From Allolobophora icterica (taxonomy: Eukaryota > Annelida > Clitellata > Crassiclitellata > Lumbricidae), in assembly GCA_963556255.1 (NCBI GenBank), contig OY744607.1, forward strand, positions 5,038,503-5,102,502: 64,000 bases of DNA, read 5' to 3'. Position numbers and translations under genes: made by a program. The notes beneath the pieces were generated by a model that saw only the letters and a list, made by a program, of their open reading frames with translations, searched no databases and was not told the DNA's origin. How positions within the stretch are numbered: the first letter of the stretch is position 1; each line of letters begins with the position of its first letter. Shown here in pieces: positions 1 through 64,000 of the stretch.

Positions 1-384
1 TGTTCACTGTGAAGTAAGAAGTAAATTCAAACTTTCTTCAAATATTGATTTGCCATTATAAAATTGGGCAAAACTCACCCACTACTCTGGTAGTGCCAGC
101 CCCAGGCCTCGAGAGAGGAGGGTAACGCTAATCATCTTTGTTATGACACAGTGTATTTCATTGTCTCATTAAACATTAACTAACCAAAAGCAGGTAAACT
201 TTTACAACTTAGTCCCATGTTTGCCATGTATAATATCTATATCTAAATGAGACCTGCATGTCATTCATAAAGGGCCAGTTATTGTGTGCCTTGAGTTAAT
301 CGCATAGGCAAATAAAAAAGAAGAAATCAATCCTAATGCCATTGCAGTACCAATACAAAAACGCATATCTTGCAAGTTAATAAA
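1..384. other. intergenic, no gene recognised
   Basis: AT-rich sequence without a convincing exon, RNA gene or repeat boundary. A GC-richer patch near 90-125 may be part of an old dispersed repeat, but I could not match it to anything else in the window. Confidence 0.4.
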
Positions 385-440
385 CCTGTAAATTTATATT
401 GCGCCCCTTCATGGGAAACTACTAAGAGGCGCTCCAAACT
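385..440 (-). repeat. SINE tail-type dispersed repeat (fragment)
   Basis: The stretch carries a TTATATTGCGCCCCTTC block followed by CTACTAAGAGGCGCTCC. The same two blocks, spaced alike, recur at 9705-9760, 20850-20900 and 23785-23830. At 9684-9925 they form the tail of a tRNA-headed SINE on the minus strand, so I read this as a headless fragment of that family in minus orientation. The family name is unknown to me. Confidence 0.5.
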
Positions 441-1925
441 TGGCAACACAAAACAATGATGGAATAGAATGGTTTTCAAATTACAATAGAAAGAAAAGGA
501 GCTCGTGCCATAGGTCGTCAGGCAACCTATTATGCCCTTTACCCTTCAAGTGACTACAATTGCAATACAATCTTTGTTAACGATATGAGACAATGATCAA
601 AACTCAATACCTCCATGCTCGGCGAATTTCGAGTTGGACAAAATCTGCTTGGCAAACTTTAATCCATTTTTGTACTGCTTTTGCTCGTAACACCGCTAAA
701 AATGACAAACAACAGAACAACTACCAAATCAACTTTTTTAACCTACTAAACGTTTTCCATAAAATCAATAACAAAAACGAATTCTAATAAAAGACTGAAG
801 TTTTGCAACAGTATATGCATTCTGCAACAGCTCAACTTTTAATGTAAAGTTCTGTATCAGTGATGAAACTGGAAGACTGAAAAGCACAAGACTGCACACA
901 GCACAAAAGTAGAAGGTAAACACAGATAATCTGATGGTCATAAATTGGTTTTGCTTCCTCACAGCCTGTACAGATTGCTTCTGACCGATTCTGAGCACTT
1001 CTACATTTACCAAGCCAACATTGCATCACAACATTGTTTAATTTCACAATAATGGCCTTAATAACAACTGTTGACAGGTATGCAAACGATAAGCTCAGTT
1101 TGACCTACACGATTCTATTAAACACAGCTCTGTTTATTACAAAACGGATCTCAAACTGGGATTGTAGCTTGAGACTCAAGATTGATTTCAGGTTTGTCAT
1201 TGCCAGTGCCTTGACCTGAAAAATGTGACGTAAAATTAACCTGTTGGCAGTAGAAACCCATATGATCCTTTCCACATTTAGTCAAACCAAACCGGTACAC
1301 CCTACATGGACATGACCTATCACATTCCCGAATCCATCATGCAACAGAAACGATTTAAAGTTATTACCAGAATTCTTTTAAACAAAGCATTCTCTTTCGG
1401 AGGAAGATGATTGTTTGAAGCCATCGTTAACTAAAAACGATAGAACTTTTGTTCGGAATTAATTTAACACCTCAAACTCGTGTTATCACACACCTCTCCG
1501 CTTATAGACCGACGGCCATCTTGCCATCACGAGAGTCCCGCACACACGAGACTTCAATGAACCTGCTGTTCTAGAAATTATTTCTTTCAATTGCAATAGT
1601 TTTACTTGTTACTTAATTTTTCCTCATTATCTAAAAATAATTGCTTTTAATTATAAAATAAATTTTGTAAATATTTTAGAGACCTTAAAGCCTATCGCAG
1701 ACTTGTAAGAAAGCATCACCAGAGGGCCGGTGCCAGAAGATTTGTGTGCTATATCAATCTTTAATTCACCAAACATTGGTAGCACAAAACAAGAATATGA
1801 AAATACAAAACAAAAGACTCAATCACTTATGGTGTTTGAGAAATAAGACAGAAATCTCACAACATCATTGTCATTTGAGAGGCAATTCTGAGTAAATCCA
1901 CAGTATAGATAATTACAATAATTAT
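441..1925. other. intergenic, no gene recognised
   Basis: Short open frames occur on both strands (for example 593-787 and 765-1013), but none has a domain, signal or splice-supported structure. The base composition is AT-rich and uneven, as expected of decayed intergenic DNA. Confidence 0.45.
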
Positions 1926-2435
1926 TTATACTGTGGTAAATCGCAGTCTTCTAGTTAACCAACAGTCTTTTATGTTAGGCCTACTTTCATGCATGAAGTG
2001 TAGGACCGATACAACAGTACTACGACAGATTTTGAAAATTTTACATATTGCAGAGCTGTAAGTGTATTCTAAGGAATTTAGCTCGCTTTTGGTAGGGTTG
2101 ACAGCTTCCATTCCATAGAGGAGAAATGGATTACAGTGGGCACTAACCAAATGTAACAAAATAGGTTCACTAAATTTGTGACATTTGCTACACAAAGAAT
2201 TAAATGACCTGTAAAATTTAACGCGCATTTCATGCATACTAATTTTAAATGACTTGGCTGCAACCAGAAAACAACCCAGATATTTGAGCTTGTTCACATA
2301 ACTGATCTCTACTCCGTTGACACTAATGTTCTTACACATATTACGGAACTGTGAACCAATCCTTACGACTTGAGATTTGGCTACATTTAGCTTCATATCT
2401 ATACTTTCGAGCTCAACAGAACAAATGTCAACCAT
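1926..2435 (-). pseudogene. non-LTR retrotransposon reverse transcriptase fragment
   Basis: A 169-codon open frame resembles the end of a LINE reverse transcriptase and the region just after it. Near its start is LNVAKSQVVRIG, the usual motif after the catalytic box, where the polymerase thumb begins. About 25 residues later comes KLKYLGC, then an FLLYGMEA-type stretch and a basic C-terminal segment. The FADD/YADD catalytic box is upstream of the fragment and missing, and no endonuclease or 3' tail is seen. It is therefore a broken, inactive piece. The clade is uncertain (CR1-, Jockey- or RTE-like). A 15-bp tandem duplication abuts its upstream edge. Confidence 0.7.
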
Positions 2436-2443
2436 AGCTTGGA

Positions 2444-2473
2444 GGTCAACTGGTACCAGGTCAACTGGTACCA
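2444..2473. repeat. 15-bp tandem duplication
   Basis: GGTCAACTGGTACCA occurs twice in direct succession. It lies immediately beyond the reverse transcriptase fragment and may mark the end of that fragment or simple slippage. Confidence 0.8.
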
Positions 2474-2796
2474 GAAATTATCTGAAAGCTGTTTTAAAGA
2501 GCGTTTTCTCGTCTTCTGATAAGGCTCACTTTTTTCTATGATGTCGATATTTAGAGCCTGTGCAGTTTAACACTGCCAAAAGGACTAATAAACTGTAGTT
2601 CTTTGGCGTCTAATCCACAATCTTCCGCGCAAAACATGTAAAAATCCGCTCAAGGTGTTTTGCTTCTTTTGAGACTTCTTCATTTTGAACGAAAAACGCT
2701 GTTCCTAGAAAGTGCTTTTCATTGACAGCATCAGTTACATGTCAAGCAACAGACACCGACCGATCAGGCATTGTCAGACCGAAGGACGCATAGACT
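2474..2796. other. intergenic, no gene recognised
   Basis: No motif, exon or repeat boundary was recognised between the reverse transcriptase fragment and the 66-bp tandem repeat. Confidence 0.4.
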
Positions 2797-2970
2797 TGGA
2801 CCACTTTTGGACAACTCCCTGGAAACCCCCTCTGATTTGGTTTGGCCTTCTGGAAATCGGATTTGGACCTCTTTTGGACTACTCTCTGGAACCCCCTCTG
2901 ATTTGGTTTGGTCTTCTGGAAATCGGATTTGGACCTCTTTTGAACTACTCTCTGGAAACTCCTCTGATTT
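2797..2970. repeat. 66-bp tandem repeat, about 2.6 copies
   Basis: The block CTGATTTGGTTTGG recurs 66 bases apart (near 2832 and 2898), and the sequence around it repeats with few changes. A third partial copy ends near 2970. Since 66 is a multiple of three, several frames stay open across it and show a 22-residue periodicity. I take those frames to be by-products of the repeat, not a protein. Confidence 0.85.
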
Positions 2971-3185
2971 GACGTAGCGCTCGTTATAATAATAGACTCG
3001 ATCGTGCCCTGCGCTTGGCCTTCAAGTGGCGCTTTAGAAGTTTGGAGATAACGATTACGATTACGATAGAAAGACAAACAGACAAACGGAGGAATGCGGG
3101 CACCCGGAAGCACGAACGAATACACAAAAAACCTTAAAAATTTTAAACTGATAAAGATACTGTTTGTAGGCCTACATATTTAGCC

Positions 3186-4118
3186 CATAGTTCGAGAATT
3201 CGTGACTTTTGGTTTTAAAATTCGTAAAAATTCGCGAATTTTTGGTCTATTTTAAAATTCGTAAAAATTCGTAAAAATTCGTTGGGCCATTATTGGGCCT
3301 TTTTACATTGACAATGGCGTTTTGCAAAAAACAGCGTAAGCAACAACAACAAATGTGATGACGTCATGATTTGTTGCGTTAAGCTTCTACTTAGAATTTA
3401 ATGTAAAATTCAGTATAAAAGTTTATTACGTAACGAGTTAATTTAGTTAAAATCTAATTTCTTATAGATAAAGAACATGGACCGGAGTGGAAGTATGTAG
3501 TAATTTTGGAGAAGGAAACGGTAATCCAAAAATACAGTGTTGTTTTTGTGACAAGGAATTTGTTGGTTGTTCTGCCAGAATTCGGGAGCATTTGCATGGC
3601 GAAAGTACAAAAACTAGAGTCGAGTGGGAGCAGTGGGCTGTTCCTGACTCAGAATCAGAGGACGATGAAGTAGAAGGCACAGCTCGGTGAACGTTGCCAA
3701 CCATTTTTAGCAATGTCTGGTTGTAAGCTGTGCTAATGACTAACTGGTCACAATTGAGCTGGGGCACTGGTGGTTTTTAGTCCTGCTGACTGACACTCAC
3801 AGTCACACACCCAACTGTGATAGAAATCCAAGTTCAAGACTCCAAGTAGAACAGTAACTGAATATCAGTACTATTGCGTTGCTAGTCAGCTATCTTTTAC
3901 GGCTGATCGATTGATTCCCCATGACACTTACATTAGTTTACCTGCTCAAAAAGTCGAAAAGTCAACAAATAATAAAATTCGTTGCCATGGCAAAGAATTC
4001 TATTATTTTATTATTTCACGAATTTTAACGAATTTTAAAACTGCAGTTTTAAAATTCGTTAAAATTCGTGAATTTTTAAAATTCTTAAAATTCGTAAAAT
4101 GCGAATTCTCGAACTATG
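3186..4118. mobile_element. hAT-type DNA transposon, non-autonomous or decayed
   Basis: The left end CATAGTTCGAGAATTCG (3186-3202) is matched exactly in inverted orientation at 4102-4118. Both ends are flanked by the same 8 bases, ATTTAGCC (3178-3185 and 4119-4126). Terminal inverted repeats plus an exact 8-bp target duplication are the mark of hAT superfamily insertion. Just inside each end are several copies of an AAATTCGT-type motif. The element is 933 bp, too short for a whole transposase, but contains a BED zinc-finger remnant at 3487-3690. The intact ends and perfect duplication suggest a fairly young insertion. Confidence 0.9.
3487..3690 (+). pseudogene. BED zinc-finger remnant of a hAT transposase
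   Basis: A 67-codon frame contains QCCFCDKEFVG, then SARIREHLHG. This matches the BED zinc finger found at the N-terminus of hAT transposases: a C-x2-C pair, an aromatic-glycine turn, then R-x3-HL. The second metal-binding position is only approximate. A tryptophan-containing stretch expected just before the first cysteine seems to lie in another frame, so an upstream frameshift is likely. The acidic segment after the finger ends at a stop and no catalytic domain follows. It lies wholly inside the element at 3186-4118. Confidence 0.6.
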
Positions 4119-4166
4119 ATTTAGCCTATGCAGTTGAGTTTAATAAAGCAAGGGAAACTATACAGG

Positions 4167-4790
4167 TTATGTACAGTAGTCAATTCTGGAGCAGATGAAG
4201 GCGTGGATGATAGTGGTAAAAACGGAGGAGGAGACAGAGCGTCGGATTGCTCTAAGCCGTCTCAGGTGAAAGTAAGAAGAACGGGTAAGATTAGCAATGT
4301 GCTCAGAAAAGGTGAGCGTACTGTCAAGAACAACACCGAGGTCACGGACACGAGAGAAAAGTGAATGACGGGAATTTCTCAGCAAGAAGTGGGAAGTCTA
4401 TAGTTTGAGGAGCTGTTGACGAGTACCAAACCATATAAGCTGCGTCTTAGTTGGGTTCAAAGATAGACGATTAGAAGACAGACAAAGGTGTAAATCACGT
4501 GAGAGAGCATCAATGCGTCCAGTTAATGCAGCTGTGCAGAGGGAGTGCCATGAACGAGCGCTTGGGCGTCGTCTGCATAAAGATGACCAGTTAATAAGTG
4601 CTTAGCAAATATAGCGGAAATGTCATCCGTGTATATATGAGGTAAAGGAGAGGGCCTAAGAAGAGCCCTGTGGCACCCCAAATTTAACTCTGACCCAATG
4701 GGTCTGGAGTCTCCGCAGATAACCATTTGGGTACGATCAGCGAGGTAAGTTGACCAATTAGTTGACCAATCTTCCAAGCCGTTCTAGCTA
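4167..4790 (-). pseudogene. CR1/L2-like reverse transcriptase fragment, frame-broken
   Basis: Read leftward, the sequence shows the order of a LINE reverse transcriptase. First comes YLADRTQMV, then a damaged GVPQGS-type region, then HLYADDAQ carrying the YADD catalytic box (about 4523-4777). An LNPTKTQLIWFG stretch follows in the gap near 4430-4470. VRDLGVVLDSTLTF and SRIDYC come last (4167-4385). The parts lie in different frames with a stop between them, so the copy is dead. The order and wording are typical of CR1/L2/Rex-type elements. The downstream end is cut close to the target duplication of the neighbouring hAT element. Confidence 0.75.
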
Positions 4791-4796
4791 CAGTGG

Positions 4797-5205
4797 TTAG
4801 GTTAGGCTAGGGTTACGGTTAGGGTTTGAGTTAGGGATAGGGTTTGAGTTAGGGTTAGGGTTTGAGTTAGGGTTAGGGTTTGTGTTAGGGTTTGAGTTAG
4901 GGTTAGTGGTTACGCTAGGGTTTGAGTTAGGGTTAGGGTTTGTGTTAGGGTTTGAGTTATGGTTAGGAGTTACGCTAGGGTTTGAGTTAGGGTTAGGGTT
5001 TGAGTTAGGGTTAGGGTTTGAGTTAGGGTTACGTTAGGGTTTGAGTTAGGGTTAGGGCTTGAGTTAGGGTTTGAGTTAGGGTTACGTTAGGGTTTGAGTT
5101 AGGGTTAGGGTTTGGGTTAGGGTTCGAGTTAGGGTTAGGGGTTACGTTAGGGTTTGAGTTAGGTTTAGGGTTCGGATTAGGGTTGGGATTAGGGTAGAGG
5201 TTATT
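4797..5205 (+). repeat. degenerate telomere-type (TTAGGG) array
   Basis: About 400 bp consists almost entirely of hexamers. TTAGGG is mixed with TTTGAG and with interruptions such as TTACGC and TTATGG. A common higher unit is TTTGAGTTAGGGTTAGGG, 18 bp. It is an interstitial array, since ordinary sequence follows on both sides, and its degeneracy argues for age. Confidence 0.85.
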
Positions 5206-5649
5206 CCAGAGGGTTGGACATTTCCTAATCGCAGAAAAATTAGGTCTAAAAAAGGACGTGTTCTTAAATGCAAGGTTGGCATCATTACTGGTATTATTAC
5301 TGAATGTGTGACTTGCTCAAATAAGTAAGAGTTTTTTGCACAAATGATTTAACATCGATAATTAAAATAAATAATTTTATTTTACACTATGTGACTTGAA
5401 ACTACAAATTACATAGAAAATGTAATTCACTTACAAATTACAAATTATAAATATTACCTTGACACAGAAGAACAAATTACCAATTACAATTGTAATTGAT
5501 ATTATATAATTATGAAATTATGATTATTATGAAATTATCTCTCATAATCTCCGGCAACGGGCTCATGATTTCACATTACCTGATAAAATGACAAAAACTT
5601 TATATCCCGTATGCTTTATAAAAACACTTATTATCAATTAACTATTTTA
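5206..5649. other. AT-rich intergenic, short palindromes
   Basis: From about 5390 to 5560 the sequence is dominated by ACAAATTAC / GTAATT motifs in both orientations, including ATTACAATTGTAAT. This resembles the inside of a MITE. I could not find terminal repeats or target duplications, so no element is called. Confidence 0.35.
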
Positions 5650-5834
5650 GCAATATGCTGTTTTCTTTTTTTTGTAGTTTTATTTAAGACCCCATCTGGA
5701 TAAACTTTCTAATTGACTGTTATCTGATTTATTTTCATTTGCAATTAATGTATCTCTTTTTTTTAAAGACGTGTAATCCTGTCGTGTTTGTGTCGACCTG
5801 AATTGTTGCAATAAACGAATATTGATTGATTGAT
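5650..5834 (+). mobile_element. possible LINE 3' end with (ATTG)n tail
   Basis: The stretch ends in GCAATAAACGAATATTGATTGATTGA, broken here as GCAATAAACG, AATATTG and ATTGATTGA. An AATAAA-like signal followed by a short tandem tail is a common 3' end for L2/CR1-type LINEs. No coding part is recognisable, so this is tentative. Confidence 0.35.
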
Positions 5835-5935
5835 GTAATACATCAATTAAATTACTGCCCATCCCTGAGTACGATTAACTTTTCCAGTGTTTGTAAAAAA
5901 TGACCATAATTACAAAAATCCTATCAGATACAGGC

Positions 5936-6480
5936 CAGTGTGATTCTCCTTACAGATTTTATTTTAGTTACAGTTACAGTTATAGTTAATGGTTTTTCAT
6001 TTTAGTTATAGTTACAGTTATAGTTAATATTATTTTTTAGTTACAGTTATAGTTATCGTTAACGAAATCATTTTGCTTTCGTTAACGAAAACATTTTCGT
6101 TACCGTTATCGTTAATGAAAATCACACTGAATTATGAAGACGTGTTACACAATAATTTCCTTAGAGCTTTGACGAATGGGTGCATTCAGCTTCATGAATA
6201 CACACTGTTACACAGCGCTCCATATTCACCGACATCCAAGGCGAACATAGGAATCATTTTGCTTTCGTTAACGGGTGTATTTTCACGTTAGTTGATATTG
6301 CACTTTTTTATTCGTATTAACGAAAATAGCAATGAATTTTCGTTAGTGTTATTTTCGTTATAGTTATAGTTATAGTTAATGATATTTTTAGTTATATAGT
6401 TATAGTTATCGTTAACGAAATCATTTTTTGTTCGTTAACGAACATTTTCGTTATCGTTAACGTTAACGAGAATCACACTG
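5936..6480. mobile_element. hAT-type MITE with 8-bp target duplication
   Basis: The left end CAGTGTGATTCTC (5936-5948) is inverted exactly at 6468-6480. Both sides carry the same 8 bases, ATACAGGC (5928-5935 and 6481-6488). The inside is built from GTTATAGTTA and CGTTAACGAAA motifs. A near-perfect extra copy of the right terminus lies at 6117-6129, followed by about 170 bp of unrelated sequence and then a second run of GTTAACG motifs. This suggests an internal duplication or composite origin. No transposase is present. Confidence 0.9.
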
Positions 6481-6738
6481 ATACAGGCCTAGGCCTTATA
6501 TATAACCAAGTCAAACATTATATAGGTTTTCCTGGGTTGGCTCACCCAACTTTTAAACACTTCCCGAGCCTCTGGCTGCCGATGGGTTTTCCTGACTAAG
6601 ACTTGTATCCGTCCGTAGGTATTTGTTGTAGGTTATGGTGCAAACAGGTTTGATAAGTTTTTAAATTTTTGAGTTTAGTTAAATGACTGTTTATGTTGAC
6701 AGCCGGTCTTATTCTTGGTTTTGGTCTTGCGAGACCAA

Positions 6739-6822
6739 GACCAAGACTTTGAACCTCAAGACCAAGACCTTGAACCTCAAGACCAAGACTTTTGGTCTCA
6801 AGACCAAGACTTTTAAAAACGA
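6739..6822. repeat. 21-bp tandem repeat, four copies
   Basis: GACCAAGAC begins four successive 21-bp units (6739, 6760, 6781 and 6802). The flanks (6700-6860) contain the same motif inverted, as GGTCTTG and GGTCTCG, so the whole patch can fold back on itself. It may be the inside of a MITE whose ends I could not fix. Both strands stay open in frame here because 21 is a multiple of three. Confidence 0.8.
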
Positions 6823-6929
6823 ACTCGAATGCACTCGAGACCAAGACCTCGGTCTCGAAGAAAACGTGTCTGGGTAATTGTCTGGGAAGGAGTAACTAAG
6901 GAAACAGATTCAGCCTAAATGCATTCACA

Positions 6930-7153
6930 CAGTGGCGGCGATCTTGTTTGACAGGTGGGGGGGGGGACACTTTTGAACTGATCTGGTCAAAAGAGTTTTG
7001 AACTGATATGCTCTAAAATGAGGTAACCTTTTTTGCGTTTATGACCTTTTTGGTGTTTCTTTCAAATATGGGGGAGAGGGGACAACTGTGTGTCCCCCCA
7101 CTGTTAAAGGTGGGGGGCCTTGTCCCCCTCGATCCCTGGGATCGCCGCCCATA
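6930..7153. mobile_element. short hAT-like MITE
   Basis: The left end CAGTGGCGGCGATC and the reversed right end agree at 11 of 14 positions. The flanks begin CATTCA on both sides (6922-6929 and 7154-7161; six of eight bases match). The inside contains a G-run and the 20-mer palindrome-like core at 7096-7115. That core is shared exactly with the element at 22937-23270. Boundaries are less certain than for the other hAT elements. Confidence 0.6.
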
Positions 7154-7667
7154 CATTCATGACCTAAGTCTGATCATTTCTGATCATGTAGGCGGCAGGC
7201 CTTACACTTACTTTATACGCCTAGATGATTAAAGGCCCCATTAACTGTTACGCTGTAAGCCATGTATTAAAGGAAAAAGGTGTTGGCCGGATTGATTTTC
7301 GACGGCAGCCATATGTTGACATGCATTGTTGACGCGTCTTGTTCCTTTCGCAGGTAAGTTGCCAGTAGCGGAAGTTGCTCCACAGTTATCGTTTACCCTG
7401 TCGTGCAATCTATGTTACAGAGTTATTTCCTGAGTTGGTTTTTGTCTTGGTTTACGCGCTTTTTTGAACGGTATTATTCTGGCACCTATAATATTATCAC
7501 CAACACCCAGTGCCCAAGCGAGGGTGTCCAGTGTCGCCATAGAACAGGGCGCAACTGCGGCAACTCAAGAGGGGGCGCAAATTTTGAGACGGAATGATTT
7601 AATTATTTAAGTACTTTATCTTGAAATATAATGTCCATTTAAAATTAGATAAATGTAATAAAATCAA
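7154..7667. other. intergenic, no gene recognised
   Basis: A possible splice-donor-like GCAGGTAAGT near 7350 is isolated and has no coding stretch beside it. I see no other feature before the 20-bp satellite begins. Confidence 0.4.
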
Positions 7668-7894
7668 GTAGAATCATGAACTGATGGCTAGAATCTAGAA
7701 TTCATCGCTAGAATGAATCATGAACTGATGGCTAGAATCTAGAATTCATCGCTAGAATCGAGAACTGAATGCTGTAATAACGAACTGATTGCTAGAATCG
7801 AGAACTAATTGCTAGAATCGAGAACTGATTGCTAGAAGAATGAACCAATTGCTAGAATCATAAAATGATTGTAAGAATCATGAACTGATTGTAA
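7668..7894. repeat. 20-bp satellite, block 1
   Basis: Degenerate 20-bp units of the form GCTAGAATCGAGAACTGATT repeat here, with frequent CATGAACTG variants. The same unit returns at 9487-9683, 9942-10125 and 17205-17400. The four blocks look like one array split by later insertions. Confidence 0.85.
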
Positions 7895-9486
7895 GTAAGT
7901 AAGTAAGTAAGTAAGTAATCTTTTATTAGTATAAGACAAACGCTCATACTTTACAACAATACATACAAAAGGATCACAATATCAGTAATACTGTAAGACA
8001 GTTTAAACACAAGCAATTCTATATAATGTCTTATTTACATACATATACATTATACAGTATTATAAACAATAAACGATAGTGTCTTATTTACATACATAGG
8101 CCTATCTATAACTAAAGTTATGATCTAAGCCTTACATTCTAAGGAACATAAGCATTACTATGGTCTACAAAAAGAGCCAGTTTAGATATCAGAACAGGTA
8201 CTAGAACCAGCATTAACCCAGTTTTTATACTTGTACAGTGAGCGAATGATGAAGGATTTCTTATGTAGCAATGTATTAAAGTGCGGTAATTCAAAAGCAT
8301 GTCCCCTTTTTCTTAAGTTGAATTTATGAAGGTGCTCTGCAGGCAGTAATTGGTGAAGACAGTGTTGGGGTGACTGGATGCTTTTGAAGAACTTCAATTC
8401 AATTTTTTCACAAAACTTCTCTAAAGTTAAACCATCACCACTAAAGAGGTTACTGCGCCCAGCCCTGCGCAAAAAAATTCAATTTTTCCACCCAGCTCAG
8501 CCGACAGGAATCCCCCCAAGATGGTATGGCATACGTTAGTCGGGAGACTACAAGGGCTTGAAAAATGTTCTTTAGTTTGCTGGGAGGCATTCCTTGAGAT
8601 CGGAGGACTTTTAGGGGGTATAGGCGTTGGCTGCATATCTTCAAAATAAATGAAACATGGTCATCAAATTTTAAGTCTTCTCGAAAAAGAACACCCAGCA
8701 ATTTGACAATTTTTACTCTTTCAACATTGCTGATAGGATCCGGAAGAGATAAGTGTCTTGGATTCGGTCTATGAAATACAATTTCTTTAGTCTTGGAAAA
8801 ATTAAGTGTCATTCTGTTCCTGGAGGCCCAATCCTTAATATTATCAAATTCAGATTCCAAGCTAACAGGAGAATTTTGGGGGGTGAGAAGGTTAGTATCA
8901 TCTGCAAATTTGAAAAGGATGTTGGACAGAGAGACGGGTTTAAGATCGCTCTCCATTACAATGTAGAGGGTGGGACCAAGACCAGACCCTTGGATAATAC
9001 TGCGATTAATGGAAGTAGAATCAGAAAGTACATTGCCATATTTGAGGACTTGAGATCGACCACTTAGGAAGTCAATGACCCAATTTGAAATTTCAGGCAG
9101 CATGTTTAAAGCCATGACTTTAGGTATTAGAACTGAATGGTCAACAACATCAAAAGCTTTAGAGAAGTCGACTAACAAACAACGCACATAAGAGTTACTT
9201 TCTAGCATCTGGGTGACGTGATGTAGAAAGAAGGTGAGTGCACTGGTACAACTGCCAGTTGGTCTGAAGCCAAACTGATCCTCTAGAGCTTCTTGGGGCA
9301 AATTGGGTCTAAGCCACTTAGAAACAACAATTTTTTCTGCGATTCTTGACAGGATTGGAGTTACAGATATAGGTCTGAAGTCAGACAGAGTAGATGGTTT
9401 GGAAACTTTATTTACAGGAGTGACCACCGCGATGCGCCAGTTATCTGGAATGGTCCCAGTTTCAAAAGAGCAATTAAACACATGAG
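7893..9486 (-). mobile_element. 5'-truncated LINE inserted in the 20-bp satellite
   Basis: On the minus strand the element runs from about 9486 down to a (TTAC)n tail, seen on the plus strand as GTAAGTAAGTAAG near 7893-7917. It contains the end of a reverse transcriptase (8182-9481) and about 260 bp of 3' untranslated sequence. The tandem tail and 5' truncation are typical of target-primed insertion by CR1/L2-type LINEs. A stretch of about 22 bases beginning TAAGAATCATG lies on both sides. It fits a target duplication but also fits the satellite period, so it is ambiguous. Confidence 0.8.
8182..9481 (-). pseudogene. LINE reverse transcriptase (C-terminal part), one frameshift
   Basis: The main frame (8450-9481, 343 codons) holds most of a reverse transcriptase in order. 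DFRPISVTPIL and QFGFRPTGSC come first, then VDFSKAFDVVDH with the first catalytic aspartate. FLSGRSQ and a GSGLGP turn follow, then FKFADDTNLL with the FADD catalytic pair, then MTLNFSKTKE. It stops near 8450. The family sequence continues in another frame at 8182-8472, to a C-terminus ending SLYKYKNWVN and onward. The switch falls at a run of seven A on the plus strand near 8473, so a one-base loss there is the simplest explanation. The endonuclease and N-terminal part are absent, so this copy cannot move by itself. The clade is CR1/L2-like by wording only. Confidence 0.85.
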
Positions 9487-9683
9487 TTAAGAATCATGAA
9501 CTGATTGTACGAATCATAAACTGATTGTAAGAATCATGAACTATAATTGCTAGAATCGAGAAATGATTGCTAGAATCATGAACTGATTGCTAGAATCATG
9601 AGCTGATTGCTAGAATCGAGAATTGATTGCTAGAATCATGGATAGATTGCTAGAATCGTGAACTGTTTGCCAGAATCGATAAT
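9487..9683. repeat. 20-bp satellite, block 2
   Basis: Same 20-bp unit as block 1. GC-TAGAATC starts at 9549, 9569 and 9589, giving an exact 20-base period. It lies between the LINE and the SINE. Confidence 0.9.
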
Positions 9684-9925
9684 TCATTGTTTTTTATTTA
9701 TTTTATTCCGGATATTTCTATAGCGCCTCTCGAAGTCAACTACTACTCAGAGGCGCTCCCGACTACAGCATTGATACTGTGCCGGAGTTTTCACGCCGAA
9801 GCGCCACGAGCAATTGCGAGTGAAGGACTTGCCCAAGGTCCGTACGCAGCGGCTAGAGTGGGATTCGAACCTGCAACCCTCCGGTCACAAGGCGCCGAAC
9901 TTACCACTAAGCCACCACGCCCACA
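9684..9925 (-). mobile_element. tRNA-derived SINE
   Basis: On the minus strand the element starts GGGCGTGGTGGCTTAGTGG, a tRNA-like A box (about 9900-9914). About 40 bases on is GGTTCGAATCC, a canonical B box (about 9859-9871). A conserved-looking body follows (CCTTGGGCAAGTCCTTCACT), then a tail with GCGCTATAGAAATA and an A/T-rich end near 9684. RNA polymerase III would start at the head. Other tRNA-headed elements in this window share the TTGAGCAAGT/CTTCACTCACAATTG body, so they are one family or close relatives. Confidence 0.85.
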
Positions 9926-9941
9926 GGGCGCGGTGGCTTAG
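9907..9941. repeat. inverted repeat at the SINE head
   Basis: CTAAGCCACCACGCCC (9907-9922) is followed, after three bases, by GGGCGCGGTGGCTTAG (9926-9941), its reverse complement with one mismatch. The SINE's first 16 bases are thus present twice, head to head. Confidence 0.9.
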
Positions 9942-10125
9942 TGCTAGAATCGAGAATTGATTGCTAGAATCATGGATTGATTGCTAGAATCGAGAGCTTT
10001 TGCAAGAATCGAGAACTGATTGCTAGGATCAAGAACTTATTGCTAGAATCAAGAACTGATTGCTAGAGGCATGAACTGATTGATAGAATCGAGAAGTGAT
10101 TGCCTGAATTATGAACTGATAGCTC
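9942..10125. repeat. 20-bp satellite, block 3
   Basis: Degenerate 20-bp units as in blocks 1 and 2. They fade out near 10125 into GCTCGCGGACCAGAGAG, after which the 25-bp array begins. Confidence 0.85.
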
Positions 10126-10139
10126 GCGGACCAGAGAGT

Positions 10140-13100
10140 ACTTAAGCAACGATATATCAACTAATCAAAATCAACGATCAATCAACCAATCAAAATCAAC
10201 CAAGCATCAACCAATCAAAATTAACAAAGCATCAACCAATCAAAATCAACGATATATCAACCAATCAAAATCAACGAAACATCAACCAATCAAAATCAAC
10301 GAAACATCAGCCAATCAAAATCAACGATATATCAACCAATCAAAATCAACGATCAATCAACCAATCAAAATCAACGAAACATCAGCCAATCAAAATCAAC
10401 GAAACGTCAACCAATCAAAATCAACGATATATTAACCAATCAAAATCAACGAAACATCAGCCAATCAAAATCAACGAAACATCAACCAATCAAAATCAAC
10501 AAAACATCAACCAATCAAAATAAACGAAACATCAACCAATCAAAATCAACGATATTTCAACCAATCAAAATCAACGATCAATTAACCAATCAAAATCAAC
10601 GATATATTAACCAATCAAAATCAACGAAACATCAACCAATCAAAATCAACGAAATATCAGCCAATCAAAATCATAGATCAACCAACCAATCAAAATCAAC
10701 GAAACATCAGCCAATCAAAATCAACGAAACATCAACCAATCAAAATTAACGAGAATTTAACCAATCAAAATCAACGATCAATCAACCAATCAAAATCAAC
10801 GAAACATCAGCCAATCAAAATCAACGATATATCAACCATACAAAATCAACGAAACATTAGCCAATCAAAATCAACGAAACATCAGCCAATCAAAATCATA
10901 GATCAATCAACCAATCAAAATCAACGAAACACTAGCCAATCAAAATCAACGAAACATCAGCCAATCAAAATCAACGAAACACTAGCCAATCAAAATCAAC
11001 GAAACATCAGCCAATCAAAATCAACGATATATCAACCATACAAAATCAACGAAACATTAGCCAATCAAAATCAACGAAACATTAGCCAATCAAAATCAAC
11101 GAAACATCAGCCAATCAAAATCAACGATATATCAACCAATCAAAATCAACGAAATATCAGCCAATCAAAATCAACGAAACATCAGCCAATCAAAATCAAC
11201 GAAACATCAGCCAATCAAAATCAACGATATATCAACCAATCAAAATCAACGATATTTTAACCAATCAAAATCAACGAAACATCAACCAATCAAAATCAAC
11301 GAAATATCAGCCAATCAAAATCAACGAAACATCAACCAATCAAAATCAACGAAACACTAGCCAATCAAAATCAACGAAACATCAGCCAATCAAAATCAAC
11401 GATATATCAACCAATCAAAATCAACGAAACATCAACCAATCAAAATCAACGAAACATCAGCCAATCAAAATCAACGAAACATTAGCCAATCAAAATCAAC
11501 GAAGCATCAGCCAACCAAAATCAACGAAACATCAACCAATCAAAATCAACGAAATATCAGCCAATCAAAATCAACGATATATCAACCAATCAAAATCAAC
11601 GATCAATCAACCAATCAAAATCAACGAAACATCAGCCAATCAAAATCAACGAAACGTCAACCAATCAAAATCAACGATATATTAACCAATCAAAATCAAC
11701 GAAACATCAGCCAATCAAAATCAACGAAACATCAACCAATCAAAATAAACGAAACATCAACCAATCAAAATCAACAAAACATCAACCAATCAAAATAAAC
11801 GAAACATCAACCAATCAAAATCAACGATATTTCAACCAATCAAAATCAACGATCAATTAACCAATCAAAATCAACGATATATTAACCAATCAAAATCAAC
11901 GAAACATCAACCAATCAAAATCAACGAAATATCAGCCAATCAAAATCATAGATCAACCAACCAATCAAAATCAACGAAACATCAGCCAATCAAAATCAAC
12001 GAAACATCAACCAATCAAAATTAACGAGAATTTAACCAATCAAAATCAACGATCAATCAACCAATCAAAATCAACGAAACATCAGCCAATCAAAATCAAC
12101 GATATATCAACCATACAAAATCAACGAAACATTAGCCAATCAAAATCAACGAAACATCAGCCAATCAAAATCATAGATCAATCAACCAATCAAAATCAAC
12201 GAAACACTAGCCAATCAAAATCAACGAAACATCAGCCAATCAAAATCAACGAAACACTAGCCAATCAAAATCAACGAAACATCAGCCAATCAAAATCAAC
12301 GATATATCAACCATACAAAATCAACGAAACATTAGCCAATCAAAATCAACGAAACATTAGCCAATCAAAATCAACGAAACATCAGCCAATCAAAATCAAC
12401 GATATATCAACCAATCAAAATCAACGAAATATCAGCCAATCAAAATCAACGAAACATCAGCCAATCAAAATCAACGAAACATCAGCCAATCAAAATCAAC
12501 GATATATCAACCAATCAAAATCAACGATATTTTAACCAATCAAAATCAACGAAACATCAACCAATCAAAATCAACGAAATATCAGCCAATCAAAATCAAC
12601 GAAACATCAACCAATCAAAATCAACGAAACATCAGCCAATCAAAATCAACGATATATCAACCAATCAAAATCAACGAAATATCAGCCAATCAAAATCAAC
12701 GAAACATCAACCAATCAAAATCAACGATCAATCAACCAATCAAAATCAACGAAACACTAGCCAATCAAAATCAACGAAACATCAGCCAATCAAAATCAAC
12801 GATATATCAACCAATCAAAATCAACGAAACATCAACCAATCAAAATCAACGAAACATCAGCCAATCAAAATCAACGAAACATTAGCCAATCAAAATCAAC
12901 GAAGCATCAGCCAACCAAAATCAACGAAACATCAACCAATCAAAATCAACGAAATATCAGCCAATCAAAATCAACGATATATCAACCAATCAAAATCAAC
13001 GATCAATCAACCAATCAAAATCAACGAAACATCAGCCAATCAAAATCAACGAAACGTCAACCAATCAAAATCAACGATATATTAACCAATCAAAATCAAC

Positions 13101-16100
13101 GAAACATCAGCCAATCAAAATCAACGAAACATCAACCAATCAAAATAAACGAAACATCAACCAATCAAAATCAACAAAACATCAACCAATCAAAATAAAC
13201 GAAACATCAACCAATCAAAATCAACGATATTTCAACCAATCAAAATCAACGATCAATTAACCAATCAAAATCAACGATATATTAGCCAATCAAAATCAAC
13301 GAAACATTAGCCAATCAAAATCAACGAAACATCAGCCAATCAAAATCAACGATATATCAACCAATCAAAATCAACGATCAATCAACCAATCAAAATCAAC
13401 GAAACATCAGCCAATCAAAATCAACGAAACGTCAACCAATCAAAATCAACGATATATTAACCAATCAAAATCAACGAAACATCAGCCAATCAAAATCAAC
13501 GAAACATCAACCAATCAAAATAAACGAAACATCAACCAATCAAAATCAACAAAACATCAACCAATCAAAATAAACGAAACATCAACCAATCAAAATCAAC
13601 GATATTTCAACCAATCAAAATCAACGATCAATTAACCAATCAAAATCAACGATATATTAACCAATCAAAATCAACGAAACATCAACCAATCAAAATCAAC
13701 GAAATATCAGCCAATCAAAATCATAGATCAACCAACCAATCAAAATCAACGAAACATCAGCCAATCAAAATCAACGAAACATCAACCAATCAAAATTAAC
13801 GAGAATTTAACCAATCAAAATCAACGATCAATCAACCAATCAAAATCAACGAAACATCAGCCAATCAAAATCAACGATATATCAACCATACAAAATCAAC
13901 GAAACATTAGCCAATCAAAATCAACGAAACATCAGCCAATCAAAATCATAGATCAATCAACCAATCAAAATCAACGAAACACTAGCCAATCAAAATCAAC
14001 GAAACATCAGCCAATCAAAATCAACGAAACACTAGCCAATCAAAATCAACGAAACATCAGCCAATCAAAATCAACGATATATCAACCATACAAAATCAAC
14101 GAAACATTAGCCAATCAAAATCAACGAAACATTAGCCAATCAAAATCAACGAAACATCAGCCAATCAAAATCAACGATATATCAACCAATCAAAATCAAC
14201 GAAATATCAGCCAATCAAAATCAACGAAACATCAGCCAATCAAAATCAACGAAACATCAGCCAATCAAAATCAACGATATATCAACCAATCAAAATCAAC
14301 GATATTTTAACCAATCAAAATCAACGAAACATCAACCAATCAAAATCAACGAAATATCAGCCAATCAAAATCAACGAAACATCAACCAATCAAAATCAAC
14401 GAAACATCAGCCAATCAAAATCAACGATATATCAACCAATCAAAATCAACGAAATATCAGCCAATCAAAATCAACGAAACATCAACCAATCAAAATCAAC
14501 GATCAATCAACCAATCAAAATCAACGAAACACTAGCCAATCAAAATCAACGAAACATCAGCCAATCAAAATCAACGATATATCAACCAATCAAAATCAAC
14601 GAAACATCAACCAATCAAAATCAACGAAACATCAGCCAATCAAAATCAACGAAACATTAGCCAATCAAAATCAACGAAGCATCAGCCAACCAAAATCAAC
14701 GAAACATCAACCAATCAAAATCAACGAAATATCAGCCAATCAAAATCAACGATATATCAACCAATCAAAATCAACGATCAATCAACCAATCAAAATCAAC
14801 GAAACATCAGCCAATCAAAATCAACGAAACGTCAACCAATCAAAATCAACGATATATTAACCAATCAAAATCAACGAAACATCAGCCAATCAAAATCAAC
14901 GAAACATCAACCAATCAAAATAAACGAAACATCAACCAATCAAAATCAACAAAACATCAACCAATCAAAATAAACGAAACATCAACCAATCAAAATCAAC
15001 GATATTTCAACCAATCAAAATCAACGATCAATTAACCAATCAAAATCAACGATATATTAACCAATCAAAATCAACGAAACATCAACCAATCAAAATCAAC
15101 GAAATATCAGCCAATCAAAATCATAGATCAACCAACCAATCAAAATCAACGAAACATCAGCCAATCAAAATCAACGAAACATCAACCAATCAAAATTAAC
15201 GAGAATTTAACCAATCAAAATCAACGATCAATCAACCAATCAAAATCAACGAAACATCAGCCAATCAAAATCAACGATATATCAACCATACAAAATCAAC
15301 GAAACATTCACCTTGTGCTGTCAGCTCGTGGAGCTCTAGCGATCGTCCTGGTGAACACACTCCACCATCTCCTATTCGATGACAAGTCTCGCAACTATCA
15401 CCGTTTTTGGCTTAGTGTGTTTCATGACGATTTTCTTGGCAAGTTAACAGGGGTGGTTTGCCATTGCCTTCCCCTGGTTTTGCCTGCCGTGCCCGTTCGT
15501 TCCCCTTCCTAGGAAGGGTACCAACGGTCCGCACCACGAGAAGGTGGGCACGGAGGACTTTGGTTCACCAGCCCAGGTCGGATCCGAGTCTACGCTCAAC
15601 AGAGACGTCGGTCAGGTCGCCTCCCCGTTTTACTCTGTACTAGAGTGACTGGTGAACCTTTGCGGACGAAACATTAGCCAATCAAAATCAACGAAACATC
15701 AGCCAATCAAAATCATAGATCAATCAACCAATCAAAATCAACGAAACACTAGCCAATCAAAATCAACGAAACATCAGCCAATCAAAATCAACGAAACACT
15801 AGCCAATCAAAATCAACGAAACATCAGCCAATCAAAATCAACGATATATCAACCATACAAAATCAACGAAACATTAGCCAATCAAAATCAACGAAACATT
15901 AGCCAATCAAAATCAACGAAACATCAGCCAATCAAAATCAACGATATATCAACCAATCAAAATCAACGAAATATCAGCCAATCAAAATCAACGAAACATC
16001 AGCCAATCAAAATCAACGAAACATCAGCCAATCAAAATCAACGATATATCAACCAATCAAAATCAACGATATTTTAACCAATCAAAATCAACGAAACATC

Positions 16101-16996
16101 AACCAATCAAAATCAACGAAATATCAGCCAATCAAAATCAACGAAACATCAACCAATCAAAATCAACGAAACATCAGCCAATCAAAATCAACGATATATC
16201 AACCAATCAAAATCAACGAAATATCAGCCAATCAAAATCAACGAAACATCAACCAATCAAAATCACCGATCAATCAACCAATCAAAATCAACGAAACACT
16301 AGCCAATCAAAATCAACGAAACATCAGCCAATCAAAATCAACGATATATCAACCAATCAAAATCAACGAAACATCAACCAATCAAAATCAACGAAACATC
16401 AGCCAATCAAAATCAACGAAACATTAGCCAATCAAAATCAACGAAGCATCAGCCAACCAAAATCAACGAAACATCAACCAATCAAAATCAACGAAATATC
16501 AGCCAATCAAAATCAACGAAACATCAACCAATCAAAATCAACGAAATATCAGCCAATCAAAATCAACGAAACATCAACCAATCAAAATCATAGATCAATC
16601 AACCAATCAAAATCAACGAAACATCAGCCAATCAAAATCAACGAAACATCAACCAATCAAAATCAACGATATTTTAACCAATCAAAATCAACGAAACATC
16701 AACCAATCAAAATCAACGAAACATCAACCAATCAAAATCAACGAAACATCAGCCAATCAAAATCAACGATATATCAACCAATCAAAATCAACGATATATC
16801 AACCAATCAAAATCAACGATCAATCAACCAATCAAAATCAACGAAACATCAACCAATCAAAATCAAAGAAATATCAACCAATCAAAATCAACGAAACATC
16901 AACCAATCAAAATCAACGAAACATCAGCCAATCAAAATCAACGATATGTCAACCAATCAAAATCAACCAATCAAAATCAACGATCAATCAACCACT
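10140..16996. repeat. 25-bp satellite array with 1400-bp higher-order period
   Basis: About 260 units of 25 bp share the core CCAATCAAAATCAACG, followed by a variable AAACATCAG, ATATATCAA or ATCAATCAA segment. Rare variants repeat at long range. GAAGCATCAGCCAACC occurs at 11501, 12901, 14676 and 16443, and TCATAGATCAACC at 10671, 11946, 13721 and 15121. Spacings are 1400 bp (56 units) or differ from it by whole units, so there is a higher-order repeat. A 375-bp local duplication (gatat landmarks at 12976 and 13351) explains the 1775-bp spacings. The plus strand has about one G per unit. Every unit keeps a CCAAT motif. Confidence 0.95.
15309..15665. mobile_element. 357-bp insertion in the 25-bp array
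   Basis: Non-repetitive, GC-richer sequence interrupts the array. The 10 bases ACGAAACATT occur on both sides (15299-15308 and 15666-15675), and only one copy is expected from the array register. The distance between flanking higher-order landmarks is 1767 bp instead of 1400, and the excess of 367 equals 357 + 10. Insertion with a 9-10 bp target duplication is therefore firm. I see no terminal inverted repeats, poly-A tail or clear pol III boxes, so the class is unknown. Short open frames inside it (15315-15643) carry no recognisable domain. Confidence 0.85.
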
Positions 16997-17059
16997 TATA
17001 ATTGTTTCCAGAAAGCTTAACTTCTTATTGTTGGTGTTATATCAATGTGTCAATTAAAA

Positions 17060-17165
17060 GGAAGGACTGGGAGGGTTTGGGACGGGGAAAGCAGGGGATA
17101 GGGCGGGGGCGGAACGGGAAAATAATTGAGGCGGAGGACAGGAGGGGAGGGCAGGGATCGGGGAG
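17060..17165 (+). other. G-rich stretch with two quadruplex-type motifs
   Basis: The plus strand has GGGAGGGTTTGGGACGGGG (17069-17087) and, further on, GGGGAGGGCAGGGATCGGGG (about 17144-17163). Each has four G-runs with short loops. It lies between the G-poor 25-bp array and the last 20-bp satellite block, about 1 kb upstream of RanGAP1. Confidence 0.7.
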
Positions 17166-17204
17166 CGATTTGCCTCTTGATTTTGCCTCTGGTTACGGTC
17201 CTGA

Positions 17205-17400
17205 TTACCTGAATCATGAACTGATTGCTAGAATCGAGAACTTAATGCTAAAATAGGGCCTAACGAACTGGTTGCAAGAGTCGAGTACTGATTGCTAGAA
17301 TCGAGAACTGATTGCTGCAATCATGAATTGATTGCTAGAATCAAGAGCTGATTGCTAGAATCGAGAATTCAATGCTAGAGTAACGAACTGGTTGCTATAT
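17205..17400. repeat. 20-bp satellite, block 4
   Basis: The unit is the same as at 7668-10125 (GCTAGAATCGAGAACTGATT with variants). Its reappearance beyond the 25-bp array suggests that the larger array arose or landed within a pre-existing 20-bp satellite. Confidence 0.85.
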
Positions 17401-17929
17401 TTTTACTTACTGAAAATAAATTCTTGCCCCTACAATGACAAAGATATCAAACAGAGAAATCTGAATTTCAAAATACCTGTTGAATCTTGTTCTTTGGTGC
17501 GATGAACACTTTTCTCTGCTGATGGTTTGGATTCATTTGCTTATATCTTCGTTTATTAATAATTTCTCACTGACAGAACGCAATGAGGTACAATTAACAA
17601 TTAATTAATTTACAGAAAAGATATATTATAATGATTCTAAATCTCTGGACCTGTACGGAATACGTCAGTTAGCCATGCAATAGTATAATATGTGTTCTGA
17701 ATATTTGTGGAAGAATGTAGGGCCTACTTTTCGTTTTATAAGAGGATCCTCGTTTTACAAGATTCGTTTATAAGAGCAGGTCCTGGCACTTGATTGTATC
17801 GCTGCTTCACTTCAAATTTAGGAACCCAATTAAAGAGCTTCATAGTATAGTTTTGGTCGTTGCAGCATGAGGAAATGTTGGTGAAGTCGTGAGGATGAAA
17901 TTGGGATTTAAGGTTTATTTTTTCTGTAA
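17401..17929. other. intergenic upstream of RanGAP1, no gene recognised
   Basis: AT-rich sequence with no exon, RNA gene or repeat boundary that I can support. Confidence 0.4.
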
Positions 17930-18124
17930 AGAAGAAAGAATTTGAATTGATGATAATGTTCCAGTCTCCTCGTTGTGAAGAGCCTGCGGTTGTTACATCC
18001 GGGCACTCGATGTAAACTCGGCGATCCTTTGGCGCTTGCTGACATTTTCGGGCGTAATCAAGAGATCGATTCTAATTAGGTTATTGATTTTAAAAACATC
18101 TTGCGACATTATAGGCCGAAAATA
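17930..18124 (+). promoter_or_regulatory. likely RanGAP1 promoter and 5' untranslated region
   Basis: The roughly 200 bp before the start codon contain a GC-richer patch with several CpGs (about 17970-18055) in otherwise AT-rich surroundings. No TATA box is evident. This is inferred from position only and the transcription start cannot be fixed. An in-frame ATG at 18101 precedes the preferred start at 18125. Confidence 0.35.
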
Positions 18125-18242
18125 ATGGCTACTGGTGAAATCGACTGCCTTGCCGACAAACTGGTAAAGACGTCGATCGGCGAAGTGGGCGTGGTATTGA
18201 GCTTTGCGGGCGATGGATTGAAACTAGACGGCGAGGAAGATG
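18125..18242 (+). CDS. RANGAP1: RanGAP1 exon 1 (start codon)
   Basis: Codes residues 1-39 and the first base of codon 40. The N-terminal helix [15 protein letters not shown] is followed by [15 protein letters not shown]. The donor is G|GTAGAG (phase 1). Read on past the donor, the frame runs to a stop near 18334 with no family similarity, which supports the splice. Confidence 0.85.
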
Positions 18243-21200
18243 GTAGAGTACCGTTGCACGTGTACCCTGTTATTGTTTTCGATTCGAGTAGACTCCTCCA
18301 ATCCCTCTTGACTTATTATGAACTGTGCACATAACTGAATCCTCTGCATTCTCATTTAAACATAATTATTGCTGCTTGTTACTGTGAATTAAAAATATGA
18401 CCCCACGTGTATGCTAATGATTGCATTGTCAAACCATTCAACCCTCCCCCGAAATCGTCTTTCAACCGCGCTGAACACGCGTGAGAAACGAAACTAACGT
18501 ATTGTACGGTAAACACGAATAAATGAATAATAATAATAATAATAATAATAAGAATTAACAATAGGCTGAATGATGTATTGCATATGGTAATAGTGTCGAT
18601 TATGAACCTAAAGAAAGTTGTGTTATATCTGCAGTTGCCAGGATTGTCAAAGCAATAGACTCGAATACAAATCTCAGTGTTTTGGATTTGAAAGGCAACA
18701 CATTGGGCGTCGATGCAGCCAAAGCTGTCGGTACAGCACTGACAAAACATCCCGAATTGAAGGTAACTCAATATTATAAAGAACCATAGCAGCGTACTTT
18801 GTCAGTTTGAATTATTAAACGAAGATATATTATTATTATTAAACAAGTTTCCAAAAGGTCAAAGAAAAAAGACTTGCTAATGTTGTGCAATTGTGGTTGA
18901 TGATATCTGTGGATGCTTTTGTGATGCTAGTGTCGATCATGTTTTAACGTACTTTGTGTTATGTGTTAATGTACTGTGTTATGTGTTAACATTGTAGAGG
19001 GCGTTATGGAGCGATCTCTTCACGGGTCGTCTAAAGACGGAAATTCCAGCGGCCTTGGTTTGTTGCAATTTCTTTTAGTCTCTAATTATGTTCAGGAAGT
19101 TGAAGTAACGAACTGAGCTAATAAAAGAATGGTTCAAATTGCAGTGTAAGCCAGCGGGTTGAAATGATTGAAATTCCTAAATCATTGTTGAACAGTCTTG
19201 TACTTCTGTAGGTTCTAATCTAATCTTATCTTGTTTAATCTAATCTAATCTTATCTGTTGACTTCTATAGCACCATTATCATTTGCAAATCCAGCAGTCG
19301 TCTATACGAGATGTGGTGACTGTTCCTTCTCTAGCGCTGGACCCGCTGCGTGAAAGTCATCCTGACCATTTAAATAACCCACCATCTCTGGAGACATTCA
19401 GATCACAGCTATCAAGACCTATCGTTTAAACTATCATATGACTCGTTGATTTTCTTAACTTAGATGTACAACGCCATTTTTCGGCCTTGGCCGTTTTGTG
19501 GCACTATATAAATCGTTTTATTGTTATGTTTTGTTTTTGTTATCATAAAGTCATCACAAGTCATCAATCAGTGGTCCGTTAAAGCGAGATTATGATAGAT
19601 AAGAGAAGAGTCGGGCTATGATGATTGGTAGACAAGTTGAAAGAGATGAGTGTTAGAAATGATGTAACACAGAACTGGGTAGAGGATTTTTAAGCTTAAA
19701 CTCTGCTGTTTGGTATGCCCAAAAGCGGAGGCATTGCTAAGGGGATGTCTAAAAAGAACATCCGCAATATATTACCTACTTGGGCCCCATCCTTCCTCTC
19801 TCCAGATATGACCTACTTTGGATACTACCTTCCTCTGTCCAGATATGACCTACTTTGTACCATTCCTTCCTCTGTCCAGATATGACCTACTTGGGCCCCT
19901 TCCTTCCTCTGTCCAGATATGACCCACTTTGTACCAAGCTGTCTTGGAGCAAGGCACAGCAGGTTTTTGAGGCAAACTAATATTTAGTATTAATCGTGAT
20001 GAGCTGTGATTTATGTATGTATTTATATAGCACCACAACACAGCCGAGGTTGAAGAAAGGGGTGCAGTACACGAGTTACAAAAATCAATGACAGTCATTG
20101 TAACAGTTTCTACAATGATTTTTTTAGAAATTCCTGTGCAATGGGTTGATTGAGGCAAGTGCTTCATTGGTCGAGTTGGATGTTAGCGACAATGCGCTCG
20201 GTCCAAATGGTATGAATGGAATTGTCGACTTCCTCAAGAGCTCCTGTTGTTTCTCGCTCCAAGAACTCCGGCTGAACAACAACGGACTGGGCCCAGACGG
20301 CGGAACGGTAAACAGTCATTCTTGTTAATAAATGGGGAGGGGCATAGAGTAATGGTAACACTCATGGCCAGGAGAATATAAGTAACGCGGATCGACTCCC
20401 GAAACCCCCTCTAGGGCGGCGCCTTGCATGGCTGCCAAATCGTGTGTTTAATTAAGATCTTGATTGTACTTTCATGTTTCAATGTCATCTTACTGCATCT
20501 GTTGGTTTGAAATAATAAAGAATATAATTGTTATTATTAATTATTATATAGGAGGCTTTGTATACAACTGGGCTTTGTTATAATGGGCTTCATTATGACA
20601 CAAATTCTGGTATTGGAAATAGACACTGTAGCTGATTGGTTACAGCGCTCGCCTTATAATGCGGAGAGCCAGGTTCAAATCTCTCTGAGATGGTCATTGT
20701 TTAGGGACCTTGAGCAAGTTCTTTGCTCACAATTGCTCAGTGCCATTGATTGATGCTTGGTCATTAGATAGTGTTTAATAAATACGTAATAATAATAATA
20801 ATAATAATAATAATGGTATGATATGTTCAGGAGAATCAATTAATCAGACAACTAAGCATTTATATAGCGCCCTTCAAGGAAACTATTCAGAGCGCTCCCA
20901 GCCCAACCCCAGCGAAAGAGAGTCTTTAGAACAGAGAAGAAAACGGTGGACAAGTCTCAAAGAAGAGACCTCATGTAATGGAGGAAGCCCAGCCACAGAG
21001 AAAGCACACTGCTACATAGTAGTGGTGCATGCTAAAGCAGGGGTTCTCAAACGGTGGTACGCGTACTCCCAGGGGTTTGCCAGGTGTCGCTAAGGGGTAT
21101 GCGAAAAAAATTGAAACAAAATAATTTTATATGAGTTTATTTCCATGTTTCTTTGATTAGCTGTTGACTATTGAAGTCACTATTATACGTCACTATTCTA

Positions 21201-24200
21201 CGTCCATCATACGCTTGTTTTTCTTTAAATTTTCTGGGTTTATGCCCATCTTTCTTTGATTAGCTATTCTACGTCCACCATGCGCTTCCTTTTTTTAAAG
21301 TTTAAATTTTCTATGAGTTAATGCCCATCTTTCTTTGGTCATTTATTATATATTTTTTAATGTTGAAATGTCACAGCCGCGTCATTTATTTTTTCATGAG
21401 TTTTTTCATGATACCACGAAATAATTAAATTACACAAGTAACTACAATACTGCAAACTAGCATTATTATTTTAAACCAACAATGAATAAATGGTTGAAAA
21501 AACAACTGCTTAAGGGAAAGCCAGAACCTCTCACTCCAATCAGAGTAGACCATAACGAGGACGACAGCACTGGTACGCAGTGTTAGATTAGACGGGGGTA
21601 CGCCAACACTCGATTTTTTACCTGGGGGTACAATAAAAATAAAGTTTGAGAACCCCCTGTGCTAAAGGAACATAGAGGTCACCACGAAGCATGGATTCAA
21701 CATTTTTTTAACCCTTTAGAACTGTGTCTTTTTATAAAACATGCTTGCTGTAATACCATGATTGATATTTCTTTGGTAGCTGGCATTTACGTTTGTGCAG
21801 TCTTTTGATTTTATTGGGTGTTCTTTGTCTTAGATGCTGGCAGACAGCCTGCTCGAGTGTTACGAGGCTAGCATCCAGGCCGGCCGACCTCTTGCCCTCC
21901 GTGTCTTCGTATCTGGTCGTGGCCGGTTAGAAGATCAGGGAGCAATGGCTCTGGCAAATGTTTTTAGAGTTGGTATCTGATTATCTGAACTTATGATTAA
22001 TCAGGTACATATATCGTGCAAATGTATCAGTTTGTGAACAGTAGTGGACATGGCTGCCTACAGTAGTTTGTTGGTGTTCATGCCTTTAATTAGGTTTATT
22101 ATTATTATTATTAATTGAAAACTTCTGTAATACCAGTGTCCAATGCACAAGGTCTGTTGCAAGCTTTTCTTTTAGTTTTGATTAATTTTCTGGAAGGCTG
22201 AGAGATTCCTAGAAGGCTTCTCTTCCTTCAGCAGTCAGCTCTTCCTTGCACTCATTCGAACATAGCCTTGTCCATGACACGAGACCACTCTTTCCTGTGC
22301 TTGCCTTCTAGCCGCATGAACACCTTTTCTTAGAAGGCATGCGTAGTTACATACTTTCATACTTTTGAAATATTTAGAGCTTATTTTGTAGGGTCTACTG
22401 CGTTATGTTGTTAGACTACATTCAGAATTTGCTAGTACTTTTACCGTGATTTTGTAGATGCAGTTTGCGGTGTAAAAACAGGTCTGGATTGGTGTTGAAT
22501 AGAGCTTGCCAAATTATGAAGTTTGAATGAACAAAGGAATGAAGTTTGTTGTTGATTGTTTTGTAGAAGATGCAATCCCTGGAGCAGGTAGTCATGCCAC
22601 AGAACGGAATCAACCACCGAGGCATAACGGCTCTTGCGGAAGCGCTTGTGCCGAACCGCAACCTACGACATCTTAACCTTAGCGACAACACATTCACCGA
22701 AAAAGGCTCAATATCAATGGCCCAGGTATGACCTGGATTTTGCTTAGCTGGTGGTTTCTGTAGATTGAGGTAATTGATGAACTGGTGCTGGACTCCATTG
22801 CTGCAATTTTTATTATAATCTTATTGAATTTTGGATGTGGCTGAGGCAGTTGACACGCTTGACTGTGGTGTATGGCAGAGTGAAATAGAGAAAATATAAG
22901 TACATGGTATTAGTTATTATCTGGGAACTTAATACACAGGGACGTCATTTCAGCTTTTTCCATGGGGGGGGGAGGCGGCAAAAAAAGGCGAAAAACGCAT
23001 GCGAAAAATTTCTTTTCACCGTCTGGGGGACAACAGTAGACTTTGTCCGCCCCACTGTTAAAGGTGGGGTTCTTCTCCCCCTCGACCCCTCAGGATCGCT
23101 GCCCATGTTTGTATTTGGTCTACATGTGCAAAACTGTAAGCCTGTGATGCAAACGAGTCTCTTTATTGCCTTTATTACCCTTTCTTCTTCCTCCTTTTAT
23201 TTTTACATCTTTTTTCTTTTTTTCCAATTATCGGGGAACAAATGCCCCCTTCCCCCAAATGATGTCCCTGTTAATATAGTGCCTTGTAATTACCAAACAA
23301 AAGTGCTGCCTATGCTACCGTAAATGATTTTAATTCATTAAGAGCAAAAAATGTATATAAACAATGCTCGGGTAACTAGAAGAGGTGCCACTGGCAGGGT
23401 CCTGCAAAAACAGCCCAGCCAAAACCTAGCCCATCTATGTCAACTTGCATACCCATCGTAGCATGCTTCTGGTTTCTTTGGTTTATCGGATTTCCACCTG
23501 GACACGCCAGTGGATCATGATTTTTTATTGCAGTTTAACCCTACAGGTGCAACCATTGACTGATGTCTTGGGTGTCATGGTAACGGAGCTATAGAAGTCA
23601 TTAGATTAGATTAGATTACGGTTTAAATTGCGTAAACGTGAGACTTTGAATAGTTTGCAATATGAATACGTTGCATTTAAATCCATTGTGTTCATTTGTC
23701 CAGCCAATTCTTTAGACTTTGCTCTGTGGTGCGTCATGAAGCTTGTCTCGTTCTGTACAATGGATTCATTTATTCATTCAGAGGACTTACATAGCGCCCT
23801 CCAAGAAACATATTCAGAGACGCTCCCAGCCCAACTCTGGCGATAAAGAACAGTTTCCAGATGCTTATAAAAGGTGTATGCAGAGTCCGTAGTTAAAAGA
23901 ACATGCAGATCTGAAGGAATGTTATTGTTATTTTGAAGTAAGGTCTTGTGTTGAATTGAATGTGTCGTGTGTTCATTGTGATTCCGATTTGCTCAAATAT
24001 TCTGGTTTAGAAAGTTTCCAATTAGGTTCAGATGAGATTTTGAGGGCTGAAAATATGTTGCATTTACGATTGCCGTTGTGATCTCTCGAGGCCTTGCCGA
24101 TTTGTTTTGTTTTCTGTTTAAGGCTATACCAAGTCTGAAAAAGCTGGAAGTTATTAATTTTGAGGACTGTCTCGTGAGGAAAGAGGGAGCGAAAGCTCTG

Positions 24201-27200
24201 GCGAGTGCTCTTAAAGATGGTCACAGAAAGTTAAAGGCTGGTGTACTCAGTTTTTTTCATCTACTTTGTAAACACACAGTACAGCCTGTATATGCAACTA
24301 ATGAATGACATATTAATAGTTACAGATGGTGAAGATTTTCCAGCTATTCAAGCATCATTTGTATATGATCAAACTTTTATAACGAACCCTTGCATCATGT
24401 AGGCCAGCAAGGACCACTTCTGAGATTGTATTACATAAACATTCATGTACATAAATAAATTTTTTTCCAGAATTACAGTTGATTAATACATATTTTAGTT
24501 CATTTTGGGTAATAGCTTTTTAAAATGTATTTTGTATTGGCATAGGTACTAAAGCTAGGTGGAAATGAAATCGACACAGAAGGGGCGCTGGCCTTAGCGG
24601 AGGCCATGTCCGGCAAGGAAGAATTGGAATTGCTCGATCTTAACGGTGAATACGAAGTATCATTTTTTTATTATTATTATTGCAATTATTATTAATTGAT
24701 CAGATACTTATAGCTCTAATTTCTGAATTTGCCTCAGAAGTGAGGATATATGCAGACAGATAATTGTTGAATTGTTTGCTAAATGAAATCAGAGAATGAA
24801 AACGGTCCCTGAAAGCCAATAGTATCAAATTGAATGGATGATGACCAGTGTGTGTGCAAGGGCATAGAAACCACACATCTTTTTTTGGATAAAACTTCCG
24901 CTGTTTAGAATTATGTTGTACCGTTTAATAACTCGTAGTGTTCTGATTTTGCAACATTAATTTACAGTAATTGGAATTACTGTACCATTTAATAATCTTA
25001 TTACAGTTATGGGAATTTGTAACGTTTAATAGTTGGTATAAGTATTCTGATTTTTTGCAAAATTAATTTACAGTAATGGGAATTTGTAACATTTAATAGT
25101 TGATATAAGTATTCTGATTTTTACATTAAGTTACAGTAATGGAAATTTGTAACGTTTAATGATCATGATGATATAAGGTTCTGATTTTTTACATTAATCT
25201 ACAATATTGTACATTAATGGGAATTTGTAATGTTTAGTAATTGGTATAAGTATTCTGCTTTTTACATTAATTTACAGTAATGGGAATTTGTAACGTTTAA
25301 TAATTGGTATAAGTATTCTGCTTTTTACATTAATTTACAGTAATGGAAATTTGTAACGTTTAATAATTGGTATAAGTATTCTGATTTTTTACATTAATTT
25401 ACAGTAAGGGGAATTTGTAATGTTTAATTATTGGTATAATTATTCTGATTTTTACAACATTACTTTACAGTAATGGGAATTATTGATCCTGCCAGATGCA
25501 ACATTTTCTTAACCTAATACTTTACTTTGTCGCAGCAAATCAGTTGGGATATGATGGTGTTGATAAACTTCGCAACGTAATGGAAGGAATTGGAAGGCTG
25601 GATCAGTTGGCTTCGTTAAGGTTGGAGTGCTTATTAATTGTAGAGGATTTTACTCTTAACCCGTTAGCTATGAGAGGGATTAGTTTTCCATACATTTAGT
25701 GCTCATCGTTAAAGTGTTAAACAGTTCATTTTATTAAAAACTGTACTAAATGATATAGATTAAATATTTTTTTTAGCTGAGGTGGAAATAATCCTTCAGA
25801 ATTTAGAAAACTGCCCAGAGAAAATAAAAAATTATCTTGAGTTGCTAAATTGCATCAGATTCTGGCGAAGCAGAAATGCCACAGAAGGCAATTGGGTACA
25901 TTGTCTGATTGGTTAGGGTGCGCAATTTGTAACCCTTAGAGCTAGGGTTCGAGCCTCCACTGAGTCGGTCACTGTCTAGAGCCCTTGAGCGAGTCCTTCA
26001 CTCACAATTGCTCAGTGACATATATTCTCTGTCATATGGGTTGTGTGTGCACTTCTGAACTTTTGAATGAGAGTAGTGCATTGAAGCGCTCAATTGCGAT
26101 TAACAGACGTTGGAAGTGGTAGCTAGGTTCAATTTTGTAATTAAGCAATTTATTTTATTTGAGTTTGAAATTGACCAAATTCAAAATCAGGTATTTACAG
26201 CGGAAGGAGAATGAATGTAGTAAGTAGTCTATCCATATATAAAGACTTTTGATCTTGTTTCAGTGAGGATGAAGGATCCGAGTGTGAGGATGGAGATGAG
26301 GCTGGTGATGATGTACGTATACATTTGTCTTGCTTTCTTCCATCTAACAGATCTCTATGACAGGTCTCTCTAGGGCCTTTCAGACTTACACTGAAAATTA
26401 GAACCATTACAGCGAATGCACTAGAAATGTCTAGGTAATTAATTAGTAACTTCTCTTATGCCGGTGTCTATTGCACAAGGCATCAACCGATGGTGAACCA
26501 AAGCCGAATCGCAATCAGGAGACGCACCTTTATAGAAGGGCTAAATAGATGTATTCTAGTGTAGAGACATGCATAAAATACAGTGGAATTATACTAACTG
26601 TTAGGAAACTAGCTTAAGTTTAATAGATCTGTTACACAATAATTCTTATGCAGGTGTTGTGTATCTGAATTAACCCAATTTTACAATCATTCTCAGAGTT
26701 CACTTTTCGTACTGATGTGATGGGCATAGTTATGTGTATACAAATTTACAAAATCTATGTAAAGAGTGCAGAGCCAAACATACTGGACTTACACACTGCA
26801 GGCACTTTTATATTTGCACTGTGTGGCTTAGCAAGAAATCACATCCCATTATTTGTCCTTAGATAATTAATTTAAAGGTTGAAGGATACAGTAGTAAATG
26901 TTTTTTGAGACTTTATGTAAGAAAGTTGTTGTGAATGCAGAACCGTTTATGTGAAGAAATGAAGAGCTATCCCTGAGGCAGCCATGGGTATGCAGTGTTA
27001 GCAATTTCATTTTTCTTAGCCTTGGCATATGAGGGCGGATGGCCAGTCCTCTTCCTCGCCGTCTCGTCTTCCCACCGACAGTGTACGGCCAGTGTACTCG
27101 TTATAGCTGAGTTGTCTAGGGGTGCTGGTGGAGCAGAAATCTCTAAGCAAATTTCTGCCTTGGCAGGGATTTGAACCTCTGACCTCTTGACTGACCGTCC

Positions 27201-27413
27201 AGCAGGCTAACTAATAGCCTATCGTGCACTCCTATCCATTTATGTGAATATGTTAGGAATTGTGTTTTGAAATCTTTGTTTCATTGCGCATTGGAATGTT
27301 TTTATTTATAGTCGGAAGTGGAGCCGGAGGATGATGACGATGGTGATGAGGCCATTGGCTGTGGATTAGAAATCAGAGGACAGGGTCTCACTCCAAGGCC
27401 AACTGACAAAACG
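18125..27413 (+). CDS. RANGAP1: Ran GTPase-activating protein 1 (eleven exons, 3' end not found)
   Basis: RanGAP1 stimulates GTP hydrolysis by Ran in the cytoplasm and so maintains the Ran-GTP gradient that drives nuclear transport. The joined exons give 410 codons with consistent phases. The start at 18125 ([13 protein letters not shown]) matches the family start better than the in-frame ATG at 18101. Residues 1-360 form the leucine-rich-repeat domain. [10 protein letters not shown] holds the conserved arginine (R93). LNNNGLGP (151-158) holds the conserved asparagine (probably N153) equivalent to the yeast residue that positions Ran's tyrosine. [37 protein letters not shown] and [12 protein letters not shown] are all family signatures. 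Residues 361-390 are strongly acidic, as in homologues. The C-terminal helical domain, which in vertebrates carries the SUMO site and binds UBC9, is not visible. It is either beyond the window or absent. Exon boundaries rest on homology and splice signals, not transcripts. Confidence 0.9.
18635..18762 (+). CDS. RANGAP1: RanGAP1 exon 2
   Basis: The acceptor is TATATCTGCAG. The two leading bases complete codon 40 (V), then [35 protein letters not shown] and TKHPELK follow: one leucine-rich repeat with the family GNTLG turn. The donor is AAG|GTAACT (phase 0). The exon ends at residue 82. Confidence 0.9.
18998..19057 (+). CDS. RANGAP1: RanGAP1 exon 3 (catalytic arginine region)
   Basis: Twenty codons, residues 83-102, contain [14 protein letters not shown]. 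This is among the most conserved stretches of RanGAPs and includes the conserved arginine R93. The acceptor is CATTGTAG and the donor TTG|GTTTGT. Confidence 0.9.
19200..19545 (+). mobile_element. LINE 3' end in RanGAP1 intron 3
   Basis: About 19320-19430 reads like the worn C-terminus of a CR1/L2-type reverse transcriptase, with [11 protein letters not shown] in one frame. It is followed by about 100 bp of 3' untranslated sequence ending GTGGCACTATATAAATCG and a T-rich tail. An ATCTAATCTT-type simple repeat precedes it (19206-19260). The element runs in the same direction as the gene. Confidence 0.55.
19769..19935. repeat. 37-bp tandem repeat, four copies (intron 3)
   Basis: CCAGATATGACC recurs at 19802, 19839, 19876 and 19913, an exact 37-base spacing. 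Between copies, TACTTTG or TACTTGGG and CCTTCCTCTGT alternate. Pyrimidine-rich, about 200 bp upstream of the exon 4 acceptor. Confidence 0.9.
20128..20307 (+). CDS. RANGAP1: RanGAP1 exon 4
   Basis: Sixty codons, residues 103-162, follow a TTTTTTTAG acceptor. They hold two leucine-rich repeats with [15 protein letters not shown] and [16 protein letters not shown]. The second carries the conserved asparagine of the active face. The donor is ACG|GTAAAC. Confidence 0.92.
20335..20545 (+). mobile_element. tRNA-headed SINE (intron 4)
   Basis: An A-box-like AGAGTAATGGTAAC (near 20347) and a B-box-like GGATCGACTCCC (near 20389) are about 40 bases apart. They are followed by unrelated body sequence and an AATAATAAAG-type A/T-rich tail. 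It starts about 30 bp after exon 4. Confidence 0.5.
20625..20815 (+). mobile_element. tRNA-derived SINE with (TAA)n tail (intron 4)
   Basis: The head TAGCTGATTGGTTACAGCGC, B box GGTTCAAATC (near 20672) and body CCTTGAGCAAGTTC are followed by CACAATTGCTCAGTG, then a run of TAA triplets to 20815. Head and body match the element at 25885-26115. Confidence 0.8.
20840..21037 (-). repeat. SINE tail-type repeat, interrupted by a hAT element
   Basis: ATTTATATAGCGCCCTTC and TATTCAGAGCGCTCCC are the same blocks as at 385-440, 9705-9760 and 23785-23830. The repeat appears to resume after the hAT insertion, at 21668 onward (GAACATAGAGG). It is therefore older than that insertion. Confidence 0.6.
21038..21659. 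mobile_element. hAT-type element (Charlie-like ends) in RanGAP1 intron 4
   Basis: The left end CAGGGGTTCTCAAAC and right end GTTTGAGAACCCCCTG are inverted repeats. The exact 8-bp duplication TGCTAAAG lies at 21030-21037 and 21660-21667. These ends resemble the hobo/Charlie-type hAT consensus. An internal frame near 21481-21580 starts [13 protein letters not shown], like the beginning of some hAT transposases, but the rest is missing. At 622 bp it is non-autonomous. Confidence 0.92.
21834..21968 (+). CDS. RANGAP1: RanGAP1 exon 5
   Basis: Forty-five codons, residues 163-207: [34 protein letters not shown] and [11 protein letters not shown]. The donor AGA|GTTGGT was preferred over G|GTATCT four bases on. 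It keeps phase 0 and gives the same residue count as homologues between FR and LEQV. Confidence 0.85.
22567..22725 (+). CDS. RANGAP1: RanGAP1 exon 6
   Basis: Fifty-three codons, residues 208-260, follow a TTGTTTTGTAG acceptor. [20 protein letters not shown] and [15 protein letters not shown] are near-identical to vertebrate RanGAP1. The donor is CAG|GTATGA. Confidence 0.92.
22937..23270. mobile_element. hAT-type MITE in RanGAP1 intron 6
   Basis: The left end CAGGGACGTCATTT pairs with the right end AAATGATGTCCCTG (one mismatch). Flanking bases TTAATACA (22929-22936) and TTAATATA (23271-23278) match at 7 of 8. An inner part (about 23000-23105) resembles the right half of the MITE at 6930-7153, including the exact 20-mer at 23050-23069. 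The long open frame across it (22904-23323) has no domain and is not a gene. Confidence 0.88.
23764..23850 (-). repeat. SINE tail-type repeat (intron 6)
   Basis: CATAGCGCCCTCCAAG and TTCAGAGACGCTCCCAGC match the corresponding blocks at 20850-20900. It is headless, as is the copy at 385-440. Confidence 0.55.
24123..24236 (+). CDS. RANGAP1: RanGAP1 exon 7 (GC donor)
   Basis: Thirty-eight codons, residues 261-298: [19 protein letters not shown], then [14 protein letters not shown]. Family alignment puts the end after the AAG at 24236. The next bases are GCTGGT, so the donor is GC, not GT. The GT three bases on (GCTG|GTGTAC) would put exon 8 out of frame. Confidence 0.8.
24546..24645 (+). CDS. 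RANGAP1: RanGAP1 exon 8
   Basis: Residues 299-331 and the first base of codon 332: [20 protein letters not shown], then [13 protein letters not shown]. The acceptor is TTGGCATAG and the donor G|GTGAAT (phase 1). Confidence 0.88.
24900..25490 (+). repeat. 63-bp tandem repeat in RanGAP1 intron 8
   Basis: About nine degenerate units contain TTTACAGTAATGGGAATTTG, then a GTTTAATAATTGGTATAAG block and a T-rich run. The TTTACAG motif recurs at spacings of 63-66 bases (25275, 25338, 25402, 25468). Each unit therefore contains a plausible 3' splice-site sequence. The array ends about 45 bp before the true exon 9 acceptor. Confidence 0.88.
25536..25620 (+). CDS. RANGAP1: RanGAP1 exon 9
   Basis: Residues 332-359 and two bases of codon 360: [18 protein letters not shown], then [10 protein letters not shown]. 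This is the last leucine-rich repeat. The acceptor is TTTGTCGCAG and the donor AG|GTTGGA (phase 2). It lies just downstream of the intronic 63-bp repeats. Confidence 0.87.
25885..26115 (+). mobile_element. tRNA-derived SINE (intron 9)
   Basis: The head TCTGATTGGTTAGGGTGCGC and B box GGTTCGAGCCT (near 25946) are followed by CTTGAGCGAGTCCTTC and ACAATTGCTCAGTGAC. It is the same family as 20625-20815, and the order and spacing agree. Confidence 0.8.
26264..26312 (+). CDS. RANGAP1: RanGAP1 exon 10 (acidic)
   Basis: A 49-base exon completes codon 360 (S) and adds [16 protein letters not shown], the start of the acidic stretch that follows the repeats in RanGAP1. The acceptor is CTTGTTTCAG and the donor GAT|GTACGT (phase 0). 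Confidence 0.82.
26995..27240 (-). mobile_element. tRNA-derived SINE, second family (intron 10)
   Basis: On the minus strand, GGAGTGCACGATAGGCTAT leads to a B box GGTTCAAATCC (plus-strand 27167-27177). The body (CAAGGCAGAAATTTGC) differs from the other SINEs. It ends about 70 bp before exon 11, in opposite orientation to the gene. Confidence 0.65.
27312..27413 (+). CDS. RANGAP1: RanGAP1 exon 11 (acidic, end uncertain)
   Basis: [16 protein letters not shown] continues the acidic stretch after a TTTTATTTATAG acceptor. [17 protein letters not shown] follows, which I cannot align. ACG|GTTGGC at 27413 is the best donor, but the frame remains open to a stop at 27540-27542, so the exon end is uncertain. 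Confidence 0.65.
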
Positions 27414-27542
27414 GTTGGCTTAAATTCTTTGTTGCAGATCAGTTGTGCTTCCAAAACAAGTTCGGTAATTCTCCGTTTCATGCACGATTTCAAAGGTTCA
27501 CTGTGTATATTCCAGTTGGTTGGTTGGCTAGTTGCTTTTTAA
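27414..27542 (+). other. open continuation of exon 11 to a stop codon
   Basis: If the donor at 27413 is not used, the RanGAP1 frame runs 42 more codons to TAA at 27540-27542. It adds VGLNSLLQISCASK and a hydrophobic end. I see no similarity to the RanGAP1 C-terminal domain. No AATAAA lies close behind. This could be an early end of a short isoform or just intron. Confidence 0.35.
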
Positions 27543-28920
27543 CAACGCTGTGCCATAACAAAGATGAATTAGTGCTGCCGTCCTCCTTTATCCAGGCTTG
27601 CGACTGGCACTGCCAGAGTATGGGTAGTGGTAGAGTTGTGTATATTCTGGTTAGGCAGGTTGTAACTGGTTTTGAATTAGTTTTTTGTATTGTTGTTATG
27701 CTATTTTAAGAACCAAGTTTGTAAATTTTCAGCTCATGAGATGATAGATAAACTTGGCAGAAGTGATATATATAGTTCATAGTTCACTGCTTCCTTAGCG
27801 CCATCTATCACCCATGTTTTGTGCTAAGTTACTCCCCTTGTCGGGTGTCATGGCACGGCACTGGCACACATCTATGAGCTTTATGTTCCAGTCTCAAGTC
27901 AACCGGTTCTGTGGTCTTGCTCTTGGAGATATGCAGGTGCTGTGCATCTGCGTTTCAGCCCAAGCCCATCCTGGGGTCTTGCGTCATTGACTTTTCCTCA
28001 TAGACCTTTTCCTTGCCAGTATAGACACTTACAGTTCCATTGAACCCTGTTCAGCAAGCAGTTTCAAACTGTCTTCAAACACACTTGTTCGGCGCAGTTG
28101 GATGTTAATAGTTGCAGCCTCTTTGTCGATTCTTAACCCTTTAATCTCGATATTGTATGAAAAGTGACTGGGAAGCCAATGCAGCTCGTCTTTAAAGTGT
28201 TAAAAGGCTTAGGGTGAGCTTCTCTGTCTGTCTCCTTTTCTTTTCCGCAAATGCTTGAAGATGGCACTATTTCCCTCCCACTAGTTCTGGGACATTGGAC
28301 TGGGAATGCCTATGATGAGTTCACACTGAAGTTGCTCTTTATAAAGAGGTTCCAGTTTTCTGGATACATATAGACAATGCTTTGTGCATCATTTTTTTAT
28401 CCAAAATATTTTTAAAAATCATGATACAGTGTGTTGCCAAAATGTGACTGTTTGCATCCATGATATGCAATGCATTTTCAGAGTTGTTTCTTGTACTTTT
28501 TAGAAATCGAGTCTCGAAGATGAAATGTCGAACCTGAAGCTGTGATTTTTTAGTTGAACTGTACACCAAGCATAAGCACATGCGCACACTTTCTGACTGT
28601 TTCACATACAAAGTGAATTAAACTTCGCTACACTTGCTGCTGTTAGACTTGATGGTTAGAGATGGATGTACATTTGGGAGGTGTTTGATGGGCACAATGC
28701 AAGTCTTGTTACATTACACATAAACTTTATACAGCAGGTATTCGAACAAACACAGTTTTGTGTTAGGCAGAGTATAAATGTCTACTATCCAGTAATCTTG
28801 TTGAGTTGACTACTATTTTGTCGAGCTCAGTGTATATTCAGCATGGCTACCTAGATATCTTGTCATTTGTCAACTTACTACTATCTAGATTTCCTATTGG
28901 TTACGCTGCTTGTGATTATC
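27543..28920. other. no gene recognised downstream of exon 11
   Basis: I looked for the C-terminal RanGAP1 domain in all plus-strand frames here and found nothing convincing. About 27790-28150 is GC-richer and may be an old dispersed repeat of unknown type. Confidence 0.4.
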
Positions 28921-28925
28921 GTTAA

Positions 28926-29170
28926 CCACAGTTTTTTGTGGTCTTTCGCAAGTATTTTATCCTAGTCGCTTTGAATAGCTTTAAAACTGCTTGCGTTGAT
29001 AGCTGAGTTGATTCTTTGGTTGATGTTTTTCTGGAATCCTTATGAAATCCACAGTTTTTTTGTAGTCTTTTGCGAATATATTCATTCCACAAATCCTTTT
29101 GAATAGTTCTAAAAGTGTTTACACGGGTACCTGAGTGGAGTTTAATTAAAATTAATCCATATATAGTCTT
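28926..29170. repeat. two degenerate copies of a 123-bp unit
   Basis: CCACAGTTTTTTGTGGTC (28926) and CCACAGTTTTTTTGTAGTC (29049) begin two similar stretches. GAATAGCTTTAAAACTG and GAATAGTTCTAAAAGTG correspond further on. Confidence 0.7.
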
Positions 29171-30599
29171 CACAGGACCTCTGAGATTGGACTTTGATTC
29201 AGCATGTTAAGATCATATTACATTGCTGTGCAAGTACTGCAGACATCTGTGAAATGCAGGTACATGGAATGTATGCACACTGGATTTAGACTTGGTGAGG
29301 GTCCAAGTTATATAGGGCTTGGAGTGGTTAAAAAAATTACACCAGAAGGTCTCACAAAACTTGAAAAAACATATATGCCTTTTAATTTTTTAATAGCAAG
29401 GCATTTTAAAAATGAGCATATACTAACATGTATGGAAAACCATCTCATTAAAGGGTTAAGCTTAAAAATTCAAATTTTCTTGAAATGAATGCATTTACTT
29501 GGGTTCGATGGAATTTGCTACACAAGCTGTTTAAAAAGGTTTTACATAATATATATGTATAATATATACAGTAATTACAGTATTCTAAATTTTAAATAGC
29601 CCCCAAAATTATGAATTTTTTATGCCCCTGCAGATTGTGAGACCCTAAGCTGTGGCTTTTTTTAACTTGTGCCTAACTCCAGCATTGGGTGTATGTATAC
29701 ACTTTGCAAGTTTAGCCTTTTTTGTATGCCAGATGTAAGTTGTTAAGTAAGGGCTAAATATTTTAAAACTGCTTGTATCTAAAAAGTATCTTTATTTAAA
29801 ACAGATTAGTCTGGAATGGCAATTATCTCAGGTTAACTTTCCTACAACCTCAGGTTTGCAGTTCTGCTACAGAAACCGTTATTCGTTCTACACTTAAAAC
29901 CTCCCTCTTCCAGTCTCTATGGATCCAATGGTTGCACTTCTGAGCTTTGTAAGGAGGGCATTTTGAAATTACAGTGATATTGTATTAATTTGAGTGCTCT
30001 TTGAAAACAGAATGAAACCATTTTCAGTATGGAACTTCTGAATGCTGTAATTTTTTACAGACCTCAGTTTCTAAAGAAACAAATGATGTGATTAGGTACT
30101 GTATTGTAATTTTAAAGATCAGCTAATGGCTTTATCCATAGTTCTCTGTAGTTGTCTGAAGAATTTTAAACTGTTCTAGACGTCTCTGTTTTCAGCTGTT
30201 TCAGCTATTCACTTCATCACTAGATTTTAAGTTCAGCCTCTAACGCTGTTGTAACTTTTTAGGATCATATTTTTGTCTGTTTTTATCCTATCCCAACTTC
30301 TTGTGTTTTCAAAATTATTTGTCGGTATTTAGTCATCTTGATTGCATACATATGTTTTGTCGAATAAGCTAATGGAATATTGGAAATTGAATTCCTTTTT
30401 TATGTGACTTAATGTGACAAGTCTCAGAGGAAGCAGCTGTAGCCTACACATTTATTATATTGACAGCTATAGGCCTGTGTGTAGTACATTTTACAAACAT
30501 TTCAGAGATGCTGTTCAATAACCAATTTGCCCCATATAATAATTATTATAGTTATTTGCTACCATTTACCTACGTATGCGAATATGTAGCCTACAGAGC
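29171..30599. other. AT-rich, no gene recognised
   Basis: Short open frames only, with no domain or repeat boundary seen. This is the longest stretch of apparently single-copy non-coding sequence in the window. Confidence 0.4.
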
Positions 30600-30792
30600 T
30601 ATTTGATATTGTCTCCTTCCGATGTTTAGAATTGCACACATGACCATACGACAGAACATCGATGGCGCTGAGCAGTTGTGAGTGAAGGACTTGCTCAATG
30701 ACTCTACACAATGATCGCCTAAGTGAAGGATCGAACCCGTACTCTCTATGTTACAGGCCAAGCGCTCTATCCACTTGGCTAACGTGCCCAAC
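30600..30792 (-). mobile_element. tRNA-derived SINE
   Basis: On the minus strand: head GGGCACGTTAGCCAAGTGG, A box through GATAGAGCGCTTGG, and B box GGTTCGATCC (plus-strand about 30729-30739). The body TTGAGCAAGTCCTTCACTC and ACAACTGCTCAGCGCC is shared with the copies at 9684, 20625 and 25885. Confidence 0.82.
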
Positions 30793-31290
30793 AATAGCAA
30801 GGATGGCAGAACAAAGGAAGAAATACAGAAAGTATGACACAGTCTTCACAGAAAAGATCACAATGCGATCAGTAGCGTGCACAAAACAAAATTCAAAAAC
30901 AATTTTTGACCAATTCATATTTTAACATTTTTTAAAACTAACCAATTCAAATACACATGTCAGCAAGTTCTTGGTCCACAAAATTTCACAACAGTCAATG
31001 AGCAAAAACAGACATTTTAAAAAGCAACAAATAATTGAAACACTTTTTCACACACAGCAAATCGTATCAGCAGATTACAAATGATCAGTGTGTACAAGCA
31101 GCTCTTTGTAACAACTCATTTCTGTTCAAAAGTTTTTCATTAGCAGTTTTCTGATGTCAAGAATAACACAGAAAGTTTTATGCAGCACAAGTTCCACTGC
31201 TCCAGACAGTTAACCTAATCTGATTAAGGTGGGGCAAAAATGACCCCTGGTGTAAAAGCACAGCAAAAAGCAAAAGTGACTGACAAAAGG
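30793..31290. other. no gene recognised
   Basis: A/T-rich single-copy-looking sequence. A cysteine-rich 163-codon minus-strand frame (31178-31669) overlaps this stretch and the next repeat and has no recognisable domain. Confidence 0.4.
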
Positions 31291-31460
31291 GGAGAAGGTG
31301 GAAAGATAATGGAACAGAAAATAAAGCCCAAAACTTATCCCTAACCCTACACTTAAAGATCATTCCGAGGAAAAGTGGAGAAGGTGGATGATAACAGACC
31401 AGTATATAATGCTTAAAATTTAGCCCTAACCCTATACCTAAAGATAATCCCGAGGCCCAA
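31291..31460. repeat. 86-bp tandem duplication, third partial copy at 31812-31862
   Basis: GGAGAAGGTGG occurs at 31291 and 31377, and the following sequence corresponds through CCCTAACCCTA and CCGAGG. A third, 50-bp piece (GGGGAGAAGGTGGAAAGATA onward) lies at 31812-31862, nearly identical to the first copy. Confidence 0.85.
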
Positions 31461-31699
31461 GTGCACTCCAAACTTCCTTCCTGTCTTGAAAGCCAGCAGA
31501 CAGCTACAGTCATAACAATGACGTAATAGCAACAACACGGACAACAATCAACACCAACAAAACAACACCCAAATGAATACAAGCAACAAAGACAACGTGA
31601 GTGATGGTGACGATTGGTAGCTAGACATTTTTTTACGGATAACTTGTGAACATTTCGAGTAGAAAACATAAATTGCCTTGCATAACTTGGTTGTGTGGA

Positions 31700-32255
31700 C
31701 TAGCCTTTTAAAGTAATCCTTTAACCTTTAGAAACTTTTTCTTTTACAGCAATACTTTAAGCACAATAAACTTTTTCTTTGAAAGTAATCCTTTAATCTC
31801 ATAATCGGAGAAAAGGGGAGAAGGTGGAAAGATAATGGAACAGAAAATAAAGCCCAAAATTTTGTCTCTGCTACTGGATCAAGATATAGGGACTAGGTAA
31901 CTCTTGTAATTTGCAGTTTCAATCAAAAGTCTTCTTAATCGCTTGAAATCCATGTTAAACTACTTTACTTATTTGGATCCTAATAAACTAATCATAATAT
32001 CAAACTTTTTCATTAAAGTTATCCTTTAATCTTTAAAAACTTTTTAAAAAGCAATCCCTTTTTCTTCATACACTTTTTTCTTTAACGTGATCCTTTAATC
32101 TCAGTAAACATTTTCTTTTGAAGTAACCCTTTAATCTCAAGACACTTTTCTTTTAAAACACAAACTTTCTTTAAAGTAATCTTTTAAACAAGATTCGTAA
32201 ATCCTTTAGGCATCTCAATAAACTTTAAAAAAAGTAATCCTTTAATCTTCAGGCC
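31700..32255. repeat. irregular repeats of an AAGTAATCCTTTAATC motif
   Basis: AGTAATCCTTTAA recurs at least six times between 31710 and 32250, alternating with AAACTTTTTCTTT. Spacing is irregular, about 35-45 bases where clear, and a less repetitive stretch lies near 31865-31990. It precedes the 24-bp array. Confidence 0.7.
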
Positions 32256-32277
32256 TATCCGTCGGCTGAAGAAGTCA

Positions 32278-32390
32278 TTGAATTATATGACTGAAAAATT
32301 ATTTACTGTTTTTACGATCCATTGCCTAACGTGTGTGTTTGTATCTCTCCTTATGTCTCCAAATATACGTTTATATATCCGTCTGTTCGT
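32278..32390 (+). other. left flank of the 24-bp array, open frame with hydrophobic start
   Basis: An ATG at 32278 opens a 1,212-codon frame that runs into the array. Its first 40 codons include LFTVFTIHCLTCVFVSLLM, a hydrophobic run like a signal peptide or membrane anchor. The array frame it joins (FHIPPPFL type) is the one in which unit variants change amino acids, so I do not call it a gene. Confidence 0.3.
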
Positions 32391-35300
32391 ACGGTCACCA
32401 TTTCTGTTTCATTTACCGTCGCCATTTCTTTGTTATTTACCGTCACTATTTCTGTTTCATAAACCACCACCATTTCTGTTTCATATACCACGACCATTTC
32501 TGTGTCATATACCACGACCATTTCTGTGTCATATACAACCACCATTTCTGTGTCATATACCACGACCATTTCTGTGTCATATACCACCACCCTTTCTGTT
32601 TCATATACCACGACCATTTCTGTGTCATATACCCCGACCATTTCTGTGTCATATACTACGACCATTTCTGTGTCATATACCACCACCTATTCTGTTTCAT
32701 ATACCACCATTTCTGTGTCATATACCACGACCATTTCTGTTTCATATACCACCACCATTTCTGTGTCATATACCACCACCATTTCTGTGTCCTATACCAC
32801 GACCATTTCTGTGTCATACACCACGACTATTTCTGTGTCATATACCACCATCATTTCTGTGTAATATACCACCACCATTTCTGTGTAATATACCACCACC
32901 ATTTCTGTTTCATATACCACCACCTTTTCGGTTTCATATACCAAGACCATTTCTGTGTCATATACCACGACCATTTCTGTTTCATATACGACCACCATTT
33001 CTGTTTCACATACGACCACCATTTCTGTTTCATTTACCGCCACCATTTCTGTGTCATATACGACCACCATTTCTGTTTCATATACCACCACCATTTCTGT
33101 GTCATATACGACCACCATTTCTGTTTCATATACCACCACCATTTCTGTTTCGTATACCACCACCATTTCTGTTTCATATACCACCACCATTTCTGTTTCG
33201 TATACCACCACCATTTCTGTGTCATATACGACCACCATTTCTGTTTCATATACAACCACCATTTCTGTGTCATATACGACCACCATTTCTGTTTCATATA
33301 CCACCACCATTTCTGTTTCGTATACCACCACCATTTCTGTTTCATATACCACCACCATTTCTGTTTCCTATACCACCACCATATCTGTTTCATATACCAC
33401 CACCATTTCTGTGTCATATACGACCACCATTTCTGTTTCATATACCACCACCATTTCTGTTTCATATACGACCACCATTTCTGTTTCGTATACCACCACC
33501 ATTTCTGTTTCATTTACCGCCACCATTTCTGTGTCATATACGACCACCATTTCTGTTTCATATACAACCACTATTTCTGTTTCATATACCACCACCATTT
33601 CTGTGTCATATACAACCACCATTTCTGGTTCATATACCACCACCCTTTCTGTTTCATATACGACCACCATTTCTGTTTCATTTACCGCCACCATTTCTGT
33701 GTCATATACCACCACCATTTCTGTGTCATATGCGACCACCATTTCTGTTTCATATACCACCACCATTTCTGTGTCATATACGACCACCATTTCTGTTTCG
33801 TATACCACCAGCATTTCTGTGTCATATACGACCACCATTTCTGTTTCATATACAACCACCATTTCTGTGTCATATACGACCACCATTTCTGTTTCATATA
33901 CCAACACCATTTCTGTTTCGTATACCACCACCATTTCTGTTTCATATACCACCACCATTTCTGTTTCGTATACCGCCACCATTTCTGTTTCATTTACCGC
34001 CACCATTTCTGTGTCATATACGACCACGATTTCTGTTTCATATAAAACCACTATTTCTGTTTCATATACCACCACCATTTCTGTTTCGTATACCACCACC
34101 ATTTCTGTTTCATATACCACCACCATTTCTGTTTCGTATACCACCACCATTTCTGTGTCATATACGACCACCATTTCTGTTTCATATACAACCACCATTT
34201 CTGTGTCATATACGACCACCATTTCTGTTTCATATACCACCACCATTTCTGTTTCGTATACCACCCCCATTTCTGTTTCATATACCACCACCATTTCTGT
34301 TTCGTATACCACCACCATTTCTGTTTCATATACCACCACCATTTCTGTGTCATATACGACCACCATTTCTGTTTCATATACAACCACCATTTCTGTGTCA
34401 TGTGCGACCACCATTTCTGTTTCATATACCACCACCATTTCTGTGTCATATACGACCACCATTTCTGTTTCATATACCACCACCTTTTCTGTGTCATATA
34501 CGACCGCCATTTCTGTTTCATATACAACCACCATTTCTGTGTCATATACGACCACCATTTCTGTTTCATTTACCGCCACCATTTCTGTTTCATATAGGAC
34601 CACCATTTCTGTTCCATATACGACCACCATTTCTGTTTCGTATACGACCACCATTTCTGTTTCATATACCACCACCATTTCTGTTTCGTATACCACCACC
34701 ATTTCTGTTTCATATACCACCACCATTTCTGTGTCATATACGACCACCATTTCTGTTTCATATACAACCACCATTTCTGTGTCATATGCGACCACCATTT
34801 CTGTTTCATATACCACCACCATTTCTGTGTCATATACGACCACCATTTCTGTTTCGTATACCACCAGCATTTCTGTGTCATATACGACCACCATTTCTGT
34901 TTCATATACAACCCCCATTTCTGTGTCATATACGACCACCATTTCTGTTTCATATACCAACACCATTTCTGTTTCGTATACCACCACCATTTCTGTTTCA
35001 TATACCACCACCATTTCTGTGTCATATACGACCACCATTTCTGTTTCGTATACCGCCACCATTTCTGTTTCATTTACCGCCACCATTTCTGTGTCATATA
35101 CGACCACGATTTCTGTTTCATATAAAACCACTATTTCTGTTTCATATACCACCACCATTTCTGTTTCGTATACCACCACCATTTCTGTTTCATATACCAC
35201 CACCATTTCTGTTTCGTATACCACCACCATTTCTGTGTCATATACGACCACCATTTCTGTTTCATATACAACCACCATTTCTGTTTCATATACCACCACC

Positions 35301-38300
35301 ATTTCTGTTTCGTATACCACCACCATTTCTGTTTCATATACCACCACCATTTCTGTTTCGTATACCACCACCATTTCTGTGTCATATACGACCACCATTT
35401 CTGTTTCATATACAACCACCATTTCTGTGTCATATACGACCACCATTTCTGTTTCATATACCACCACCATTTCTGTTTCGTATACCACCACCATTTCTGT
35501 TTCATATACCACCACCATTTCTGTGTCATATACGACCACCATTTCTGTTTCATATACCACCACCATTTCTGTGTCATATACGACCACCATTTCTGTTTCG
35601 TATACCGCCACCATTTCTGTTTCATTTACCGCCACCATTTCTGTGTCATATACGACCACCATTTCTGTTTCATATAAAACCACTATTTCTGTTTCATATA
35701 CCACCACCATTTCTGTGTAATATACCACCACGATTTCTGTTTCATATGCCACGACCATTTCTGTGTCATATACCACCACCATTTCTGTGTCATATACCAC
35801 GACTATTTCTGTGTCATATACCACGACCATTTCTGTTTCATATACGACCACCGTTTCTGTTTCATTTACCGCCACCATTTCTGTTTCATTTACGACCACA
35901 TTCCTGTTTCATTTAGCACCATTTCTGTTTCATTTACAACCACCATTTCTGTGTCATATACCACCACCATTTCTGTTTCATATAAGACCACCATTTCCGT
36001 TTCATATACGACCACCATTTCTGTTTCACATACGACCACCATTTCTGTTTCATTTACCACCACCATTTCTGTTTCATTTACCACCACCATTTCTGTTTCA
36101 TTTACGACCACCATTCCTGTTTCATTTACCACCATTTCTGTTTCATTTACAACCACCATTTCTGTGTCATATACGACCACCATTTCTGTTTCATATACGA
36201 CCACCATTTCTGTTTCATTTACGACCACCATTTCTGTTTCATATACCACCACCATTTCTGTTCCATATACGACCACCATTTCTGTTCCATATACGACCAC
36301 CATTTCTGTTTCATTTACCGCCACCATTTCTGTTTCATATAGGACCACCATTTCTGTTCCATATACGACCACCATTTCTGTTTCGTATACGACCACCATT
36401 TCTGTTTCATATACCACCACCATTTCTGTTTCGTATACCAGCACCATTTCTGTTTCATATACCACCACCATTTCTGTGTCATATACGACCACCATTTCTG
36501 TTTCATATACAACCACCATTTCTGTGTCATATGCGACCACCATTTCTGTTTCATATACCACCACCATTTCTGTGTCATATACGACCACCATTTCTGTTTC
36601 ATATACCACCACCTTTTCTGTGTCATATACGACCGCCATTTCTGTTTCATATACAACCACCATTTCTGTGTCATATACGACCACCATTTCTGTTTCATTT
36701 ACCGCCACCATTTCTGTTTCATATAGGACCACCATTTCTGTTCCATATACGACCACCATTTCTGTTTCGTATACGACCACCATTTCTGTTTCATATACCA
36801 CCACCATTTCTGTTTCGTATACCACCACCATTTCTGTTTCATATACCACCACCATTTCTGTGTCATATACGACCACCATTTCTGTTTCATATACAACCAC
36901 CATTTCTGTGTCATATGCGACCACCATTTCTGTTTCATATACCACCACCATTTCTGTGTCATATACGACCACCATTTCTGTTTCATATACCACCACCATT
37001 TCTGTGTCATATACGACCACCATTTCTGTTTCATATACCACCACCATTTCTGTGTCATATACGACCACCATTTCTGTTTCGTATACCACCAGCATTTCTG
37101 TGTCATATACGACCACCATTTCTGTTTCATATACAACCACCATTTCTGTGTCATATACGACCACCATTTCTGTTTTATATACCAACACCATTTCTGTTTC
37201 GTATACCACCACCATTTCTGTTTCATATACCACCACCATTTCTGTGTCATATACGACCACCATTTCTGTTTCGTATACCGCCACCATTTCTGTTTCATTT
37301 ACCGCCACCATTTCTGTGTCATATACGACCACGATTTCTGTTTCATATAAAACCACTATTTCTGTTTCATATACCACCACCATTTCTGTTTCGTATACCA
37401 CCACCATTTCTGTTTCATATACCACCACCATTTCTGTTTCGTATACCACCACCATTTCTGTGTCATATACGACCACCATTTCTGTTTCATATACAACCAC
37501 CATTTCTGTGTCATATACGACCACCATTTCTGTTTCATATACCACCACCATTTCTGTTTCGTATACCACCACCATTTCTGTTTCATATACCACCACCATT
37601 TCTGTTTCGTATACCACCACCATTTCTGTGTCATATACGACCACCATTTCTGTTTCATATACAACCACCATTTCTGTGTCATATACGACCACCATTTCTG
37701 TTTCATATACCACCACCATTTCTGTTTCGTATACCACCACCATTTCTGTTTCATATACCACCACCATTTCTGTGTCATATACGACCACCATTTCTGTTTC
37801 ATATACCACCACCATTTCTGTGTCATTTACAACCACCATTTCTGTGTCATATACGACCACCATTTCTGTTTCATATACGACCACCATTTCTGTTTCATTT
37901 ACGACCACCATTTCTGTTTCATATACCACCACCATTTCTGTTCCATATACGACCACCATTTCTGTTCCATATACGACCACCATTTCTGTTTCATTTACCG
38001 CCACCATTTCTGTTTCATATAGGACCACCATTTCTGTTCCATATACGACCACCATTTCTGTTTCGTATACGACCACCATTTCTGTTTCATATACCACCAC
38101 CATTTCTGTTTCGTATACCACCACCATTTCTGTTTCATATACCACCACCATTTCTGTGTCATATACGACCACCATTTCTGTTTCATATACAACCACCATT
38201 TCTGTGTCATATGCGACCACCATTTCTGTTTCATATACCACCACCATTTCTGTGTCATATACGACCACCATTTCTGTTTCATATACCACCACCTTTTCTG

Positions 38301-41300
38301 TGTCATATACGACCGCCATTTCTGTTTCATATACAACCACCATTTCTGTGTCATATACGACCACCATTTCTGTTTCATTTACCGCCACCATTTCTGTTTC
38401 ATATAGGACCACCATTTCTGTTCCATATACGACCACCATTTCTGTTTCGTATACGACCACCATTTCTGTTTCATATACCACCACCATTTCTGTTTCGTAT
38501 ACCACCACCATTTCTGTTTCATATACCACCACCATTTCTGTGTCATATACGACCACCATTTCTGTTTCATATACAACCACCATTTCTGTGTCATATGCGA
38601 CCACCATTTCTGTTTCATATACCACCACCATTTCTGTGTCATATACGACCACCATTTCTGTTTCATATACCACCACCATTTCTGTGTCATATACGACCAC
38701 CATTTCTGTTTCATATACCACCACCATTTCTGTGTCATATACGACCACCATTTCTGTTTCGTATACCACCAGCATTTCTGTGTCATATACGACCACTATT
38801 TCTGTTTCATATACAACCACCATTTCTGTGTCATATACGACCACCATTTCTGTTTCATATACCAACACCATTTCTGTTTCGTATACCACCACCATTTCTG
38901 TTTCATATACCACCACCATTTCTGTGTCATATACGACCACCATTTCTGTTTCGTATACCGCCACCATTTCTGTTTCATTTACCGCCACCATTTCTGTGTC
39001 ATATACGACCACGATTTCTGTTTCATATAAAACCACTATTTCTGTTTCATATACCACCACCATTTCTGTTTCGTATACCACCACCATTTCTGTTTCATAT
39101 ACCACCACCATTTCTGTTTCGTATACCACCACCATTTCTGTGTCATATACGACCACCATTTCTGTTTCATATACAACCACCATTTCTGTGTCATATACGA
39201 CCACCATTTCTGTTTCATATACCACCACCATTTCTGTTTCGTATACCACCACCATTTCTGTTTCATATACCACCACCATTTCTGTTTCGTATACCACCAC
39301 CATTTCTGTGTCATATACGACCACCATTTCTGTTTCATATACAACCACCATTTCTGTGTCATATACGACCACCATTTCTGTTTCATATACCACCACCATT
39401 TCTGTTTCGTATACCACCACCATTTCTGTTTCATATACCACCACCATTTCTGTGTCATATACGACCACCATTTCTGTTTCATATACCACCACCATTTCTG
39501 TGTCATATACGACCACCATTTCTGTTTCGTATACCGCCACCATTTCTGTTTCATTTACCGCCACCATTTCTGTGTCATATACGACCACCATTTCTGTTTC
39601 ATATAAAACCACTATTTCTGTTTTATATACCACCACCATTTCTGTGTCATATACCACCACGATTTCTGTTTCATATGCCACGACCATTTCTGTGTCATAT
39701 ACCACCACCATTTCTGTGTCATATACCACGACTATTTCTGTGTCATATACCACGACCATTTCTGTTTCATATACGACCACCGTTTCTGTTTCATTTACCG
39801 CCACCATTTCTGTTTCATTTACGACCACCATTCCTGTTTCATTTAGCACCATTTCTGTTTCATTTACAACCACCATTTCTGTGTCATATACCACCACCAT
39901 TTCTGTTTCATATAAGACCACCATTTCCGTTTCATATACGACCACCATTTCTGTTTCACAAACGACCACCATTTCTGTTTCATTTACCACCACCATTTCT
40001 GTTTCATTTACCACCACCATTTCTGTTTCATTTACGACCACCATTCCTGTTTCATTTACCACCATTTCTGTTTCATTTACAACCACCATTTCTGTGTCAT
40101 ATACGACCACCATTTCTGTTTCATATACGACCACCATTTCTGTTTCATTTACGACCACCATTTCTGTTTCATATACCACCACCATTTCTGTTCCATATAC
40201 GACCACCATTTCTGTTCCATATACGACCACCATTTCTGTTTCATTTACCGCCACCATTTCTGTTTCATATAGGACCACCATTTCTGTTCCATATACGACC
40301 ACCATTTCTGTTTCGTATACGACCACCATTTCTGTTTCGTATACCACCACCATTTCTGTTTCATATACCACCACCATTTCTGTGTCATATACGACCACCA
40401 TTTCTGTTTCATATACCACCACCATTTCTGTGTCATATACGACCACCATTTCTGTTTCGTATACCGCCACCATTTCTGTTTCATTTACCGCCACCATTTC
40501 TGTGTCATATACGACCACCATTTCTGTTTCATATAAAACCACTATTTCTGTTTTATATACCACCACCATTTCTGTGTCATATACCACCACGATTTCTGTT
40601 TCATATGCCACGACCATTTCTGTGTCATATACCACCACCATTTCTGTGTCATATACCACGACTATTTCTGTGTCATATACCACGACCATTTCTGTTTCAT
40701 ATACGACCACCGTTTCTGTTTCATTTACCGCCACCATTTCTGTTTCATTTACGACCACCATTCCTGTTTCATTTAGCACCATTTCTGTTTCATTTACAAC
40801 CACCATTTCTGTGTCATATACCACCACCATTTCTGTTTCATATAAGACCACCATTTCCGTTTCATATACGACCACCATTTCTGTTTCACAAACGACCACC
40901 ATTTCTGTTTCATTTACCACCACCATTTCTGTTTCATTTACCACCACCATTTCTGTTTCATTTACGACCACCATTCCTGTTTCATTTACCACCATTTCTG
41001 TTTCATTTACAACCACCATTTCTGTGTCATATACGACCACCATTTCTGTTTCATATACGACCACCATTTCTGTTTCATTTACGACCACCATTTCTGTTTC
41101 ATATACCACCACCATTTCTGTTCCATATACGACCACCATTTCTGTTCCATATACGACCACCATTTCTGTTTCATTTACCGCCACCATTTCTGTTTCATAT
41201 AGGACCACCATTTCTGTTCCATATACGACCACCATTTCTGTTTCGTATACGACCACCATTTCTGTTTCGTATACCACCACCATTTCTGTTTCATATACCA

Positions 41301-44300
41301 CCACCATTTCTGTGTCATATACGACCACCATTTCTGCTTCATATACAACCACCATTTCTGTGTCATATGCGACCACCATTTCTGTTTCATATACCACCAC
41401 CATTTCTGTGTCATATACGACCACCATTTCTGTTTCATATACCACCACCTTTTCTGTGTCATATACGACCGCCATTTCTGTTTCATATACAACCACCATT
41501 TCTGTGTCATATACGACCACCATTTCTGTTTCATTTACCGCCACCATTTCTGTTTCATATAGGACCACCATTTCTGTTCCATATACGACCACCATTTCTG
41601 TTTCGTATACGACCACCATTTCTGTTTCATATACCACCACCATTTCTGTTTCGTATACCACCACCATTTCTGTTTCATATACCACCACCATTTCTGTGTC
41701 ATATACGACCACCATTTCTGTTTCATATACAACCACCATTTCTGTGTCATCTGCGACCACCATTTCTGTTTCATATACCACCACCATTTCTGTGTCATAT
41801 ACGACCACCATTTCTGTTTCATATACCACCACCATTTCTGTGTCATATACGACCACCATTTCTGTGTCATATACAACCACCATTTCTGTGTCATATACGA
41901 CCACCATTTCTGTTTCATATACCATAACCGTTTCTGTTTCGTATACCACCACCATTTCTGTTTCATATACCACCACCATTTCTGTTTCGTATACCACCAC
42001 CATTTCTGTGTCATATACCACCACCATTTCTGTTTCATATACCACCACCATTTCTGTGTCATATACGACCACCATTTCTGTTTCATATACAACCACCATT
42101 TCTGTGTCATATGCGACCACCATTTCTGTTTCATATACCACCACCATTTCTGTGTCATATACGACCACCATTTCTGTTTCATATACCACCACCTTTTCTG
42201 TGTCATATACGACCGCCATTTCTGTTTCATATACAGCCACCATTTCTGTGTCATATACGACCACCATTTCTGTTTCATTTACCGCCACCATTTCTGTTTC
42301 ATATAGGACCACCATTTCTGTTCCATATACGACCACCATTTCTGTTTCGTATACGACCACCATTTCTGTTTCATATACCACCACCATTTCTGTTTCGTAT
42401 ACCACCACCATTTCTGTTTCATATACCACCACCATTTCTGTGTCATATACGACCACCATTTCTGTTTCATATACAACCACCATTTCTGTGTCATCTGCGA
42501 CCACCATTTCTGTTTCATATACCACCACCATTTCTGTGTCATATACGACCACCATTTCTGTTTCAAATACCACCACCATTTCTGTGTCATATACGACCAC
42601 CATTTCTGTGTCATATACAACCACCATTTCTGTGTCATATACGACCACCATTTCTGTTTCATATACCATAACCGTTTCTGTTTCGTATACCACCACCATT
42701 TCTGTTTCGTATACCACCACCATTTCTGTTTCATATACCACCACCATTTCTGTTTCGTATACCACCACCATTTCTGTGTCATATACGACCACCATTTCTG
42801 TTTCATATACAACCACCATTTCTGTGTCATATACGACCACCATTTCTGTTTCATATACCACCACCATTTCTGTTTCGTATACCACCACCATTTCTGTTTC
42901 ATATACCACCACCATTTCTGTTTCGTATACCACCACCATTTCTGTGTCATATACGACCACCATTTCTGTTTCATATACAACCACCATTTCTGTGTCATAT
43001 ACGACCACCATTTCTGTTTCATATACCACCACCATTTCTGTTTCGTATACCACCACCATTTCTGTTTCATATACCACCACCATTTCTGTGTCATATACGA
43101 CCACCATTTCTGTTTCATATACCACCACCATTTCTGTGTCATATACGACCACCATTTCTGTTTCGTATACCGCCACCATTTCTGTTTCATTTACCGCCAC
43201 CATTTCTGTGTCATATACGACCACCATTTCTGTTTCATATAAAACCACTATTTCTGTTTCATATACCACCACCATTTCTGTGTCATATACCACCACGATT
43301 TCTGTTTCATATGCCACGACCATTTCTGTGTCATATACCACCACCATTTCTGTGTCATATACCACGACTATTTCTGTGTCATATACCACGACCATTTCTG
43401 TTTCATATACGACCACCGTTTCTGTTTCATTTACCGCCACCATTTCTGTTTCATTTACGACCACCATTCCTGTTTCATTTAGCACCATTTCTGTTTCATT
43501 TACAACCACCATTTCTGTGTCATATACCACCACCATTTCTGTTTCATATAAGACCACCATTTCCGTTTCATATACGACCACCATTTCTGTTTCACATACG
43601 ACCACCATTTCTGTTTCATTTACCACCACCATTTCTGTTTCATTTACCACCACCATTTCTGTTTCATTTACGACCACCATTCCTGTTTCATTTACCACCA
43701 TTTCTGTTTCATTTACAACCACCATTTCTGTGTCATATACGACCACCATTTCTGTTTCATATACGACCACCATTTCTGTTTCATTTACGACCACCATTTC
43801 TGTTTCATATACCACCACCATTTCTGTTCCATATACGACCACCATTTCTGTTCCATATACGACCACCATTTCTGTTTCATTTACCGCCACCATTTCTGTT
43901 TCATATAGGACCACCATTTCTGTTTCGTATACGACCACCATTTCTGTTTCATATACCACCACCATTTCTGTTTCGTATACCACCACCATTTCTGTTTCGT
44001 ATACCACCACCATTTCTGTTTCATATACCACCACCATTTCTGTGTCATATACGACCACCATTTCTGTTTCATATACAACCACCATTTCTGTGTCATATGC
44101 GACCACGATTTCTGTTTCATATACCACCACCATTTCTGTGTCATATACGACCACCATTTCTGTTTCATATACCACCACCTTTTCTGTGTCATATACGACC
44201 GCCATTTCTGTTTCATATACCACCACCATTTCTGTGTCATATACGACCACCATTTCTGTTCCATATACGACCACCATTTCTGTTTCGTATAAGACCACCA

Positions 44301-47300
44301 TTTCTGTTTCATATACCACCACCATTTCTGTTTCGTATACCACCACCATTTCTGTTTCATATACCACCACCATTTCTGTGTCATATACGACCACCATTTC
44401 TGTTTCATATACAACCACCATTTCTGTGTCATATGCGACCACGATTTCTGTTTCATATACCACCACCATTTCTGTGTCATATACGACCACCATTTCTGTT
44501 TCATATACCACCACCTTTTCTGTGTCATATACGACCGCCATTTCTGTTTCATATACAACCACCATTTCTGTGTCATATACGACCACCATTTCTGTTTCAT
44601 TTACCGCCACCATTTCTGTTTCATATAGGACCACCATTTCTGTTCCATATACGACCACCATTTCTGTTTCATATACCACCACCATTTCTGTTTCGTATAC
44701 CACCACCATTTCTGTTTCATATACCACCACCATTTCTGTGTCATATACGACCACCATTTCTGTTTCATATACAACCACCATTTCTGTGTCATCTGCGACC
44801 ACCATTTCTGTTTCATATACCACCACCATTTCTGTGTCATATACGACCACCATTTCTGTTTCATATACCACCACCATTTCTGTGTCATATACGACCACCA
44901 TTTCTGTGTCATATACAACCACCATTTCTGTGTCATATACGACCACCATTTCTGTTTCATATACCATAACCGTTTCTGTTTCGTATACCACCACCATTTC
45001 TGTTTCATATACCACCACCATTTCTGTTTCGTATACCACCACCATTTCTGTGTCATATACCACCACCATTTCTGTTTCATATACCACCACCATTTCTGTG
45101 TCATATACGACCACCATTTCTGTTTCGTATACCGCCACCATTTCTGTTTCATTTACCGCCACCATTTCTGTGTCATATACGACCACCATTTCTGTTTCAT
45201 ATAAAACCACTATTTCTGTTTCATATACCACCACCATTTCTGTTGCGTATACCACCACCATTTCTGTTTCATATACCACCACCATTTCTGTTTCGTATAC
45301 CACCACCATTTCTGTGTCATATACGACCACCATTTCTGTTTCATATACAACCACCATTTCTGTGTCATATACGACCACCATTTCTGTTTCATATAGGACC
45401 ACCATTTCTGTTCCATATACGACCACCATTTCTGTTTCGTATACGACCACCATTTCTGTTTCATATACCACCACCATTTCTGTTTCGTATACAACCACCA
45501 TTTCTGTTTCATATACAACCACCATTTCTGTGTCATATACGACCACCATTTCTGTTTCATATACCACCACCATTTCTGTTTCGTATACCACCACCATTTC
45601 TGTTTCATATACCACCACCATTTCTGTTTCGCATACCACCACCATTTCTGTGTCATATACGACCACCATTTCTGTTTCATATACAACCACCATTTCTGTG
45701 TCATATACGACCACCATTTCTGTTTCATATACCACCACCATTTCTGTTTCGTATACCACCACCATTTCTGTTTCATATACCACCACCATTTCTGTGTCAT
45801 ATACGACCACCATTTCTGTTTCATATACCACCACCATTTCTGTGTCATATACGACCACCATTTTGTTTCGTATACCGCCACCATTTCTGTTTCATTTACC
45901 GCCACCATTTCTGTGTCATATACGACCACCATTTCTGTTTCATATAAAACCACTATTTCTGTTTCATATACCACCACCATTTCTGTGTCATATACCACCA
46001 CGATTTCTGTTTCATATGCCACGACCATTTCTGTGTCATATACCACCACCATTTCTGTGTCATATACCACGACTATTTCTGTGTCATATACCACGACCAT
46101 TTCTGTTTCATATACGACCACCGTTTCTGTTTCATTTACCGCCACCATTTCTGTTTCATTTACGACCACCATTCCTGTTTCATTTAGCACCATTTCTGTT
46201 TCATTTACAACCACCATTTCTGTGTCATATACCACCACCATTTCTGTTTCATATAAGACCACCATTTCCGTTTCATATACGACCACCATTTCTGTTTCAC
46301 ATACGACCACCATTTCTGTTTCATTTACCACCACCATTTCTGTTTCATTTACCACCACCATTTCTGTTTCATTTACGACCACCATTCCTGTTTCATTTAC
46401 CACCATTTCTGTTTCATTTACAACCACCATTTCTGTGTCATATACGACCACCATTTCTGTTTCATTTACGACCACCATTTCTGTTTCATATACCACCACC
46501 ATTTCTGTTCCATATACGACCACCATTTCTGTTCCATATACGACCACCATTTCTGTTTCATTTACCGCCACCATTTCTGTTTCATATAGGACCACCATTT
46601 CTGTTCCATATACGACCACCATTTCTGTTTCGTATACGACCACCATTTCTGTTTCATATACCACCACCATTTCTGTTTCATATACCACCACCATTTCTGT
46701 TCCATATACGACCACCATTTCTGTTCCATATACGACCACCATTTCTGTTTCATTTACCGCCACAATTTCTGTTTCATATAGGACCACCATTTCTGTTCCA
46801 TATACGACCACCATTTCTGTTTCGTATACGACCACCATTTCTGTTTCATATACCACCACCATTTCTGTTTCGTATACCACCACCATTTCTGTTTCATATA
46901 CCGCCACCATTTCTGTGTCATATACGACCACCATTTCTGTTTCATATACAACCACCATTTCTGTGTCATATGCGACCACCATTTCTGTTTCATATACCAC
47001 CACCATTTCTGTGTCATATACGACCACCATTTCTGTTTCATATACCACCACCTTTTCTGTGTCATATACGACCGCCATTTCTGTTTCATATACAACCACC
47101 ATTTCTGTGTCATATACGACCACCATTTCTGTTTCATTTACCGCCACCATTTCTGTTTCATATAGGACCACCATTTCTGTTCCATATACGACCACCATTT
47201 CTGTTTCGTATACGACCACCATTTCTGTTTCATATACCACCACCATTTCTGTTTCGTATACCACCACCATTTCTGTTTCATATACCACCACCATTTCTGT

Positions 47301-50300
47301 GTCATATACGACCACCATTTCTGTTTCATATACAACCACCATTTCTGTGTCATCTGCGACCACCATTTCTGTTTCATATACCACCACCATTTCTGTGTCA
47401 TATACGACCACCATTTCTGTTTCATATACCACCACCATTTCTGTGTCATATACGACCACCATTTCTGTGTCATATACAACCACCATTTCTGTGTCATATA
47501 CGACCACCATTTCTGTTTCATATACCATAACCGTTTCTGTTTCGTATACCACCACCATTTCTGTTTCATATACCACCACCATTTCTGTTTCGTATACCAC
47601 CACCATTTCTGTGTCATATACCACCACCATTTCTGTTTCATATACCACCACCATTTCTGTGTCATATACGACCACCATTTCTGTTTCATATACAACCACC
47701 ATTTCTGTGTCATATGCGACCACCATTTCTGTTTCATATACCACCACCATTTCTGTGTCATATACGACCACCATTTCTGTTTCATATACCACAACCTTTT
47801 CTGTGTCATATACGACCGCCATTTCTGTTTCATATACAACCACCATTTCTGTGTCATATACGACCACCATTTCTGTTTCATTTACCGCCACCATTTCTGT
47901 TTCATATAGGACCACCATTTCTGTTCCATATACGACCACCATTTCTGTTTCGTATACGACCACCATTTCTGTTTCATATACCACCACCATTTCTGTTTCG
48001 TATACCACCACCATTTCTGTTTCATATACCACCACCATTTCTGTGTCATATACGACCACCATTTCTGTTTCATATACAACCACCATTTCTGTGTCATCTG
48101 CGACCACCATTTCTGTTTCATATACCACCACCATTTCTGTGTCATATACGACCACCATTTCTGTTTCATATACCACCACCATTTCTGTGTCATATACGAC
48201 CACCATTTCTGTGTCATATACAACCACCATTTCTGTGTCATATACGACCACCATTTCTGTTTCATATACCATAACCGTTTCTGTTTCGTATACCACCACC
48301 ATTTCTGTTTCGTATACCACCACCATTTCTGTTTCATATACCACCACCATTTCTGTTTCGTATACCACCACCATTTCTGTGTCATATACGACCACCATTT
48401 CTGTTTCATATACAACCACCATTTCTGTGTCATATACGACCACCATTTCTGTTTCATATACCACCACCATTTCTGTTTCGTATACCACCACCATTTCTGT
48501 TTCATATACCACCACCATTTCTGTTTCGTATACCACCACCATTTCTGTGTCATATACGACCACCATTTCTGTTTCATATACAACCACCATTTCTGTGTCA
48601 TATACGACCACCATTTCTGTTTCATATACCACCACCATTTCTGTTTCGTATACCACCACCATTTCTGTTTCATATACCACCACCATTTCTGTGTCATATA
48701 CGACCACCATTTCTGTTTCATATACCACCACCATTTCTGTGTCATATACGACCACCATTTCTGTTTCGTATACCGCCACCATTTCTGTTTCATTTACCGC
48801 CACCATTTCTGTGTCATATACGACCACCATTTCTGTTTCATATAAAACCACTATTTCTGTTTCATATACCACCACCATTTCTGTGTCATATACCACCACG
48901 ATTTCTGTTTCATATGCCACGACCATTTCTGTGTCATATACCACCACCATTTCTGTGTCATACACCACGACTATTTCTGTGTCATATACCACGACCATTT
49001 CTGTTTCATATACGACCACCGTTTCTGTTTCATTTACCGCCACCATTTCTGTTTCATTTACGACCACCATTCCTGTTTCATTTAGCACCATTTCTGTTTC
49101 ATTTACAACCACCATTTCTGTGTCATATACCACCACCATTTCTGTTTCATATAAGACCACCATTTCCGTTTCATATACGACCACCATTTCTGTTTCACAT
49201 ACGACCACCATTTCTGTTTCATTTACCACCACCATTTCTGTTTCATTTACCACCACCATTTCTGTTTCATTTACGACCACCATTCCTGTTTCATTTACCA
49301 CCATTTCTGTTTCATTTACAACCACCATTTCTGTGTCATATACGACCACCATTTCTGTTTCATTTACGACCACCATTTCTGTTTCATATACCACCACCAT
49401 TTCTGTTCCATATACGACCACCATTTCTGTTCCATATACGACCACCATTTCTGTTTCATTTACCGCCACCATTTCTGTTTCATATAGGACCACCATTTCT
49501 GTTCCATATACGACCACCATTTCTGTTTCGTATACGACCACCATTTCTGTTTCATATACCACCACCATTTCTGTTTCATATACCACCACCATTTCTGTTC
49601 CATATACGACCACCATTTCTGTTCCATATACGACCACCATTTCTGTTTCATTTACCGCCACAATTTCTGTTTCATATAGGACCACCATTTCTGTTCCATA
49701 TACGACCACCATTTCTGTTTCGTATACGACCACCATTTCTGTTTCATATACCACCACCATTTCTGTTTCGTATACCACCACCATTTCTGTTTCATATACC
49801 GCCACCATTTCTGTGTCATATACGACCACCATTTCTGTTTCATATACAACCACCATTTCTGTGTCATATGCGACCACCATTTCTGTTTCATATACCACCA
49901 CCATTTCTGTGTCATATACGACCACCATTTCTGTTTCATATACCACCACCTTTTCTGTGTCATATACGACCGCCATTTCTGTTTCATATACAACCACCAT
50001 TTCTGTGTCATATACGACCACCATTTCTGTTTCATTTACCGCCACCATTTCTGTTTCATATAGGACCACCATTTCTGTTCCATATACGACCACCATTTCT
50101 GTTTCGTATACGACCACCATTTCTGTTTCATATACCACCACCATTTCTGTTTCGTATACCACCACCATTTCTGTTTCATATACCACCACCATTTCTGTGT
50201 CATATACGACCACCATTTCTGTTTCATATACAACCACCATTTCTGTGTCATCTGCGACCACCATTTCTGTTTCATATACCACCACCATTTCTGTGTCATA

Positions 50301-53300
50301 TACGACCACCATTTCTGTTTCATATACCACCACCATTTCTGTGTCATATACGACCACCATTTCTGTGTCATATACAACCACCATTTCTGTGTCATATACG
50401 ACCACCATTTCTGTTTCATATACCATAACCGTTTCTGTTTCGTATACCACCACCATTTCTGTTTCATATACCACCACCATTTCTGTTTCGTATACCACCA
50501 CCATTTCTGTGTCATATACCACCACCATTTCTGTTTCATATACCACCACCATTTCTGTGTCATATACGACCACCATTTCTGTTTCATATACAACCACCAT
50601 TTCTGTGTCATATGCGACCACCATTTCTGTTTCATATACCACCACCATTTCTGTGTCATATACGACCACCATTTCTGTTTCATATACCACCACCTTTTCT
50701 GTGTCATATACGACCGCCATTTCTGTTTCATATACAACCACCATTTCTGTGTCATATACGACCACCATTTCTGTTTCATTTACCGCCACCATTTCTGTTT
50801 CATATAGGACCACCATTTCTGTTCCATATACGACCACCATTTCTGTTTCGTATACGACCACCATTTCTGTTTCATATACCACCACCATTTCTGTTTCGTA
50901 TACCACCACCATTTCTGTTTCATATACCACCACCATTTCTGTGTCATATACGACCACCATTTCTGTTTCATATACAACCACCATTTCTGTGTCATCTGCG
51001 ACCACCATTTCTGTTTCATATACCACCACCATTTCTGTGTCATATACGACCACCATTTCTGTTTCATATACCACCACCATTTCTGTGTCATATACGACCA
51101 CCATTTCTGTGTCATATACAACCACCATTTCTGTGTCATATACGACCACCATTTCTGTTTCATATACCATAACCGTTTCTGTTTCGTATACCACCACCAT
51201 TTCTGTTTCGTATACCACCACCATTTCTGTTTCATATACCACCACCATTTCTGTTTCGTATACCACCACCATTTCTGTGTCATATACGACCACCATTTCT
51301 GTTTCATATACAACCACCATTTCTGTGTCATATACGACCACCATTTCTGTTTCATATACCACCACCATTTCTGTTTCGTATACCACCACCATTTCTGTTT
51401 CATATACCACCACCATTTCTGTTTCGTATACCACCACCATTTCTGTGTCATATACGACCACCATTTCTGTTTCATATACAACCACCATTTCTGTGTCATA
51501 TACGACCACCATTTCTGTTTCATATACCACCACCATTTCTGTTTCGTATACCACCACCATTTCTGTTTCATATACCACCACCATTTCTGTGTCATATACG
51601 ACCACCATTTCTGTTTCATATACCACCACCATTTCTGTGTCATATACGACCACCATTTCTGTTTCGTATACCGCCACCATTTCTGTTTCATTTACCGCCA
51701 CCATTTCTGTGTCATATACGACCACCATTTCTGTTTCATATAAAACCACTATTTCTGTTTCATATACCACCACCATTTCTGTGTCATATACCACCACGAT
51801 TTCTGTTTCATATGCCACGACCATTTCTGTGTCATATACCACCACCATTTCTGTGTCATATACCACGACTATTTCTGTGTCATATACCACGACCATTTCT
51901 GTTTCATATACGACCACCGTTTCTGTTTCATTTACCGCCACCATTTCTGTTTCATTTACGACCACCATTCCTGTTTCATTTAGCACCATTTCTGTTTCAT
52001 TTACAACCACCATTTCTGTGTCATATACCACCACCATTTCTGTTTCATATAAGACCACCATTTCCGTTTCATATACGACCACCATTTCTGTTTCACATAC
52101 GACCACCATTTCTGTTTCATTTACCACCACCATTTCTGTTTCATTTACCACCACCATTTCTGTTTCATTTACGACCACCATTCCTGTTTCATTTACCACC
52201 ATTTCTGTTTCATTTACAACCACCATTTCTGTGTCATATACGACCACCATTTCTGTTTCATATACGACCACCATTTCTGTTTCATTTACGACCACCATTT
52301 CTGTTTCATATACCACCACCATTTCTGTTCCATATACGACCACCATTTCTGTTCCATATACGACCACCATTTCTGTTTCATTTACCGCCACCATTTCTGT
52401 TTCATATAGGACCACCATTTCTGTTCCATATACGACCACCATTTCTGTTTCGTATAAGACCACCATTTCTGTTTCATATACCACCACCATTTCTGTTTCG
52501 TATACCACCACCATTTCTGTTTCATATACCACCACCATTTCTGTGTCATATACGACCACCATTTCTGTTTCATATACAACCACCATTTCTGTGTCATATG
52601 CGACCACGATTTCTGTTTCATATACCACCACCATTTCTGTGTCATATACGACCACCATTTCTGTTTCATATACCACCACCTTTTCTGTGTCATATACGAC
52701 CGCCATTTCTGTTTCATATACAACCACCATTTCTGTGTCATATACGACCACCATTTCTGTTTCATTTACCGCCACCATTTCTGTTTCATATAGGACCACC
52801 ATTTCTGTTCCATATACGACCACCATTTCTGTTTCGTATACGACCACCATTTCTGTTTCATATACCACCACCATTTCTGTTTCGTATACCACCACCATTT
52901 CTGTTTCATATACCACCACCATTTCTGTGTCATATACGACCACCATTTCTGTTTCATATACAACCACCATTTCTGTGTCATCTGCGACCACCATTTCTGT
53001 TTCATATACCACCACCATTTCTGTGTCATATACGACCACCATTTCTGTTTCATATACCACCACCATTTCTGTGTCATATACGACCACCATTTCTGTGTCA
53101 TATACAACCACCATTTCTGTGTCATATACGACCACCATTTCTGTTTCATATACCATAACCGTTTCTGTTTCGTATACCACCACCATTTCTGTTTCATATA
53201 CCACCACCATTTCTGTTTCGTATACCACCACCATTTCTGTGTCATATACCACCACCATTTCTGTTTCATATACCACCACCATTTCTGTGTCATATACGAC

Positions 53301-56300
53301 CACCATTTCTGTTTCGTATACCGCCACCATTTCTGTTTCATTTACCGCCACCATTTCTGTGTCATATACGACCACCATTTCTGTTTCATATAAAACCACT
53401 ATTTCTGTTTCATATACCACCACCATTTCTGTTTCGTATACCACCACCATATCTGTTTCATATACCACCACCATTTCTGTTTCGTATACCACCACCATTT
53501 CTGTGTCATATACGACCACCATTTCTGTTTCATATACAACCACCATTTCTGTGTCATATACCACCACCATTTCTGTTTCATATAAGACCACCATTTCCGT
53601 ATCATATACGACCACCATTTCTGTTTCACATACGACCACCATTTCTGTTTCATTTACCACCACCATTTCTGTTTCATTTACCACCACCATTTCTGTTTCA
53701 TTTACGACCACCATTCCTGTTTCATTTACCACCATTTCTGTTTCATTTACAACCACCATTTCTGTGTCATATACGACCACCATTTCTGTTTCATATACGA
53801 CCACCATTTCTGTTTCATTTACGACCACCATTTCTGTTTCATATACCACCACCATTTCTGTTCCATATACGACCACCATTTCTGTTCCATATACGACCAC
53901 CATTTCTGTTTCATTTACCGCCACCATTTCTGTTTCATATAGGACCACCATTTCTGTTCCATATACGACCACCATTTCTGTTTCGTATAAGACCACCATT
54001 TCTGTTTCATATACCACCACCATTTCTGTTTCGTATACCACCACCATTTCTGTTTCATATACCACCACCATTTCTGTGTCATATACGACCACCATTTCTG
54101 TTTCATATACAACCACCATTTCTGTGTCATATGCGACCACGATTTCTGTTTCATATACCACCACCATTTCTGTGTCATATACGACCACCATTTCTGTTTC
54201 ATATACCACCACCTTTTCTGTGTCATATACGACCGCCATTTCTGTTTCATATACAACCACCATTTCTGTGTCATATACGACCACCATTTCTGTTTCATTT
54301 ACCGCCACCATTTCTGTTTCATATAGGACCACCATTTCTGTTCCATATACGACCACCATTTCTGTTTCGTATACGACCACCATTTCTGTTTCATATACCA
54401 CCACCATTTCTGTTTCGTATACCACCACCATTTCTGTTTCATATACCACCACCATTTCTGTGTCATATACGACCACCATTTCTGTTTCATATACAACCAC
54501 CATTTCTGTGTCATCTGCGACCACCATTTCTGTTTCATATACCACCACCATTTCTGTGTCATATACGACCACCATTTCTGTTTCATATACCACCACCATT
54601 TCTGTGTCATATACGACCACCATTTCTGTGTCATATACAACCACCATTTCTGTGTCATATACGACCACCATTTCTGTTTCATATACCATAACCGTTTCTG
54701 TTTCGTATACCACCACCATTTCTGTTTCATATACCACCACCATTTCTGTTTCGTATACCACCACCATTTCTGTGTCATATACCACCACCATTTCTGTTTC
54801 ATATACCACCACCATTTCTGTGTCATATACGACCACCATTTCTGTTTCGTATACCGCCACCATTTCTGTTTCATTTACCGCCACCATTTCTGTGTCATAT
54901 ACGACCACCATTTCTGTTTCATATAAAACCACTATTTCTGTTTCATATACCACCACCATTTCTGTTTCGTATACCACCACCATATCTGTTTCATATACCA
55001 CCACCATTTCTGTTTCGTATACCACCACCATTTCTGTGTCATATACGACCACCATTTCTGTTTCATATACAACCACCATTTCTGTGTCATATACGACCAC
55101 CATTTCTGTTTCATATAGGACCACCATTTCTGTTCCATATACGACCACCATTTCTGTTTCGTATACGACCACCATTTCTGTTTCATATACCACCACCATT
55201 TCTGTTTCGTATACAACCACCATTTCTGTTTCATATACAACCACCATTTCTGTGTCATATACGACCACCATTTCTGTTTCATATACCACCACCATTTCTG
55301 TTTCGTATACCACCACCATTTCTGTTTCATATACCACCACCATTTCTGTTTCGTATACCACCACCATTTCTGTGTCATATACGACCACCATTTCTGTTTC
55401 ATATACAACCACCATTTCTGTGTCATATACGACCACCATTTCTGTTTCATATACCACCACCATTTCTGTTTCGTATACCACCACCATTTCTGTTTCATAT
55501 ACCACCACCATTTCTGTGTCATATACGACCACCATTTCTGTTTCATATACCACCACCATTTCTGTGTCATATACGACCACCATTTCTGTTTCGTATACCG
55601 CCACCATTTCTGTTTCATTTACCGCCACCATTTCTGTGTCATATACGACCACCATTTCTGTTTCATATAAAACCACTATTTCTGTTTCATATACCACCAC
55701 CATTTCTGTGTCATATGCCACGACCATTTCTGTGTCATATACCACCACCATTTCTGTGTCATATACCACGACTATTTCTGTGTCATATACCACGACCATT
55801 TCTGTTTCATATACGACCACCGTTTCTGTTTCATTTACCGCCACCATTTCTGTTTCATTTACGACCACCATTCCTGTTTCATTTAGCACCATTTCTGTTT
55901 CATTTACAACCACCATTTCTGTGTCATATACCACCACCATTTCTGTTTCATATAAGACCACCATTTCCGTTTCATATACGACCACCATTTCTGTTTCACA
56001 TACGACCACCATTTCTGTTTCATTTACCACCACCATTTCTGTTTCATTTACCACCACCATTTCTGTTTCATTTACGACCACCATTCCTGTTTCATTTACC
56101 ACCATTTCTGTTTCATTTACAACCACCATTTCTGTGTCATATACGACCACCATTTCTGTTTCATTTACGACCACCATTTCTGTTTCATATAAAACCACCA
56201 TTTCTGTTCCATATACGACCACCATTTCTGTTCCATATACGACCACCATTTCTGTTTCATTTACCGCCACCATTTCTGTTTCATATAGGACCACCATTTC

Positions 56301-59300
56301 TGTTCCATATACGACCACCATTTCTGTTTCGTATACGACCACCATTTCTGTTTCATATACCACCACCATTTCTGTTTCGTATACCACCACCATTTCTGTT
56401 TCATATACCACCACCATTTCTGTGTCATATACGACCACCATTTCTGTTTCATATACAACCACCATTTCTGTGTCATATGCGACCACCATTTCTGTTTCAT
56501 ATACCACCACCATTTCTGTGTCATATACGACCACCATTTCTGTTTCATATACCACCACCTTTTCTGTGTCATATACGACCGCCATTTCTGTTTCATATAC
56601 AACCACCATTTCTGTGTCATATACGACCACCATTTCTGTTTCATTTACCGCCACCATTTCTGTTTCATATAGGACCACCATTTCTGTTCCATATACGACC
56701 ACCATTTCTGTTTCGTATACGACCACCATTTCTGTTTCATATACCACCACCATTTCTGTTTCGTATACCATCACCATTTCTGTTTCATATACCACCACCA
56801 TTTCTGTGTCATATACGACCACCATTTCTGTTTCATATACAACCACCATTTCTGTGTCATCTGCGACCACCATTTCTGTTTCATATACCACCACCATTTC
56901 TGTGTCATATACGACCACCATTTCTGTTTCATATACCACCACCATTTCTGTGTCATATACGACCACCATTTCTGTGTCATATACAACCACCATTTCTGTG
57001 TCATATACGACCACCATTTCTGTTTCATATACCATAACCGTTTCTGTTTCGTATACCACCACCATTTCTGTTTCATATACCACCACCATTTCTGTTTCGT
57101 ATACCACCACCATTTCTGTGTCATATACCACCACCATTTCTGTTTCATATACCACCACCATTTCTGTGTCATATACGACCACCATTTCTGTTTCGTATAC
57201 CGCCACCATTTCTGTTTCATTTACCGCCACCATTTCTGTGTCATATACGACCACCATTTCTGTTTCATATAAAACCACTATTTCTGTTTCATATACCACC
57301 ACCATTTCTGTTTCGTATACCACCACCATTTCTGTTTCATATACCACCACCATTTCTGTTTCGTATACCACCACCATTTCTGTGTCATATACGACCACCA
57401 TTTCTGTTTCATATACAACCACCATTTCTGTGTCATATACGACCACCATTTCTGTTTCATATAGGACCACCATTTCTGTTCCATATACGACCACCATTTC
57501 TGTTTCGTATACGACCACCATTTGTGTTTCATATACCACCACCATTTCTGTTTCGTATACAACCACCATATCTGTTTCATATACCACCACCATTTCTGTG
57601 TCATATACGACCACCATTTCTGTGTCATATACGACCACCATTTCTATTTCATATACCATAACCGTTTCTGTTTCGTATACCACCACCATTTCTGTTTCAT
57701 ATACCACCACCATTTCTGTTTCGTATACCACCACCATTTCTGTGTCATATACCACCACCATTTCTGTTTCATATACCACCACCATTTCTGTGTCATATAC
57801 GACCACCATTTCTGTTTCATATAAAACCACTATTTCTGTTTCATATACAACCACCATTTCTGTTTCGTATACCACCACCATTTCTGTTTCATATACCACC
57901 ACCATTTCTGTGTCATATACGACCACCATTTCTGTTTCATATACCATAACCGTTTCTGTTTCGTATACCACCACCATTTCTGTTTCATATACCACCACCA
58001 TTTCTGTTTCGTATACCACCACCATTTCTGTGTCATATACCACCACCATTTCTGTTTCATATACCACCACCATTTCTGTGTCATATACGACCACCATTTC
58101 TGTTTCGTATACCGCCACCATTTCTGTTTCATTTACCGCCACCATTTCTGTGTCATATACGACCACCATTTCTGTTTCATATAAAACCACTATTTCTGTT
58201 TCATATACCACCACCATTTCTGTTTCGTATACCACCACCATTTCTGTTTCATATACCACCACCATTTCTGTTTCGTATACCACCACCATTTCTGTGTCAT
58301 ATACGACCACCATTTCTGTTTCATATACAACCACCATTTCTGTGTCATATACGACCACCATTTCTGTTTCATATAGGACCACCATTTCTGTTCCATATAC
58401 GACCACCATTTCTGTTTCGCATACGACCACCATTTCTGTTTCATATACCACCACCATTTCTGTTTCGTATACAACCACCATTTCTGTTTCATATACAACC
58501 ACCATTTCTGTGTCATATACGACCACCATTTCTGTTTCATATACCACCACCATTTCTGTTTCGTATACCACCACCATTTCTGTTTCATATACCACCACCA
58601 TTTCTGTTTCGTATACCACCACCATTTCTGTGTCATATACGACCACCATTTCTGTTTCATATACAACCACCATTTCTGTGTCATATACGACCACCATTTC
58701 TGTTTCATATACCACCACCATTTCTGTTTCGTATACCACCACCATTTCTGTTTCATATACCACCACCATTTCTGTGTCATATACGACCACCATTTCTGTT
58801 TCATATACCACCACCATTTCTGTGTCATATACGACCACCATTTCTGTTTCGTATACCGCCACCATTTCTGTTTCATTTACCGCCACCATTTCTGTGTCAT
58901 ATACGACCACCATTTCTGTTTCATATAAAACCACTATTTCTGTTTCATATACCACCACCATTTCTGTGTCATATACCACCACGATTTCTGTTTCATATGC
59001 CACGACCATTTCTGTGTCATATACCACCACCATTTCTGTGTCATATACCACGACTATTTCTGTGTCATATACCACGACCATTTCTGTTTCATATACGACC
59101 ACCGTTTCTGTTTCATTTACCGCCACCATTTCTGTTTCATTTACGACCACCATTCCTGTTTCATTTAGCACCATTTCTGTTTCATTTACAACCACCATTT
59201 CTGTGTCATATACCACCACCATTTCTGTTTCATATAAGACCACCATTTCCGTTTCATATACGACCACCATTTCTGTTTCACATACGACCACCATTTCTGT

Positions 59301-62300
59301 TTCATTTACCACCACCATTTCTGTTTCATTTACCACCACCATTTCTGTTTCATTTACGACCACCATTCCTGTTTCATTTACCACCATTTCTGTTTCATTT
59401 ACAACCACCATTTCTGTGTCATATACGACCACCATTTCTGTTTCATTTACGACCACCATTTCTGTTTCATATACCACCACCATTTCTGTTCCATATACGA
59501 CCACCATTTCTGTTCCATATACGACCACCATTTCTGTTTCATTTACCGCCACCATTTCTGTTTCATATAGGACCACCATTTCTGTTCCATATACGACCAC
59601 CATTTCTGTTTCGTATACGACCACCATTTCTGTTTCATATACCACCACCATTTCTGTTTCGTATACCACCACCATTTCTGTTTCATATACCACCACCATT
59701 TCTGTGTCATATACGACCACCATTTCTGTTTCATATACAACCACCATTTCTGTGTCATATGCGACCACCATTTCTGTTTCATATACCACCACCATTTCTG
59801 TGTCATATACGACCACCATTTCTGTTTCATATACCACCACCTTTTCTGTGTCATATACGACCGCCATTTCTGTTTCATATACAACCACCATTTCTGTGTC
59901 ATATACGACCACCATTTCTGTTTCATTTACCGCCACCATTTCTGTTTCATATAGGACCACCATTTCTGTTCCATATACGACCACCATTTCTGTTTCGTAT
60001 ACGACCACCATTTCTGTTTCATATACCACCACCATTTCTGTTTCGTATACCACCACCATTTCTGTTTCATATACCACCACCATTTCTGTGTCATATACGA
60101 CCACCATTTCTGTTTCATATACAACCACCATTTCTGTGTCATCTGCGACCACCATTTCTGTTTCATATACCACCACCATTTCTGTGTCATATACGACCAC
60201 CATTTCTGTTTCATATACCACCACCATTTCTGTGTCATATACGACCACCATTTCTGTGTCATATACAACCACCATTTCTGTGTCATATACGACCACCATT
60301 TCTGTTTCATATACCATAACCGTTTCTGTTTCGTATACCACCACCATTTCTGTTTCATATACCACCACCATTTCTGTTTCGTATACCACCACCATTTCTG
60401 TGTCATATACCACCACCATTTCTGTTTCATATACCACCACCATTTCTGTGTCATATACGACCACCATTTCTGTTTCGTATACCGCCACCATTTCTGTTTC
60501 ATTTACCGCCACCATTTCTGTGTCATATACGACCACCATTTCTGTTTCATATAAAACCACTATTTCTGTTTCATATACCACCACCATTTCTGTTTCGTAT
60601 ACCACCACCATTTCTGTTTCATATACCACCACCATTTCTGTGTCATATACGACCACCATTTCTGTTTCATATACAACCACCATTTCTGTGTCATCTGCGA
60701 CCACCATTTCTGTTTCATATACCACCACCATTTCTGTGTCATATACGACCACCATTTCTGTTTCATATACCACCACCATTTCTGTGTCATATACGACCAC
60801 CATTTCTGTGTCATATACAACCACCATTTCTGTGTCATATACGACCACCATTTCTGTTTCATATACCATAAGCGTTTCTGTTTCGTATACCACCACCATT
60901 TCTGTTTCATATACCACCACCATTTCTGTTTCGTATACCACCACCATTTCTGTGTCATATACCACCACCATTTCTGTTTCATATACCACCACCATTTCTG
61001 TGTCATATACGACCACCATTTCTGTTTCGTATACCGCCACCATTTCTGTTTCATTTACCGCCACCATTTCTGTGTCATATACGACCACCATTTCTGTTTC
61101 ATATAAAACCACTATTTCTGTTTCATATACCACCACCATTTCTGTTTCGTATACCACCACCATTTCTGTTTCATATACCACCACCATTTCTGTTTCGTAT
61201 ACCACCACCATTTCTGTGTCATATACGACCACCATTTCTGTTTCATATACAACCACCATTTCTGTGTCATATACGACCACCATTTCTGTTTCATATAGGA
61301 CCACCATTTCTGTTCCATATACGACCACCATTTCTGTTTCGTATACGACCACCATTTCTGTTTCATATACCACCACCATTTCTGTTTCGTATACAACCAC
61401 CATTTCTGTTTCATATACCACCACCATTTCTGTGTCATATACGACCACCATTTCTGTGTCATATACGACCACCATTTCTGTTTCATATACCATAACCGTT
61501 TCTGTTTCGTATACCACCACCATTTCTGTTTCATATACCACCACCATTTCTGTTTCGTATACCACCACCATTTCTGTGTCATATACCACCACCATTTCTG
61601 TTTCATATACCACCACCATTTCTGTGTCATATACGACCACCATTTCTGTTTCATATAAAACCACTATTTCTGTTTCATATACGACCACCATTTCTGTTTC
61701 ATATACAACCACCATTTCTGTGTCATCTGCGACCACCATTTCTGTTTCATATACCACCACCATTTCTGTGTCATATACCACCACCATTTCTGTGTCATAT
61801 ACGACCACCATTTCTGTTTCATATACAACCACCATTTCTGTGTCATATACGACCACCATTTCTGTTTCATATACCATAACCGTTTCTGTTTCGTATACCA
61901 CCACCATTTCTGTTTCATATACCACCACCATTTCTGTTTCGTATACCACCACCATTTCTGTGTCATATACCACCACCATTTCTCTTTCATATACCACCAC
62001 CATTTCTGTGTCATATACGACCACCATTTCTGTGTCATATACGACCACCATTTCTGTTTCATTTACCGCCACCATTTCTGTTTCATATAGGACCACCATT
62101 TCTGTTCCATATACGACCACCATTTCTGTTTCGTATACGACCACCATTTCTGTTTCATATACCACCACCATTTCTGTTTCGTATACCACCACCATTTCTG
62201 TTTCATATACCACCACCATTTCTGTTTCGTATACCACCACCATTTCTGTGTCATATACGACCACCATTTCTGTTTCATATACAACCACCATTTCTGTGTC

Positions 62301-64000
62301 ATATACGACCACCATTTCTGTTTCATATAGGACCACCATTTCTGTTCCATATACGACCACCATTTCTGTTTCGTATACGACCACCATTTCTGTTTCATAT
62401 ACCACCACCATTTCTGTTTCGTATACCACCACCATTTCTGTTTCATATACCACCACCATTTCTGTTTCGTATACCACCACCATTTCTGTGTCATATACGA
62501 CCACCATTTCTGTTTCATATACAACCACCATTTCTGTGTCATATACGACCACCATTTCTGTTTCATATAGGACCACCATTTCTGTTCCATATACGACCAC
62601 CATTTCAGTTTCGTATACGACCACCATTTCTGTTTCATATACCACCACCATTTCTGTTTCGTATACCACCACCATTTCTGTTTCGTATACCACCACCATT
62701 TCTGTGTCATATACGACCACCATTTCTGTTTCATATACAACCACCATTTCTGTGTCATATGCGACCACCATTTCTGTTTCATATACCACCACCATTTCTG
62801 TTTCGTATACCACCACCATTTCTGTTTCATATACCACCACCATTTCTGTTTCGTATACCACCACCATTTCTGTTTCATATACCACCACCATTTCTGTGTC
62901 ATATACGACCACCATTTCTGTTTCATATACCACCACCTTTTCTGTGTCATATACGACCACCATTTCTGTTTCATATACCACCACCATTTCTGTGTCATAT
63001 ACGACCACCATTTCTGTTTCGTATACCGCCACCATTTCTGTTTCATATACAACCACCATTTCTGTGTCATATACGACCACCATTTCTGTTTCATATACCA
63101 CCACCATTTCTGTTTCGTATACCACCACCATTTCTGTTTCATATAGCACCAGCATTTCTGTTTCGTATACCACCAGCATTTCTGTGTCATATACGACCAC
63201 CATTTCTGTTTCATATACAACCACCATTTCTGTGTCATATATACGACCACCATTTCTGTTTCATATACCAACACCATTTCTGTTTCGTATACCACCACCA
63301 TTTCTGTTTCATATACCACCACCATTTCTGTGTCATATACGACCACCATTTCTGTTTCGTATACCGCCACCATTTCTGTTTCATTTACCGCCACCATTTC
63401 TGTGTCATATACGACCACCATTTCTGTTTCATATAAAACCACTATTTCTGTTTCATATACCACCACCATTTCTGTTTCGTATACCACCACCATTTCTGTT
63501 TCATATACCACCACCATTTCTGTTTCGTATACCACCACCATTTCTGTGTCATATACGACCACCATTTCTGTTTCATATACAACCACCATTTCTGTGTCAT
63601 ATACGACCACCATTTCTGTTTCATATACCACCACCATTTCTGTTTCGTATACCACCACCATTTCTGTTTCATATACCACCACCATTTCTGTTTCGTATAC
63701 CACCACCATTTCTGTGTCATATACGACCACCATTTCTGTTTCATATACAACCACCATTTCTGTGTCATATACGACCACCATTTCTGTTTCATATACCACC
63801 ACCATTTCTGTTTCGTATACCACCACCATTTCTGTTTCATATACCACCACCATTTCTGTGTCATATACGACCACCATTTCTGTTTCATATACCACCACCA
63901 TTTCTGTGTCATATACGACCACCATTTCTGTTTCGTATACCGCCACCATTTCTGTTTCATTTACCGCCACCATTTCTGTTTCGTATACCACCACCATTTC
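32391..64000. repeat. 24-bp megasatellite array, over 31 kb, runs off the window
   Basis: About 1,300 units of 24 bp share the form ATTTCTGTTTCATATACC followed by two ACC triplets. Main variants are GTTTCA/GTGTCA/GTTTCG and ATACC/ATACG/ATACA, with rarer ATTTACC, ATAGGACC, ATAAAACC and GTTCCAT. A few 21-bp units lack one ACC. The first units (to about 32900) are the most divergent. Consensus frames read SYTTTISV, FHIPPPFL and HHHFCFIY on the plus strand, and MVVVYETE and KWWWYMKQ on the minus strand; only one of six frames has a stop. The longest are 45210-63227 (minus, 6,005 codons), 35951-47530 (plus) and 35890-45861 (minus). No unique coding sequence, splice structure or promoter is attached, so I annotate a satellite. 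A landmark unit (CATATGCCACGACC) recurs 9 times. Confidence 0.97.
46016..51811. repeat. two successive 2898-bp higher-order blocks in the 24-bp array
   Basis: The landmark ATGCCACGACC lies at 46016, 48914 and 51812, two gaps of exactly 2898 bp. Inspected stretches of the two blocks match almost base for base, including rare units such as ATTTAGCACC and CCATAACCG. Other landmark gaps are 3929, 930, 2706, 2705, 3903 and 3282 bp. Confidence 0.9.

Follow-up and report, generated by a model that had tools for sequence, protein, structure and literature searches.

A 24-bp tandem array with two near-open reading frames downstream of RanGAP1 in Allolobophora icterica, probably noncoding satellite DNA

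The right half of the window, the 64,000-nucleotide stretch of Allolobophora icterica contig OY744607.1 analysed here, consists almost entirely of a short tandem repeat in which some reading frames stay open for thousands of codons, and this raises the question of whether the repeat encodes a protein or merely looks as if it did. In a wrap-around alignment the array, with the consensus unit TCATATACCACCACCATTTCTGTT, extends from 32396 to 64000, i.e. over 31.6 kb and 1,320 units within the window, which bears out the initial annotation's estimate of about 1,300 units over more than 31 kb. Since the array continues past the window end, its right side is truncated. TRF, which was given window positions 1-34000 only, reported it as a row at 32396-33998 with a period of 24 bp and 89% matches. 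No strong sequence evidence of a protein product emerged, so the array is probably ordinary repeat DNA. The best reading, with a probability of roughly 0.9, is a noncoding array of short satellite units, of the minisatellite type, that begins about 3.85 kb to the right of the end of a RanGAP1 gene, and its gene-like look is most likely due only to copying from a few founder blocks. Judged from sequence, it would be neither transcribed nor translated.

The array has the organization of a satellite or minisatellite, with short units head to tail over kilobases. The name megasatellite, which had been proposed for it, is applied in an excerpt of PMC7767330 to units of 184-344 bp, not 24 bp, and for a unit of this size minisatellite or short-unit satellite fits better. 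With the minisatellites and short-unit satellites under concerted evolution described in excerpts of PMC8122249 and PMC7767330 it shares head-to-tail short units, few unit versions and recurrent multi-unit blocks. Unlike the minisatellite arrays of PMC8122249, for which the excerpt gives a mean length of 0.5-30 kb, it measures at least 31.6 kb and lies at or beyond that range, and its block duplications are irregular and do not follow one fixed higher-order period.

The consensus is stop-free in five frames, but the claim that five of six frames are open over 31 kb does not extend to the actual sequence. Counted with phase correction and summed over four segments, the plus-strand frame reading SYTTTISV contains 4 stops and the antisense frame reading MVVVYETE contains 3, while the remaining frames contain 16 (HIPPPFLF), 82 (IYHHHFCF), 194 (KQKWWWYM) and 1,048 (NRNGGGI*). 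All stops in the two near-open frames are located in the left edge of the array, at 32460, 32862, 32886 and 35718 for SYTTTISV, the last three being the TAA codons already noticed near 32862, 32887 and 35719, and at 32687, 32792 and 33368 for MVVVYETE. The SYTTTISV interior thereby runs for about 28 kb without a stop, and the minus strand holds open frames of 3,323 and, as noted before, 6,005 codons (45210-63227). Few stops occur in either of these frames, but three frameshifting units break them both: two of 23 bp (-1) at 35886-35908 and 45845-45867, and one of 26 bp (+2) at 63235-63260 (plus-strand coordinates).

The stop-free interior invites the reading of SYTTTISV as one very large exon for a secreted or structural protein of low complexity, whose repeats of 8 residues would be rich in Thr, Ser and beta-branched residues, with purifying selection removing stops; we consider this reading very unlikely. 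Length changes were expected to keep the frame if the repeat were coding, and indeed 20 of the 23 odd-length units away from the array ends are 21 bp long. By our own grouping, however, these 20 units represent only two or three distinct deletions, to be set against three distinct changes that shift the frame, unless the units of 23, 23 and 26 bp are assembly errors. For the unit at 45845, the deletion is missing from both duplicate copies (units 683 and 968) and is hence either recent or an assembly error; likewise, unit 817, which corresponds to the unit at 35886 in a duplicate block, lacks that unit's deletion. An ordinary start within the array is not found, as SYTTTISV has no in-frame ATG anywhere in it and its upstream edge carries the four stops and the first of the three frameshifts. 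Entry by splicing could use the 69 AG dinucleotides in variant units as possible splice entry points. A bolder version, to which we give marginally less credence still, would make SYTTTISV the splice-entered central exon of a giant invertebrate octapeptide-repeat protein of more than 5,000 residues, a beta-solenoid or a heavily O-glycosylated fibre, with codon positions 1 and 2 still weakly selected and with the frameshifts as assembly errors. If a coding reading were true, the array would form a single-repeat exon of unusual size. Tandem repeats of Nematostella are readable as proteins in several frames, as described in an excerpt of PMC2805694, but those segments come from predicted proteins, whereas no gene model was found entering the 24-bp array.

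On the opposite strand, MVVVYETE would have to encode a repeat protein whose reading frame comes in from the right, past the window end, where the right-hand side of the array lies. This frame has an ATG in each consensus unit, its two long open frames, and stops confined to the left edge, but it is interrupted by the same three frameshifts and, as set out below, its silent changes stay near expectation and a protein relative or Pfam match is lacking, which makes this the least credible of the readings, with hardly any probability left to it.

The internal structure of the array offers a better account. Full-length units without indels make up 1,295 of the 1,320 and fall into only 84 distinct versions. 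Duplicated blocks were sought by requiring identity in at least 18 of 20 units, and the 11 longest that emerged comprise 54-156 units each, partly overlapping and 99.1-99.9% identical, which implies few independent mutations. The longest, of 156 units (45653 to approximately 49384), recurs 121 units downstream, its copy starting at 48550, with 99.9% base identity. These block copies and the small number of versions support recent homogenisation, one of the two options originally offered, and they render the emphasis on 'so many variant units' misleading, since the variants go back for the most part to a small number of copied founders. The left edge (32396-35898) is less homogenised, with 47 full-length versions among 144 units, and versions unique in the whole array number 16 in the first 2-kb bin versus 0-4 in later bins. 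A more varied, stop-bearing left edge is what would be expected if array edges undergo less exchange.

The probable course of events is that the 24-bp unit was amplified first and that copying inside the array later multiplied blocks of tens to more than 100 units, presumably through unequal exchange or a similar replication or recombination process. Copying in blocks would leave few independent mutations, and the few that create stops in the two near-open frames probably just missed amplification. A stop-free consensus together with unamplified stop mutations would keep two frames open for kilobases without selection, and homogenisation accounts for the near-open frames better than coding does. 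More generally, when a stop-free unit is duplicated in blocks, the independent chances for a stop are far fewer than the units, so even a very long open frame says little for a gene when it lies in a satellite, and such arrays may mislead gene predictors and first-pass readers.

The substitutions themselves were examined for traces of constraint; no P value given is adjusted for the several frames, regions and measures. SYTTTISV has four stop-creating transversions, and array-wide they produce actual stops in 3, 1, 0 and 0 units; of the 44 remaining transversions, 14 never occur and 30 are found in at most 3 units. Over the whole array, stop-creating transversions are not rarer than others (P=0.24, and P=0.24 also for MVVVYETE), and this gives no support to the second option originally offered, that one frame is constrained. 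In the SYTTTISV interior none of the four yields a stop while 22 of the 44 others are absent (P=0.077), and a weak stop shortage therefore remains there. The interior rank test gives 0.038 when only real stops are counted and 0.157 by stop type, two units with a nominally stop-creating change (39956, 40886) reading CAA and hence no stop; for MVVVYETE it gives 0.033.

Codon positions also carry a signal for SYTTTISV, whose third positions include all three of the most variable unit sites (2, 8 and 23) and show a mean heterozygosity of 0.185 compared to 0.054 and 0.048 elsewhere (P=0.022 if this phase alone is considered, 0.064 if any phase counts). Nearest-parent counts add a mild excess of silent events, with 36 observed versus 29.7 expected overall (P=0.103), 25 versus 17.0 in the left edge (P=0.016) and 30 versus 22.2 in the interior (P=0.025), and a shortage of interior stop events (0 versus 3.5, P=0.024). 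For MVVVYETE, interior stop events are also short (0 versus 3.3, P=0.022), but silent events are close to expectation overall (21 versus 20.5) and in the interior (17 versus 16.4), with 15 versus 11.7 in the left edge (P=0.150). These numbers must be taken with caution, since event counting may mistake reshuffled polymorphisms for fresh mutations. Dropping sites 2, 8 and 23 weakens the SYTTTISV signal without removing it: the silent excess then has P values of 0.091 (all), 0.080 (left edge) and 0.058 (interior), and interior stops number 0 versus 3.1 expected (P=0.025); the MVVVYETE interior stop shortage goes to P=0.102.

Outside these three sites, silent changes in SYTTTISV are no commoner per possible change (mean 10.6 units versus 11.8; medians 3.0 for silent changes and 1.0, P=0.116). 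Moreover, silent T-to-C changes occur in 2, 0, 10 and 0 units at positions 5, 17, 20 and 23, less often than those that alter an amino acid, which occur in 61, 13 and 18 units at positions 0, 3 and 18. The 11 longest duplicated blocks differ at 59 places, 33 amino-acid-changing, 25 silent and 1 creating a stop; without the shared polymorphic sites 2, 8 and 23 the ratio is 27:8:1, which fits random change given possible changes of 47:12:4.

Neutral simulations depend on how mutation rates are set. With equal rates, at most 4 SYTTTISV stops arose in 4 of 160 runs and, in two further sets of 200 runs each, in 14.5% and 4.5%; with uneven rates, a setting that was our choice and was not fitted, this occurred in 32.5% and 24% (200 runs each), and stop-free runs of at least 1,174 units appeared in 25% and 13.5% (200 runs each). 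Stops in both frames were jointly as few as observed in 2.5% and 1.0% of runs at equal rates and in 13% and 7% at uneven rates. Any scarcity of stops beyond chance is weak at most, as the tests are split and some are nominally significant. Coding in either frame was judged to be unsupported by the stop, event, substitution-type, duplicate-block and simulation tests, despite the contrary nominal P values.

Neither frame had a protein relative at E<=0.001 (one query each, about 8,000 scored candidates), and a 700-codon stretch of MVVVYETE had no Pfam match. The SYTTTISV translation did match the T4 gp5 C-terminal beta-helix (E 3.3e-29 over 921 residues) and, weakly, two Ig-like families, each above the cut-off in one of two stretches, while translations of three other frames gave 0 matches. 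However, four of six repeats of shuffled octapeptides also matched some Pfam family at E<=0.1; in one case this was gp5, with E 3.3e-5 and below the cut-off, and in another an unrelated family above its own. For PF22178, the T4 gp5-type triple beta-helix, 240 residues of SYTTTISV reached E 5.6e-10, and the best of the six shuffled controls E 3.3e-5. In the gp5-type octapeptide VxGxxxxx, Val and Gly are conserved, but the consensus octapeptide SYTTTISV contains no Gly; repeat peptides may yield confident predicted solenoids though never made. The gp5 match was judged an effect of periodicity and composition. As for the unit itself, an exact search with a degenerate 22-base pattern found no match in viral or prokaryotic contigs, the best fuzzy matches between window position 1 and about 32360 had 7 mismatches in 24, and no title or abstract start found by literature queries on other terms named it.

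The array might also be noncoding and yet kept uniform by function, for instance as a satellite that binds protein or forms heterochromatin, or as a source of noncoding RNA. Unit positions 16, 17, 19, 21 and 22 show variation in just 1 to 4 of the 1,295 units each, which could suggest a binding site, but no Rfam family reached its gathering score anywhere in the window, and a second array with invariant positions of its own shows that such invariance is not specific; we hold this explanation to be about as improbable as the giant-protein one. The second array, used as an internal control, is a 25-bp tandem array at 10147-16967 (TRF and unit analysis) with a higher-order repeat of about 1,775 bp. 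Unit analysis covered 10160-15300 and 15672-16990, and the first interval holds 207 units in 22 versions, 205 of them with a length of exactly 25 bp, with 12 of 25 positions invariant. It is as regular as the 24-bp array, which it resembles in that unit length hardly changes, versions are few, higher-order repetition is long and variation is confined to some positions. It differs in having one unrelated insert and only about 260 units and in shifting codon phase unit by unit, 25 not being a multiple of 3.

Between the two arrays, at 18125-28545 on the plus strand, lies the RanGAP1 (Ran GTPase-activating protein 1) host gene, of which 11 exon pieces were found by eye. The joined 403-aa protein matches RanGAP1 proteins; among the best 120 of 611 matches the closest is 89% identical, and those from a brachiopod, an annelid and molluscs are about 50% identical.

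Wrap-around alignment to the window from 32341 onward shows an uninterrupted 24-bp tandem array (consensus TCATATACCACCACCATTTCTGTT) from 32396 to the last window base, 31,605 bp or 1,320 units. Of these, 25 contain gaps or insertions or are truncated at an array end; the other 1,295 represent 84 versions. The right window end (63235-64000) still lies within the array, whose length in the window is a lower bound. With a probability of about 90%, the array is a homogenised noncoding repeat; it is an array of the minisatellite class or a short-unit satellite array, at a new locus but of a known kind. The initial annotation called it open in five of six frames, which is true of the consensus but not of the actual array, where only two frames are nearly stop-free. 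Read in phase over the four segments between frameshifts and summed, the frames, named by consensus octapeptide, contain 4 stops (SYTTTISV, plus strand), 3 (MVVVYETE, minus strand), 16 (HIPPPFLF), 82 (IYHHHFCF), 194 (KQKWWWYM) and 1,048 (NRNGGGI*). In the two near-open frames all seven stops are confined to positions below 35721, with none in the 28 kb that follow, and the claimed open reading frame of 6,005 codons is present.

Array edges undergo less homogenisation. Singleton versions, each represented by one unit of the entire array, number 16 among the 82 full units of the first 2-kb bin and 0-4 in later bins. When unit types were compared along the array, a 156-unit block from 45653 was found repeated 121 units downstream and a 113-unit block at a shift of 355 units, with further blocks of 36-73 units at other shifts (45 blocks listed). 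Base identity is 99.1-99.9% in the 11 longest blocks, which partly overlap (units with gaps left out); the search, which required 18 or more of 20 units to be identical, is biased towards alike blocks. Of the two explanations first proposed for the open frames, the few versions and near-identical blocks favour homogenisation; for a constrained frame there is a weak trend in SYTTTISV. That unequal crossing over and related processes homogenise satellite units is given as established in two earlier papers (PMC8122249, PMC7767330). Leaving aside the unit at each end, length deviates in 23 units, 20 of them 21 bp long through two or three distinct deletions by our own grouping, most of them copied. 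Three units shift the frame, at 35886 (-1), 45845 (-1) and 63235 (+2); since the counterparts of the first two in duplicated blocks lack the deletions, these are recent or assembly errors.

Coding in SYTTTISV is opposed by the structure of the array: none of its four phase segments contains an in-frame ATG, and on the upstream side four stops (32460, 32862, 32886 and 35718) and the 35886 frameshift close the frame. Translation would require splice entry within the array or an unusual start; AG dinucleotides are absent from the consensus and number 69 from variant units. The nearest gene found, RanGAP1 by homology (18125-28545), terminates with a stop codon at 28545, leaving 3.85 kb between it and the array. 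It seemingly ends without the RanGAP1 C-terminal domain (PF07834) carried by most of the 120 listed matches, as do its two closest relatives among the matches listed (423 and 426 aa).

Because copies inherit variants, substitution types or independent events should be counted rather than repeat units. All single stop-creating changes in both near-open frames are transversions. The four types in SYTTTISV were seen in 3, 3, 0 and 0 units (real stops in 3, 1, 0 and 0), and the other 44 transversions in a median of 1 unit, 30 of them in at most 3 units and 14 in none. The probability that four random transversions are all as rare is 0.24 over the whole array, for MVVVYETE likewise. In the interior alone, to the right of the less homogenised left edge (32396-35898), it is 0.24 for SYTTTISV stop types (0.077 for real stops only; rank test 0.157 and 0.038) and 0.065 for MVVVYETE (rank test 0.033). 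The proposed comparison of stop-creating with other transversions thus gives no rarity over the whole array, but a nominal interior shortage by some measures.

Silent changes are commoner than amino-acid-changing ones over all sites (P=0.040 by rank test), an excess due largely to sites 2, 8 and 23, the most variable of the unit and all SYTTTISV third positions; without them, units per possible change average 10.6 (silent) versus 11.8 (changing), with medians of 3.0 and 1.0 (P=0.116). The 11 duplicated blocks contain 59 differences, each counted once (33 changing, 25 silent, 1 stop), or 27, 8 and 1 without these sites, against 47:12:4 possible changes. Nearest-parent reconstruction yields 99 events, in SYTTTISV 36 silent, 59 changing and 4 stops versus 29.7, 64.8 and 4.5 expected; its P values are nominal, with 36 frame-region-measure combinations in this analysis alone. 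SYTTTISV has 25 silent events versus 17.0 expected at the left edge (P=0.016; stops 3 versus 2.0), and 30 versus 22.2 in the interior (P=0.025; stops 0 versus 3.5, P=0.024), where MVVVYETE has 0 stops versus 3.3 (P=0.022) and no silent excess. Without the three sites, P for SYTTTISV silent events is 0.091 (all), 0.080 (left) and 0.058 (interior), and interior stops remain 0 versus 3.1 in SYTTTISV (P=0.025; MVVVYETE P=0.102). Heterozygosity is highest at SYTTTISV third positions (P=0.022; 0.064 if any phase is allowed), where silent T-to-C transitions are rare. SYTTTISV thus keeps a weak trend in the coding direction, in its nominal interior stop shortage, silent excess and heterozygous third positions, whereas the substitution-type test, the duplicated-block differences and the access to the frame point the other way.

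In neutral simulations, arrays of 1,320 units started from the consensus and evolved through block duplication, deletion and mutation until they reached the observed diversity. With equal site rates, 4 of 160 runs in a first set had at most 4 SYTTTISV stops, and 1 of 160 had a stretch of 1,174 or more units free of stops. A second set (200 runs per setting) comprised two equal-rate and two uneven-rate settings, the uneven rates being chosen by us, not fitted. Under equal rates 14.5% and 4.5% of runs had at most 4 SYTTTISV stops, versus 32.5% and 24% under uneven rates; such a stop-free stretch occurred in 4.5% and 2.0% versus 25% and 13.5%, and stops in both near-open frames jointly as few as observed in 2.5% and 1.0% versus 13% and 7%. 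Uneven rates better reproduce the observed share of diversity in the three sites (0.56; uneven 0.54 and 0.49, equal 0.43 and 0.35). The open interior is therefore unusual under the simplest model but not under a more realistic one.

Neither a 716-residue SYTTTISV query nor a 700-residue MVVVYETE query found a protein at E <=0.001 among about 8,000 scored candidates each, a search by which low-complexity queries may be poorly served, so that the negative result is weak evidence. In Pfam, SYTTTISV matched the T4 gp5 C-terminal beta-helix (E 3.3e-29, 1.5e-21 and 5.6e-10 for 921, 716 and 240 residues) and, near their cut-offs, two Ig-like families; MVVVYETE and translations of three other frames had no match. 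Six shuffled octapeptide repeats served as controls; at E <=0.1, four of them had a match to some family, one of them gp5 below cut-off (E 3.3e-5), more weakly than the real frame, and another an unrelated family above cut-off with a best stretch of one residue. Glycine is typical of the gp5 octapeptide, whereas the SYTTTISV consensus lacks it; the gp5 match was read as a common 8-residue period and composition.

A 25-bp tandem array with a higher-order repeat of about 1,775 bp (10147-16967) serves as control. Of the 207 units between 10160 and 15300, 205 measure exactly 25 bp, and the others, of 12 and 4 bp, were taken as cut ends. This part has 22 versions, 12 of the 25 positions never vary, and identity at a 1,775-bp shift is 94.7%; between 15672 and 16990, 52 of 54 units are 25 bp. 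Since this unit shifts codon phase at each repeat, constant length, few versions and site-confined variation arise here without an ordinary coding frame. An unrelated insert breaks the array at about 15310-15665. A short direct repeat of array sequence (ACGAAACATT) seems to lie on either side of it, a pattern like that left by a transposon insertion. Degenerate 20-bp repeats (TAGAATC...ACTGATTGC) lie on both sides (7669-10124 and 17211-17397), as if the 25-bp array had grown inside an older repeat field. On the minus strand, an open reading frame at 8450-9481 that encodes a reverse transcriptase domain (PF00078, E 2.7e-22) is apparently a retroelement fragment, and degenerate GGTTAG/TTAGGG repeats form an interstitial telomere-like array of about 400 bp at 4795-5203.
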